Origin: Nereocystis luetkeana
Lineage: Eukaryota > Sar > Phaeophyceae > Laminariales > Laminariaceae
Assembly: GCA_031213475.1 (NCBI GenBank)
Contig: JARUPZ010000003.1
Location: forward strand, 10,381,963-10,445,962
Reading direction: 5' to 3'
DNA: 64,000 nt
A program made the translations under genes and the position numbers. The notes under the pieces are model-generated. The model was not told the origin of the DNA and did not search any database. It was given only the letters and a program-made list of their open reading frames with translations. Of this stretch, positions 1 through 64,000 are shown in pieces. Position 1 is the stretch's first letter. Each line of letters starts with the position of its first letter.

Positions 1-119
1 ACAGTGTCGAAAAATATCAAGGACAACAAAGAAAAAGGGAATGCTCTTGACTCTGATGACAGACAAAACAGCGAAAAGATGCACGTAACGATGATGATAG
101 TGAAATTGAGCGTAAGCTA

Positions 120-220
120 GAGGAGGAGGAGGAGGAGGAGGAGGACGGGGGCAGGAGGAGGAGGAGGAATAGGAGGAGGAGGAGGAGGAAGAGGAGGAAG
201 AGGAGGAGGGGGGGGGGGGG
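120..220. repeat. GGA-rich simple repeat ending in a G run
   Basis: Imperfect (GGA)n, broken by a few other bases, followed by a homopolymer G stretch directly before a family A element. Confidence 0.9.
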
Positions 221-229
221 GGAGCACTA

Positions 230-336
230 TTACGGGGGGCCATAGTTAACAGGACCAAATATGTAAGGTAAAAATGGTTAAACATATAGTTTTTTATGTG
301 TACCATAGGTTCTGTTAACCATGGTCCCCCCCGTAA
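230..336. mobile_element. Family A MITE, copy 1
   Basis: Inverted ends TTACGGGGGGCC / GGTCCCCCCGTAA around a ~80-bp AT-rich centre; about 107 bp. Confidence 0.9.
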
Positions 337-1038
337 CAATAGGAGGAGAAACAACGAACACTAATGATTGGTAATGATAACGATCATGGGAACGATCATG
401 ACCATGGTTGAGAGCGAGGCAGAAATGGACGTGAGCACGAGAAATGACAGCGAGAAAACCTCCCGCATCCACAGCACTTTAGATTGTGTTGCTTTCACTG
501 CCCTCTCTGATCACGAGCACCCGCGTTTACGGGGATAAAAAACGCTTCGAACTACCGGAGGACAACACACACAGTCAGTGCTAATCCTCCGGCAAAAATG
601 AGAACGTGAACCACAGCAGTTGGGCAGTGAAACAAAACTCGATCCCCCCACCGCGATCACTCTACCGCAAAACGAGCCCCTTGGGTGGGATGGGATCAGC
701 CAGACGCTTGATCCTCTTGGGGCAAAACTGCCGTCGCGTTTTGGGGACGAGCCAGTCGAATTAGAATTAACCTTAAGACAAGACTGCAGTCCTACTCGTC
801 TATAAAAATGGTCGGGCCAAAAGTTGCGGTTGCTAACCTACCACCGACTACTTTTGTGACAACTACCGGACGACTCGCACGAAATTCTTGGGAGATTTTT
901 TCTCCCCTGCCAACGACTGCATGTGTCCATGTATACCTCGTGCTTACTTCGCGGATACGAATAAAACCAGAGCGCCTTCCAAGAACAAACAAACAAATAA
1001 ACAAACAAAAAGTTGTAAATGGATTGTGTTTGGCTTAC
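337..1038. other. Intron tail, no further ABC exon recognised
   Basis: Downstream (gene sense) of the Q-loop exon. It holds a degenerate family B copy at about 706-803 (CGTTTTGGGGACGA half and GACTGCAGTCCT half). I find no Walker B or LSGGQ coding sequence on the minus strand, so the next exon is beyond position 1. Confidence 0.5.
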
Positions 1039-1166
1039 GGAAAAAGAAGTGATGAAGTCGTGCGCAAAGGCAGACTTGGCCGCCTTTTCTATTTCCGATG
1101 TCGTGGCCCCCCGGCTTTTCCTCTCTCGATGTTCTCGCGGATCGTTCCCGTGAAAAGCACCGGTTC
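1039..1166 (-). CDS. ABC transporter exon after Walker A exon (Q-loop region), frameshifted
   Basis: After a poly-C/CAG acceptor the exon opens EPVLFTGTIRENIERGKAG, the segment right after the Q-loop glutamine. The tail SEIEKAAKSAFAHDFITSFS is in another frame. The break is a run of six G (1107-1112, C on the plus strand). Length is 128 bp; 126 or 129 bp would keep phase 0/0. The donor is GTAAGC. The ~38 codons linking Walker A to this point are absent. Confidence 0.85.
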
Positions 1167-4100
1167 CTGGGGGGGGGGGGGAAACGAAAACGAAAACGAA
1201 ACGAAAATGAAAACGAAAAAACGAAAAACGAAAAAACGAAGAGTGAAAAAAGAAAAACGATCGTTGACAAAACTAGAAAATATATGTATATGTTTAATAT
1301 ATACCTGGTATAATACATGTAAAATGGAAAACGGAAAATAAAAAACGAAAAAACGAAAGACGAAGAAACGGAACATCAAAACAACAAGGAATTTGGGGCA
1401 AAAGAAAAACAAACACGATAGAACGAAAAAAACGAAAACAGCACAAAGAACTGGAACACATTTCGTGATAGAACTACTGCTGTAACTACCCGACATGAAA
1501 AAAAGTACTGCTGCTATACGTACAGCATGGCTATGACATTATCCCCCACACATTTGACGTATTCNNNNNNNNNNNNNNNNNNNNNNNNNNNNNNNNNNNN
1601 NNNNNNNNNNNNNNNNNNNNNNNNNNNNNNNNNNNNNNNNNNNNNNNNNNNNNNNNNNNNNNNNTAACAATAGCGAAATATGTAGGCACTCTTTAAACCC
1701 CTTTAGCACCGCACTCCCATCTGTGGGGACAAAACACTCTAATTATAAGTAGTTTGTTCCCAAAACGGGACTGGGGTCCTAAAGAGGGTTAATATGCCCC
1801 CCCCGTAGTATTACGGGGGACCGTAGTTAATAGGACCTATGGTATACATAAAAAACCTACCAGGTATATATTTAACCATTTTTACGAACAATACTTGGTC
1901 CTATCAACTATGGTCCCCCGTAATAGTACGACAAACCGCACGTCAGGAGTCCCATTTTGGGGTACAAAGCCAGTAAAGTTCTAAATCATTTGTCACCCTC
2001 CGCCCCCCCCCCCCCCCCCCCCCCCCCGAAAACAAAATGGGACTGAAAAGGTGAAGGCGGGCGTCCGGACGTTTTTGCCCATTTTCATTTCGTGCGCCGA
2101 CAAAAAAAACACACACACAAACACAGAGAGACACGATTCGCTCGTGATAAGTAAGTACCAGGTACTGGGAAAAACGAACTGAAGCTCTAACCTTCGTGAC
2201 CGTCGACTTGCCGCCACCGGACGGTCCGACGAGAGCCAGGGTCTCCCCGGGGAGCGACGCTGATGGACACAGCATCCAGGACCTTGTCGTCAGGCCTCGT
2301 CGGGTAGGAAAACCCGACCTGCCCATTTAATTCAAGTAAACAGTGCATTTCGCGCGAAGCAAAGGGGGGGAGGGGAGAAGGGGGTCACGAACACCGACCT
2401 ACTCATTCAATGATACGTATATATTACTATTAAGGCTTGAAACTAATATTACTAGTGCATTTCTAAAGCAAGCAAATTATGAGGAGAAGGAGGAGGGTCT
2501 GGCCGCACGGCAAAGCAGGGCCACGGGGAGAAAATACTTGAGAGACTCCCTTGAGGGGGGTCCAATCCAAAATAACACCGGTCCGTGTATTCTGATATTG
2601 TAGCCTCTGTTTTTGTGACCACGGCCTAGATTTCAGGGAGCTCAAGCTATTCTTCGTGTGAGAACATCATCACCACCATCATCATCATCATCATCATCAT
2701 TATCACCACCATCATCATAATCATCATCATCACCATTATGATGATGCAAATCAAACGAGGCCGCATTAAAATATATATAATATATATATATATATAATAT
2801 ATATAAACAAAACTATAAACTCGTTTGCTCTGGACGGTCGCTGTCACGGCGTTTCGGTAGTCTTTCGCACGATTGTCAACCCTGATTCGCGAGAGCTTTA
2901 AACTTTTCGCGAGTAGACGGATTTTTTATATTTTGTATACATACTGGTATGTAGGTATTTCTGGTAAATACTATACCTGCAAACGAGGCCACAATACAAA
3001 ACACACACACCTGGTAAATATTACGCCTACTCTTGTAGTACCAGGTACCGGTATATATATACCGATATACCGATAGATACACATGCCGGCTTCATTTTGA
3101 TATGTGGTCGCGCACGAACTCCCCCCCCCTCCCTCTATGGTCATACGACTACCGCCATGCATGAGATCGAGTACATCTCTCCTATCGAGTACACCCCCCC
3201 CCCCCCGGCGCCCGCGGGTCGTCCTTTTCGTTGCGGGCGATACAATCCTTTCAGCGCTGCAGTCCCGTTTCGGAGACAAACCACTCCCAATCTGAGTCGT
3301 TTGAGTCTTTTTTCTGACCATAATGGTAGTGCAGCCCTAACAAAGGGCTAGGGTTAGTTAACATCACCCCCCCTCCCCCCCCCCCCAAAAAATAAATAAT
3401 AATAATAAATCTTCAGTACAGCAGGCAGTAGTTTTCACCCATGGTGGCTTTATTCATTCACGCCGGCGATCACTGCCATCGTTCTGTGGGCTATTCTGTG
3501 GTGCCCCACCATTTTTGGAGGAACTTTTGTCAGAAATTCTCTTTTTCCAAGGGGCTACTATTACGGGGGACCATAGTTAATAGGACCTATGGTACACATA
3601 AAAACCTATATATTTAACAATTTTTACTCACAATATTTGGTCCTATTAACTATGGTCCCCCGTAATACAGGGGACCATAGTAAATAGGACCAAATAATGT
3701 TGGAAAAAAAAGGGAAAACTACAGTTTTTTGTGTGTACCGTAGGTCCTATTATTTACTGTGGTGTCCCCCGTAACAGCGTGTTATCACTCTGTCCCGAAA
3801 TATAAACACCGTTTGATTCAACAATGGATGTTCAACCGGTCGGTGCTTATATCATGGGACAGAGTGGTGTATCACATGGCACCCCTGGTAGCCTGGTAGC
3901 TCCTACAGCAGCATGGCCGTGCCGAGCCATTTTACCCCTCTCAAAGCATACCAGGTATATATACTTGTCTGGAAAGAAAAAAAAAAAAAAAAACTTGTAG
4001 GGAAAACTGAACTGCACCCTCCGTTTTGGGAAACTAACTACTTGGAATTTGACTGGTTTGCCCCCCAAAACGGAACTGCAGCACTAAAGGGGTTGCACAG

Positions 4101-7100
4101 ATAGCTCTTAAACCGCTCTTAAACTGCGACCCCTGCTGCTACTTCCATACATACATGCAAATTAAGAGACCGGCTGTTTAACCCCTTTAGGACCCCAGTC
4201 CCGTTTTGGGGACAAACTACTTGAAATTTGAATGGTTTGTCCCCAAAACGGGACTGCGGTTCTAAAAGGGTTAAGGCGCGTCAACACCGCTTTGGGGGAG
4301 GGGGGGGGGGGGGGGGGGGGGGGAGGGGTTACCTATTTACTCCCTCAGTGCACTGTCTTCTTTCTAACTGGCAAGTGTCGGTTAGTGTGAGAGGGGTCGG
4401 GGCATTCGATGCTTCCATTAAGTCCAAGAAATTACATAACTGCCTTGGTCAGTCGCATCAATCTCCGAAACGTGCCTGTAAACTTTCGGGCAGCTCTGCC
4501 CCGAAACAGAAACGCAAGCCCTGCCGCATTTGTTGCTCGCGCTAACACCCTTAAGGCGCCTACATTTCCGGACAGAGGGGTGATTTTTTCGTCATTCCTG
4601 TACCCCAAAAACCCTCACCATATATGTATGTATACATAATAATATATATACTCCGGTATAACATATATACCAGGTTCGTATAAAATACATATACTTAGTA
4701 CATCACTCTGGAACTTACTGTCAAGAACATCGGGGGTAACAACATCAATAAATACCGGTTCCGACGTTTGACGTCCGGGTGGGCAACACATGAAAAAAAA
4801 AACGCACACACACATGAGCATGCACATCATGCCTACAACGCACTCAGCAGTACTTTTACTGCAATAGTTCTCGGGGGTATTCTTTCACTCCAATGATATT
4901 TCTCGAGGTGTCCTTCCACTCCCACAGAGCGTTATTGGAGCCTGTCCCGCCCTGCCACCAAAACTATATTTTTTCTTTCTTTTGTTTTTATACGAGAACA
5001 GAACCAGCGCACCTCCCGTAGCTCGAGGCTCCCCTCCACCTGCCCGGGCGCCGCGCCCTCGAGGCTCGAGGCGTCGATGGGCGGCGTCCTCTCCAGCGTG
5101 TCGAACACCCGGTAGCCCGCCTGCTTCGCCGCGCCGAGGGCGGTGAGGCCCGGAGCCATCTGCCCCAACGACATCGCTCCGATCAGGACTCCGAAGATGG
5201 TCGTGATCACTTGACCCTGAAGACGCGACCGCGACGGCCACCGAAGTCATCGCCATAACATAGTGGTGGTGGTGGTGGTGGTGGTGGTAAGCAGTGTGTA
5301 GAGCAGCACAAACAGTAGAGAGAGGTAGAAAGAGTAGTAGTACCAGCAGCAGTCGTTTGCAGGATTGGTGGTGGTGGTGTGTAGCAGCGGTAGTAGCAGC
5401 AGCAACACCAGAAACGGGAGCGGCGGAAGCAAAAAGCAGCAGCAGAGGCACAAGCAGAAGCAGCAGAAGCAAAAGCAGCAAGAGCAAAAAAAAAAAAGGG
5501 TTACCACAACGGAGATACAACGAGGGTTACGGGAGCGGTTACACCGCAACGACACTTACAACAAACGCTTATGATGACGACCGTTAGAACGACGACAGTT
5601 ACAGCCACTACGGTTGCCACAGCAACACAACACAATACAAGCAACTACCACTACACGACGACATTTAATATGCCCGACACCTCCACTGCCGACAGCTGCA
5701 ACGATGACGGTTACGACAACAGCTACAACGATAACGGTTACGACAACAGCTACAACGATAACGGTTACGACAACAGCTACAACGATAACGGTTACGGCAA
5801 CGTCTACAGCAACAGTTACAACAACGAACACAACGAGCGGTCCAACGATACCCGTTACAACCACTGTTAAAAACAGCGAACGACGGTTACAGCGGCGACG
5901 GTTACAACGGCCGCTACAACAACGACCACTCACTGCAACGACACACCACCGCGACAACCAACACTACCATACAACGACAACTAGAACGACGATTTTCGAG
6001 CCAAGGAACGAAACACGCAACAGCACAAACAACACAAACAACACACACAACACACAAAAACTACACGAAACCGAAAGAAAAAAAAAACGACGAACAGACA
6101 CATGGACGGTGGCGACGGAACCAACGCCCTCACCTTCCCTCCGCTAAACACCAAAGCAACAGACAAACGACGAACCACCGCTGAAAAACGAGAGCGGGGC
6201 TAAAAATTCCGTTTTTTTTCTTTGTTTGTTTGTTTCTCGCAATCGGACGGCGGCTCTCGCTTACCCCCGAGGCGCAGTCGCTCTCGCACCCGGCCTCGAG
6301 ATCATCCGCCACCAGCTTCGTCCCGTACCAGAAGGCCAGGGCGTACCCAAGGAAAAAGCTGGCGAAGAGAGTGGCTGTGCCTACACCCTTGTTAACACCT
6401 GAGGAGGGGGGGGGGGGGAGTACTCATTATCATGGATGGCCGAAGTCGTATGACCAGGGGGGGTTAAGACTTGAGGAGGGGGGGGGGGGGGGGGGGCTCA
6501 TTATCATGGATGGCCAAAGTCGTATGACCAGGGGGGGTTAACACCTGAGGAGGGGGGAGGGGGGGGGCTCAATATCATGGATGGCCAAAGTCGTATGACC
6601 AGGGGGGGTTAACACCTGAGGAGGGGGGACGGGTGTACTCGATAGGAGAGATGTACTCGACCTCATGCATGGCCGTAGTCGTATGACCATAGACCCTCGC
6701 ATCCCTACAATGCCGGGACGGAGCATGTCGGGTTTTCACCGACCAGGCAGACATTGCTTGCACCAAGCGCGAAGCGCCGTGAGGTGGAGGGCGAGTCGCA
6801 CGAAGGGTGAGCTGCATCCTACGAAGAACCGCTATTGAGGCGGACTTGCATATGGATGACAGCTTCAATGAGTTAATTTAATTTCCGGTGTAGGCATTCC
6901 CAGAGACGGCAGTGGGAGTACTATGTAACTGCCTCTTGGGTGTCTTACCTTGAACACTACGTGATACGATCAATTCCCTTGTGCGGAGTAAAGGTTATTT
7001 TCCTCGCACAGATGATCTAACTCGACAACCAGCTGTGGGCGACCGCCAAAAAGAAGAAGCAAAATAAAAAAACGGTACCCTGGTTGTCTAGCTCACGGGA

Positions 7101-10100
7101 GCGGCATGAGGGGGGGGGGGGGGGTACTCATTGTCATGGATAGCCGAAGACGTATGACCTGGGGGGGGCATGAACGGGGGGAGGGGTGGCGGGGAGGGTG
7201 TACTCGATATCATCATGCATGGCTGTAGTCGTGTGACCATAAATGACCACAGACCCGTTTCAGACGACACTGCTGTCGGTTGGAGGGGGACCCAGTTGCG
7301 CGCTCTCGGCCAATGCCGGGACGAAGCACGTCGGGTTTTCACCGACCAGGCGCAGACATTGCTTGCTTGCACCGAGCGCGAAGCGAAACGTGAGGTATTC
7401 GGCGAGTCGCATGAAGGGTGAGCTCCATCGTACTACAGTAAGAGCCGCTTGTGAGGCGGACTTGCACATGGACTACAGCTGCAATGAGCTAGTCTACTTT
7501 CCGGTGTGGCCACTGCCAGAGACAGCAATGGGTTTTTACTAGGTAACTGCCGCGTAGGTCCTTTACCATAAACACTACCAGTACATGATGCTTTTCTTTT
7601 TTCTTTTTTCTTATCCTCCGGCGGATTGGTAAAAATAAGCTCGATCCCTTTAGCACCGCAGTCCCGTTTTGGGAGCAAACGACTTGAAATTTGAGTAGTT
7701 TGTCCCCAAAAGCGGACTGCGGTTCTAAAAACGTTAAGCTCACCACACTTCCACGTTCTCGTGTCGTGTGGCAATTTAACCTATAGCTCCTGTGATATCT
7801 CTTGTGCGGAGTAAAGGTTCTCCACCCGGCACAAATGATCTGTAACTCGATCGCCAAGCCGTGACCGACGGCCGAAAAAAAAACAAACAAAAAAAGTACG
7901 CTGGTTGTCTGCTGTAGCGCACGTAATGAGCGGCTGGTGAGCTGCATGTTTTACAGTATCGTTGCCAAACGAAGTCAACCCAACCTATTCAAAATAAAGG
8001 GAGGGAGGGAGAGGGAGGGAGGGGGAGATTGGGTACGATCAAGCACGCCGAGGAGGAGGAGGAATAGGGGGAGGAGGAGGGTTGCAGATTGGCGCCCCCT
8101 ATGTAAATACCGGTTCGTGTTGGCTTCGGCGTCTATCCTTTTACCAATTAGAGTTGCTTGTTTAAAAAACGCGTCGACAAGCCAGTCAGCCCCCCCCCCT
8201 CCCCCCCCCCCCCCCCCATCCCTCCCCCACAACAGCCCCCTTACACGCCCCCCCCCCCTCCCCCCCTCCCCCCCCTCCCCCCCCCCTCGTACCCTCCTCG
8301 TTGGCTTCGGCGTCTATCCTTTTAGCAATCCGAGTTTCTTGTCTCACATTGCGGGCAAAAGCCCGCCAGCTCACCCCCTCCTCCCCCCCCCCCCCCAAAA
8401 AAAAAAAAGAAAAGAAGAGAAAAGAAAACAAAATCACTCACCAGCCTTGATGCCCGCGATTTCAGCGCCGTTCAGGTGTGACGAATACCTCTTGAACTCA
8501 ATCTCCTCCGCCGTGAGCGAGGCCACCGTTCGCACCGACGCAATGACTTCGTTCGCCACCCCTCCCGCCTTGGAGTAGTGGTCCGCACCCTGCCCGGTAG
8601 CCTTGGAAACCACGGTCACCAGCACGAACGTCGACAGGGCTATGAATGGAAAGCCTGGGGAGGCGGGCGGGCGGTAGGGGGAGGGGGGTTAGTTGATGTA
8701 TTCACACATGGGCAACATCGCAACTGTCAAGACATGCTGACTTTCAGAAAGCGAGGGACAGGAGGGGGGGGGGGGGGGGGGGGGGGGGTGTACTCGATAG
8801 GAGAGATGTACTCGATAGCATGCATGGACCCTCGCATTCCTACAATGCCGGGACGGAGCACGTCGGGTTTTCACCGACCAGGCAGGCATTGCTTGCACCA
8901 AGCATGAAGCACCGTGAGGTGGAGGGCGAGTCGCATGAAGGGTGAGCTGCATCCTACCAAGAACCGCTTGTGAGCGAACTTGCATATGGATGACAGCTTC
9001 AACAAGTTGATTTAATTTCCGGTGTAGACAGGTCCAGAGACAGCAATGGAGGGGGGGGGGGGGGAGGGGGGTGTACTCGATAGGAAGATATGTGCTCGAT
9101 CTCATGCATGGCCATCGTCGTATGACCGAGGAGAGGGGGGGGGTACTCAACATCATGCATGGCCGTAGTCGTATGACCAGGGGCCGAAAAGTACTGTTTA
9201 TAGGTGATCAACACTTGAAGCTCACTCATGCTGTGCACGTTGTTGAGGATTGGCAAACGCAAAAAAACACGAATTACGAAAAAAAAAATAACAAAAAAAA
9301 ACAAGAGACTGACTCACAGGCGAGCATGACGGCCGCCAGCTTGGGCAGCACGGTGAAGGCGATGATGAACGTCGCCAGAAAGACGGTGAAGTTCATCACG
9401 GTGTCCGCAACCTGACCAGCAAGCGGGACAGGGCATTGAGGAGGGGTACGAGTACGAGCACGAGTACGAGTGCAGTGTTGGTCCCTCTATGGTGCCGATT
9501 GAATAGCGCCTGTTCAATCGCTTGGCACACACACAGGTAGGGTTGCCTAGTGTGGAAGTTTGCTGAGTAGTTGCCGGCTGCGGCGATGGAAAGTGCTGGT
9601 ATCGTACCGGCACCATACAGGGACGAGTATTACAGGGGACCACAGTAAATAAAACCAAATATTGTGAGTAAAAATAGGTAAATATATACCAGGTACCTGG
9701 TAGGTTTTTGTGTACACCATAGGTCCTATTAACTATGGTCCCTCGTAATAATGTATGCACGTCGGGTGTGAAATATTTCAACCTGTCTTACCACGCACAA
9801 AAAGGGGGAGGGGTATGTATGTACGAGTACGAGTATACATATCGGGTGTGAATTCGATGTTTTTGAAAAAAAAAAACGAATTTTCGTAAAAAAAAGTTGA
9901 ATACGCACACTCTTGCAAAAAAATGAAAAAAAGCGAAGCATTCAATACGTACGTAACGTAACGTTCTTGAGCCAAGCTACCACCACTGCCAATACTACTG
10001 TCACTTCCATCACCACTACTGCTGGAAAATTTTAGACTATTATTTCGAAGGACCCTATTACGGGGGACCATAGTTAATAGGACCTATGGTATACATAAAA

Positions 10101-13100
10101 ACCTATATATTAACCATTTTTACAAAAAAAAAATGGTCCTATTAACTATGGTCCCCCGTAATAGTAAACATGACCAAATTTTGTTAGTAAAAACAGGCAA
10201 ATACGTAGGTTTATTGTGAGTAGGCCCTACCAGGTATTTACTATGGTCCCCTGTAATACTACTATTAACCAATACCGCTACTACACAGCGATGAAAAAAA
10301 TACATACAAAATTATCACTAGATGTACAAAACGCGCAAGACGATTATGCGGTCCGGTACGAGACTTTGATCAGTTCAGTCTGATCGTGAATAGAAGGTAC
10401 TACATAATGTGAAGAATTGAGGTGTCCACCTCATGTGTTCGATCAGAGTGGCTGGTACTTCCAAGCGCACCACTACAAATAACGTATTCACACAGTGCCT
10501 GGTGCCAGCAAAACAAAACAGGCAAACAATAATACTCATGTATTCTGCCATATTGTGTGAGTGTTGCGTTGGAAAAAAAGCCTCCGGCCGTTGCTGCGGA
10601 TATTTCATCCCGGAGGATCACCCTCCTGCGAGCATCGTACTCCTCCTCCTCCCACCTCGTACGTAGTAGATTTTCCGAGGCTTTACTTCAAGTTGGACAA
10701 CAGGGGCTGATGGTGGGTGGCTTTCTACACCTATGCTCTGTTTTTTTTTTCCAACATTTTGTTCGACCACTCTCGCAAGCCACGTTGAGTTCCACTTAGA
10801 CTGCTGAATATATTGATGTGCATGACACAACCATAAAGCGGTATCCTACAAACACAATTACCAGGTTCGTAAAAAAGCAAACACCAGGTACATATATATG
10901 TGTATCAAATTCAAAACCACAGCAGCAGTAAACCTAGTATAGGCTTCTCGTTCGGCAGAGGGCGGTGCGGTGCTGGTGCAACTCTGCTGGGCCCGGCGCG
11001 AGCTGTGCACGCCCGAGCCAAAGGCACTCACGAGTGAGCATCTCTCACTTGCACTCTTGCTTCTGGTCGAGATTTCACAACGTGTATCCGTCGGTAGACC
11101 CCACGACTATCAAAAAGGGCGTTAACCCGTCCGTCGGCATCAAAACTTGCATCTCATCTTGTCCTATGGACTCCGAAACGTTTTGCATGTACATATATAT
11201 CAATTACTTATCATCATATATACTCACCAGGTAGTATATATATAATATAATACCCGGATATATATATATATATATATATATCTCGTGGTACCACAAAAAA
11301 ACAAAAACCCTGGTGCTCGTACGTACCAGGCACGAAACATATGCCTCGTACAAAAACCAGCATCTATTGAGTGTGCTCAAGAAACACGACGGAGATGTTC
11401 CATCTAATGTAGGGGAAGTGGACTAAAAATATTACGTAACAAACGCTACTCGAATTTAGGGCTTCTAAACTCGCTTTTCCACCACATTCTCCCTCGCTAA
11501 ACCTGACTTATCTCTCCTTGCGAGTAAGTCAGGAACCCCGATGAGACTCCGAGTATCCAAGTTTTACCTCCGACTTTTCGGTACCGGACTCAGTATGCAA
11601 TTATCGCATTGCTCTCATCGTTCTTTCCTGGGTGTTTTCTAAGTGAGTGAGTTTTACAGGTTCTTGAATATGAGATATTCCCCTTTTATCCTTTCTTCGG
11701 GGGATGAAGGCGAGGATCGAACCACGGACCTCGCTCTTCAAAATCACGTCTTGCCGACGACGCCATTGTAGGGAAAGTAGACTAAAAATGTTACGTAACA
11801 AACGCTACTCGAATTTAGGGCTTCTAAACTCGCTTTTTTACCACACTAACATTAGGGAGTTCCATATATTGATGTGGGATTATAAGAACGGGATATGTAG
11901 GCGGATAATCCGCGAGACAAACGGGAGAGAAGCGTGGTGGATAATCACGTGCATGCTTCGCCGTCCGCTGAACGAGAGATGGTAGGCGGATAATCAGCGG
12001 GGCGAACGGGAGGTTTATTGTGCCGGCAATGTGGTGGATAATCACGTGCATGCTTCGCCATCGGCTGTCACTCGACAGCTCGGATATATAATACACAAGG
12101 GGAGTTCCGTGTTAATTGTCTGGAGTCAACCACGCGTTCCCGTGCCAGCCGCGTCTACACCTTTAGAGATCAATCAACACACTAGTGAAAACCAGTGATC
12201 TTCTACTGGCAAGCGTAGCCTAGGCCAACCACCTAGAGAGGTGGGAACCTTCCGGCACGTCTGGTTCAGATGGCATGTCTAGTCAGGAAGTAAGCGCGGC
12301 AATTGAGAAGATGCTGAAGATGCAGGAGAAGATCGAGGTCCTGGAAAGGAAGCTAGAGGAGCAGAAGCTGGGCGCCGAGAAGGACGAGGCCGCGAGAGGG
12401 AACGGAGGAGGGGGGCGGTGGGGGGGGGCGAGAGGAGAAGCAGCTGCGAGGGAACAAGCAGCGTCGACGGTGCCGAAACCCGGGCTGGGAGCCCATTCAG
12501 ACACGTGACCAAACACTTCTTAATACCGCCCCAGTTTATCCCAGTCGAGACCCCCCGAAGTTCGATAACATAGAAGCCCACTTTAGTATGTGGCGCAGTA
12601 AGTTCGAAGCGTACCTTGTCATCCCTAGGGTACCTTCATGTATCAAGCACGTCAAACCCTGTTATGGTTGGTGACGTGAGGGTGTCGGAGGAGGGGCTTA
12701 GCATCCAGGCACTCTCCTCAAGAGATTAGGCATGCGCTACTAGTCTGTGGATTGATGATGGAAGCGATGACTGGATACGCGATGGCGGAGTTTAGAACGC
12801 AGAAGGCACTGCCGCCAAGTGGTGCTTGGAAAGAACTAGAAGACCTACTACATGCCTAGGACGATAGCTGCCACATATAAGCTACAGAGAGAGTTAGAGA
12901 CCATCAGAATGGTCGAGGGTGAGAACCCCATCGCCCCCCCCCCCCTCCGTTCCTTCTCGCGGCGCGTCCTTCTCGGCGCCCAGCTTCTGCTCCTCTGTCA
13001 TCCTTTTCCAGGACCTCGATCTTATCCTGCATCTTCAGCGTCTTCTCCGCACCTCCACCACCGGCAGGCTGCGCACCCCCGGCGTACAAAGCATGCTGAT

Positions 13101-16100
13101 TTACCACTCCCTGTACGCCCAACGCCTTGGAGACCATCTCGTTGTCTGCCCTATCGTTTGCATACGCGTCACGGATGATCTCATCGATTTCGGAACGGGG
13201 GATGGACGGGCCGGAAAGAATGGACTTACTTTGTATCATGTATAAGGGCGAGAGGTTCGTCAAGATATGGCGGTTCACCTCCTCCACACTCTTCCCACAG
13301 CCTAGCATAGCCAGCTCATCCGCTGCCTTATCTACCCTACCTAAGGCAGCGGATGAGCTGGCTATGCTAGGCTGTGGAAAGAGTGTGGAGGAGGTGAACC
13401 GCCATATCGTGACGAACCTCTCGCCCTTGTACCATGATACAAAGTAAGTCCATTCTTTCCCGCCCGTCCATTCCCCGTTCCGAGATCGTTGAGATCATCC
13501 GTGACGCGTATGCAAACGATAGGGCAGACAAGGAGATGGTTTCCAAGGCGTTGGGCGTACAGGGAGTGGCAAATCCGCATGCTTTGTACGCCGGGGGTGC
13601 GCAGCCTGCCGGTGGTGGAGGTGCGGGTCCAGGAAGGGAAAGGAGGGACAGGAGAGGCGGGAGGTTCAAGGGTGGGCAGCAGCAGCAGCAGCAGCAGCAT
13701 CAACAGCAACCGCAGCAGGAGCAGCCCCAGCAGCAGCAGTATCATCATCAGCAGCAGCGGCAAGAACCCCAGCAATAGCAGTATCGGCAGCAGCAGCCCC
13801 AGCAGCAGCCCCAGCAGCAGCATCGTCCCCGTCAGCATGATGACAACCGGGGAGGAGCTTCGCCGGGGGGAATAACCGGCTCCAAATGGCGTTGGGATGC
13901 CGTGGCCTGCAGGTACCGTTGGGATGACTCCGGTCCCGACCCCTTCGGTACGGGTGGGGTGGTCCCGCTCATGGGTTAGGTACCTACCGAGCCACCACCA
14001 GGGGCAATGCCTCCTATGCCCCCGCCGCCCGTAATGACTTCGGCACGCTGGGGTCTCCCACCGAGCAACACGCAACCGAGGCGCAAGGAGGTCTGCTTCC
14101 GGTGTGGCAAACCGGGCCACTACGTCGCAGCTTGCCAGGTAGCCCCCCCGCAGATGAACGTCGCGATCCCGAGTGCTGTTGCTCCTCCCCCTCAACAGAT
14201 GTACTACGGAGGTGGCTGGCAGCAGGAGACGCCCTACGGCAGTTGTGGGTATACCTCAGCCGGAGCTTTCCCGTCACATCAACCCTCCTCGAGCACTTTC
14301 CCTTTCCCTGGCCCAGCCAAACAACGGCAACCCTACGCCTACGTTCGACCCGCACCTCCTCACCGCGCAGTTTGCGCACCATGGCAAGAGTACTTTTAGC
14401 GACGATTTGTTGTGGGCTAGTGGGAGGGAAGAGTGGGTGGCGGATTCGGGAGCAACCTTTCACGTAGCTGGTAACCCCTTTGGCATGGTAGGCTGTTATC
14501 CCCGTCCCCCCGGTAAGAGTAGTTTGGTCGTCGGTGGCATGAGGCCACTGAAGGTCGAGTACTTTGGACAGCTTCCGATGGTGATGCACAGCTCTCTGTG
14601 TGATGTTCGAGTCAGACTTTTGGACGTAGCATACGTGCCCGGTGTTCGTTTCAACCTGTTTTCGCTTCACCCAGTGATGCTGAAATGCCCGGTGACACTG
14701 GACTCTCAGGGAGCTCACATGTTGGGTGGGCAATTGTCCTTTATGCGTAGGGACGCGGGTTCGTACGTAGACGCCACGCGGGCTGTAGAGACCCCGATTG
14801 CTGCCGCTGTTTTGGCCCCCGGAAAAAATGCGGAGGATTGATATTAACGACCTTCACGTTTCCCTTGCCCACTCCCATGCTGACACTCTCCGCGAGACGG
14901 CACGCCAGATGGGCATTAAGGTTTTGGGGGAGTTGGTTTCGTGTGCCGGGTGTTCTGAGGCGACGGGGAGGAGGATGGCGGTGCCGCGGATGACCGAGTG
15001 CCGCTCCACCAGGCCTCTGGAACGTCTGTTCGTGGATCTGTCGGGACAGCAGTCGACGTCTGCTGGCGGTGCGCAGTACATGATGATGATCGTCGGCGAC
15101 TACTCGCGACTGGGATGGCCGTATTTCTTGAAGCGGAAGTCCGACGTCCGGAAGGTCTTCGCTGATTTTCTGGCCGACATTAACGCCAAGGGTGTTCCGT
15201 CCATCGTAGAGTGCCTTCGCTCGGACAACGGCACCGAGTTCACCAAGGCGGAGTTCGTGGAGTTGCTCAACCATCACGGTATCCGCCGCGAGCACACGCC
15301 CGTCGATTCTCCGAAGCGTGACGGCGTGGTCGAGCGGCGGATTGCGATGACGCTGGAGCTTGCAATGGCGTCCCGCCTGGAGGCCCCCCGCCTGTTCGGC
15401 GATGCAAGGATACCCGCGACGCAGCCCCCCTGGGCTGAGTCCCGCGTGTACGCGAGCGACGTCATCAACATGACGGCAAGGGTGAGGGACAAGCCGGAAA
15501 TGCACTCGCCGTACCGCAAATTCTACGGGAGAGCACCGTTTGCGCGGCTGCTCCCGTTTTTGAAGCCAGCTTTCCACCACGTCAGGAGGAGCTTGAAGAC
15601 CGAGCCGAAGGCGAAGGCTTGTTTCTACCTCAACGGCGGCAACCACCACGAAGCTGACTGCAGCAAGATTCTGCTGGCATCTGGCCGGAGGTCGTTCTCC
15701 CGCGACGTCACTTGGGAGCGTACCCGAGGGAACCATTTGTGGGGTTACTGCCTTCGGAGGAGGAGAGTTCCCCGCCGCCGCCGTCGCCATCACCACCGCC
15801 CCCGGGTACGCCGGAGCTTCTGAGAGGCCCTGACGTATGGCCCGGATTACCGCCCCCATCCCCACTGCTGCCGCCGCTACCGCCGCCGCCGCCCCCGCCG
15901 TCACCGTCGCTGCCGCCGTCATCGTCACCGCCGCCGCCACTGCCACCGTCACCGCCGCCGCCGTCGCCACCGCCGCCGCCGCCGACATCACCGCCGTCGC
16001 CGCCGCAGCAGTCACCGCAGCCACAGCTTTCGCAGTGTGCTACCCAGGAACTGGGTTCTTATATCCCGAACCCGGAGGATGGCGACGTGCTGAGGGGGCG

Positions 16101-19100
16101 GACCAGGGAGGAGACTGCACGACACCAGGAGAGTGGTGGCGGCGTGTAGGAGAGGCGGACCAGGGAGTCTGCACGACACCAGGAGGGTGGTGGCGGCGTG
16201 CAGGAGGGGCGCATCGGGAGACTGCACGACACCAGGAGGGTGGTGGCGGCGTGCAGGGTGGTCGGACAATGGGGGAAGCTGGACGACACCCGGAGGAAGG
16301 CGACGTTCTGAGGGGGCGGACAAGAGGGGAGACCGCGCGGAGGCTATGGGGCATGGGCTGCTGTCGCTGATGACAGCGCGGGAAGGTATAGGCCATGTAC
16401 TTTTCCATCAAGCTCCACCGCGCGAGAATCCTCCCCTTCCCACACGCCCGGCAAGCGAGCTTTCGACGCCGATTTCGTATGCTGAAGCGTGGGTGGGCGA
16501 GTATTCGACCATCTGGAGGCAGGCGATGGACAAGGACTATCATGGGCTGGCGGACGCGGGGACGTTTGGAGCGACGTAGCAACCAGGGCGGCTCAACGTC
16601 ATCTCGGCGAAATGGGTGTTCGCCTGGAAGTCTAACGAGCATGGTGATGTGGTGCGGGCGAAGGCAAGGCTGGTGGCACGGGGTTTCAAGCAGCGTGAGG
16701 GTATTGACGTCTATTGAGACTTTTGCTCCGACGCCTGCAGCGTCTTGTTTTCGTTTGTTGGTTGCTGTTGCATGCGAGTTGGGTTTGGATTTGTGTCATT
16801 TTAATGCTGAGCAAGCGTTCGTGCAGTCGAGTTTGGATGAGGATGTTTTCATGCGACTGCCCCCTGGCTGCGGCGAAATGCCCGGTAAGGTAGTCAGGTT
16901 GAACCGCAGTCCCTTCGGCTTGGAGCAAGCGTCGAGGTCGTGGCACAACCACCTTCCCACTCACATGAAGAGTCTAGGATTTGAGCAGAGCCCCGCTGAT
17001 GCGTGCGTCATGAGGTTGGTCGAGCCGGGCTCTGTCTCCATAGTAACATTGGTTCATGTGGATGATATTTTCGCTGTAGGACGCAAGCCTAGATGCGATC
17101 AGTTCTGCGAAGACCTCCTGAACAGCCTTGTTCCGATCAACAATCTGGGCGAGTTGCGGGGGTACGCTGGTTGTCGTTTTTCGAGGGATTGGGATGCTGG
17201 TACTTTGACGATTTCGCAGCAGGCGTTCGCTGTACTCGACAGGAGAGATGTACTCGATCTCATGCATGGCCGTAGTCGCATGACCATAGAAGACCGCGGC
17301 GAGGTTTGGTGTTAGTTCCGGGAGGAATAATCCGCTTTCGACTGGTGTGAAGCTCGAAGAGTTCGACGATAATGAACCCGTGGGTGATCGGCCCTTCCGG
17401 GAGTTTGGTGGGGTGCTTGATGTGGCTTGCGAACCACACACGACCGGATATCGCGAACGCGGTGAGGGCAGTAGCGAGGTACACGAATAGGCCGAGGGAA
17501 GTACACTGGGAGACAGCGGTTGGTATTTTAGAGTATGTTTTTTTCCTACGAGTGATTTCGGCATTACGTTTCAGAAGGGTAGCGGGCTTGAACTGGTAGC
17601 GTTTGCGGACGCGGACTATGCCAACAAAGCCACTGACAGGAGGTCAGTTTCAGGAGGGGCTATCATGTGTGCTGGGGCGTGTGTGTGCTGGTTTTCAAGG
17701 ACGCAGAAAGGCGTTACGCTCTCCACCACTAAGGCTGAATATGTAGCACTAGCAGACACTATCAAGGAGGCGACGTTCTTGCGCTACGTTTGGAGCTTCA
17801 TTCTTCCGGGGTTTGGGGAGCGATGCACTACGGTTTTAGAGGATAACGAGGGGGCAAGGCACCTGGCACAAAACCCAGTGGGCACGTGGAATTTCTAAGC
17901 ACATCGACGTTCGACACCACTTTTTGCGAGAGCTTGTTTTCAAGGGGGGGGAGTTTGTGATTACCCATGTAGAGTCGGAGGAGCAGCGTGCAGACTTCTT
18001 AACAAAGCCGCTCAACAACACGGTTTATCGTTACCACCGGGATTGGTCTGGAGTCAACCACGCGTTCCCGCGCCAGCTGCGTCTATACCTTTAGAGATCA
18101 ATCAACAGCATAAAAAAAAAGGCTACAAGTACAAACAAATAAACATGCACACCTTGCGCCCTATCCCGTCCTGAATCTTGGCCATGGCGGCAGTCACCGC
18201 GCTCGGCAGCTCGCCAGCGGGGTGTTCATCGAACCAACCGATATCCTGGTGTGGCGTGGCACCAGGTAATACAGCAGAGTAGGGTGGGGTGGGGTGGGTT
18301 AGGGTGGGGTTAGGGTTGTGCAGGGTGCGGTGCGGTGGGGAGGGGAGGGGTAGGGTGAGCTGAGACAGGATAGGTTAAGCGGGGGGGGGGGGGGGAGGGG
18401 GGGGGGTGTACTCATTATCATGGGGCGGGTAGAGGGTACTCATTACCATGCATGGCCGTAGTCGTATGACCATAGACCCTCGCATCCCTACAAGGCCGGA
18501 CGGGGCACGTCGGGTTTTCACCGACCAGGGAGATATTGCTTGGGGGGGGGGGGCGGGGGGGGGGGGTACTCGATAGGAAACATGGACTCTATCTCATGTA
18601 TGGCCGTAGTCGTATGGCCACAGACCCTCGCATCCCTACAATGCCCAATGCCGGGACGGAGCATGTCGGGCTTTCACCGACCAGGCAGACATTGCTTGCA
18701 CCAAGCGCGAAGCGCCGTGAGTTGTCAGGCGAGTCGCATGAAGGGTGAGCTGCATCCTACAAAGAACCGCTTGTGAGGCGGACTTGCATATGGATGGCAG
18801 CTTCAATGGGCTAATTTAATTTCCTGTGTAGGCAGTTCCAGAGACAACAATGGGAGTGGGGGCGGGGGGTCTTTGCTAATTTGCTAATTCTCCTCTGGTC
18901 TGCATGAGCAGCTGGGCCCGCGATACCGCTGGCTCCACCTCCCACACCACCACACACCGCACAGATCAGACCAGATCAGATCATATCATATAATATCAGA
19001 CCCCCCTCTCATGATCTAGATATATCGAGGAAGACAGATCACTGATCCAGATCGTCCGAACAAACTTAAAGCTCACATTTGCCGGCCGGGCCGGGGGGCT

Positions 19101-22100
19101 GTGTATGACCAAGGGCCTTGCGTGAATGCTTTCGAAAGAGGGATCTCTCTGTTTGCGTGATGTATCAACATGTCACAACGGAGCTTGTACAACCGCACAA
19201 AAATATCTCCAGCGGGAAACGGCAAGCACAGGACCTATAGACCGTCCGCTGCCGTAGACCCCCCTCGGACGCATGCAGAGTTCGTCATATACGCAAGAGC
19301 AGTAGTACCGGTTACCACTATAATGCCGGTACCGTACGGGCCAGGCAACAATACCGGCAATATTATAGCGGCAACCGGCATTAACTAATCTGCACACTAT
19401 ATACATCACACCGGTGAATCCCATCTGTGTGCCAAGCGATTACCAAGCGATTACACAAAAAAAGCCAAAATCGTCAATATAAATATATACTTCGAGTATA
19501 TATATTTGCATATAGATATAAATATAACATAGTTTAACATGCATATATCATCAAAACAGTAACTAAGCAAAAATACCACAAATGTAAAAAAAAAAATCCA
19601 CACAAAAAAGTAGAGAGCCAAAACCGTCTCCACCCACCTGCTTGAGGATGGCCCTGACATACATCTGCTTGATGCGGAGAGATATCTCCTCTCCTGCGTT
19701 ATTCCAAAAGACCACCTGAACAAAAACAGTAGGGAGGCCGGGGGCGGGTTCGCGGAGCGGGGGGGGGGGGGGGGCGTGTAATCATTTGACGCTTGCCTCA
19801 GCCATTTGGCCATTGACCACGCATCCCTTTCCAGACGGAGGGGCGGCGGCGGGGGGGGGGGGAAGGCAAACAGCACGAGATTTTGGGGAAAACAACGAAA
19901 ACTTCAATCCTGAAAAAATCAGGAACTGCTAGAAAAGAGTTTGCGAAACAACCCAGCAGATCGTAGCGGTTTTCAACACGTGATTTTGGGAGTGTGATCT
20001 TTCGGGAAACAAAACGAGCGACTTGGGGGAATATGATGACTACGCCTCCTCGAAGTTGTTATCAAATAACTTCTACCAGGTACTAAATAAAGCATCATCC
20101 CCACGGAACCCAGCAAATGTCGTGGCGTCTCCTTGTGTTTCCAGTGCTATGGCGCCGAAAGAACTAGCCTACCCTGCCCTGCCCAACCCTACCCTACTTA
20201 TACAGGATTTCTGTCCGAGAAGAAGAAAAAAAGGCGAAACAAAAACGGCACTGGAATGCCATACGTACTTTAACCCTTTTACAACCGCAGTCCCGTTGTG
20301 GGGACATACCACTCAAATTTTAAGTAGTCTGTCTATCGTATACGTTATGTAGTGTGTTATTACTGCCTGCACCCAGGTGCAGGGAGGGGTGCCGCGCGGT
20401 GCGGCAAGCACAACGTACTGCTGTGCCATCTCCTCGCTTCCCCATTACCCCCTTCCCTCTTCCCACATGACCATCCTCCTCCTCCTCCTTCCTCCTCTTC
20501 CTTCCCCCTCCCGTGTTATCCCCGCCCCTCCCACCCCCACCACCAGACCCTCCGCCCCCTCCCACCACTACAGCCCCCCCGCCCTCCCCGGTGAAAACCC
20601 GACATGCTCCGTCCCGGCATTGTAGGGATGCGAGGGTCTATGGCCATACGACTGCGGCCATGCATGAGATCGAGTACATATCTCCTATCCAGTACACCCC
20701 CCCTCCCCCCCTCTCTCTCCCCCTTAAATTGTCTGCCAGGACCGTGAAAACCCGACGCGTCCCGTCCCAACATTGCGTATATAAAGATATACATGAAGGG
20801 ATGTGGGGGTTTATGGTAATACGGCTACGGCCATGCATGGCAACGAGCACACCCCCCCTCCCCCTCCCCCTCCCCCTTCCTCCCCCCAACTCCCCCCTCC
20901 CCCGCCATTAAACCCCCTCTCTCTCACCTGCAACCCCCCCCCCCCCCCCCTTGATGGTCACGAGGTGTGGTGTGAAAGGAGTTTAGTCTACCAGCGCTCT
21001 GGCAGTAAATATTATGAGCGCTAGGTCTTCATATTGATGAGTACCGTTGCGGGGGGGGGCATTGTAAATAGGACCTATGGTACACACAAAAACCTATACA
21101 TTTATCTATTTTTACGAACAATATTTGGTCCCAATTACTGTGGCCCCCCCGTAAATAGTGATAAGTGAGCGTTCATCAATTTCGTCCCAAGCAGGTTGGT
21201 ACCTGATACGCAGCACTTTATGGCCGAACCATTTATGGCAGACGGAGCACCTTCACGGAGGGGCACTAAACACCCAATACGATTAGCCTTGGGGATCCCA
21301 CTATTTTATCCTGTTTTACGATGCTACTCGCTGCATAAACCTAGCTTGCAGGAGACGTAGGCCTCAGGGAAAATTTATTGGTTTTTCACTTGCATGTTTC
21401 GTGAGCTTTTGGGTGAGAGGTAGAGAGCTCCTACGCGAAAATCAAGCGAGAAAGCAGCCTCAGAACATATACGTAAGAGGTACGCCTCCCCCCCCCCCCC
21501 ACCCCTGCCCCTCCATCGTCGCTATGATCGCATCCCGCCTTCCTCTCACCATCAAAAGCCCGGAGACGAAGGCCACGGCCCCCGTGCCTGCGAAGACCCC
21601 CGACAGACTCGACACCGCGTCCAGAATATCTTCGCCGTTAAGCTCGTCCATCACATCGCCAAACACCAGGATAAAGTTGGGCACCGTCAACCTGATAAAG
21701 GTATTGATATATATCAGTATATATACCAGGTATATCATATTTTATATATATATATATATTTTTCGTTTTTTTTCGTTTGTCATTGCGTTCGTATAGTTGT
21801 TGTAGAAGTGAGTTTTGGTGTGTTTATATGTTCATGTTTTTTTTTGCGTGTTTTCGTTAATTTTTTTGTTTTTTTTGTGTTTTTTTGCAAAAGAGTTGTT
21901 ATTTGGTTTGTATATTTCGACAAAAAAAAGGTCAAGACAAGAGCGCGCGGGAGGCGTCGGACGGGATAAGGGGGGTAGGGGCGGGGGGCGGGAGGTGAGT
22001 AAAGGGTTGCGGGAAGAGATGGTGGGTGGGGTGTCGGCGGTGGGTTTGGAAGGAGGGAATGGGGCGTGCGGGGGGGGTGCGGGGGGGGGGGTGAGAGGGA

Positions 22101-25100
22101 GGCGGTAGGGTGAGGGGGTTGGGGGGGGCACCGAAAACACTATCAGCTCATCCAAGGAGTAGCATTACGTGCAAAGCCTGGGACGGCACTTCTAGTACGG
22201 GGTGTCATAGTAAAAAGGACCTACAGTACACTCAAAAACCTACATATTTACCTATTTTACCAACAATATTTGGTCCTATTTACTATGGCCCTCCGTAAAA
22301 GTACATACGGTACCTGGTATTAACCCCTTCAGTGCTGCAGTCTCCCTATGGGGACAATTACTTGGAACTAGACTCAGATTTAGGTTTCTAGACATTGCAG
22401 TAGTAAAAGAGATAAAAGTAGCCAAACTACCATATCATAGGTACATAGGTATAACATATATGAATACCATGGTATACTATTACGGGGGACCATAGTAAAT
22501 AGGACCAAATATGGTTCGTCAAAATAAAGAAACGTACAGGTTTTAGTCTGTACCGTAGGTCCTATTTACTATGGTCCCCCGCGTTATAGGTAGGTGTATA
22601 TATGTTGCATGTTCCCCATCGGAAAATAGAGAGAGAGACCCTGCATTCCTAATGAACACAAATTGCTGTGGCGGGGGACCATCGTAATTGGGACCCAATA
22701 CTGTTATTACGGGGGACCATAGTTAATAGGACCAAATACTGTTAGTAAAAATGGTTAAACATATAGGTTTTTATGTGTACCATAGGTCCTATTAACTGTG
22801 GTCCACCGCAATATTACTAGTAAAAATAGCGAAAATATATAGGTTTTGTGTGTAGCGTAGGCCCTATTTAATATGGTCCCCCGTAGTAGCGTCTCTGCCG
22901 AATAGGACCTCCTGGTCAAAAAGAGCAAAACAACAAACATCAATTTGTACATGCGACACCGGCCAGGTGTTGTTATACGCACAGGGCGTACGAAATACCA
23001 GGTACCGGGTACGAGGCATATATAATACCAGGTATATACTTTCACGTTCGTCTTGTTCTGAGCGTCGAAGGAGAGCGAAGGGAAGCACGACTCGCTAAGA
23101 ACGTATTGTTTCCACCTTCGACCACTCCTACAGCAGCAGCGAGAAGGAAACACGTGTGCGCCCGGCCTTTAGCTTTCACCGGCATGCGCAGGGGGTCAAT
23201 GCGATGAGCGACAGAGTCCCGGTGCCGGCGCCCGCAGAGAACAGAGTACCAGGCACAACAACAAGCACCACAAACACCACAAGAACCGCAAGAAAATCAC
23301 TGTTGCTATGAATCCCAACGCCAACGCCACAAGCACCAACACCACAAGCACAACGCACACCATGGGGCCGAACCAAAAAACACCACAAACACCAAGACGG
23401 ACATCATCCCCAACACCAGCACCGTCACTGCTGTCACCACCAACACTTGTCACCACCACCAACACTTGTCACCACCACCAACACCACCAACACCACCACC
23501 ACCATCCCACGGCGACGCAACAGATCCTGCCGATACACTATACACAAGAAAAAGGCTGCCGTCAATCCTTGCATGACATCCAGCAGTCGTGCTTGAAGCA
23601 GAGACGAGACAGCTGAAAACGAAACAAACAAAAAATTCCCTCTCCCCCCCCCAAAAAAAGAATACGTGCTGCTGGCATGCCCCCCCCCCGGCACCGAGCA
23701 CAAAACACGTATGTGTACAACACACGATACGGCAGAGCACCTGCCTACAGGAGTACAGACACCATAAAGAAATTTCCCTTTCAGAGCAAAATAGGATTAA
23801 AAACACTCGAGGACAGCAGTCAGCACAAAATAACACAGCAGCAGTTCGTACCAGGTTTTACGTTTTGTGGCCTGTGACTAAAGCCGGGATGTTAACCCCT
23901 TTATAACCGCAGTCCCGTTTTGGGGACAATTCACTTAAATTATAAGTAATTTGTCACCAAAACGGGACTGCGGTCCTAAAAGGGTTAAGATGCGGGACAC
24001 AGAACAACAGCAAACAACAACAACAACAACAACGCCCATCATTGCTCCCGTAGAACAGTTCCGAGAAAATCCTGGGAAAATTCTGGAGGGGAAAACTTCC
24101 GCGGAAAACTTCTGGACAACAAACCCAATAGGATGAGGGGAGGTTACCGCCTATTACTCGAGAAAATGATTGAGGGTCACTGATGTCTACAATCAACCAT
24201 TGGTTACGAACAGCCCCCTTGTCTTGCACACAGAGTGTGGCAACCATTTTATCGAATCCAGTGGTAAGCTCAACAAGACTGCATTTCATCTTCATTCGGG
24301 GCTACTATTCATAATACGGGGGACCATAGTAAATAGGACCTACTATTGTTAGTTACTGTAAATGTATACCAGGGGTACCAGGTAGGTTTTTATCTGAGCC
24401 ATAGGTCCTGTCAACTATGGTCCCCCGTAATAAATAATCATTAACCCTTTTAGTACTGCAGTCCCGTTTTGGAGACAAAGCACTAAGTATTACGGTGAAT
24501 TGTCCCCTAGACGGGACTGCAGCCCCAACAAGGTTGATAGGAGGTTACGGTTACGGCGGTGGTTTGTCAAGACCCTCCCTCTGACGTTGTTAATAGGAGT
24601 GCAGCACCGTTCGGGGACCCAAAATATTATTGATGCATCACAAAGAAAGAAATGTCTTACTACCCGGTAGTCCTCAAGCTTGTGTGGAGTTCGCAAAACC
24701 ATTGTTTTCGGGCGCAGCAAATTGCTCCCCGATGTATAATATATACTCTGTTCCCTACAGCGTCCCCACAAACTGCTGTAATTTGGTGCAGTCAGTAGAT
24801 TCGAAGGGGGTTATATATGGTAGGAGAGTATTTCAAACGTCGGACAGAACTGGTAGGATGAAATATTTGTATCCCAACGGTCCTTACATACACACTACAT
24901 ACACGCACTAATAGATATGTTGCGTTTATTTCCATAGACCAGACTACTTGAACCCTTTTAGGACTGCAGTCCCGTGTTGGAGGCAATTCACTTGTAATTG
25001 TAGTGGTTTGTCCCCTAAACGGGACTGCAGCCCTAAAAGGGTTAATGAAATGAGAGACTTTGAGCGCGGGCGTTCACTTAACCCTTTTAGAACCGCAGTC

Positions 25101-25580
25101 CCGTTTTGGGGACAAACCAGTCAAATTTCAAATAGTTTGTCCCCAAAACGGGACTGCGGTTCTGAAGGGGTTAAACCGTTTTTTTGTCGAAGCGAGGCCA
25201 AATCGTAAAAAGACGCACTCTCTCCAAAAACATGATGCGCGGTCGGGGCTTATCTGTACCTGGCTATCATCATAAAAAGGGGTCGTATACTGGTGTAATA
25301 CATACTGGCCGAAGGTGTCAAGCCAATTGCGCGAGTAACGAGAAACGAAACATGAAAAGAAAAAACACGTTGTATGGGTGCGTCAACGTTCAAGTGCTCA
25401 TGCTGCACTTTGCCGGATGGCAAACGCAATAATATCTATTGACAACACAATAATTGAGAGTAAAAAAAATGGTAATACGTAGCATTGACAAACATAGTAA
25501 AAAAACAATACCATGTAATCTACAGAAGTAGTAATAGTAGTATTAACAGTCGTAGTAGTAGGAGTAGTAGTAGTCGCAGC

Positions 25581-25641
<61 letters not shown>

Positions 25642-25645
25642 ATAA

Positions 25646-25680
<35 letters not shown>

Positions 25681-28600
25681 ATAGTAGTGGTAATAGTAGT
25701 GGTAATAGTAGTAGTAGCAATAGTATACAGCAGTAGTATAGGTGGGCTCACTTCCGGGGGGGGCGCTACGTACAGTAGTAAGAAAATAGGATCAATCAGA
25801 TCGGGATAAACTCATTGACACTGTTGTCATCCCTGTGCAAGTCCCCCTCACAGGCGGTTCTTAGTATAAATAGGATGCAGCTAGCTCACCCTTCATGCGA
25901 CTCGCCCAACACCTCACGGCGCTTCGCGTTTGGTGCAAGCAATGCCTGCCTGGTCGGAGAAAACCCGACGTTTCTCCGTCCCGGCATTGCATGTGGGGAT
26001 GCGAGGGTCTACGGTCACACGACTACGGTCATGCATGATAATGAGTACACCCCACACCCCCTCACTATTTACCAGGTGGAAAATAAAATGAAATAAAAAC
26101 AGCCGTGAGATCAAGAACTTCGTCGAAACGCATCTTCGCAAGCTGTGTGTGATACTTCGATCGCGCGTACTGCGGGTGATATATTATATATGTGGCCTCA
26201 TGCAGGGTGTGCCGTCCGCATATGAGGAAGACAAAATCCGAAACCCGCAGAATTCAAGGAGTAGGTGGGTCTATATTTTGGGGGAAAAAAACAACATGTT
26301 CTAATGATGATGTTGTGCGTTCTTCCCTGCTATGCGTAGAAGGTTGCACGCGTTCGCCGGACAAATAGCTGCTGTATCTACTCTAAATCAGATAGATCAG
26401 ATAGATCAGATAGATCATCTACATCATCTGGATAATCTAGACCATCTGCTGTAATCAGGTATCGTGCAGGATCTGTACGAGAGAGCGCAGACGCAACCTC
26501 AGAAAACACAGATGGCAGGTCTTGCGGACTACTGCTGTAGCGGTGGACCTATGGTAATCAGTCATCATCGCACTGCCAAACACCTATACCTCGAAGCATA
26601 TTCCCGTATTTTGATCAAATGGTTCTGCACACTACCGTATGTGCCACCCGTAACATACACGGCTCCCGGCGACATGAGCTAGGTCATACAGATCATACAG
26701 ATCATATTGATTATACGTATCATACAGATCATACATATCATGCAGATCACACATATCATACGGATCATGAAGATCATACGGATCATAGAGGTTATCAGGA
26801 ATATACTTATATGTAAATATATTTATACCTGCCTTGAAAATATCTAGATCATGAACTGAGAATGATCTGTATGATCTGCATGATCTATCCGATGGGTGGA
26901 AGGTTGTCAACCATTTTCTACTCTAGTGAGGCTGCAAGTCCCGTTTCGGGGACGAACAACTCAAAACGCTGCTGCAACTACAGCAGCAGTAGCTTGTCCC
27001 CCCCAAACCGGACTGCAGCCCCCCCCTCCCAGGGTTTTTAACCCTTCAAGAGCGGCAGCCCGTTTTGGAGACAAACTACTTATAATTTGAATGGATTGTC
27101 CCCACAACGGGACTGCGGTACTAAAAGGGATAAGGACTATAACAAGTACTGCTGTACTCGTAGTTGCTTTTTTCACGTAGGCCGTCATACCTGCGTCCCA
27201 AAATATATCAGTTTTGGGGGGACCATATTCAATAGGACCTACTGGTACGGTACACACAAAAACCTATACATTTCGCTTTTTTAATCATAACATTCGGTCC
27301 TATTTATTATGGTCCCCCGTAATACAGCAGTGATGAATGGAACCAAAGCGAGGAAAAAAAGGTTCAACACACCTGTTTCTGGACGTTGTTTCACTACATA
27401 CTCCCAAAATATAATCAGTAAAACAAAAAACAAAAAAAACACCCTTAGCCCTGCTCTTAACCCGCTTACAGAGAACGAGACCCCTATATTTGAAACTCGT
27501 ACATGTATGCAAGAAAAGGTTAAGATAGCGAACTCCACCGAGAAAAAAAAGTTGAGAAAGAGAAGTCCACCAAAAGAGATATTACACGTACCAGGTATAC
27601 AACAAGGTTAACCCTTTTAGAACCGGAGTCCCGTTTTGGGGACAAACCATTCAAATTTTAAGTAGTTTGTCCCCAAAACGAGACTGCGGTCCTAAAGGGG
27701 TTAAGAAGGTGTTCTCCACCACAAAAAGAGATACCAGGTACTATCTCGCACACGAAGTAGATATTTACTGTATAATACCAGGTACGTCTTTGCTATTTAC
27801 CACGCACACTTACTTCTACAGGAACAGAAAAAAGACAAGCGAGAAACAAAAAGAAAATTACGCGGCTAACATGCTCCAGCTAAAAATTAGATTTTCCAAG
27901 TCTTCTGCTGTGGAAACGCACCCATTCCCGCCAAAAAGAGGGGGAAAAACACACACACACACACACAGCAGGACTGTGGTCGGAAATATAAGGACCGCTT
28001 CGTCTTCATATTGATGTCGAAACGCTCCTCATACTGACGGCCAGAGTAATAAAGAGCGCGTTGACTTCGTACAGAGGGGCGCGATCTGTTGTTGTTTTTT
28101 TCAGCGCGCGCGATTTTTTATCAAAAACGCCGCGGGAAGGTTTGCCAACAACAACCGAACAAAAAGCCGTTTTCGGATAAAAATCTTATCAAGAGAGAGC
28201 CGTGCGAAAAACAGAACAGAATGGTCGAACGAGCATGAAAAAAAAAAAAACACAAACACAAACACAAACAACAACAAGAGCAACAACAACAACAACAACA
28301 ACAACGACCCGTTTTCTCGGTGAAAAAACCGATATCGTACCGCACCTCTGTGCGAGGCCGAACGTTTTTTTTTTACGGCATATTTCGGGACGCCGGCGTT
28401 TCCTCGTTTCTTTACTTTCTTTTTCTTCTTTTTTCTTTCTTTTGTTTTTTTCTTTGGTACATCGAACTTGACACAGCGACACCACACTCCCGTTTGGTGG
28501 TTGGTGGGAAAGCAGTGAGTGATAGTGCCGCTGCTCTTAAAACAGTACAGCGTGGCTCACCCGCATACCACCGCGGAGCAGGTGCCGAGAAACATGTAGA

Positions 28601-29123
28601 GGATCTCCAGCGGCTTGGCGTACTTGAAGAGCAGCTTCAGGGTGCTCACGCTCTTGGCCTGCTCTCCTTTCTCCTCCTCCTCCTTCTTCTTCTTCTCCTC
28701 CTCCTCCTTGTCCATGCCCACGTCCTTAACCATATCCATATCCACACCCGTTTTCCCCCCGTCGCCATCACCGCTACCGTTCGCATTACCGTGGACAGGA
28801 CCGTTGGCATCCCCGCTACCGCTGCCGTTGCCGCTGCTGCCTTCGCCGTTACCGTTGAGATTACCGTTGCTCGTGGCCGGGACGGGTTTGGCGTTGCTGT
28901 CTTCAGACCGCTCTGCTGTTGGTGCTGCAACCGCGACAGACTCCCCGACCGTTTCTGTCCGTGCCGCCGCTACCGCTGCCGCTGCCGCTCCTGCTCCCGC
29001 TCCTCCTGCTGCAGCTGACGACGATGGCGCCGTTATTCCCGATACATAATTTTCGGCTGCTCCTGCTGTTGACGAGTGGCCAGCGCCGTTGTCGTGACCG
29101 CCCGCCGCGGGGGCGGTATCCAT
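1039..29123 (-). CDS. ABC transporter subfamily B (P-glycoprotein/MDR-like), 5' part of a split gene
   Basis: Ten exons on the minus strand join into one ABC exporter half: a low-complexity N-terminus, six-helix TMD1 and the beginning of NBD1. Family knowledge: such proteins are membrane ATPases that export lipids or amphipathic compounds. Seen: MFLGT in the first helix, DIGWFDEHPAGEL (intracellular coupling loop), TVASLTAEE, AFWYGTKLV, GAMSLGQMAPGL, A-loop FSYPTRPD, Walker A GPSGGGKST and Q-loop segment EPVLFTGTIRENI. Found exons total 1776 bp, about 590 codons; a full MDR protein is about 1200-1300, so the signature motif, Walker B, TMD2 and NBD2 lie beyond position 1. Introns range from 663 to 8741 bp and hold most repeats of this half of the window. 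Phase agrees across the first eight junctions. Two exons are frameshifted and one is missing near an assembly gap. Confidence 0.9.
1180..1450. repeat. AACGAAAA-type purine-rich low-complexity tract
   Basis: Long run of imperfect AACGAAA/AAACGA units, C/T-rich on the gene strand, leading to the poly-pyrimidine acceptor at 1167. Open frames across it on either strand reflect composition only. Confidence 0.85.
1565..1664. other. Assembly gap of 100 N
   Basis: Exactly 100 N, a usual placeholder for unknown length. It lies in the ABC gene between the Walker A exon and the Q-loop exon, so the missing exon is most likely here. The first bases after the gap (1665-1686) look like the interior of a family A element. 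Confidence 0.95.
1694..1792. mobile_element. Family B palindromic element
   Basis: About 97 bp reading CCCTTTAG..CCGCA.TCCC ... GGGACTG..GTCCTAAA.GGGTTAA; the arms are near-perfect inverted copies around an AT centre. Confidence 0.85.
1811..1923. mobile_element. Family A MITE with CCAGG micro-insertion
   Basis: Complete inverted ends. Where other copies read CCTATATATTTAACC this one reads CCTA-CCAGG-TA-TATATTT: a 7-bp gain at a TA with the TA doubled. Confidence 0.92.
2192..2318 (-). CDS. ABC transporter exon 9 (A-loop, Walker A) with a 1-bp frameshift
   Basis: Exon 8 ends LRE and this exon opens VGFSYPTRPDDKVLDAV (A-loop Tyr present), then Walker A GPSGGGKSTVTK before donor GTTAGA. The two parts are in different frames: the junction is the tract CTCCCCGGGGAG (about 2242-2253), one base too long. 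Length is 127 bp; without the extra base it is 126 bp, 42 codons, phase 0/0 as the neighbours require. So either a real frameshift or a base-call error. Confidence 0.88.
2605..2750 (+). repeat. Dispersed repeat with ATC microsatellite tail
   Basis: TGTGACCACGGCCTAGATTT, CAGGGAGCTC, GAGAACATCATC then (ATC)n. Further copies at 35695-35800 and, inverted, 54755-54870. Confidence 0.75.
2668..2815. repeat. (ATC)n followed by (AT)n microsatellites
   Basis: CATCATCAT run to about 2745, then ATATATAATATATATAT at 2770-2808. Confidence 0.9.
3134..3206 (+). mobile_element. Family C poly-C-tailed retroposon, short 5'-truncated copy
   Basis: Reads TATGGTCATACGAC ... CTATCGAGTACA and then a C run. Only the last ~65 bp of the element are present, ending at the same point as other copies. 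Confidence 0.85.
3243..3360. mobile_element. Family B element, degenerate
   Basis: Left arm CTGCAGTCCCGTTTCGGAGACAAACCACT well kept; right arm diverged (GCAGCCCTAACAAAGGG..GGGTTAGTTAA). Confidence 0.65.
3561..3665. mobile_element. Family A MITE, near-consensus copy
   Basis: Inverted ends TTACGGGGGACC / GGTCCCCCGTAA and centre typical of the AACCTATATATTTAAC subgroup. The next copy abuts it directly. Confidence 0.93.
3666..3774. mobile_element. Family A MITE, adjacent second copy
   Basis: Starts with the base after the previous copy. The 5' end is ATACAGGGGGACC-like and the 3' end GTGTCCCCCGTAA; small duplications inside the right end. Confidence 0.88.
4006..4095. mobile_element. Family B element, degenerate
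   Basis: GAACTGCA..CTCCGTTTTGGG left arm and CCCCCCAAAACGGAACTGCAG right arm. Confidence 0.7.
4178..4274. mobile_element. Family B element, near consensus
   Basis: TTAACCCCTTTAGGACCC ... GGTTCTAAAAGGGTTAA, centre ACTACTTGAAATTTGAATGG. A good reference copy. Confidence 0.92.
5013..5216 (-). CDS. ABC transporter exon 8 (TM6 and linker to NBD1)
   Basis: 68 codons, phase 0/0. GQVITTIFGVLIGAMSLGQ is TM6; MAPGLTALGAAKQAGYRVFD and TLERTPPID are the usual helix and linker before NBD1; it ends GSLELRE. The acceptor is CGTCTTCAG and the donor GTGCGC, a weaker donor than the others. Confidence 0.92.
5275..5500. repeat. GGT and AGC trinucleotide tracts in intron 7
   Basis: (GGT)n at 5261-5288 and imperfect AGCAGC/AGAAGC to 5490. 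Lies directly upstream (gene sense) of exon 8. Confidence 0.85.
5709..5816. repeat. 27-bp tandem repeat, four units
   Basis: GGTTACGACAACAGCTACAA plus CGATAAC repeats at an exact 27-bp period from 5709; flanked by looser CAACG-rich sequence (5535-6000). Multiple of three, hence open frames, but it is intronic in the ABC gene. Confidence 0.9.
6265..6398 (-). CDS. ABC transporter exon 7 (TM5 and extracellular loop)
   Basis: 2 nt + 44 codons. VNKGVGTATLFASFFLGYAL then AFWYGTKLV is canonical for TM5. The following loop (DDLEAGCESDC) has two Cys. The donor is GTAAGC. The acceptor CCTCCTCAG and the first eight exon bases are repeated three more times upstream in the intron by small insertions (see 6391-6624). 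Confidence 0.92.
6391..6624 (-). repeat. Four-fold tandem array of family C inserts with duplicated exon 7 acceptor
   Basis: The 17-mer CCTCCTCAGGTGTTAAC (minus strand) occurs at four positions 71-74 bp apart (plus-strand starts 6391, 6463, 6537, 6608). Between them lie short family C pieces with C runs. The first copy is the working intron 6 acceptor plus the first exon 7 bases. The second copy has two mismatches (GTTAAGACTTGAGG on plus). Confidence 0.9.
6626..7088 (-). mobile_element. Family C retroposon, near full length
   Basis: Sense is the minus strand. It holds all blocks seen in family C: GTACTCGATAGGAGAG end, CCGACCAGGCAGAC, GTGAGCTGCATCCTACGAAG, CAGAGACGGCAGTGG, CTTGTGCGGAGTAAAGG, and CTGGTTGTCTAGC at the outer end. 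About 460 bp. Confidence 0.85.
7109..7166 (-). mobile_element. Family C retroposon, short copy with short flanking repeat
   Basis: G run then TACTCATTGTCATGG ... CGTATGACC. Flanked by GGCATGAGG and GGCATGAAC, a likely target duplication of about 7 bp. Confidence 0.8.
7195..7925 (-). mobile_element. Family C retroposon, long copy interrupted by another repeat
   Basis: Runs from GGTGTACTCGATATC to CTGGTTGTCTGC at about 7905. Interrupted at about 7575-7765 by a repeat that carries family B and recurs at 59818-60090. Confidence 0.78.
7643..7737. mobile_element. Family B element inside a longer repeat
   Basis: Complete arms. Its flanks (GCGGATTGGTAAAAA left, AAGCTCACCACACTTCCA right) recur around the family B copy at 59852-60070, so both belong to one larger repeat. 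Confidence 0.88.
8120..8396. repeat. Direct repeat pair with C-run tails in intron 6
   Basis: TTGGCTTCGGCGTCTATCCT starts both units (8120 and 8302). Each runs about 75 bp and ends in long C/T runs. Like family C it couples a fixed 3' end to a C homopolymer. Confidence 0.8.
8442..8654 (-). CDS. ABC transporter exon 6 (TM4 end, intracellular loop 2)
   Basis: 2 nt + 70 codons + 1 nt (213 bp). FPFIALSTFVLVTVVSK completes TM4. YSKAGGVANEVIASVRTVAS plus LTAEE is the strongly conserved ABCB stretch before coupling helix 2. The acceptor is preceded by a C-rich tract (CCGCCTCCCCAG); the donor GTGAGT starts at 8441. Confidence 0.93.
8761..9047 (-). mobile_element. Family C retroposon, mid-length copy
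   Basis: G run, GTACTCGATAGGAGAG, CATGCATGG, CCGACCAGGCAGGC, to CAGAGACAGCAATGG. In intron 5, adjacent to a second copy. Confidence 0.88.
9048..9184 (-). mobile_element. Two short family C copies in tandem
   Basis: GTGTACTCGATAGGAAG ... CGTATGACCG (9048-9128) and GGGTACTCAACATC ... CGTATGACCAGGGG (9138-9184), each with its own G run. Confidence 0.82.
9318..9411 (-). CDS. ABC transporter exon 5 (TM3-TM4)
   Basis: 31 codons plus 1 nt: VADTVMNFTVFLATFIIAF then VLPKLAAVMLA. It follows exon 4 smoothly (GIGRK then VADTVMNF) and is hydrophobic as expected for TM3-TM4. The acceptor is GCTGGTCAG and the donor GTGAGT. The last T joins GC of exon 6 as a Cys codon. Confidence 0.88.
9630..9748. mobile_element. 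Family A MITE with two CCAGG micro-insertions
   Basis: In intron 4. The consensus ATATATAGGTTTTT is here ATATA-TA-CCAGG-TA-CCTGG-TA-GGTTTTT, two units in opposite orientation, each bordered by TA. Confidence 0.92.
10058..10161. mobile_element. Family A MITE
   Basis: Complete inverted ends; centre contains an A run. Directly followed by a second, left-truncated copy. Confidence 0.92.
10162..10256. mobile_element. Family A MITE, left-truncated, with CCAGG micro-insertion
   Basis: Lacks TTACGGGGGACC but keeps ATAGTAAACATGACC and the right end CCCCTGTAA. Consensus CCTATTTACTATGG reads CCTA-CCAGG-TA-TTTACTATGG. Confidence 0.88.
10262..11400. other. Intron 4 sequence without recognised elements
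   Basis: AT-rich, several ACCAGGTA motifs (10892, 11229), an (AT)n run at 11255-11282. No exon or repeat end that I can support. Confidence 0.5.
11409..11846. repeat. 78-bp direct repeats flanking a tRNA-like unit
   Basis: GTAGGG.AAGT.GACTAAAAAT starts both copies (11410 and 11769), which share ACGCTACTCGAATTTAGGGC and CTTCTAAACTCGC. Between them lie about 280 bp including a tRNA-like sequence on the minus strand. Arrangement like a small terminal-repeat element. Confidence 0.8.
11698..11770 (-). repeat. tRNA-derived SINE-like sequence
   Basis: Minus strand has an A-box-like TGGCGTCGTCGG, a TTTTGAA anticodon-like loop (Gln-type TTG) and B-box GGTTCGATCC. The anticodon stem does not pair well, so it is a tRNA relic or SINE head, not a working tRNA. 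Confidence 0.5.
11867..12179 (+). repeat. 5' LTR of the copia element
   Basis: Starts TATTGATGTGGG and ends CAATCAACA, imperfectly inverted ends. It contains two ~90-bp promoter-proximal repeats (AGGCGGATAATC at 11894 and 11983; GTGGTGGATAATCACGTGCA at 11936 and 12031) and a TATA-like box GGATATATAATAC at about 12082. The 5' boundary is inferred. Confidence 0.6.
12275..12860 (+). pseudogene. copia gag, N-terminal part
   Basis: ATG at 12275 opens MSSQEVSAAIEKMLKMQEK, a short coiled coil, then a Gly/Arg-rich stretch ending in a stop at 12508. The gag core continues in another frame (KFDNIEAHFSMWRSKFEAYL at about 12550), like the copia gag motif around W..F...L. Broken by frameshifts. Confidence 0.75.
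12918..13338 (-). repeat. Inverted duplication of gag sequence
   Basis: On the minus strand this block encodes CGKSVEEVNRHILTNLSPLY ... DEIIRDAYANDRADNEMV, near-identical to the plus-strand gag at 13345-13620. Beyond that it continues with a copy of the gag N-terminus (LKMQDKIEVLEK). The arms meet at about 13338 in a hairpin (CCGCTGCCTTATC/CCTAAGGCAGCGG). Confidence 0.85.
13345..14399 (+). pseudogene. copia gag, C-terminal part with zinc knuckle
   Basis: Plus-sense gag: CGKSVEEVNRHIVTNLSPLY then SKALGVQGVANPHALYAGG, a CAG-repeat Gln tract (13680-13840), Pro-rich linker, and CCHC zinc knuckle CFRCGKPGHYVAAC at 14094-14135, the RNA-binding motif of nucleocapsid. Frames change at about 13775 and 13980. 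Confidence 0.88.
14400..14841 (+). pseudogene. copia protease region
   Basis: Aspartic protease signature WVADSGATFHVAG at about 14435 and the usual downstream VPGVRFNLFSL. It is out of frame with the gag end and with integrase (the frame changes near 14810 in an A-rich run). Copia normally has one gag-pol frame. Confidence 0.85.
14798..15823 (+). pseudogene. copia integrase
   Basis: HHCC zinc finger (H-x3-H ... CAGC), then catalytic core: FVDLSG (first Asp), LRSDNGTEF (second Asp), VVERRIAMTLELA (Glu). YRKFYGRAPF is the end-of-core motif of copia. About 340 codons are open. Integrates cDNA in active elements; here the flanking frames are broken. Confidence 0.9.
15770..16075 (+). repeat. Pro/Ser-coding CCG repeat in copia pol
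   Basis: Long (CCG/CCA/TCA)n stretch, Pro-rich in one frame and Ala-rich in another, between integrase and RT. Open frames on both strands follow from the repeat. Confidence 0.85.
16084..16335 (+). repeat. About 60-bp tandem repeat in copia pol
   Basis: Four to five diverged units with the core CTGCACGACACCAGGAGGGT and GGTGGTGGCGGCGTG. Confidence 0.85.
16580..17231 (+). pseudogene. copia reverse transcriptase (broken)
   Basis: Motifs: ISAKWVFAWKSNEHGDVV, KARLVARGFKQREGID, then a frame change at an in-frame TGA (16715-16717) and ETFAPT..., LDLCHFNAEQAFVQSSL, RLPPGCGEMPGKVV, SPFGLEQASRSWH, and the catalytic box HVDDIF (17055-17072, H instead of the usual Y). GELRGYAGCRF and ISQQAF follow before the family C insertion. 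Confidence 0.9.
17232..17291 (-). mobile_element. Short family C copy inside the copia RT/RNase H region
   Basis: TGTACTCGACAGGAGAG ... GTCGCATGACCATAGA interrupts the pol reading frame; no C tail is visible. It dates family C activity after the copia insertion or within its lineage. Confidence 0.88.
17292..18096 (+). pseudogene. copia RNase H region (broken)
   Basis: GCLMWLANHTRPDIANAVRA connects RT to RNase H; AFADADYANKATDRRSVSGG, STTKAEYVALADTIKEA and LEDNEGA carry the catalytic acids; HIDVRHHFLRE and ADFLTKPL end the domain. Frames change at about 17560 and 17890 (stop after WNF). Confidence 0.88.
18047..18107 (+). repeat. Remnant of the copia 3' LTR
   Basis: 61 bp matching 12119-12179 at 58 positions, ending CAATCAACA. 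Upstream of it is RNase H coding sequence, not U3, so about 250 bp of LTR seem deleted. The frame reads through into the LTR and stops at TAG near 18094. Confidence 0.7.
18153..18245 (-). CDS. ABC transporter exon 4 (coupling-helix block DIGWFD)
   Basis: A 93-bp exon, 31 codons, phase 0/0. DIGWFDEHPAGELPSAV is the hallmark ABCB intracellular loop that contacts the nucleotide-binding domain; it ends KIQDGIGRK. The donor is GTGTGC. The next intron (8741 bp) holds the copia element, whose 3' end lies only 45 bp from this exon. Confidence 0.92.
18283..18345. repeat. G-rich telomere-like tract in intron 3
   Basis: GGGTGGGGTGGGTTAGGGTG and GGGGTTAGGGTTGTGCAGGG: degenerate GGGTTA/GGGTG repeat next to exon 4. 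Confidence 0.6.
18376..18540 (-). mobile_element. Family C retroposon copy
   Basis: Two C-tail-like G runs, GTGTACTCATTATCATGG, then a second TACTCATTACCATGCATGG through GACCAGGGAGATATTGCTT. Confidence 0.82.
18541..18857 (-). mobile_element. Family C retroposon, mid-length copy
   Basis: G run, TACTCGATAGGAAACATGG, GACCCTCGCATCCCTAC, to CAGAGACAACAATGG. Starts exactly where the previous copy stops. Confidence 0.85.
19638..19715 (-). CDS. ABC transporter exon 3 (end of TM2 and intracellular loop 1)
   Basis: A 78-bp exon, 26 codons, phase 0 at both ends. It reads VVFWNNAGEEISLRIKQMY and ends RAILKQ, the usual ABCB segment (RIR.KYFRAILRQ) before the conserved DIGWFD block. The acceptor follows TTTTTGTTCAG; the donor is GTGGGT. 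Confidence 0.88.
19756..19858 (-). mobile_element. Family C variant (GTGTAATCATTTGACGC type)
   Basis: G run, GCGTGTAATCATTTGACGCT, CCATTTGGCCATTGACC, CGCATCCCTTTCCAGACGG. The same variant is at 37328-37418 and, inverted, 35063-35125. Confidence 0.65.
20270..20334. mobile_element. Family B element, right arm missing
   Basis: TTAACCCTTTTACAACCGCAG and centre ACTCAAATTTTAAGTAG present, then sequence diverges. Confidence 0.8.
20592..20860 (+). mobile_element. Two family C copies in tandem, C-tailed
   Basis: First: GTGAAAACCCGACATGC ... CCAGTACACCCCCC. Second: GTGAAAACCCGACGCG ... GAGCACACCCCCC, with a diverged inner part (GCGTATATAAAGATATACATG). Both begin at the same internal position. Confidence 0.85.
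21047..21154. mobile_element. Family A MITE, diverged ends
   Basis: Left end TTGCGGGGGGG, right end GGCCCCCCCGTAA; centre GGACCTATGGTACAC. In intron 2. Confidence 0.85.
21550..21691 (-). CDS. ABC transporter exon 2 (TM1-TM2 region)
   Basis: One nucleotide completes the split glycine codon, then 47 codons. NFILVFGDVMDEL matches the conserved LVFGDM-type loop after TM1 of ABCB proteins, and FAGTGAVAFVSGLLM is the start of TM2. The acceptor is TTTATCAG and the donor GTGAGAGG; the exon ends in phase 0. Intron 1 upstream is 6869 bp. Confidence 0.85.
22196..22298. mobile_element. Family A MITE, diverged
   Basis: Left end AGTACGGGGTGTCATAG, right end TACTATGGCCCTCCGTAA. Confidence 0.85.
22320..22414. 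mobile_element. Family B element, degenerate
   Basis: TTAACCCCTTCAGTGCTGCAG left arm; right arm barely recognisable. Confidence 0.6.
22480..22586. mobile_element. Family A MITE
   Basis: Intact left end TTACGGGGGACC; right end slightly altered (CCCCCGCGTTATAG). Confidence 0.9.
22671..22887. mobile_element. Family A MITE interrupted by another family A copy
   Basis: Outer copy: left part 22671-22706, right part from about 22820 (TAGTAAAAATAGCG) to CCCCCGTAG at 22887. The break falls in its central GTTAGTAAAA segment. Extra bases TATTAC lie right of the inner copy. Confidence 0.85.
22707..22811. mobile_element. Family A MITE nested in a family A MITE
   Basis: Complete copy TTACGGGGGACC ... 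GGTCCACCGCAA inserted at a TA of the outer element, with TA on both sides. Confidence 0.88.
23230..23515. repeat. CAC/CAACACC-rich tract in intron 1
   Basis: Imperfect ACCACAAGCACCAAC-type units, C/A on one strand only. Confidence 0.85.
23892..23989. mobile_element. Family B element
   Basis: TTAACCCCTTTATAACCGCAG ... CGGTCCTAAAAGGGTTAA. Confidence 0.92.
24314..24430. mobile_element. Family A MITE with double CCAGG-type micro-insertion
   Basis: In place of ATATATAGGTTTTT it has GTATA-CCAGGGG-TA-CCAGG-TA-GGTTTTT. Inverted ends intact. Confidence 0.92.
24441..24537. mobile_element. Family B element
   Basis: TTAACCCTTTTAGTACTGCAG ... CTGCAGCCCCAACAAGGTTGA; it follows a family A copy by ten bases. 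Confidence 0.88.
24949..25045. mobile_element. Family B element
   Basis: TTGAACCCTTTTAGGACTGCAG ... CTGCAGCCCTAAAAGGGTTAA. Confidence 0.9.
25078..25174. mobile_element. Family B element
   Basis: TTAACCCTTTTAGAACCGCAG ... CTGCGGTTCTGAAGGGGTTAA, 32 bp from the previous copy in the same orientation. Confidence 0.92.
25544..25736. repeat. (TAG)n microsatellite, about 190 bp
   Basis: Almost pure AGT/TAG repeat with a few AAT and GGT variants near the ends. Confidence 0.95.
25838..26062 (+). mobile_element. Family C retroposon, TAATGAGTAC-type end
   Basis: CCCTCACAGGCGGTTCTTAG ... CGACTACGGTCATGCATGAT, then AATGAGTACACCCC. The 3' end subtype lacks the CTCTCCTATCGAGTAC extension. Confidence 0.85.
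26398..26780. repeat. GATCATACA/AGATAGATC-type short tandem repeats
   Basis: AGATAGATC units at 26386-26425 and GATCATACA-like 10-mers at 26686-26780. The same 10-mer recurs at 39431-39460. Confidence 0.8.
26908..27037. mobile_element. Family B element with internal CAG-rich gain
   Basis: Arms GCAAGTCCCGTTTCGGGGAC and CCAAACCGGACTGCAGCC; the centre is enlarged by CGCTGCTGCAACTACAGCAG-type sequence. Confidence 0.75.
27038..27133. mobile_element. Family B element
   Basis: TTAACCCTTCAAGAGCGGCAG ... CTGCGGTACTAAAAGGGATAA; directly adjoins the previous copy. Confidence 0.9.
27213..27322. mobile_element. Family A MITE with CTGG micro-insertion
   Basis: GGACCTATGGTACAC of other copies reads GGACCTA-CTGG-TA-CGGTACAC here. 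Ends TTTGGGGGGACC and GGTCCCCCGTAA. Confidence 0.88.
27608..27704. mobile_element. Family B element
   Basis: TTAACCCTTTTAGAACCGGAG ... CGGTCCTAAAGGGGTTAA. Confidence 0.92.
28232..28312. repeat. A run and (CAA)n microsatellite
   Basis: AAAAAAAAAAAAC then ACAAACACAAAC and CAACAACAAC. Confidence 0.9.
28561..29123 (-). CDS. ABC transporter exon 1 (start, N-terminal region, first TM helix)
   Basis: The ATG at 29121-29123 sits in a good context (ACCATGG) and begins MDTAPAAGG. The first ~150 residues are Ala/Gly/Ser/Asn-rich and look disordered, followed by a Glu/Lys run (KEEEEKKKKEEEEK) and then the family-typical entry into TMD1 (LFKYAKPLEILYMFLGT). Length is 187 codons plus 2 nt; the donor GTGAGCC starts at 28560. 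A CAG six bases before the exon-like stretch GCACCAACC suggests a possible 5'UTR acceptor at about 29136, unproven. A longer in-frame extension to 29162 would need a TTG start, so I prefer 29123. Confidence 0.85.
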
Positions 29124-30060
29124 GGTTGGTGCCTGCCGAAAACGCCCAAGCGAGCCGATCAATCAAGTCCCCCCCCCCCCCCCCCCCCCCCCCGTTCCTT
29201 TTCGTCCTATTGCCTTTTTGCTTGCTTGCTTGTTCGACGTACAGTAGTTGCCCGAGAGGAAGCGCGTACGTTTTCTGAGGAGCAACATCAGAGCGGAGTC
29301 ATTTGAGGAAGCGCGCGAGGGAGGGGGGGGGCGGAGTGTGTACGCAAAGGCGCGAGGTTCCGGTTAGCTTATTCGAACTTTCGGCGGTTTATTCAAAGAA
29401 CTCGGCATTTTCTTGCAGCAGTTTACTACGGTCGTAAACGTGTCCAAGACACCTGGTATGCCCGTAAAGCGCGTTCTTTTTTTTGTGTTCCAATACGATA
29501 AAGTGCGTGTGTGCTCTCTCGATATATGCTTCTGAAACCGATATTTTTCTACCCCGTCGACATCCAGCACGCCCAGCGTCCGTGCTGATTATTTATCCCG
29601 CCACTGGCGGACAGACGCGAAGCTTCGCGGCCCCCAAAAAAACACGACACAGCAGAGACAACACAACCTCGGCAAGAGGCAGGAGGGCGATATAACACGA
29701 GACAACAACGCAATGCCGTGCCCGCCCACCCTATTGAAGGCGAACAAGCACGGACGTGAAAGAGGCTGCAGAAAAAAGAGGAAAGACGCCCTTTTCATGA
29801 CCATCGCTACGAAAAAAAGCGGCAACCGGTCGCGGGCAAAACAAAAAAAAAAAAGAGGCGGAGCGCGTGAACAAAAGGCACGCACGCGTGCGCGGGTTAG
29901 ACGTTTCCATAGATCGATGTTTTTATTTCTTTTTTCAGCAGTTTTGGTTTAAAAGTTGCCAGTAAACGTAGCCAATCAAAAAGCTTCACACGAAATCGCT
30001 CTTTTTCCCAACACCGTTATCAAGGAGTGGCGCACCGTCGAGATTTACACAAAGGAACGA
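29124..30060. other. Region upstream of the ABC start codon
   Basis: C run at 29169-29193, C/T-rich stretches, then mixed sequence. Presumably holds the promoter and 5'UTR of the ABC gene. I see no clear TATA box at a fixed distance. Confidence 0.4.
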
Positions 30061-30659
30061 GTTCACCATCAAACCTGTATTTGATATATATATATATATA
30101 TATATAATTTTATGTATATATATTATATACCTGGTATATATACACATATACCTGGTACTTCGTACATATATATATCAGTATCGTATGTATCTATTTCAGC
30201 AGCTTAGGTTATTGTCACTGTTGGTTCTGAAACGGATCATCAAGAAGCCATACACGCAAACGCGTCATCAAAACAGCTACGTACCCACTCCTCGGCGGGG
30301 ATCTAGGGACTTTTTAGGCGTCAACATGAACACGAAACGGCCATTGCATGTACGCCAAGCGCGGTGCACGATCGCGCTCTTATGAGCACCGTCGAGAGAA
30401 AAACGGGCGAAGCGCGTAAGCAAAGGCACGGGCGAACAGTGTACGTAGATATCATCACACTTTTCGGCGTGTATGTACAGCGGCTACGGTAAAAGGTATA
30501 CCTGGTGGCAATACACATAGGTCAGCTACATAAGCGCTGACTCCACCCGAGATGACGACGGAAGGAATAACTCAAGTGTGCTTGCGCGCAAAAATGCGCG
30601 GCAAGAACCGTACGTATAGGCGAGATGGGGGGGGGGTGGGGCGAGAGCCTGCTATGTGA

Positions 30660-31087
30660 CCCCCCCCCCCCCCGGGATGGTTGTCGAGTTAGATCACTTG
30701 TGCGAGGTAAACAACCCTTACTACGTACAAGTGGGAATGATCGTACCACGTAGTGTTCAAGGTAAGGCACCTAAGAGGCAGTTACATAGTACTTCCATTG
30801 CTGTCTCTGGAAATGCTTACACCGGAAATTGAATCAACTCATTGAAGATGTCGTCCATATGCAAGTCCGCCTCACAAGCGGTTCTTTGTAGGATGCAGCT
30901 CACCCTTCATGCGACTCGCCAGACACCTCACGGCGCTTCGCGCTTGGTGCAAGCGATGTCTGCCTGGTCGGTGAAAACCCGACATGCTCCGTCCCGGCAT
31001 TGTAGGGATGCGAGGGTCTATGGTCATACGACTACGGCCATGCATGAGATCGAGTACATCTCTCCTATCGAGTACACCCCCCCCCGG
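30660..31087 (+). mobile_element. Family C retroposon, near full length with C tail
   Basis: From GATGGTTGTCGAGTTAGATC to ATCGAGTACA plus C run, about 420 bp. Preceded by a C run and a fragment CCTGCTATGTGACC of the SINE-like repeat seen at 46960. Best copy for a consensus. Confidence 0.9.
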
Positions 31088-31680
31088 GATCTCGCTTACT
31101 ACGACTCGCAGGAGCGAGAAAGGAAAGGAACGGCGTTAAGATAATGACTAATGGGATGGAATTTTATGAAAGAAGAAATGGAGACGACAGCAGATAAGCA
31201 CCCTGGCGGAGCAAATGTCGGGGAAAATGCCCACGATAACAAAACCTGTAACATACCAGGTGAACTGCAGTGTATAGGCGGTCTTGCGTTCGCGTGATTA
31301 TATCACGTGAAATATCTCGTGACAAAGCTACTCAAGACACAACTGTACAATGTTAGCGCGATAATAATACGATACATCATAAGGTCCCGTAAGCTCATCT
31401 TGAACGCGTAAGTGTGCACGTGTGTGATATGAAGTACACCTCGACGAACACCCCTGCTATCGTACTCACCCTCCATTGTATTTGTGCTGTGTACTGCGCA
31501 CAGCTGCTGCTGCTGCCTGTTGCGTCTGCGCCCTGCTGTAGTTTGAGCACTACACGCGACATGGCGAGGCTTATCGCGGCGGTTTGTATCTCAATCTCTG
31601 CACACAACTGGTTGCGGGGTATCATTGGCCGCTGTTCACGATTTTGTGTCAGTCATAATGCGGGGGGAATACAGCCCACT

Positions 31681-31790
31681 GCGGGGGAATACAGTAATCA
31701 GAACCAAATATGGCGTGCAAAAATACGGGTATACCTGATTTTCTTGTCCCATCGGGGGCTCTGATTACTATGCCCCCCCCCCCCCCCCCC
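31681..31790. mobile_element. Family A relative (AATACAGTAATCAGAACC subgroup)
   Basis: Left end GCGGGGGAATACAGTAATCAG, right end CTCTGATTACTATGCCCCCC followed by a C run. A partial left end precedes it at 31660-31674. Fragments of the same subgroup occur at 42375-42392 and 45160-45205. Confidence 0.7.
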
Positions 31791-32229
31791 CCCCCCCATC
31801 CCGTACTTGCTGTCAATCGGGGGGATTGGTGCCAGGTACGTACTACTGTACGTACACTGTAGCACTTGAGGGCGGAAATACCAAGAAGGATCCGTCTCAA
31901 CACCATTGAGATCACTATCGCGAACGAAGCGTCCCTTATGTTCCCGCCCAGCGGTACGCCGTACGTAACGCACGTGAGATAACACTGCTGGCTGCCCCTC
32001 GGGCCACCTCCAAAAACTTGATTTCCTCCCCAACACGGGCGGGGAGAGCGTAAACAGCTATTAATACCAACCACACGACGAGTAGCGACGCGTCTTGTCT
32101 ACGGAAGCATTTCAATATTTTCCACAGCCAACACGATCGTCGTGTGTACCCCCCCCCCGGCCACACCCACGCCCCCGCCCCCCATGGTATGGGAGGATGT
32201 CAGCTCTGACTTGCTGAGTGATATATTAC

Positions 32230-32344
32230 TACCACGGGGGACCATAGTAAACAGGACCAAATATTGTTCGCAAAAATAGCGAAATATGTAGGTTTTTGTG
32301 TGTACCGTAGGTCCTATTTAATATGCCCCCCCCCCCCCCGGAAT
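32230..32344. mobile_element. Family A MITE with expanded C run
   Basis: Left end ACCACGGGGGACC; right end ATATG followed by a long C run and GGAATA. Confidence 0.85.
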
Positions 32345-32638
32345 ACCACTCTCCCCCTCAACATAGGACAGAGTTTTCATTTTAATGTTGGCATAAAAAA
32401 AAAGTTTCCTCATATTTTTGAGGGAAGAGAGTGGTGCGCGGTGCACTACCGCTTCTCAAGCCGTATGGTTTTTTTGCCGCTTTTTTCCTGGTCTGGCTTG
32501 TGTTGTCGTGATCTCGTACCGGGTGCGTTGGCACTTCACTCGTTTTAGCCACTCCAGTCGCGAATTTTCTTGTTTTCTTGTTTTCTTGTCTCTCTCTCTT
32601 TCTCTTTCTCTTCCTCGCAGTCTGTGACCACGTAATTA

Positions 32639-32745
32639 CTACGGGGGACCATAGTAAATAGGACCTAATATTGCCAGTAAAAATAGGTAACTATATAGGT
32701 TTTTGTCTATACCATAGGTCCTATTAACTATGGACCCCCTCCTAG
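32639..32745. mobile_element. Family A MITE inserted in a dispersed repeat
   Basis: CTACGGGGGACC ... CTATGGACCCCCTCC. Its flanks (CTGTGACCACG left, GGACAAGGGATCAGG right) are the two halves of the repeat seen uninterrupted at 55283-55372. Confidence 0.85.
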
Positions 32746-32825
32746 TACACCAAGTACATCTCTTGGGACAAGGGATCAGGGCCGGAGACTGGGTGTGCTG
32801 ATGAAGTCGGGCAGGAAGAACGGGT

Positions 32826-32924
32826 TATAACCCTTTTAGTACCGTAGTCCCGTTTTGGGGACGAACTACTTGAAATTTGAGTGGTTTGTCCCCGAAATGG
32901 GACTGCGGTTCTAAAACGGTTCAA
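32826..32924. mobile_element. Family B element
   Basis: TATAACCCTTTTAGTACCGTAG ... CTGCGGTTCTAAAACGGTTCAA. Confidence 0.9.
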
Positions 32925-34160
32925 CGTGAAGACTAACACTACACGCGCGGTTGGCTGCCGTCACCTGTAAACTGCTGTGCTGGTATGAATCGAAAGCGTA
33001 TGTTCGAGAGAATTCGAAACCGATTTCGGCGAACAAAAAGAACCCATTGGAGGTCTCTCGCTTCGCCTCTTCTCTTTCACTCGAAATCCCAAGCGAGCCG
33101 ATGCATCGAGGAAAATGTAGAAAATCAGCCCAATCGGCGTCTCATCGCCGGAAATCCGTTTCGAAATTCAATCGAACTTCGATCCTATTTCACATCAGCC
33201 CTCTATAGACACACAGACCCTTGAGCATACGTAGGTTGTTCTATATTTTCAGAACTGGCACGTAGCTGGCGGCTAAATAACATGAGAGCCTTTATTTTCT
33301 TCTTATTTTTGAACGTCTTATATATAGGTCATACATGGTACGTACGTAGCCTGGTAGGGTTTGGATTACAGCAAGCTCCCCAAAAAAGGGGGGAACAAAA
33401 AAGTGTCATCGTAAAAAAAGTCTCCAACATACCGTCTCCTAAAAAAACAAAACCATTCTTCTTCTTTTTGCGTTTTTGCTTTTAGTCTGTCCTTCATCAT
33501 TATGTATGACTTTTCACCTCTCCAGCTATCAAACTCGTTTGTGACTTTTCGGTTTTACTGTAATTATAACCTCAGCGGCATTCCGGGTCAGGGTCAAGCT
33601 ATGGTCACAGTTGTCTCCCCTTATCCCTCTGGGAGTTTTGCCTACCTGGTACGAGTACACATTTTCTTTTCTACCGGACATGGGTCATTCACCACCCCAC
33701 AAAACAAAGTATTTCAGTTCTTGACGCGTGCTATATATGTGTGTGTGTTCCTTCACATTAAACCGTTCTTTCTACCCGTCGGCATCCAGCACAACCAGTG
33801 TCCGTGCCGATTCTTCAATCCTAGAAGAGATACAAGTTATGCGGTCACAAAGCTACGCCACAGACATACTACGTTGCCACGTACCTGGTATGCAGTAAGC
33901 GCAGCAGTGGGCAATGCAATGCCATGTCATCATACTATTGATATGAATACTGTAGATACGACAGGCACGACATACACATTATATGAAGGATAAGAGGTGG
34001 CCCCCTTGTCGACAAGAAAAATATATATATACCTGGTATATATATATCTGACCGAGCGAGCGGGGTTCCTCCTTAACCCAATTTTGTTGGAATACCACCA
34101 TTGTTTTTGTCTTTTTCGGGGATAGGGTTCGAACAATATAAATACAGGTTTAATAAAAGT
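32925..34160. other. No recognised gene
   Basis: Mixed unique-looking sequence with ACCTGGTA motifs at 33645, 33880 and 34030 and an inverted GGACACTGGT-type repeat at 33774-33816. Confidence 0.45.
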
Positions 34161-34301
34161 CTCACGGGATTTGCCCGTCGGGATTGCACTTCAGTCTTTT
34201 TTCTCGAAAACCAATGTTGACAGGTGGGGGTACAGAAGCTTCGGAGTCCACGCCGCTACCAACCATGGCACGTGCTACCGCCGTGGCATACGTCTCTATT
34301 C

Positions 34302-34411
34302 TCGACCCTTTTTTAGGGCTGCAGTCCCATTTTGGGGACGAACCAGTCAAATTCTGAGTAGTTTGCCTCCAAAACGGGACCAAAACGGAACTGCGGTCCT
34401 AAGAGGGTTAA
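34302..34411. mobile_element. Family B element with duplicated right-arm segment
   Basis: The right arm contains ACGGGACCAAAACGGAACTG, a short tandem duplication of the ACGGGACT box. Confidence 0.85.
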
Positions 34412-34503
34412 AAGGGCCAACACAGCAATCGTACATGAAAATGGCGCCGTTCACATAGAGAGAGGGGGATACATGCCTTCTGGGCCCATCCTAGGTACTA
34501 CGG

Positions 34504-34666
34504 TCGTGTATCACACTATCACACTGGGTGATTAGATATCACACTGGGTGCTAGAATATCACACTGGGTGCTAGGATATCACACTGGGTGCTAGGATATC
34601 ACACTGGGTGGTAGGAATTCACACTAGGTGATAGGATATCACACTGAGTGATAGGATATCACACAC
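34504..34666. repeat. 20-bp tandem repeat, about seven units
   Basis: ATATCACACTGGGTGCTAGG repeated head to tail with single-base variants. No spacers, so not a CRISPR array. Confidence 0.93.
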
Positions 34667-34914
34667 CCCTGAGACGAATTTCAAGGCCCGGTTTCCTGCA
34701 AAACATGGGGCGCGGGGGGGGGGGGGGGGGGGGCACAAAGACGAAAATGGTGGCTTTGGAAAGATTTCGTCGAGAAGATTATTGCATAGACGCATCGCTT
34801 GTCGTATTCAGTACGTACGCCCTCTCCCTGTTGTGAAGAGAAACCCAGCTCTGAAAATCGCACGAGGGGGGGGGGTGTTATCTTATCACCCTATTAAATA
34901 GTGTGATATTAATA

Positions 34915-35019
34915 TTACGTGGGACCATAGTTAATAGGACCTACGGTACATACAAAAGCCTATTTATTTCCCTATTTTTACTGACAATATTTGGTCCTAT
35001 TTACTATGGTCTCCTGTAA
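34915..35019. mobile_element. Family A MITE
   Basis: TTACGTGGGACCATAG ... CTATGGTCTCCTGTAA; about 105 bp. Confidence 0.9.
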
Positions 35020-35039
35020 TAGTGTGATACGGTACCAGG

Positions 35040-35265
35040 TATATGCCCCTTGCTCCGTCTCGAGTGGGATGCGTGTGGCCAATGGTCAAATGACTAAGGC
35101 AAAGCGACGAATCAGTACGCCCCCACCCCCTGGTCGGTGAAAACCCGACATGCTCCGTCCCGGCATTGCAGGGATGCGAGGGTCTACCGTATGGTCATAC
35201 GACTAACGGCCATGCATGAGGTCGGGTACATCTCTCCTATCCAGTACACCTCGGCTCCCCCCCCC
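35040..35265 (+). mobile_element. Two family C copies in tandem (variant then standard)
   Basis: Variant GGCCAATGGTCAAATGAC ... ATCAGTACGCCCCCACCCCC, then TGGTCGGTGAAAACCCGAC ... CCAGTACACC. The second begins in the C tail of the first. Confidence 0.8.
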
Positions 35266-35694
35266 TCCCTCCCCCTCAACAGAAAACAGTCTGCGTATAT
35301 CCCTAGTCTACATTCTTGCTGGGTTGCTTCTCGCCCCTGGGCTATCTGTGAAAGGGGGGGGGGGGGGGGGCATGGTAACGGGAACAGAAAACGGTGCCCA
35401 AAACACAGGGGGGGGGTACATGCCTTCCGGGTTCATCCTGGGCTCTGAACACTATTATACTATGCTCCCCCCCCCCCTCCCCCCCCCCTCCCGCGATAGT
35501 CTGTACCAGCTATACACTGGGTTGCAAGTGATGCGGGATGGTATACCACAGCTCGTTAGTACCGTTCCCCTTACGGACTGGTATGGCACAGCAGACAGCA
35601 GTGTTGGCGTGGGCGCTATTTCGTACCAGGTACGTGTTTTGTTTTCTCCCATCGAGGTGCATTTTGTTCTTGTTGTTATTCGCAGCCTGTTTTG

Positions 35695-35800
35695 TTGACC
35701 ACAGGCCAGGATCTCAGGGAAGCGAGCTAATGACGCGAGAACATCATCGTCGCCATCATCACCATCACCACCATCATCATCATCATCATCATCCAATACA
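35695..35800 (+). repeat. Dispersed repeat with ATC microsatellite tail, copy 2
   Basis: TTGACCACAGGCCAGGATCT, CAGGGAAGCGAGCTA, GAGAACATCATCG and (ATC)n. Confidence 0.75.
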
Positions 35801-35914
35801 TGGAGCTAATAATTCTACATTCTTGCTGGGGCGCCTCTCGCCCGCGGACGCACACAAACTGCTTTTGTCGGGGAAAGCTCGAGTGGACCTCGCGTTTGAA
35901 ATGCGGCGGTGCTG

Positions 35915-36050
35915 CGGGGTGTGTACTCGATAGGAGTGATGTACTCGATATCGTGTATGGCCGTAGTCGTATGGACCATAGACCCTCGCATCCCTACAAA
36001 TACCTGTACGGAGCATGTCGGGTCCTCATCGACCAGGCAGATATTAGGGG
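35915..36050 (-). mobile_element. Family C retroposon, short copy
   Basis: GTGTACTCGATAGGAGTG ... CCTCATCGACCAGGCAGAT. Confidence 0.85.
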
Positions 36051-36844
36051 GTGGAGGGGGGTATCATGTACCGGTGTAGAATACTGCTGATGTACGAAAA
36101 TATCCTACTTCAAGTATCTCATGACGTCAGGGCCTCAGCTTTTATTTTATTTTATTTTATTTTTAAAGACGCATGCTCGGGCAGGGGTGGCAAGAATAGC
36201 TTCTGAGGCGTTTTTCATTCGAGGACTTCCGAAGACTGGCTTAATAGTAACAATGAGAAAAAAAGAAAAAAAGAAAAAAAAATGCGACCCGAAAAGACCG
36301 ATCCTAGAGCCTAAATATCAGTCTGATCGGAACTACACGGCAGTTTTGCACATACCCATATTGCGGCAATCGAAACGTGCTTTATATTTTCGGCCAGACA
36401 CGTATACTATAATAGGTGTAAGACGAATCATATTGTGAAACACCATACATACTTACTATTGAAAATAGTGGTCTATATATAGCAGTCAGGTACAACCACT
36501 GCTGTACTATTGCCGGGCCAAACAGTGCTACGTCCGTCACAGCAATGCGGGCTACTCCTTCTGCCATCGCACGCGGCGTGAGTGAGCGCGCGAGCAGATC
36601 AATTCACGCGTTGTCCTCGTGCACCCTATCCCGGGGCCCGTACTCGCAATGTACCACCTCCGGCCAACAGAGGTACAGGGTTTGCTATTTAGCTGCCGTT
36701 GCTCATGGTGATACCCGCCATTCAACGAACGACATTATACCAAAAAAAAGACGGGTCGTTGAGGACTGACAGCTTCAGTCAGAAGAGACCATACTGACTG
36801 CGTCAGCATTCGGCACGGACTGTATTGCAGACTGCGTCAGAAAG

Positions 36845-36952
36845 TCAACCCTTTTTTAGAACTGCAGTCCCGTTTTGGGCCGTTTTGGGGACGGACTACT
36901 TAGAATTTGACAGGTTTGTCCCCTACACGGGACTGCGGTGCTATAAGGGTGA
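36845..36952. mobile_element. Family B element with duplicated left-arm segment
   Basis: CCGTTTTGGG appears twice in tandem in the left arm; right arm CTGCGGTGCTATAAGGGT. Confidence 0.85.
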
Positions 36953-37139
36953 TTCCATCGTTGGCTTCTGACGCAGCCAAGTAGAGATTACACTCACGGC
37001 GTCATCAAGTCAGTAGAGGTTATATCCACCACGCCAGCAAGTCAGCAGAGATGATACATACTCACCGTGTCGGCAGCCAGTATACTGGACTGCATCAGTA
37101 TACTGGGTTCGAGCAAAGCGTGTAACGCCAAGCGAGGCC

Positions 37140-37418
37140 ACTCGCCCCTCTCGTCCCGGCGTTGCATACGCATGGGGATGCGAGGGTCTATGGTCATACG
37201 ACCTTGGCCATCCATGATATCGAGTACACCCTGCCCCCCGCCGGGCTGTTGGGGGGGGGGTGTACTCGACAGGAGAGATGTACTCGATCTCATGCATGGC
37301 CGTAGTCGTATGACCATAGGCCGTTGGGAGGGGGGGAGGGGGGGGGGGGGAGGGCGTACTCATTGATTGCTTGCCCTAGTCAGTTGACCGTTGACCACGC
37401 ATCCCTTTCGAGACGGAA
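37140..37418. mobile_element. Cluster of three family C copies, head-to-head
   Basis: Plus-sense copy to about 37232 (GGATGCGAGGGTCTATGG ... ATCGAGTACACC); minus-sense copy 37250-37322 (GTGTACTCGACAGGAGAG); minus-sense variant 37328-37418 with a G-rich tail. Confidence 0.8.
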
Positions 37419-37501
37419 CATGTTCCTCGTACTCCAAATAAGAGACGCCTCCTCCAACAGTTGGGCGCTCAGTACGTTGTTTGCGAAGAAACTTTTAGCT
37501 A

Positions 37502-37646
37502 TTACGGGGGGCCATACTTAATAGGACCTATGGCATACATAAAAACCTATACACTTGACCATTTTTACTGACAATATCTGGTCATATTAACTACAGTACG
37601 GTCCCCCGTATATTTGATCATATTAACTACGGTATGGTCCCCCGTG
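37502..37646. mobile_element. Family A MITE with duplicated right end and micro-insertions
   Basis: The right end is present twice (to 37610 and to 37646). The first reads AACTA-CAG-TA-CGGTCCCCC and the second AACTA-CGG-TA-TGGTCCCCC against consensus AACTATGGTCCCCC, both gains bordered by TA. Confidence 0.85.
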
Positions 37647-37810
37647 AAAATGAATGTTATCCCCTTCCTGTTCCGCCGCCTGTGGCCACCATCTATCTCC
37701 TGCTGAGCGCGAAGAAGGGGGGGGACACAGGAAGCGCCGCCGGAGGCAGAAAAGTAGTAATACTAGGTACGCACGCGTTTTCGCGTTTCTCTTCCATCAC
37801 AACCGGGGTT

Positions 37811-37908
37811 TTCAACACTTTTAGGACAACAGTCCCGTTTTGGGGACAACTCACTTGGAATTAGACCGATTTGTCCCCAAATGGAGACTGCGGTACTAAA
37901 GGGCTTAA
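37811..37908. mobile_element. Family B element
   Basis: TTCAACACTTTTAGGACAACAG ... CTGCGGTACTAAAGGGCTTAA. Confidence 0.88.
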
Positions 37909-37919
37909 TACCTGGTACT

Positions 37920-40420
37920 GCTCTTGTATTGACAGGGGGTGGTGGCGGGTCTAGCTAGTAGGACACAGCAAACAGCGAAGAAAAAAAAAACAAATCAACA
38001 CAAGGAACTCGTGGCGATGATGATGACGATGACGATGATGAGATATTTTTCATTACTTTCCGTATTCGCTCTCCTCCCGGAGCTCGTTTTCAAGGTTTTT
38101 CCGTCATATAATGTCGAGTGTTTTTGTTGAGCGCCCGTAAGATCAAATCTACTGGCAGGCTCGATCAGCAAATAGGTAAATAGCCGGTGCGAAGCCCTGA
38201 AAAAACTGAAAAAAAGGGAAAACATAAACCATAATTCGGAGTATGAGAGCGCGTACGATACGAGCACCAGTCCAAAAAATACAAAAATATGATGCGTACG
38301 AGTACCACAGACTCGTGTTCGTCCTACTGCTGTAGAACAGTCACTACGGAGTACGTGCAATAGAACAGAGTCAGTATGTTACGTACATGCAGTAGTCAGC
38401 ACATAGCATAGGGTACAGTAGAACAGAGTCAGCGTAGACAACAGAGGATGCACAGTCAGCAGTATACAGTCAGCACAGCAGTCAGTACAGTCAGAACAAC
38501 CGCAGCAGTGAGTAAAGCGGTATGATATTGATCATACATCTGCCTGTTCTACTGCTGTTCATACCTACCGGTATACGTCAGCACGTCTCCGAGTACGTCA
38601 CAACGTCAGAAGTGTAATGACGGAATTACGGTGGTCGATGGTGAAGAGCTTGCTGAAGTGGCCGACCAAAAGCTACGAAACTAAGAACTCAACCGCGGGA
38701 ACGACTCCGAGTATATGTATATAATTTTTTTAAAAGGCAACAGCTGTGAGATCAGAGGATTTCATCCAAACTCATCTTGGCAACCTGTGCGTGGTGAGAT
38801 AGTATGGTTCCATCGCGCGTCCTATTAATGCGGGTTTTATACGGCCTAGTATCGTACGTACACGACGTTTACAATGGCATATACACGGCATACACACGGG
38901 AACAAAAACAAAGGCTGGCCAAAAACAGAAGAGCAGTGAGCGAAAAAAAAAACACACGCACGCACGCACGCACACACACACAAAACACACAAAAAACGAT
39001 CAAGAAAAAACAAAACTCCCGGCGCCACCGCACTGCCCTTGCTACGAGTCACTTGGGACCTGCCCAGCATGGGCATGGGCTCTTTCCAACCTGTTCGGCA
39101 TCCAGTTTTCTAAGAATTTTGTACTCCCATTTTTTTCAGTCAGGCTGCCGCTGCCGCCATCGAGAGGGCCGAGAATCACTCTCCGCGGGCCGGGAAACCC
39201 CAAAGCGAACTGTTTCACACCCCGGACTCTAACAGATCATGATATATCTATACATCTATCTTATCTATCAACAGACAGATGGTCTATAGTAGATCCTCTT
39301 CTGCCGTTGTGAGAGGTTGTGAAGGGTCTGCCTTATATCAGCCTTACAGGGCAGATCCAGTCCAATGAACGCGTGCTTCGAGTGGAGCATGCAGACTGTA
39401 AGGGTCCCACCCGGCAACATGAATGAGCTAGATCATACAGATCATACAGATCATACAAGATCGGGAATATATTATATTTGCGCTTTAAAGGACTTAGATC
39501 ATGAGCTGTGGAAATCGATTATCTGTCCATAACCTGTTTGAATATGTTACCCAGTTTGGCTACATGAGATATCCTGCTGCTCTAGCCAGCCAGCGCTAAC
39601 TGAGCAGTCAGTGCTGTGCCGAAATTGAGCGGGCTATCGCACAGGAGCGGGGGGGGGGGGGGGGGCGTATGTCGGTCGTTTTTTAACGCTCGATTGTGTT
39701 CTTCTTTCGAGAACGTGAAGGTTTTCGCCTATCACCGAAAAAAAAGATGTTTTCGGAGAAAAATAAAATAAAAAAAGACTTTGCCGAGAGCCACCCGAAA
39801 ATACAAAGCTCGACTTCCATCAACAGAGATCACCCTTTTTACGGTCACAAAAAAAAAAAGAAAAGAATACGAAAAAACAAGCGCACAAAGAACGATCGTA
39901 CCCGCCTAACCCTGTGCGATGCGATAACCCGCATCTTCACGACCTAAGGTGTCCCTTCGAACGACTGAGCAGAGTACAGAAGTAGTGGTCCCTCTATAGT
40001 GCCGCTTGGGTAGTGCCGGCTGCACGCTATAGGTGGCGGCTAATTCGCTTTTGGCACACATATACCAGGTAGATGGGATCAACCAGTGTGGCCGCGTGAA
40101 AAGTGGTGCCGATCGCCGCCCCGGCAGTGCCGGTGACGTCGCTTGGCGCATACGGTACGGGCACTGCTGTATACAGAGAGGGGCCACGCCTGTGGTAGGT
40201 TATCCCTTTCCAACCACCAAAATAACTACAACAGAGTACTTCTGCGAGTTCCGCTTGGTCTCGGCATCACTCTCGGGTCTCGACATCGTTCACCTGATAC
40301 GCGATACCTGGTACTTTTTTCAGTTTGGAAACTGAGCCCTCTCCACGGTAGGCACACACAGTCAGTCAGAATATTGTGCAACATAAAACGTAGCAGTTTC
40401 ATCATTCAAAAAAAAACTGA
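37920..40420. other. No recognised gene
   Basis: Holds a GATGATGAC run (38018-38042), TAGAACAGAGTCAG/CAGTCAG-rich short repeats (38330-38500), a (CA/CGCA)n run at 38950-38990, GATCATACA repeats and a G run at 39650. Short open frames do not connect. Confidence 0.45.
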
Positions 40421-40430
40421 GCCTCAGTGT

Positions 40431-40781
40431 GACATGGGAAATTCGAGCATTCTGGGCTACAGATTGTTCAAGGCTATTTGTTAGAGGTTGTAATTTGAGG
40501 TTCAAATCTGAGCCTTTATATAGGTTTTTATATGGTACGTTCAGTTTGATATGGGAAATTCGAGCATTCTGGGCTCCAGATTGTTCAAGGCTAACTACTA
40601 AACGTAGTAAATTAAGGCTGAAATCGGAGCCATTATATAGGTTTTTATATGGTACGTTCAGTTTGATATGGGAAAATCGAGCATTCTGGTCTCTCCAGAT
40701 TTTCCAAGGCTATTTACTAGAGGTTGTAATTTGAGGTTCAAATATGAGCCATTATATAGGTTTTTATATGGTATGCTATTT
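40431..40781. repeat. 117-bp tandem repeat, three units
   Basis: GGGAAATTCGAGCATTCTGG marks units starting at 40431, 40548 and 40665, exact 117-bp period. The period is a multiple of three, so it gives an open frame, but I see no gene context. Confidence 0.93.
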
Positions 40782-42390
40782 TTTAGAACAGCAGCAAAAG
40801 GTAGCAGTACCGGTATCACACACCTACGCGGCTTGACGCCGCACACTATCACAGATGCTGCATATACAGACTGAAGAAGCCGCACAGTACGAACCCACCC
40901 CCTCCCGGCCCTTTAGCGAGGAACTCTCCTTACGGCGTCGGGGAGGGACGACGCGGTGGGTGTTGAGCCATCGATCGTTAGTAGGAGGGTGTTGTGCACG
41001 AACGACGAGCTCTCGCTGGGCAGCTCGACATGTAAACTCCTATACATGCAGACAACTGCTGTTTGTCGCCGCAACAAGGCCGAGTTTTGTTGAGCCGACA
41101 AGATTCTCTCGACTCGCCGAGCACGCTCTGCGTTCGGAGTGCAGGTCGAGCCGCTCGCTTGGCGTCGGAAGAGCAGCGCGCGAAAAGGCGGCACGTGCTG
41201 ATGGGCGATCTTGAGGTGGCTCGACGCTAACTTCGCCTTGAACGAGCACCGCTGCTACTATCTAGATACCATATACCAGGTATACACCTTGGTACCTGGT
41301 CCAGGGTACAGACGGGCGTGGTTTACATGTGGTCTCTGGTCTGTGGTGGTCTCCGTATCATACGAAAACCATGAATAGCATTTTTTTTTGGCATACGCTG
41401 TACGCGTGCATAAGGAACTACATTGCCTACGTACACACGACTTCAGAACTGTAGTCACGAACAGGAGACGCGAAAAAAAAAATGCAAAAAGGGCCTCATT
41501 TTACAACCGGAAAAAAAGCGTTGCATAAGAAACCGCCTTACGGACCCCCCTCAACCGCGCTGCTGCTGCTGCTCTGGGAAACCTCCGAGCCATTTTTAAC
41601 CGATGCGAAGGAAGAAAGAGGTGATCACATGCCCGGACTCGAACCCGCACATGCCGAGGCTCGAACCCACGCATACCATGCTCAGGAGCGGACGGTCCGC
41701 CCAATAAGCCAGCAGGGCCCGGGCCCGGGTGGACGGTGAAGTCAGCGTGGCATCAGGGTGATGACAAAGCAGGAACGGGGTATTTGGATCAGTGTCTAAA
41801 TTCTGCAAACAGGGTATCCCGTTACAGACACCACCGTAAAAGACCGCGCACAGTCCGCACGAGAACGCCCCCCCCCTCCCTCCCCCCCCGGCCCACACGT
41901 CCGGCGGGCAAGCCCTAGCTGATTCCCCGCTCCTCCCACGCACCGCCCGCCCCCCATCTGCCACCTCAGCGACCACGTTGTCGAGTCCGGAGACTGATCA
42001 ACATACACCCTGATTCCGTATTGGGCACTCTGATTCCACGCCGACATTTGCCTCACCCGGACCTGAGACCCTCCGAACTGACCCCCCGGGGGCGATTAAT
42101 TAGCCGCTGTCGGGGGCCACTTGGCACCCCTCACCCCCCCCCCCCCCGCCCACGGCTTCAAGCAGCGTACCAGATCGTAGCAAACACGCTGGTACCCCGA
42201 TATCACTTTTTCCGCTAATATAGCAGTGATACAGCAGACGTATGCATCACTCTACACGACAGCAGTGAAGTACCGTGAGGGTATACGTAGACATTAAAAC
42301 AACACACGGTCCTGACGCTTCCGGCCAGGGAGGTGGACTGTTGCACGAAGGGGGGGGGGGGGGGGGTATGTAGTATCAACAATCAGAACC
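40782..42390. other. No recognised gene
   Basis: GC-rich mixed sequence around 41.0-41.2 and 41.5-42.2 kb with C runs; only the tRNA-like motif on the minus strand stands out. Confidence 0.45.
41620..41725 (-). repeat. Possible tRNA-related sequence
   Basis: Minus strand: TGGCTTATTGGGC (A-box-like), GTGGGTTCGAGCC and GCGGGTTCGAGTCC (two B-box-like motifs 22 bp apart). The stems do not pair cleanly. Confidence 0.35.
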
Positions 42391-42395
42391 AACTA

Positions 42396-42500
42396 TTACG
42401 GGGGGCCATAGTTAATAGGACCAAATACTGTGAGTAGAAATGGTTAAATATATAGTTTTTCATGTCCACCACAGGTCCTATTAACTATGGCCCCCTGTAA
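42396..42500. mobile_element. Family A MITE inserted in a relative
   Basis: TTACGGGGGGCC ... GGCCCCCTGTAA. The left flank AATCAGAACCAA is a fragment of the 31681-type subgroup. Confidence 0.88.
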
Positions 42501-42570
42501 TAGCATTCTGGTGCGTGAACATAAGGGGGATGATGCATGGCTCAAACAGGGTCCATTCGTGGGTTTTGAG

Positions 42571-42717
42571 TATTAAAAATATACCTTTTAGAGTAGCCAT
42601 TTCGTTTATTAAAACTATGCCTTTTAGAGTAGCCATTTCGTTTATTAAAACTACGCCTTTTTTAGAGTAGCCATTTCATTTGTTAAAACTATGCCTTTTA
42701 GAGTAGCCATTTCGTTA
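42571..42717. repeat. 36-bp tandem repeat, four units
   Basis: GAGTAGCCATTTCGTTTATT then AAAACTATGCCTTTTA, with one unit three bases longer. Confidence 0.93.
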
Positions 42718-43187
42718 CTTGAATATATATCACGTGTATGGTATATCGGCGAAGACCAGAAACGATTAGCGCGAGCGGTCTTGTCAAGCGACTACTAACA
42801 CAAATAATGCACGATAGGAAGAAGGAGCAGCAAGCAGTGTAGTCGAAAACTGAAAAGAAAATCGCACACAACAACCAACAAAAGCAAGAGCAACAACAAC
42901 AATAACACAACATCATCAGAGTTACGATATGAGATCGGAGACTTTCCTCGAGACTCACAAAAAACTTGCAAGCTCTTGTGTTCATAGTTATGTACCAGGT
43001 ACTGTACAAGAACACAACAGGATTGCCATGCTCTGCCTGCGCGCGTGTGGTCCATCTTACACAGCTCCATACTTCGCTCTGTTGGGCACGCCCACAAATA
43101 TGCCCGCACCCTCAGGCAGAGCTAGAACTGCCTCGTGCCGCCGATGCCGTACAAAACAGCCACATATACCAAGAATATCAAGAGTGC

Positions 43188-43189
<2 letters not shown>

Positions 43190-43234
<45 letters not shown>
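43190..43234. repeat. (GA)n microsatellite
   Basis: About 20 uninterrupted GA units. Confidence 0.95.
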
Positions 43235-43237
<3 letters not shown>

Positions 43238-44065
43238 AGACTGCGACTGCGGTTGCACGGCAGCGGAGGATAATTCGATTCGAGTGAGACTGGAAGGTGT
43301 ATTCTATACCGTACAAGGCAATGTCGGAGAACAAAATACATCACAAGCTAGATGTATTATCATAATTACGTAATAATTATACGAAATAACATGTACCGGT
43401 ATAGTATACGAAGTATAGGATGTACCAGGTGTTTTACATGTGTTCACACCGCAAGAGAGGTCATGATTTCCCACTTCAGGATCTGGATCTTCGAAGGCAG
43501 ATATATACAATGTAATACCTAGAGTATTTAATGTATGCCCGATGAAGGCATGATCTTATGTTGAGGATAATCTGTAGGACCCTAACCCTGAGCAGATCCT
43601 GCACAACCTCTCACAGCGGAAGTTGAGGAACTGCTGTAGATGGATAATCTACTGTAGATCGATCAGATCGATCATGATCTGCCCGAGGTGGGCGTGTTTT
43701 CCCCTCTGAAGCCCCCGAGAGGTTTTCTCATAGGATAGGAGGCATTCAGACTAGATGGTATGTAGGGAGCAGCATGCGCCCATCAACCAAGAAACAAGCC
43801 AAGCGATGAATACGAAACTGCTGCAGAGCTCGCTTTGTTCGGGGATGATGAAGAAATTCGGAAGAAGAAATCGTGCCGACTACACGATGATAAATTCGGA
43901 CCAAGAACTCACGCTCGATAGGGCAAGCGCTGTACAACAGCAAACCCTGGTAGCAGGCACACCAAAAACTGTGGTCAAGGCCGGCGTCACAGCAAGGTTC
44001 CGCCCCTGCTCAGAAGAGGCGTTACTTGTTGGCAGGGCCCTTTTGTCCTCTGCGTGCACTGCACA

Positions 44066-44306
44066 CACCTAACCCAACCCCAACCCTAAAGCCCAACACC
44101 AACCCTAACCCAACCCCGACCCTAACCCTAAACCAACCCTGACCCAACCCCAGCCCCAACCCAACCCAACTTAACCCTAACCCCAACACCGATCCTAACC
44201 CTAACCCAACCCCAAACCCAACTTAACCCAACACCAACCCTAACCCAACCCCAACACCAACCCTAGCCCAACACCAACCGCAACCCAACCCAACCCTAAC
44301 ACCAGT
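44066..44306 (+). repeat. Internal telomere-like tract (degenerate CCCTAA)
   Basis: About 240 bp of CCCTAA/CCCAA/CCCCAA units (ACCCTAACCC frequent). A terminal telomere would be homogeneous, so this is interstitial and diverged. Confidence 0.85.
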
Positions 44307-44400
44307 CGGCAGGGGCGATCGCGCTGCTCCACCGCGTGTTTCGGTGGCGTTTCTCCAGTTAACACGGCCGGCCGAAAGGCCAGCCTCGATCAGCCAGACA
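44307..44400 (+). repeat. Telomere-adjacent unit with two hairpins
   Basis: GTCGGCAGGGGC, then stem-loop CCACCG-CGTGTTT-CGGTGG, then GGCC-GAAA-GGCC (GNRA-type loop). The same unit, inverted, is at 45935-46015 beside the other telomere-like tract. Confidence 0.7.
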
Positions 44401-44662
44401 GCGAGCAGCAGTTGGGGGGATTAATCGAGCAAGAAAAAGGTGACAAGGTGGCTGTCGCGATTAGAGCCTCTCGACCACTACCCCGGCCCCGACCCCGGCA
44501 ACTCTATACTAACCCAAACCCTCACCCTGTATAACGCCCCCTCCCCCCAAGAAAGAGGCCTCCTTGTTTGGTGCTAGCTTTGGGAAAACTCTATTATTAC
44601 TGCTGTAGGTATTTGGGAAGACTCCACTGCTGCAGGTATTGGGGAAGACTCTTCACTGCTAC

Positions 44663-44774
44663 TTACGGGGGATCATAGTAAATAGCACCAAATAGTGTTA
44701 TTAATAGTAAAAAAAGCGAAATATATAGGTTTTTGTGAGTACCGTAGGTCGTATTTAATAAGGTCCCCCGTCAT
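44663..44774. mobile_element. Family A MITE
   Basis: TTACGGGGGATCATAG ... GGTCCCCCGTCATA, with a small TTAATAGTAA duplication in the centre. Confidence 0.88.
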
Positions 44775-44967
44775 ATGTATCTGAGAAGACTCTATGATAG
44801 GTTGCTGTGCTTCGAAATAACAACAATCACACAATGAGGCCGGGGGCAAAATTACCAGAACCCACGATGGGCCCGTCAACCAACCACATATATATACATA
44901 TATATCCTTTTTGCTTCCCTGGTGTCCGCAGTGGTGGAGTGCGTATGCTTGTTTTTGTTTTCGCCTC

Positions 44968-45070
44968 TGTTTTGCCTGAAGTATTTCTTCCACTCCAGAG
45001 TTATTGGAGCCTGCCCTGCGACCACGGACTGCATTGTATTGTGAGTTAATGTGAGAACAACAACAATATA
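44968..45070 (+). repeat. Dispersed repeat TTCCACTCCAGAGTTATTGG
   Basis: CACTCCAGAGTTATTGGAGC, GACCACGGACTGCATTG and AATGTGAGAACAACAAC. A close copy is at 56845-56930 and a diverged one at 53988-54060. Confidence 0.75.
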
Positions 45071-45934
45071 TACCCGCCCCCGAAGAACTCATGCCGAAAA
45101 TATGAGGATCCTCCAGATGATAACACGGATACCAAGCCGTCCGTATATTCACCGCCCAGATTGGTACGTTTGTGAACCATAATATTTGGTTCTAATCACT
45201 GCGTTCCTCCCGAGACCATACTCGTCCAATTTGGTTGAGAATCGCTTCTTCAGGACTTGACCTCACCCTTAGGGGGGGGGGGAATCGTCGTGCGTACGTA
45301 CCAAAACGACGACTACCATTGCACCAGCGGACACGCACAGACACGAAGCAGGCAACAAGGGCTGCTGGGTTAGGGTTTGTGAAAAAAAAAACAGCAACAA
45401 ACAAACAAACAAACAAACAAACAAACAAACGCAAACACAAACGCGTGGGGGCTACATACCGTCAAAACTCGGCCAAGAGTTGTGCCAGCAATACGAAACT
45501 GTCCCCCCAGAAACAACACTGACAAGCGAAAAAACAGGCTAAATAGTTTGCCGCCGCTCCGCTCGCCGACACTATCACGAAGAAAACGAACAAAACCGGC
45601 AGACTGGCTGCTGTGGCTGATCATAAGGACCGACCGGTCGCTGTGCCGTAGCGCGGGGGCGGGAATAAAATAACAGGAACCCTTGCCTTGGCGCGCGAGC
45701 ACAACCATTGCACGCAAGCACACAACTGCACAGCGGCAGCTATCCTCGTTTTCCGACCGTAACAACAGCCGTGACCGTAACACTCCTGTTTCTGTGAGTA
45801 CCAGGGTCTCGACAAAAACCGTCGCATGGAAGTATTCCGCTTCACCGAGGTCGCCAGAATCGCACAGGGCTCGCCTTATGTGCAGGACGGGTGGACACAA
45901 AACGTTGTGCAGGGTGCGGGTCTTATTGGTCAAG

Positions 45935-46020
45935 GCTGGCCTTTCGGCCGCCCATATTTTTTTTCGAAGAACGCCACCGAAAAACGCGGCGGAGCCGCGT
46001 AACTGCCCCTGCCGACCTCG
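45935..46020 (-). repeat. Telomere-adjacent unit, inverted second copy
   Basis: On the minus strand: GTCGGCAGGGGCAGTTACGC, CGCCGCGTTTTTCGGTGGCG and GGCGGCCGAAAGGCCAGCC. Hairpin stems are kept with a G-T pair. Confidence 0.7.
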
Positions 46021-46024
46021 AACC

Positions 46025-46085
46025 CCCCAAAGGATTAGGGTAAAGGGGTAGGGTTAGGCTTAGGGTCAGGCCTGGGGCTGGGTTG
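46025..46085 (-). repeat. Short internal telomere-like tract (GGGTTA)
   Basis: GGATTAGGGTAAAGGGG and TAGGGTTAGGCTTAGGGTC, opposite in direction to the tract at 44066-44306. Confidence 0.75.
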
Positions 46086-46737
46086 GTCTGGGCCGACGTG
46101 CAAGGCTGCACGAAATTGACGACACACGTCCAGCACTTTTTTTTTTTGTGCCGACCGCTCCCGCACATTGCGGGAGCCGAGGTCATAGGGGTGTTTGCAA
46201 ATAATTTGGTCCGGTTGGGCTTCTTGCAGCAATGGTCCCCACATAAATAATAGCAGTTCCGAAAAAATGAATTTTACTGCTGTGGAGAAAAGGGCGACCG
46301 TAACAGTGACGGTTTTCTTCCTGTTTAACCCATGTATTCCTGGGGGTTGGGTCAATCTGTGTGTTAATTACATAGCGAAAACGGAGCAACTTCTGATTAG
46401 CCTCACGTTTGCCGGGTTTAAAAAAAAAAGTAAATAAATAGAGTGTTTGCGATAAGAGGTAAAAAAAAAAAAAAAACTTTACTTGCGCTAAAAACAAAAG
46501 TGAATTTCCTTCCCTTTCTGATTTCGGTGTGTTTGCGAGTGAGGTAAACCAAAATCCTGCAGGTGACGCCTCCGAAAATAAGAAGGGGAGGGGGGGGAAT
46601 GAGGCAAACACAGCAAACAAACAAAAAAAACGAAAAAAAAACAAAAACAGCTTGGGAGTAGCAACGGCAGCCCAGCAACGTGTCGGCGGCAGAGTTGACA
46701 GCAGTGGTACCACCACTGCCATCCCACGACTGCAGGC

Positions 46738-47045
46738 CGGTCGCCCCGGTGGTTCAAGTGGTTAACCTCGAATTCTACTTGTGTTTGAGTCCTGGGTTCG
46801 AGCCCCAGGTGGGTCGGACTTTTGACTTTATTTGCAAAAAACTAAATAAAAAAGGATTCAATTGTTGAGAGCACCTTGCAGCGTGGGTAGGCACAATTCG
46901 ATGCGAGTCGACGAGGGAAGAAAATGCTGAAATCTTCTCGCGATAAAAATGAAGGCACGTGCCGTAGCGGGAAGGGGGGAGAAGAGCCTGCTATGTGACC
47001 CCGGATCTGAGTTACGAGTTGGAAGGAGAGAGAGAAGAAGATGGG
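46738..47045 (+). repeat. tRNA-derived SINE with body
   Basis: Head: A-box GGTGGTTCAAGTGG and a perfect T-arm CCTGGG-TTCGAGC-CCCAGG. After an A-rich linker, a body (GCAGCGTGGGTAGGCAC, GCGAGTCGACGAGGGAAG, CCTGCTATGTGACCCCGG) that recurs at 58920-59045 and 63555-63790. Confidence 0.65.
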
Positions 47046-49640
47046 CGGAGAGAATAAAGGAGATAAGCAAAAAGAAGAAAAGAAAAGCAGCAGCAGCAGC
47101 ACAGCAAGCAGCAGCCAGCAAGCGCTAGCCGCGACTAGGGGCAGCTTGAGCAACAACAACAAAAAACAGCGTCAGCACAAACACCAGCACCAGCACCAAC
47201 CAGCTTCCCTTTTTGGATTGCCTGCTGCTGCTGCTGCTGCTGCTGCGCTCAGCCTACGCACGCCCCAGCGCCGCCGGGCTCCGCTCCGCTCCGCCGCCGC
47301 CGCCGCTGCTGCTGCTGCTGTTGCAGCTGCAGTGTGGTGGAATCGAAATGATACACGAGCTGTCGCGCTCTGTGCGAGCACGACGAGTACGAGCACGAGT
47401 ACGAGTGTAATTGCGAGTCCCTTTTTGGGACGAAGCAACCGCCACGTCGTCACCAAGTGGGCGAAAGCGTGTACCGTACGTAGCAGCGGCGGCGGCCCGC
47501 TGGCACAAATCCAACGCCGCTCCCGTCGTGCGCGCTATACTCAAGCTACACCTCTCGAGCCTCTGTGCTCTCAGCAGTTATCGTGATGCGTACAGCAAGC
47601 GGCATGGTGGCATGGAAGATGCGCGATGTTTGGATTGCTCGAGATTTAAGATGATGCGTTCTGCGTCGGGATAATGCTCGGTGCGTGTAGGCCAACTTTT
47701 GATGAAATCCTGACTTCGCTGTAAGTACTTTTCCGCGTTTTTTTTCAGAAATTTACCTCAAAAAGTTACCTCGGGAGAAATTTTAGAAGAAGCAAGAGTA
47801 AAAAAAAAAAAATCGCAAACACTCCAAAAATAACTCAACTAAATTGGATTCTCGCAAAAGACACCTAACCCTAACCCTAACCCTATAGATCGTGCGTATG
47901 ACTTGTTAATCTTGTTTGTACGACTGCGGTCGCTCCTTCGTATTCCAAGAGTACTTGCTGTCATCGTCGGCCCCGTGCCATCTGTTGTCGCGCGCACAAG
48001 CATTGACTGACGACACCTACCTCGACATTCTACTAATGGAGTGCGGCGCAAGGTCGGTGCCCTTCGTCTCACTTCCGCTTTTCGTCCGTCCCGATTGGCG
48101 TCAAGCCTGGAGCCGTCAAGACGACCTGGCGTCTTCTCGACGCTACATGCTAGAGACAAAGAGAAGGAAGAGTGCTGTATACAGACTCAGGCCGAACCTG
48201 AGTCCGTGCTCCTCTTTGCAGCTGAATGCTCGCAGCATGTGAGAGTGCTGACGGGTACTAATGGCAGTATATCACCGGCGCATCACTCTAGAATGTCGTC
48301 AACACGCCTAGAAATCCTCCTAAATACTGCTGCTTCCACACACATCTACTGCTGTAGTGATGCGCATACCAGGTACATACATACGTGGACCCCACTCCAC
48401 CCCACCCCACCCCACGCCACCCCACCCCCCTCCAGCGCGCTGACTCAAAAAAAATTATGATCAGTATCCTCCCAACGTACTGCTAGTACCGGCAGTACAC
48501 CCGCGGTATCGAACCCCGAAAAGCTCGGAGTTCAGGGGGTATACTAGCCGAAGTACGCACATGACTAAAATCATACCTGGTACTGCGAGTACTCGAAGTA
48601 TGGTATGGGGGCAAAAAAATAGAGCGAGTACCCGCAGCGAGGTATGGGCAGTATCGCACAACGACATACTGCCAGCACTCAGAGTATGGTTTATACATCG
48701 GACCCTGTGAAAATACTGTCAGTTCACGCGGTACCTCCTCAGCATTGCCCGCCGAAAACAAACTACTGAGCATCTGCGCAGCACACGGGTATCGTGTATA
48801 CAGGAGTCTCGAGACATCAGAACGACGCCACTTTACACTTTACACTTTGTACACTTTTACACCAGTGTGTTCCATGAATTGTATGTTTCGTGCTGTCTTC
48901 TTTTTCAAACTCGAGCGCCAAGGCTGTACTGCACCCTGGCAGCACCTGTAAAAACATTACCGTACGTGTTGTAGAGAACTTCGAGGGCCAAGAAAGAAGG
49001 CTGGGCGGACAGGGTCGAGGGCGACTCAAAAAGAAGCACGAAAATCGAAGCGAGGACTCGCAGTGCATATCGAACGATCACATACTCCTGCCAGTACTCG
49101 CATGAGCATTATCGAACCTGATATATCATATATGTACATATTATATACTTCTATATACTTACCTGGTAGTATATATGTGTGTGCAACTAAGTATATATGT
49201 GTGTGCAGCACAGGAGTGCCTTAAGGAGGGTCCTCCAAACAAGGTGGAAATTTCGAAGCCGGAATGAGATCAGCTGTTCGTAACCCCGTGCTGTGACGCT
49301 ATACACGTATGATACGAGTCCTACAGCAGTAGTATTAATAGTACGAGTGCATCAAACAAACAAATATCGGCCGAAAAGCGGCTATGAAGCACCGGTTCTC
49401 GACAGTAATATTGGTACCTCCGTGTCAAGACACGAGGCTGCTGAAGGACTCGCTGCGTACTCTCTTCCACTCCAACACGCTCCCGTGGCCGTCTTCTATG
49501 TAAACTCGCACACAGCAACAGATCTCGGTTGGGGGGGGCGGGCAATTGAACATTCTCGATGAAAAATAGTGAAAAAAAGAAAACCAAAGTCTAAATAACA
49601 TATACCAGGTGACAAGCTAGAACCCGGTTGTATCCGCAAC
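47046..49640. other. No recognised gene
   Basis: AGC/CAGCAC and GCTGCT tracts at 47080-47330, the CCCTAA tract at 47867 and a (CCCCA)n tract at 48390-48430. Several open frames follow trinucleotide repeats. Confidence 0.45.
47867..47887 (+). repeat. Perfect short CCCTAA tract
   Basis: Three perfect CCCTAA units plus part of a fourth, isolated in unique-looking sequence; a likely repair-type telomeric insertion. Confidence 0.85.
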
Positions 49641-49649
49641 ATCTCCGGT

Positions 49650-49919
49650 TCAGTTGCCCCTGGGCAACGTTCGTGTCGGCGCCGCGTTCGGCGGTCTCGG
49701 GGCCGCATCGACCGCGCGCGGGAGAGAAGGCGCGGAGGTGGCCGGGGAGCACGAGCCGCTGGTGACAAAGCCGGAGCGAAACACCGAGCCCAACGAACCC
49801 CGGTCCGGGGACTCATAGGACGAAACCACAGCAGCAGCAGCAGCATCAGCAGTGATATCATATCTAGCACACGAATCAAACGTAGACGATGATGCACTCG
49901 GTACAACTCCTGCGTTCAT
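49650..49919 (-). CDS. Candidate N-terminal exon, unknown
   Basis: Opens MNAGVVPSASSSTFDSCARY and continues Ala/Ser/Pro-rich for about 90 codons. It overlaps the 49.7-50.3 kb repeat region and an AGC microsatellite, so composition may explain it. Confidence 0.15.
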   Translation of the reverse strand: MNAGVVPSASSSTFDSCARYDITADAAAAAVVSSYESPDRGSLGSVFRSGFVTSGSCSPATSAPSLPRAVDAAPRPPNAAPTRTLPRGN

Positions 49920-49920
49920 T

Positions 49921-50345
49921 GTACCGCAGTCTACGACAAAAAGCGGAGTTTTCAATATATTATATTTTTTTCCGAATAGGACTGTCAATCAAATCTCCAG
50001 CAGCTGGGAGTAGTAACCGTGCCTTCTCCCCACAGGATCAACCTTCGACACTGTCGCGCTCGGCGGTCTCGGGGCCGCCTCCGACCCCGCGCGATGGAGA
50101 ACGCGCGGTGGGGGCCTGGCCGCAACCAAGAGGAGAGCTTTCAAACTATTTTTCGTCGAACAAGGCCGCCAATCTCCGCAATCTACGACAAAGCGGAGCT
50201 TTCAAGATGTTTTCGCCGAATAATATTCCTGTCAATCTCCAGCAGCTGAGAGTAGTGCCGAGCCTTCTCTCCTTTCAATCTACCACACAGAGCGAGGTTC
50301 GACGCGGCCGCACTCGGCGGTCTCGGGGCCCGCCTGCGACCGCGC
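49921..50345. repeat. About 249-bp tandem duplication
   Basis: CAGTCTACGACAAAAAGCGG / CAATCTACGACAAAGCGGAG and CAGCAGCTGGGAGTAGT / CAGCAGCTGAGAGTAGT are about 250 bp apart; CGGCGGTCTCGGGGCC occurs at 49690, 50062 and 50311. A 206-codon plus-strand open frame spans it but shows no recognisable domain. Confidence 0.75.
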
Positions 50346-50558
50346 GCCGCGGAGGCCGGGTGGCGCGACCCGCCGAGAGAGAAAGAGATGGCGAGCCGCC
50401 GAGCCGAACGCATCTGTGTCCGGGGGCCCAAACTCCAGTACAAAGCTGGAGATCTCCACCGCGCGCCCGGGCTCTCTCTAGAAGGGCAGAGGTTGCTTGC
50501 GAATGATCCTATACACAAGGATAAGGGTACGTACGTCAAGTACGTACCGTATCTAAGA

Positions 50559-50563
50559 AAAAA

Positions 50564-50612
<49 letters not shown>
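50559..50612. repeat. (CA)n microsatellite
   Basis: About 20 CA units after an A run. Confidence 0.95.
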
Positions 50613-51127
50613 ACACACACGCCAGCTGTGATGAGATCGAGGATTTCGTCGAAAAAAACTCTCGTCTCTGCAAGCTGCGTGCAACACCACTACAGTACGC
50701 ACGTACGGGTTGCGCATGAACTCGTGAAGGACGTGTAGGTCAGAGGCTCCCCTGGGCATCACATAATACCAGTTGCTGTGCATGAGAGGCGAGAGGGTAG
50801 AAAGTGTGACTGTGACATGTCCGCAGCAGCAGCAGCAGCAGCGGCAGCAGCGGCGGCAGCGGCGGCAACAGCAGACTACCACCTATTCGAAAAAATGGTT
50901 CGCTGGCTGTGGTGGTTGCCCCTCGATGCTGTGATGTGGCCGACCCTGGACGGACCCTGCCGGAGGTGACCGTGCCGGGGGGAGGGGGGGGGTAATTGTA
51001 TACCAGGTATATACCCAGGGTCAGCTTAGATGGCTCAAGTCCGGGTGGGATCAGTCAGGTCTGGGTGGGATCAGCCATTCAAGCGGGAGCGGGAGCAGGG
51101 TGGAAAGGCAAACACTTAGGGCCCATA

Positions 51128-51224
51128 TTAGCCCTTTAAGGACCCCAGCCCCGTTTTGGGGACAAATCACTTGGAATTAGAAAGGTTTGACCCCAAATCG
51201 GGACTGCGGTACTACAGGGGTTAA
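51128..51224. mobile_element. Family B element
   Basis: TTAGCCCTTTAAGGACCCCAG ... CTGCGGTACTACAGGGGTTAA. Confidence 0.9.
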
Positions 51225-52950
51225 CGGGGACTTTTAGTTTTTTCAATTTGATTTTTTTTTTTTTTTTCTAATTTAATTTGCATCTGATTGGTAGAAGAGT
51301 GAACGACCAAGCAGGCAAATTAGAAAATTTGAATGTGAGTGAAAAGTCTTTTGGGACTTTTTCGTGTGATTTTTTTTATTTCAATTCGGAATTTGGGAGA
51401 TCCTCGGTCTTGATGTAGCATGTTCATGGTGGGTCAACACCCTCGGTGGAGTCTGGGGCGATTATCGGCCACTTCGGCGACCACGATCGAGGCGATAAAA
51501 CGCGAACCTCAACGAGACGTGACCGGAGCAATAGCCGCGCCCACGCCCACAGACCATAGAGCATAGTACCCCGGCGGTGGCGCCTCAAAAGAAATCATGG
51601 CGGCCGTAATTCCAACTTTTCGGCCTGCTCGATCGGCCAACAATCACGAAAACCGAGCAAACGAGCAAAAAAACGGAGGATACGCTCGAGACCTCGATAG
51701 CTGCATCACCGCTGCTGTTCCGCACGTGGCGCTTGAGGGTTTCCTCCGCCCACTTAAGACACCCTGAGAGTGTTAGCTTCCTATCCTGCGCGACCAAAAA
51801 GAAAAAGAGGCTGGCGGCGGCGCGCACGCGGCAGCGCAAACCTTAGCTCTCATCTACTCGCGCCGCTGTTTGTCGGCTGGGCGTTGTGTGACGCGGCGCG
51901 TTCTTCCAGGTTAATTTCGAATTATTTTGTTATTGGCAACTAGTACGCTGTTCCCCGATAGGATACGAACACGTTTTTCTTTCGAAATCAACTTAAAATC
52001 CATTGAAATTAATTTTTTGTTTCCAAATATATAGCGTTCCCCGTTAAGATGGGCCCATAGTGTGAAAAGCAATGGAAAATCCAGAAACATCGTCACTTTG
52101 ATGACAATTTGACCAGGGTTTCTGTAGATAAACGGTGTGTCCAAACTCCAAATAGCACCGAAAAATCGAATTCGAAAATCAACAGAAAATAAACAAGGCG
52201 CTGATTGGTCCCTGGCTCTCGAACATGGCCCCCTTCGTTTTTTAGGCTCCGAGAAAGCAGACGTTTGCATCCCCTCTCCCATCGCGAGGAAATTATGGAA
52301 AACGCGCGAACGGTTCACGCAGCTTGCAAAGTCGAGTATCGACCGATCGGTTGAACAGATAGCTGACGTGCTTTTATAGTTTTTTATATCAAAAGAAAAA
52401 AAAAAACAGTGGCAAAATCGAAGAGTTGACGGCCGAAAATCGAAAGGCGAACCGAAAACACGACCATCAACAATTCAGCGTGTCCTACTGCTGGTCAGCG
52501 CAGCCACACCAAAATATCAACATCAGGACCGCATTGAATAACACTCAACCCACAGGTCGCCCGGCTAAACAGCCGCACAGACCCCCCCGTAAACAGCCAG
52601 CAGGCGAACCACAACACCAGCCCCCACGTTCTCGGGCCTTTGTTTCCCGGCGTTCGAGCCAAAGCGAACTTAGTCTGAGGAAAAAACAGGATGATGCTCT
52701 CTAGAACGAGGTCCGATTTTCGTTCTCAGTATAATTTGATTTTTGATCCCGGGGCGTCAATGCCGGACGCGCCACCACCTCCATGGGAGGCCCAACGACA
52801 CCGGCATCGAATTTTCGTCGCGGTTGCCTGATTCTGTGGTGGATCTGTGTTGCCGAGCGCTAGATTGTCGGCATGTGTGCCGTACTATTAATGCGAGTAA
52901 TGCGGAAAAGTAATATATACGTACGCACATTACATACCCGAATATCCTAC
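51225..52950. other. Mostly unique-looking sequence, weak coding signals
   Basis: T-rich tracts (51240-51270), the candidate exon at 51693-51785, and open frames on both strands at 51.9-52.4 kb without recognisable domains. Confidence 0.4.
51693..51785 (-). CDS. Candidate exon of an unknown gene
   Basis: After a strong acceptor (CTCTTTTTCTTTTTGG...CGCAG) lies a 93-bp, phase 0/0 open stretch reading DRKLTLSGCLKWAEETLKRH then VRNSSGDAAIE, amphipathic and charge-rich. The donor would be GTCTCG (weak) or GTATCC nine bases later. I do not recognise a family and find no partner exon nearby, so this may be chance. Confidence 0.25.
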
Positions 52951-52952
52951 TA

Positions 52953-53057
52953 TTACGGGGGACGATAATAAACAGGACCAAATATTGTAGGTAAAATTAG
53001 CCAAATATATAGGTTTTTGTCTGTACCGTAGGCCCCATTTAATATGGCCCCCCGTAA
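52953..53057. mobile_element. Family A MITE
   Basis: TTACGGGGGACGATAATAAACAG ... GGCCCCCCGTAA. Confidence 0.88.
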
Positions 53058-53711
53058 GAGACTCGTATACTCGTAGCACGGCTGGCTATGAACGGCCCGA
53101 AGGTTGTGATCCCCGTTGTTTCTCGCCCGGACTGATTCGATTCTGCTTGGGCGTCTCGTGTAAAATACTCTCGGAAACGAAAGCATTCCGATTTCGATTT
53201 CGACTTTCGATCATGTTCGGACACGCACGCCTCAATTGGTAAGGTGGCAGCGACCAGCAAGCGCATCCTTCGCAAATATTAGCTGGCAAAATACGAACAC
53301 AACAAAAAAGTAAGGCAATCCAAAGCGGAGCAAAACAAAGAAGAGCAAAGCGAAGCGAGGCACAGCAGAGCAAAGGCACAGGTAGAGCGAAGCAAAGCAG
53401 GACACAGCTCAGCAAAGCAATGCTCAGCTGAAGCTCAGCAAAGCTCATCATAGCTCAGCAAAGCTCATCAAAGCTCAGCTCATTACACCAAAGCAAAAGA
53501 AAAAGAGGAAGAAAAAAGAAACAGCAAACGCAGAAGCAACAGCAACCAGAAGCGAAAAGAACAACAAGCACTGCAAGATGAAGCAAAGAGAAAAAGAAAC
53601 ACAGTCAAGCGGAGAGCGCGAGGAGCCGGCACCCGACCACACTCTACTCGTATACGATACCAGGTACCTGGTATATGTAGATATATTTTCAATAAAATAA
53701 AACGACTCAGA

Positions 53712-53790
53712 AGTAGCTGTGAGATCGAGGATTTTGAAGAAAATGATCACTGCAAGCTGCTGGGGTATGAATACTTCGATCGCGTGTACC
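53712..53790 (+). repeat. Dispersed repeat CTGTGAGATCGAGGATTT
   Basis: AGCTGTGAGATCGAGGATTT, CTGCAAGCTGC and CTTCGATCGCGTG. Relatives at 26100-26165, 38740-38822 and 50622-50690; all lie near TACCAGGTA sites or AT runs. Confidence 0.65.
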
Positions 53791-54084
53791 AAGGGGGGTC
53801 TACATGTCGTTTGTATTGAATACTACTATTAATATCAATAATACTATAATGTATAAACGGTCATTAATACTACATAGTATAGTGGTGGTATACATCTATC
53901 ATACATGTACCAGGTATACGATAATGGGTACCAAGATGAGTGAGTACCTGTGGTATCCTTTTCTGTTTTCTGTTTTCCTCCCGAGACAAGTTTCCACTCC
54001 AGAGTTATTGGAGCCTGAAACAAAGGCTGTCCTGTGAAACGCGGACTACTATCGACACATAATACAGTAGATTGTTGGCGATGA

Positions 54085-54300
54085 GTTAAGAGCCTCTCGG
54101 CACTGCAGAGTCCCCGTTTTGCGGAAAAACCACTAAAATTCTAACTATTACGTGGGACCATAGTTAACAGGACCTATGGTACAGATAAAAAACTATGTGT
54201 TTAACCATTTTTACTGACAATATTTGGTCCTGTTAACTATGGCCCCCCGTAATAGTTTGTCCTCAAAACGGGACTGCAGTTTTTGCCCCAGAGGGTCAAC
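54085..54300. mobile_element. Family B element split by family A
   Basis: Left arm GCACTGCAGAGTCCCCGTTTTG, right arm CAAAACGGGACTGCAG; interrupted at 54148-54252. Confidence 0.85.
54148..54252. mobile_element. Family A MITE nested in family B
   Basis: Inserted at a TA of the family B centre (consensus CTAAGTAGTTTG becomes CTAACTA-[A]-TAGTTTG), showing a TA target duplication. Confidence 0.92.
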
Positions 54301-54754
54301 GTGACAAAAAACAACCACAGCAACAACCTTCGTACGACGTACGAAAATTCGAAACCACTCTGGTCGGAGATGTAAGCACCCTCATGTACTGATATTTGAT
54401 ACAACAACCGTCCTTACATTTCTGTCCATCAACAGGAATGGTTTTCTCTCAATGTTTCGTTCTTTTAATCTTGCACGCGATACGTATGCAATGCAACAAA
54501 ATACCATCAACAGCACCAACACAACTACAACATCAGCAAACAATAGCTGCAGCGCAGACCGCATTCTGTGCAGCAGCCTACCGCGCGCAGGCAGCAGCAG
54601 CAGCAGCAGTAACTCACAACTGCTGCTGCTGCTGCTGCTTGCGGCTGTGATTTTTCTGTTTTATGTACTGCTGCTGCTGCTGCTGCTGTTGTTGTGACAA
54701 TCAGCTATTAATAGCTCCCTTCGTCTCCGGCAATCCGTGAACAACAACAGCAGT

Positions 54755-54870
54755 GATGATGATGATGATTATGATGATGATGATGATGGCGAGGATGTTC
54801 TCACACTATTAATGTAATAGCTCATTTCCCTGAGATCCTGACTGTATAATAATAAGTGGCCACAAAACAG
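54755..54870 (-). repeat. Dispersed repeat with ATC microsatellite tail, copy 3
   Basis: Plus strand shows (GAT)n, GGATGTTCTCAC, AGCTCATTTCCCTGAGATCC and GTGGCCAC, the reverse of the other two copies. Confidence 0.72.
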
Positions 54871-55282
54871 GCTGTGTGAACAGTTCACGGAAAGAGTTTT
54901 AACGTGAAATAAAACAGGAGAAAAAAGAGAGAAAAAATAAAAACAGAAAATAACCCATGTTCTGCTTTGTCTGTCGTGTCCAGCACGCTTGGCAATGTCA
55001 TGCACTGACTACCGCCGTATCTTGCGTCGAAAGATACCACCCTTCTCTTTTTAATAAGATCCAGTTCGTATGCTTTCCGTCTAGCAGCCTTTCTGAAGTC
55101 CTTGCGTCGTTAGAATTCTGTTTCATCTCAGATTTTAGTTTTTTTGTTTCATTGTCTTTTTGCTCTTATTTTTCCGGTTTTGCTCGTGTTGTTGTGTTCT
55201 CGTACCCGGTACGCTGACGTTTCAGTGGCTGGGACACTTGAATTTGCGATTTATTTTTATTTTTTGGTCTTCCTCTGTCTCA

Positions 55283-55372
55283 CAGCCTGTGACCACAGAA
55301 TCAGTATCCCTTTAGGATAGGGAATCAGGACGGACACTGGGTGCACTGATGAAGCTGGCTAGGAAGAACGTT
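55283..55372 (+). repeat. Dispersed repeat GGACACTGGG..GCTG
   Basis: CTGTGACCACAGAATCAG then CGGACACTGGGTGCACTGAT. Relatives at 32618-32825 (split by family A), 63046-63130, 60125-60175, and inverted at 29555-29592 and 33774-33816. Confidence 0.65.
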
Positions 55373-56056
55373 TTAATGTGGAAACAACAACGACAATCCG
55401 CGGTGACGAAAAAAAAAAGCAAAACGAAAAAAAAAATCAAGCTCTTCATATTTATCGCCGGGATTGGTTGTTCGACATATATATATATATACTCGTAGAG
55501 ATAACAGCCCCCCCCCCCCCGTGACGGAAGGCCTTCCACTATGCCACCAAAAACAAAAGGTGCCCCCGGGGCCCGGGGTCAGCAGAAAAGTGGTGGAAAA
55601 AATGCACGCAAAAACGGTACGGCGCACGGAAAACAGCTTCGAACAGGGGCAGAAAGCCCTCGGGACGCGCGCGACCGACCCATCGCCACCGCGACAGAGC
55701 GCTCAGTCAGTCAGTCAGCCAGTCAGTCAGTCTGTCTTGTCTGACGGTGGCCCCGCCCCGGCACCGCCTGTTGTGTCCCGACACCCTGCTCTCCTGACGC
55801 GCCTCAAAGGTGACCACGAGCGCCGCCACGTCCGTCCTCAAAACCCAACGATAAAATGAAGTCACAGCAGTAGCAAATGAAACCCATACAACTACCGATG
55901 CCTCGTGCAACCAGAACGGAAAAAAATAAATAAACATACGTACCAATACCCATACGATCACTCCGCTGGTGCCGTACTCACGTTGTATCTGCTGTGTATA
56001 TATACACTGCACCACTCTGAGCGGAGATATACGAATATAGGATGAATATGAAGACC

Positions 56057-56281
56057 CAACGGTCCTTATATTGTCGCCCAGAGTGGTGTGATATGAACAA
56101 GAGTGTTGGATATCGATATCGGAATCGAGTCCAACGGTCCTTGCATTGCCGCCCAGAGTGGTGTGATATCAACAGTAGTGTCGGATGTCGATATCGGGAT
56201 CGAGTCCAGCGGCCCTTGTATTGCCGCCCAGAGTGGTGCGATATTAACAGTAGTGTTGGATATCGATATCGGAATCGACTT
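56057..56281. repeat. 75-bp tandem repeat, three units
   Basis: CAACGGTCCTT...GCCCAGAGTGGTG units start at 56057, 56132 and 56207. Confidence 0.93.
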
Positions 56282-56844
56282 TGATACGATACCGACGAAA
56301 CAAAAGAAAACAAAAGCATCGTAATCGGTACGATTTCGATATATTTGATGCTATCGTAATCTGTACGAATTCGATATGTCTGATAGCTTTCGTCACAGGG
56401 GAAACATCTGCATGAAAAGCACGAGGATGTCAGGCGATGGAGGGCAAAAACACATTCGATATTTCGAGGGATCGAAAGTTTCGACACCGCAGGTAGGCAT
56501 GAGGATTTATTTCCTTTCTTGATGTTTTGCTTTCTACCTGGTATTTTGCTCCCGTGCCTGACTTGATCTTTTTTTCTCTCTCTTCCCTTTTGGATGTGTG
56601 ATTTCTTCGATTTTTTATTTCGATTTTTCGGCGTCGAGTTGTTATTTTCATCCTGTCTAATTTTTTCTGGGTAGCATGTGGTCTTCTCGGTTTCTGTGGC
56701 GACTTGTACAGCGTACCGCATGTATCTGATAGGTCATGCGCGGACCTCCCTTTTTATGTTTTGTCTGACTGCTGAGGTGCAGATGTGCTTCAATTATCAT
56801 GTGTACTAACTACTCTTTGCTTGTTTTTTTTTTTTACCGAGGTA

Positions 56845-56930
56845 TTTCTTCTACTCCAGAGTTATTGGAGCCTGTCCTGCGACCACGGACTGCATTGCAT
56901 TGTGAGTTAATGTGAGAACAACAACAATAA
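56845..56930 (+). repeat. Dispersed repeat TTCTACTCCAGAGTTATTGG, copy 2
   Basis: Nearly identical to 44975-45060, including GCGACCACGGACTGCATTG. Confidence 0.75.
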
Positions 56931-57119
56931 TGAGGAGGGCAACAAATAAAGAGGGCAACAAAAGCACCGCAGAGCTCTATTTTTACGTAATAGATTAAAG
57001 TCATACCGGTACTTCGTATGCAAATATCACGAATATTTATACCTACTACCGTTATAAATACGAAATACATGCTGCTATAATAAAACACTTCGAAGTGTTA
57101 CTACTGTAATCGCGCGTCG

Positions 57120-57345
57120 AGTTCGCACAAGGGTGCAATCGTTGTCGAGGTTTCGATTCTTCCAGAACGGGAGGGTTGCCACTATCGAGCAAAGCGTTTT
57201 CGGAAATACCTTTTAGACAGGTCCGATTAAGATGGAAGAAACGAACCGGGTTCGAACCGGTATATACACGAAAACTATTAATTGAAAAACAAAGTGTGGG
57301 TGGACAGGGGTTTCCTCTCGCTCGCCGAGGCACACACACAAGAAG
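57120..57345 (-). repeat. Possible tRNA-derived SINE
   Basis: Minus strand: A-box-like GCCTCGGCGAGCGAGAGG and T-arm ACCGG-TTCGAAC-CCGGT. Extra length between them suggests a Ser/Leu-type ancestor. No second copy seen in the window. Confidence 0.4.
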
Positions 57346-57352
57346 AAACAAG

Positions 57353-57353
<1 letters not shown>

Positions 57354-57389
<36 letters not shown>
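57354..57389. repeat. (AT)n microsatellite
   Basis: About 17 AT units. Confidence 0.95.
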
Positions 57390-57391
<2 letters not shown>

Positions 57392-58072
57392 GGTCTATAT
57401 ACGAGAAGAGAGGGCCTTCGGAAAAATAGAGTGCTCGACTTTTGAAGTTATATAGCACCCTAAAGTCGACAGAGCACTGAAAAACGAGAGAGCGCGGGAA
57501 ATCGACCGCAATCCTCCCCGTGCGTGCGATTCAACGCTCTTTGCGGCATACCCACTCCCTTTTGCTATCACCCCCCCCTGGCTCTTGCAGATCGAGTGGT
57601 GCATATATATGCAAAAACAATAACGTTGTACGTACCGGTGTGTCTCACACGTTCGTACAACATCGATATCACCCCCCATGGTATTTTTCCTACGAGATAC
57701 CACTGTGTCCCTGAATATAGGGAACTTTTTGATCGGAAAAGAGTATACAAGCTGACCTTATACCTAGAGACAGCGGTACCTCGTACTATTGACCTGCCTG
57801 GAAGTGCTCAAACGCGACCATACAATAATACAACACCTGGTACCTGGTACACTGGTGTCACCCCGACACCACGCCCCCCTCCACGAGAAATTACCACCTT
57901 CGGTTATAAACAAATGAAACCTCGAATAAAGCAGTGCCCTTTGTCACCGGGTTCATTAAATCCCCCCACCCCGCGGGAAACCACCCTGGGCGTTGAAAAG
58001 TCAAACCCCCAAAATACAAGCGCTGCTGTGAATCGGCACAACTCAAGTCGTCGACTACTATTAATACGGGGG

Positions 58073-58168
58073 CCCATAGTTAATAGGACCAAACATAGTT
58101 GGTAAAAATGGTTAAATATATAGGTTTTTGTGTGTACCATAGGTCCTATTAACTATGGCCCCCCGTAA
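58073..58168. mobile_element. Family A MITE
   Basis: TAATACGGGGGCCC ... GGCCCCCCGTAA. Confidence 0.9.
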
Positions 58169-58804
58169 TAATAGTCTCTACTCGTTGTAGCACCACGAAT
58201 AGCCAGTCGTGAAACGGAGGTACCGAAAATCCGACTTACCGGGTTTCCTCACATGCAAGAAGCCGTTTTTACTGCGGGATATATTTTTTCGAAATAAATC
58301 GATATGCAGGGCCGCGGATACCCTCATGTCCTGAGACCAGTGACGATTTGCCGCGCGCGTCGGGAGGTCCACGCGCATACAAACTCACACATCGAGCCGG
58401 ACAGCCCGCTTCTTTTTCGACGGCACCGATCGCGTAACGCTCCGTCTGTTGTACATGCCACTACGTACGACATTGCACAATACCAAGTACATGTATTACA
58501 CGACTTGCATTCGTCATCGACGACCGCGTTTCGCGCGAGGTTGCGAGAAACAGCAATCAGCCGCCCGAGATGGCGACCCAAAACAACGACGACGTTTAAT
58601 GCTACTATCAATCGTCTACGAACACCCGCCTGGCCTATCAATAATAACTCGGACACCCAATATTTATACCTCGAAGTATACGAGTATGTGTGTCTTTGTG
58701 CCCCCAACGACGCAGTGACCACTGCCGTAATCGCCACTTAATATACCGTCAATCCTTCCCTCTCACGTTTCAAGAGGGTTACCACCAACAACAGCACGGA
58801 GGGA

Positions 58805-59045
58805 TTCATCCATCCCCCGGTGGTTGGTTAACCCCGAACACACACTAGCATTGGTGTCAGGGGTTCGATTCTCCGCATGGTGTTACTCGGAAGTACTTCT
58901 CCAATGGCACAGCACTGCTGTCGAGAGAGCCCCATTGCAGCGTGGGTAGAGAGGCACTATTAGACGCAAGTCGGCGAGGGAAGTGCCGTAGTAGCAGTGG
59001 GAAAGGGGGAAGAGGTAGGACTGGGGGGGGATCGGAGGACCAAGA
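58805..59045 (+). repeat. tRNA-derived SINE, second copy
   Basis: A-box-like GGTGGTTGGTTAACC and B-box GGGGTTCGATTCTCC, then the shared body GCAGCGTGGGTAGAGAGGCA and AAGTCGGCGAGGGAAG. Confidence 0.6.
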
Positions 59046-59851
59046 AGGGGCGAACATAATTCAAGGAATGTTTTTTTTCCCTCATTCTGGGAACAAGGTA
59101 TGCACCGCTGCCGCATACGTATTAAAGACTGTGCGTGAGCAGCTTGCCTGGTGATGAGTCACGCTCTTTCGCCGGTATCCCCCGTCTGGTCATGTTGCGA
59201 CTAAACCAATAGTTGTCACGGTCCTCCAGTTTACAGTAGTAGGGTACGTAGACAATTATGAATACGTTTTTTGTTACTTTTCTTGTATATATAGACTGAC
59301 GTCGTTTTTTTTGTATGCTGAACTTTCCGTGAAACCTACGAGGCCAAATTTTTATTCATGGATATTTATGGCGCTTTTCTTGGGTAACATGGAGCCAAAC
59401 AGCGTAATGTTCGCCTCCGGCAGCGATTCCGGATATCGTCTCCAGCGAGCCCCACTCGGCCGGAGGGAGAGTATTTTGACTTTTCGCCAGGCCAGCCTAC
59501 TTACCGACTAGTCAGCCAGTGACTCAAGTCAGCTAGTCGGCTTCGCCGACTATTAATAGTGTTTGCTCATTAGTCGTGAAATGCTGCCAATTCACAGCCC
59601 TACGAAGTAGTTATATATAATCTCTCGGGGTGATTTCTTTGGTCAACTGCTGCTGAATACTGAATACAGCAGTATTGTAATCTTCCGATACTTGTGATAC
59701 TCATACACCTATGAATAGTACCTTGTACGTACAGGTATCATCTTTTTTTTTACGTCGTAATTTGTTACCACGTTACCACAGAGATTGATTGCACTTTTTC
59801 AGTCTTTCTTACGTATTTTCAATCCTCTAGCGGATTGGTAAAAACTGAGCG

Positions 59852-60070
59852 TAATCCCCTCGTAGGACAGATGCAGTCCCGTTTTCGGGACAAACTCTTA
59901 CGGGGGACAATACAGTAGTCAATAGGACCAAATATTGTTAGTAAAAATAGGGAAACATATAGGTTTTTGTGTCTACCATAGGTCCCGTTAACTATGTTGC
60001 TGGTCCCCCGTAATACTTGGATATTGAGTGATTCGTGCCCAATACGGGACCTCACTCCCAAGAGCATTAA
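59852..60070. mobile_element. Family B element split by family A
   Basis: Left arm GATGCAGTCCCGTTTTCGGGAC, right arm CCAATACGGGACCTCACTCC; interrupted at 59898-60013. Flanks match those of the copy at 7643-7737. Confidence 0.82.
59898..60013. mobile_element. Family A MITE nested in family B, with CAG micro-insertion
   Basis: Splits a family B copy at ACAAACT/ACTTGG with TA on the right side. Its left end reads ACAATA-CAG-TA-GTCAATAGG against consensus ACCATAGTTAATAGG; the right end has an extra TTGCTG. Confidence 0.9.
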
Positions 60071-61080
60071 GCTCACCACACTTCCATGTTCAAGATCCGA
60101 ACCCGTCGGCCGCTCCCTGTCCTCCAAGGGTGAAGAATGAGCATGGACACTGGGCGTGCTGGATGTGCGTTGGGTAGAGAGAAACACACACACCCCAGCG
60201 CGGCTCAAAAATCCGCTCTCTTAAGTACTTACGCATCACGCAGCTTGAAAAGGTGATCTTTCGATGAAGCCTTCGATCGCATCACAAAGTAGCTGAGACT
60301 GGCTGAGAGTTTTTTTTTTCTTCCTTTTTTTTCAGGTTTTCCAAACGCTTTTTTTGTCGCACTACTTGTTCGTACCCATTACGAGTCACACATTATTACC
60401 TGCAACTAAACTGCAATGCCGTCAGATCGAAAACAAAAAAAGGACTGCTGGTTTGGACAAAACCTTTCCGCTGGCCAACTCCAGATTTTTCCTTTTATGA
60501 TACATAACTACGTAGACGTAACCCGTTACCATCAACTAACTAAACTACACTTCCGCCAAATACTACCAGGAGACACTATGTATACCTGGTATTCCAGCAC
60601 CAGGTATGTATGACCGCTGATTTTCGACAAAACCCCTTGATGGGTCAACTGCTGATCATTCGCGTTTCAGGACGTTTTATCGGTCAACACACCCTGCTCC
60701 CATTCGGTACCCTGATAATCCCACGCCGACCTGATCGCACCCGGACCTGAGCCCTCCAAACCGAACCTGGGTAGTACAGCTAGCCGCCGGCAGGTCCCAC
60801 CAACCCACCAAGCCACGCCGACAGCAAATCGAGGGTCGGCGACAGGCAGCAAACAATTTCGTCGAATATAGAGAGTGGCAAGCTCCCCTCGATACGTGAG
60901 AGGAGGGGACTCGCTATACGTACTGGTAAAATACGAAAATTACGTACCAGGGTAGTTACTAGAGGCGTGACTGGCAGCGTGGCGCATGTATGATATGTAA
61001 ACCTACTCGTATCCAACCTGAACGTCGTTCTGAGGCATGCCATCCCCCAACGAAAACAAACGAAATCCTGCGACCTGTGA
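60071..61080. other. No recognised gene
   Basis: T-rich tract at 60309-60335, TACCTGGTA/CACCAGGTA at 60582-60606, otherwise unremarkable. Confidence 0.45.
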
Positions 61081-61184
61081 CCGTTTCCGAACAGCAGTCC
61101 CGTTTTTTGTTGTGTTAGGGACAAACCAATCGGATTCTAAGTAGTTTGTACCCAAAACTGGACTGCAGTACTAAAAGGCTTAAA
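61081..61184. mobile_element. Family B element, left end decayed
   Basis: CAGCAGTCCCGTTTTTTGTTGTG ... GGACTGCAGTACTAAAAGGCTTAA. Confidence 0.8.
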
Positions 61185-61293
61185 ATCCCCTCTGGACTGC
61201 CGTTTTGGAGGGCAAAGTACTTAGAATTTGATTGGTTTGACCCTCCCCCCCCCCAAAAAAAAAAACGGGACTGCTCTTCGAAAAAAGGGTCAA
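61181..61293. mobile_element. Family B element abutting the previous copy
   Basis: CTGGACTGCCGTTTTGGAGGGCAAAG ... ACGGGACTGC, with a C/A homopolymer expansion before the right arm. Confidence 0.78.
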
Positions 61294-61494
61294 AAATGCA
61301 TCCCAGCGAAGACGGAAGCGAAACCCCAGGAAATATGACGGTTGCGCTTGGTTTGCCAGATAGACCAAGATACGATGCTGTACCGGGTACACGTCATATA
61401 GATCTCCGACGTCCTCGTTGCGCCTCGTAACAAAGGAAGATGCGCCAGAACGGCTGTGCATTGGATGACTGCAACTCGCTCTTGATAGCGGGGG

Positions 61495-61595
61495 GCCAGA
61501 TTAAATAGGACCTATGGTATGGACAAAAAGCTACGATATATGTTTACCCATTTGTCCTAACAATATTTGGTCCTATTTACTATGGTCCCCCGTAA
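61495..61595. mobile_element. Family A MITE
   Basis: GATAGCGGGGGGCCAGATTAAATAG ... GGTCCCCCGTAA; left end slightly decayed. Confidence 0.88.
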
Positions 61596-61999
61596 TAGCT
61601 ACGGTACCAGGTACGATGGTATTACTGATGTAGATCGCCACCACCGTATCATAGGTATGCTACTGTAACGTACGACGTTAGTTGCACCGGGGTGTCAAAT
61701 ATCCTCCAATTATCCGACCGTTAGGGTTTCCTTGTCTATGGAAGGCCTACCTGCTGCGTACAGGGTGCTCATCTATTTCCCCGTGAGACCAATCGCTCGC
61801 TCAGAGAGGGAGGGAGAGCAGAGAGGCTCGAAAGGGTCTACCGCGACTTATGGCGCATTATCACCCGTCGCCTTACACCGCGCCGGTGTGCCAATGGCAG
61901 CAGTGCCGCGGGCCGTTGGCGCTCTTTTTACACCACAGGTACTTGACAGGTACCCAAAAAGGTACCAGTACCTGGTACCTGGTACTATTTATTGTACAC

Positions 62000-62395
62000 A
62001 AGGGTCTGCGTCTGACGACACCCGCTCATCGAAGCGAGTTGCGCAGACAGACTTCCAAGTATAAGCAACGAGCGAATGCAAAGCACTCATCACCGAGCCT
62101 GCAACTGGGCATCGTGCATAGAAGGAAAGGCGCCATGAGCTGGATGGATGGGTGCACGGGGAACGAGCGCACGATCTATGACAAACGAGGAACGAACGCA
62201 CAGTAATGATAAATGCAAGGTTTTTGCGTCTGACGGCACCTGCTCATTGAAGTGAGCGAGCGAGCCCAAGGACTTGGCTTCGGCGGGAAAAGGCGTGACA
62301 GATCAACAGCAGTGCGACAAAGCAAAAATGCCACCACCGAGCTTGCATGTGGGCATCGAAATGGGGCGCTATATACCTGCTGGATGGTTAGACGG
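62000..62395. repeat. Diverged ~200-bp direct duplication
   Basis: GCGTCTGACGACACCCGCTCATCGAAGCGAG (12-base blocks shared) at 62008 and GCGTCTGACGGCACCTGCTC at 62226; also ATCACCGAGC.TGCA..TGGGCATCG in both and TGGATGG near the ends. Confidence 0.7.
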
Positions 62396-63540
62396 TTAAA
62401 TGCGGACAAAAGGCACTGTTTTTTTTTTTGTGCCGTGGAAAAACACTGGTTTTGCTTCAACATACGTACGAAATACTGACGTGTGCGTGTGCGTATCGAA
62501 AAATTGACAAACTGAAATAAGGAGCTCGACCCAACTTCCGGTATTAATATTAATAGGTGAAGCACACAAAATAAAACATCTTACGAGTACTTGTGTGGTG
62601 AAAGTTCTGGAGGCTGTTGCCAAAATCGGAATACTTGTGGAAAGAGGAACGCCATTTTTAATGAGTGTATGATAGAGCAAAGTTGCCAAGGAGACGACTT
62701 TTTCACCCCTTTTGACCGACAGCAACTTTGGCTTGATTTGCCTTGACTGACACGAAAATACTAGGTTTAGGTGTCAAACACTCGCACGCTTTTGCCGTGC
62801 TTGGCAGGTCTCCTGACATCTTTGTAGTGGAGGGGAAGAAGGCTAAAAACATGTATTAGGTATTAGGGCTGCGGTGCATTGGACGAACGGTGAAATACCT
62901 CGGGAGGTTCCATGTTCAACTCAGCAAGAGCAAGGAACGAGATAACGGGTATATCAAGGTGTATCGAAAGTTTTGGAAGCTTTTGGAGGCCATTCTTTAC
63001 TCTGTGCCTACAGCACAACAACGCAGTATCTCTGTGGCGTGGTTCTGTGACCACAGGGCGTGTGTCTCTCTATTAATAGAATTAGAATCGGTACGGACAC
63101 TGGTTGTGCTGGATGTCGACGGGTAGAAATAACGGTCTTCAATGTGAAGAACACACACATTGAATAAAACGAAGTTTGGGAAGTGGAGGACTACAGGGCG
63201 AGGCTATTGACAAACATTGAATATAACCGAACAACATCCAGCGTTTGTCGTGCATTGGGCATTGATTGCAAGCAAATGGCTGTAACGTTTTGGGGGGCAC
63301 TGGGAGGTGGGACGTCGCTGGGAGGAAAACGAGAGGGCTCGTACGTAGAAAGCAAATTAGGGAAAGGCGTAAAGGCGTGCAGCCATCGTCAGGGGTCAGA
63401 GAATACTTGTACAGCAGCACTAGTATCGGAACTCGCTGTGAATAAATGGCGTTTCAGAGATGAAGCGCGGTAGTGTTACTATTAATATGATACTTGTTGT
63501 ACGAAAAGGTGTTCATGTACTTTTACGTACGTACATGTAT
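62396..63540. other. No recognised gene
   Basis: Contains the GGACACTGGT-type repeat at 63046-63130 and TTAATA palindromes. No domain recognised in the short open frames. Confidence 0.45.
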
Positions 63541-63544
63541 GCGC

Positions 63545-63790
63545 AGAAAGCGCCACAACTGCAGTGAGTTTGCAGAATTCGAGGTGAGTCGACGAGCGAA
63601 GGAAATGCTGGAATATCCCCGCGATAAAAACCAACGCACGAACCGTAGCGGTTAGGGGGGGAGGTGTACTCGATAGGAGAGATGTACTCGATCTCATGCA
63701 TAGCCGTAGTCGTGTGGGGGGGGGGGGGGAGCGCCCGCTATGTGACCCCGGATTTGAGCTATACTATTGGGAGGGAGCTGGAGAGTAGGG
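63545..63790 (+). repeat. SINE body, interrupted by family C
   Basis: GAGTCGACGAGCGAAGG, CGCGATAAAAACC and CGCTATGTGACCCCGGAT match the 46860-47010 body. No tRNA-like head here. Split at 63655-63730. Confidence 0.65.
63655..63730 (-). mobile_element. Short family C copy inside a SINE-like repeat
   Basis: GGTGTACTCGATAGGAGAG ... CGTAGTCGTGTGG plus G runs, splitting the SINE body between CGTAGCGG and CGCTATGTGACC. Confidence 0.85.
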
Positions 63791-64000
63791 CGAGAAAAAT
63801 AAATGGGATGGAGAACATCAAATAACACAAAAATGAAACAAAACGGCCAAATGGCGCCAGCCCACTATTTATGTTACTATTAATAGTCGAATGACAAGCC
63901 AACTAAAAAAAGAAGCCCGCAAGTCCAACGCACTCCCTCACAGGCCTCATAAATGTGCCAGGTATTAAAGGTCTTCTACGCCACCTATCGTTGCGCTCAC

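Follow-up and report, generated by a model that had tools for sequence, protein, structure and literature searches.

The 64-kb stretch of brown-alga DNA that we analysed (the window) contains copies of a MITE family, family A, and 42 exact matches to TACCAGGTA, counted on both strands, which we call scars. Among five window proteins searched against Pfam, the integrase and reverse transcriptase of a copia element were identified, and the other three had no match. The family A copies carrying scars, delimited by copy alignment, and the scars, all located as exact TACCAGGTA matches (those inside family A also by copy alignment), are as follows.

1796..1939 (+), family A MITE copy with flank, gained scar
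9614..9763 (-), family A MITE copy with flank, nested double scar
10149..10272 (+), family A MITE copy with flank, scar in terminal repeat
24300..24444 (-), family A MITE copy with flank, double scar with two extra bases

1302..1310 (-), scar
1858..1866 (+), scar in family A MITE, site 1
2156..2164 (+), scar
3039..3047 (+), scar
3949..3957 (+), scar
9687..9695 (+), scar, first of nested pair, family A MITE site 1
9694..9702 (-), scar, second of nested pair, family A MITE site 1
10228..10236 (+), scar in terminal repeat of family A MITE
20074..20082 (+), scar
21724..21732 (+), scar in TA-rich run
22311..22319 (-), scar
22996..23004 (+), scar
23026..23034 (+), scar
24376..24384 (+), scar, family A MITE site 1, variant unit TACCAGGGG directly ahead
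27589..27597 (+), scar
27732..27740 (+), scar
27776..27784 (+), scar
30128..30136 (-), scar in TA-rich run
30149..30157 (-), scar
33643..33651 (-), scar
33882..33890 (-), scar
34030..34038 (-), scar within (TA)n run
35033..35041 (+), scar
35624..35632 (+), scar
37909..37917 (-), scar
40063..40071 (+), scar
40305..40313 (-), scar
41274..41282 (+), scar
42993..43001 (+), scar
48367..48375 (+), scar
48574..48582 (-), scar
49160..49168 (-), scar
51001..51009 (+), scar
53658..53666 (+), scar, first of nested pair
53665..53673 (-), scar, second of nested pair
53908..53916 (+), scar
56535..56543 (-), scar
57841..57849 (-), scar fused to variant unit with outer CA
60583..60591 (-), scar
61605..61613 (+), scar
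61969..61977 (-), scar, first of nested pair
61976..61984 (-), scar, second of nested pair

An earlier note on this DNA had placed the first family A motif 8 bp away from its position at 1858-1866.

Over-representation of the word in the window and the genome

The earlier note had counted about 45 copies of ACCAGGTA by hand where about 2 were expected, and its estimate was close: the window holds 48, compared with 2.34 expected from 100 dinucleotide shuffles. For TACCAGGTA, the 42 copies compare with an expectation of 0.42, or of 0.59 from an order-3 Markov model. CCAGG ranked first among all TA-N5-TA words in the window with these 42 copies, and the runner-up, GGACC (17), is part of family A. 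When the 16 words of the form TA-xyWy'x'-TA were counted in the window, CCWGG had 42 copies, GGWCC 17 (family A), TAWTA 8 and the rest at most 4.

We performed the same count on 200 kb elsewhere in the genome and found 63 TACCAGGTA, compared with 1.69, 3.03 and 9.17 expected from Markov models of order 3, 4 and 5, with at least one copy in each of the 20 sampled stretches. Together with the window this gives 105 sites in 264 kb of the alga's own DNA, in which TACCWGGTA is the most over-represented non-repetitive nine-letter word. The genome-wide count against a background that the earlier note had proposed left the excess standing, as the 465-Mb assembly holds 182,395 TACCAGGTA (each nested unit scored singly; 0.39 per kb) and 1,744 copies of the reversed control word, a roughly hundredfold difference.

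Outside this assembly, TACCAGGTA was found in separately assembled MAG contigs (4 copies, 2 inside family A). A pattern search of four bacterial MAGs gave matches mostly in one of them (G003, 30 versus 19 for the control), and these were not used. In IMG/VR, TATACCAGGTATATA occurred at 54 loci, 52 with one TACCAGGTA and 2 with two, which we read as chance; no IMG/VR contig contained the family A pattern, the family B pattern or the triple word.

Gains at TA, target preference and decay

We aligned 26 family A copies from the window and examined 52 in the wider sample. Where the gained window copies have TACCWGGTA, their aligned sister copies have a plain TA, confirming the 7-bp gain with TA doubling that the earlier note had described. 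The exact motif was present in 9 of the 52 copies, with TA turned into TACCWGGTA at five copies' site 1, at three copies' terminal-repeat stretch GGTCC[TA]TT (two in one terminal repeat, one in the other) and at a third place in one copy; the motif is not confined to one fixed place in the family. The accompanying claim that the insertion points differ thus holds in that more than one TA was used among the 52 copies, and fails for three of the four window gains, which share one TA, AAACC[TA]TATATTTA (site 1), the fourth lying in a terminal repeat. Because five of the nine gains share one TA, some of them may be a single inherited event. In all four window gains C precedes TA, against the general preference for R described below.

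To describe target choice, we reconstructed the flanks around the empty TA of each scar. In mirror image on the two sides of the TA, both the window scars (42) and the independent ones (63) showed R at -1, A at -3 and -6, and A/T at -7. A target score trained on the window recognised the 63 new sites (AUC 0.811, p 7e-18), and it also recognised the 58 sites without family A-like flanks (p 2.6e-16). The A at -3 failed to reach significance when the window was restricted to 33 strictly chosen sites (160 of 2000 draws), but the 63 new sites did show it; the firm elements of the TACCWGGTA preference are R at -1, A at -6 and A/T at -7.

The possibility that the word is a piece of a longer repeat, a by-product of microsatellites or an assembly or basecalling artefact draws on the copies in TA runs (17 of 42 window copies have TATA around the site). 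For 87 of the 105 sites, however, no similar flank was found elsewhere in the sample, so that a longer repeat is rejected for most sites; 11 of the 18 sites with a similar flank form one family A group. Together with the target preference, which stood out of sample, this largely refutes such an origin. The copies in the separately assembled MAG contigs also speak against it, and we regard it as scarcely credible.

The scars are also nested in one another. Gaps of exactly 7 bp accounted for 3 of the 41 between window scars, and a pattern of three nested units in series had 1,689 matches compared with 0 for its control. One-step variants of the word were enriched mainly for transitions (60 versus 18.9 expected), with 50 transversions versus 34.3 expected, one variant word (8 copies) being scored as both; TACCAGGTA decays as neutral scars would. 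A selected protein-binding site, the palindrome RTACCWGGTAY having arisen or been kept at many places, would also fit the near-palindromic word and its symmetric flank preference, given a dimeric protein. The clean 7-bp gains inside MITEs, the nesting with a shared TA, the transition-biased decay and the density over the assembly all argue against selection for binding, and we consider it very improbable.

Search for a parent element and an internal control

We searched for an element with TACCWGG ends, including the TA-CCAGG termini that the earlier note had suggested, and found none in the 264 kb of the alga's own DNA and 27 kb of partly algal MAG contigs. Among TACCWGG..CCWGGTA pairs in the window, the best inner inverted repeat matched at 15 of 20 positions (a 30-bp pair in a TA run) and the rest at no more than 12 of 20, where random positions reached 14 of 20. 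A search of the same 264 and 27 kb for pairs ending in TACC..GGTA yielded 24, of which 7 had CCWGG at both ends; every end of these 7 was a whole scar word, CCWGGTA, and their match was 12-15 of 20. When the inward 20 bases behind 95 lone TACCWGG words were compared, two pairs were at least 14 of 20 alike (18, within one locus, and 14), and no repeated end behind TACCWGG was seen in the sample, a difference from Mos1.

Family A was ruled out as the parent of TACCWGGTA by its ends, which are TTAC..GTAA and not CC(A/T)GG, and by its insertion flanks, which the TACCWGGTA target score did not recognise (AUC 0.419 and 0.414). A second scar-like word, TATTAATA, agrees with these family A ends. Its target score recognised family A insertion flanks (AUC 0.916, from the 9 copies, out of 52, whose ends satisfied a strict filter), and the reverse test of family A against TATTAATA gave an AUC of 0.859 (42 sites). 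This match is useful as an internal control, though not fully specific, because a TACWGTA target score also recognised family A flanks (AUC 0.811, p 0.0006). TACWGTA is itself over-represented here (83 versus 29 in 200 kb). For TACWGCWGTA, 28 matches were of one kind and 2 mixed, which does not support separate repair of its two mismatches.

The absence of a parent from the sampled DNA and the uniformity of the 7-bp gains are what would be seen if some micro-insertion process placed 7 bp straight into TA and no larger element was ever there. TA doubling, a palindromic target preference and the self-pairing of CCWGG are, however, expectations of cut-and-paste transposition, and this genome's other scar-like word, TATTAATA, matches an existing MITE family; we therefore judge direct micro-insertion improbable.

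Excision as the probable origin of the word

We propose that TACCWGGTA is probably the excision scar of a TA-targeting cut-and-paste DNA transposon ending in CCAGG (or CCTGG). The TA gain and doubling, the target preference, the nesting and the transition-biased decay make an excision footprint the best-supported reading, and it is also backed by the fit of TATTAATA to its own MITE family. The transposon would enter at TA, doubling it, with CCAGG or CCTGG at its tips, and would later be cut out. If the cut in the non-transferred strand fell some five bases in from the element's end, both flanks would keep 3' overhangs reading TACCAGG; CCAGG would pair with CCAGG at four of five positions around a central A:A mismatch, and the annealed flanks would be ligated. 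Mismatch repair would then leave CCAGG or CCTGG between two TAs, 7 bp more than the empty site. Since CCWGG pairs with itself bar one mismatch, such five-nucleotide overhangs would heal uniformly. The element, its ends, the five-nucleotide stagger and the annealing are what we infer from the observed scars.

Evidence from rice counts against this reading: few transposon excisions there are clean (8 of 94 perfect; deletions or filler in the remainder; PMC4423477), so that a single dominant scar word would need a special overhang of this kind. Also weighing against it are the lack of a parent in the sampled DNA, the five-bp length, the TA shared by five of the nine family A gains, the C before TA in the window gains, the A at -3 in the strict subset, the minor words described below and the cross-match of the TACWGTA score to family A flanks. 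If ends heal by joining rather than by template copying, scars would be many and copies few, an expectation that fits the 182,395 assembly scars and the lack of an element in the sampled DNA. It is plausible, although we hold this more tentatively, that an undescribed TA-specific transposon with five-nucleotide self-pairing CCWGG overhangs, whose breaks were joined almost every time, spread by jumping without multiplying and shows itself mainly in more than 180,000 scars.

The scars share several traits with Tc1/mariner/IS630 footprints: location at a doubled TA (26 aligned copies; 9 of 52 gained) and a palindromic target preference around TA that held out of sample, as also described for the Tc1-type ZB, which prefers ATATATAT (PMC7913693). 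Footprints are given as 2-4 bp for Tc1/mariner (PMC7913693), were measured at 0-4 bp for Passer (PMC9976928) and derive from overhangs in Sleeping Beauty (PMC7827188), whereas five bp lie between the TAs at the 105 sites in 264 kb. TACCWGGTA would thus work like a Tc1/mariner scar at a length outside the stated range. What survives of the earlier note's proposal is the footprint of a TA-specific transposon; its Tc1/mariner-type assignment and its CCAGG-ended element are unsupported.

The Sleeping Beauty/Tc1-type footprint TACAGTA/TACTGTA (PMC4378557) likewise has TA on both sides, a near-palindromic core and a central A/T, which would be explained by a mismatch. It differs in having three bases between the TAs, not five, and a known parent, and in this genome TACWGTA prefers C before TA, unlike TACCWGGTA. 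In ISY100 (IS630/Tc1/mariner), a self-complementary overhang is ligated to one predicted junction, TATATA (PMC2170065), a close likeness, although that overhang is two nucleotides long and the element is bacterial with a known transposase. The terminal repeat of the Mos1 mariner (CCAGGTGTACAAG...) begins with CCAGG (PMC3419177) and the element inserts at TA, but mariner cuts lie two or three nucleotides inside (PMC2642840), predicting no 5-bp scar.

These Mos1-type repeats starting with CCAGGTGTACAAG (PMC3419177) and the mariner cut sites (PMC2642840) would suit an origin from the usual three-nucleotide overhang, in which CCA..TGG ends overlap at their tips by one A:A mispair and are filled in to CCAGG or CCTGG, requiring no five-nucleotide stagger. 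The minor words TACCATGGTA (5 versus 0.4) and TACCGGTA (10 versus 3.6) match CCA/TGG ends and could equally derive from them. This origin predicts mostly TACCATA/TATGGTA, which is hardly enriched (44 versus 35, word and complement), and tip-to-tip joining is unlikely to be so uniform (105 sites of one form in 264 kb), making it an unlikely source, though a less remote one than direct micro-insertion.

Mariner-Tc1 elements are abundant in Ectocarpus, of the same algal class, with 17 families and 11,912 copies, mostly non-autonomous; the main text of that report does not use 'footprint' or 'excision' (PMC12477816). Among the papers listed in the open PMC literature, a domain that leaves out most subscription papers, we found no report of TACCAGGTA as a scar, no brown-alga paper whose title concerned an excision footprint or microinsertion, and nothing joining brown alga, MITE, Tc1 and transposon.

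If these are excision scars, they are by themselves a readable record of past transposon activity. Footprints are usually studied locus by locus; the scars here appear to far outnumber any visible parent, and they can be counted, dated by their decay and used to show target choice. Whether the sequence of a transposon's tip decides between joining (many scars, few copies) and copying (many copies) can now be tested. On the excision reading, transposons may be the source of many small indels in a genome of this kind.

Abundance of the word in the window and the genome

We counted the nine-letter word TACCWGGTA, as TACCAGGTA on both strands, in the window (C3:10381963-10445962), which lies in an assembly of 465 Mb and 1,987 contigs. 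A hand count of about 45 copies of the 8-mer form ACCAGGTA in the earlier note proved close to the actual 48, against 2.34 expected from dinucleotide shuffles. The nine-letter word TACCAGGTA occurred 42 times where 0.42 were expected, or 0.59 under an order-3 Markov model. When all TA-N5-TA words in the window were ranked, CCAGG (42) came first and GGACC (17), which is part of a MITE, came second. TACCWGGTA is a sharp word: sequences one base away from it added up to 36 copies in the window, where chance would give 12.7.

The massive repetition described for the window extended beyond it. Across twenty 10-kb stretches taken at 1-Mb steps from three contigs (200 kb), we found 63 copies, compared with 1.69, 3.03, and 9.17 expected from Markov backgrounds of order 3, 4, and 5, respectively; every one of the 20 stretches contained the word. 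Of the 9-mers present 15 times or more in this sample, runs of 1-4-base units left out, TACCWGGTA had the highest z-score. The entire assembly held 182,395 copies (each nested copy counted separately) against 1,744 of the reversed word; extrapolation from the 200 kb gave 146,501 (95% interval 104,644-193,010). The pattern is real, spans the whole genome, and is surprising. A tandem of a five-base unit, AAGGCAAGGC, was also frequent in the 200-kb sample (34-40 against 0.34-0.42 per 10-mer phase).

At most sites, the word does not belong to any larger repeat, since the flanks of 87 of 105 sites were unlike any other flank in the sample. Neighbouring copies in the window were spaced by exactly 7 bp, forming TACCWGGTACCWGGTA, in 3 of 41 gaps, and triple units gave 1,689 matches in the assembly (overlaps counted) and 0 for the control. 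No copy lay inside the Ty1/copia-type element of the window, as would fit a young insertion.

Features of the window
1565-1664: run of 100 N, either an assembly gap or sequence that was withheld
29.1 to 2.2 kb, minus strand: ABC transporter exons, joined by hand for protein comparison; best match an Ectocarpus fasciculatus protein (identity 77%, query coverage 75%), followed by Discosporangium (64% and 61%) and Heterococcus (46% and 89%), from which a brown alga is inferred as the host
about 12100-18110: Ty1/copia-type element; its matches to integrase (PF00665) and reverse transcriptase (PF07727) lie in different frames, and its limits were set by eye
25078-25174 and 27608-27704, among others: another MITE-like family, palindromic, with AGTCCCGTTTTGGGGACAAAC arms and TTAA at each end, identified by eye; one exact arm pattern had no match in IMG/VR
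54706, 59551, 63071, and 63878: examples of TATTAATA sites
1475, 25726, 26530, 27147, 38325, 44598, 48347, 49322, and 59665: TACAGCAGTA/TACTGCTGTA sites

Gains at TA and the surrounding sequence

To examine gains within a repeat, we aligned 52 copies of the TA-inserted MITE family A (~110 bp): 26 from the window, 19 from the other stretches of this genome, and 7 from MAG-filed contigs with brown-algal sequence. TACCWGGTA was present in nine of the 52, and sister copies mostly had a plain TA at the gain positions (viewed in all 26 window copies and 13 of 43 others). Five gains, two of them double, occurred at site 1, AAACC[TA]TATATTT; three were in the terminal repeats at GGTCC[TA]TT, two in one repeat and one in the other; and the ninth was at a further TA. 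The earlier statement that insertion points differ therefore stands in that several TAs were hit, but there are fewer distinct points than it claimed, with five of nine gains at one TA. By eye, the internal sequence of site 1 carriers differs in a subfamily-like manner, and in a tree of the window copies the three site 1 carriers did not group, with weak support. Some of these gains may have been inherited from one event rather than being independent. The presence of brown-algal family A in four bacterial-MAG contigs (JALZUO010000060.1, JALZVY010000272.1, JALZWC010000131.1, and JALZWD010000061.1) is contamination of the GTDB genome set; some of these contigs carry family A at one end only, and their remainder may be bacterial.

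We reconstructed the empty site by removing the motif and rejoining its flanks. In the window, the outer base was A or G at 74 of 84 half-sites, against 52.5 expected. For a strict set of 33 window sites, excluding nested copies and family A, R at -1 was matched by none of 2000 GC-matched draws, and the A/T-richness of positions -6, -7, and -8 by 14, 24, and 8 draws, respectively; A at -3 failed in this set (160/2000). The 63 independent sites again had R at -1, A at -3, and A at -6, mirrored on both sides, and their strongest preference, also mirrored, was A/T at -7 (108/126 against 67 expected). A score trained exclusively on the 42 window sites told these 63 apart from 10,439 other TAs (AUC 0.811, p = 7e-18), and did so when family A-like flanks were dropped (58 sites, p = 2.6e-16).

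A transposase dimer would give such a palindromic preference, and the reported target preference of the transposon ZB, ATATATAT, is palindromic around TA (PMC7913693). Binding by a dimeric DNA-binding protein would also suit this symmetry. One-base variants of the word differed from it by a transition in 60 cases against 18.9 expected and by a transversion in 50 against 34.3, one variant word (8 copies) being entered in both groups; this transition bias marks neutral copies in decay rather than a site under conservation.

Family A as an internal control, and other words at TA

Family A begins with TTAC, ends with GTAA, and is flanked by TAs, and a cut two bases inside its ends would leave TA-TT-AA-TA behind. 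TATTAATA was over-represented both in the window (13 against 2.55) and in the 200 kb (29 against 3.7), with the target preference TAC-TA-GTA. A strict filter on the ends removed 43 of the 52 family A copies, and on the insertion flanks of the remaining nine this preference reached an AUC of 0.916. Family A was likewise tried as the parent of TACCWGGTA and rejected, the TACCWGGTA preference giving an AUC of only 0.419 on the same flanks; the reverse-direction test gave 0.859 for TATTAATA and 0.414 for TACCWGGTA. The control falls short of full specificity, as the preference of TACWGTA also picks out family A flanks (AUC 0.811), probably because both prefer C before TA. We conclude that TATTAATA is probably the excision scar of family A, a countable scar word left by a MITE, and that TACCWGGTA is not.

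Several other words at TA were observed. TACWGTA, the Sleeping Beauty type of footprint word, occurred 83 times in the 200 kb against 29 expected, with C at -1 (CTAC/CTAG targets). TACGTA had 52 window sites, ~2.8x the order-3 expectation (104 strand-counted against 37.4), and G was preferred outside it in the pooled 264 kb. TACAGCAGTA/TACTGCTGTA occurred 9 times in the window and 19 times in the 200 kb against 1.0, with a target preference of its own type (T.C-TA-G.A) and mixed forms nearly missing (2 against 28); it is perhaps the six-base scar of another element.

Known footprints and the origin of TACCWGGTA

Tc1/mariner elements are described as being cut right at the 3' ends, with the 5' cuts falling two to three bases within the element (PMC2170065). 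For Sleeping Beauty, a three-base 3' overhang is reported to give rise to the footprint (PMC7827188), which is TACAGTA or TACTGTA (PMC4378557); for ISY100, ligation of the cut backbone gave the predicted junction TATATA (PMC2170065). Where no overhang of this kind assists pairing, reported footprints are variable, 0-3 bp for ZB (PMC7913693) and 0-4 bp for Passer (PMC9976928), and among 94 rice excisions only 8 were perfect, the rest having deletions or filler (PMC4423477). The earlier note had proposed a Tc1/mariner-type excision footprint or an unknown micro-insertion process; TACCWGGTA works like such a footprint, but we do not file it there, since the range reported for the superfamily is 2-4 bp (PMC7913693) and TACCWGGTA has five between its TAs. 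A transposable element survey of Ectocarpus counts 11,912 copies in 17 Mariner-Tc1 families, and its main text lacks the words footprint and excision (PMC12477816).

The best reading of TACCWGGTA is that its copies are scars left by the excision of an unseen TA transposon whose tips pair with themselves. Two CCAGG overhangs would pair at four of five positions with one A:A mismatch, a five-base analogue of CAG. Such a five-base overhang would almost always heal identically, which in this model would account for one dominant word. Three minor words in the 264 kb, TACCATGGTA (5 against 0.4), TACCAGGGTA (7 against 0.57), and TACCGGTA (10 against 3.6), resemble what imprecise joining of these ends would leave; they are also compatible with a three-base CCA/TGG overhang. 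No element with CCWGG ends was found in the 264 kb of this genome or in the MAG contigs, 27 kb in total and algal in part. With excision scars of this transposon as the preferred reading, a break closed by joining would make its jumping conservative, so that scars would accumulate in the genome and copies would not.
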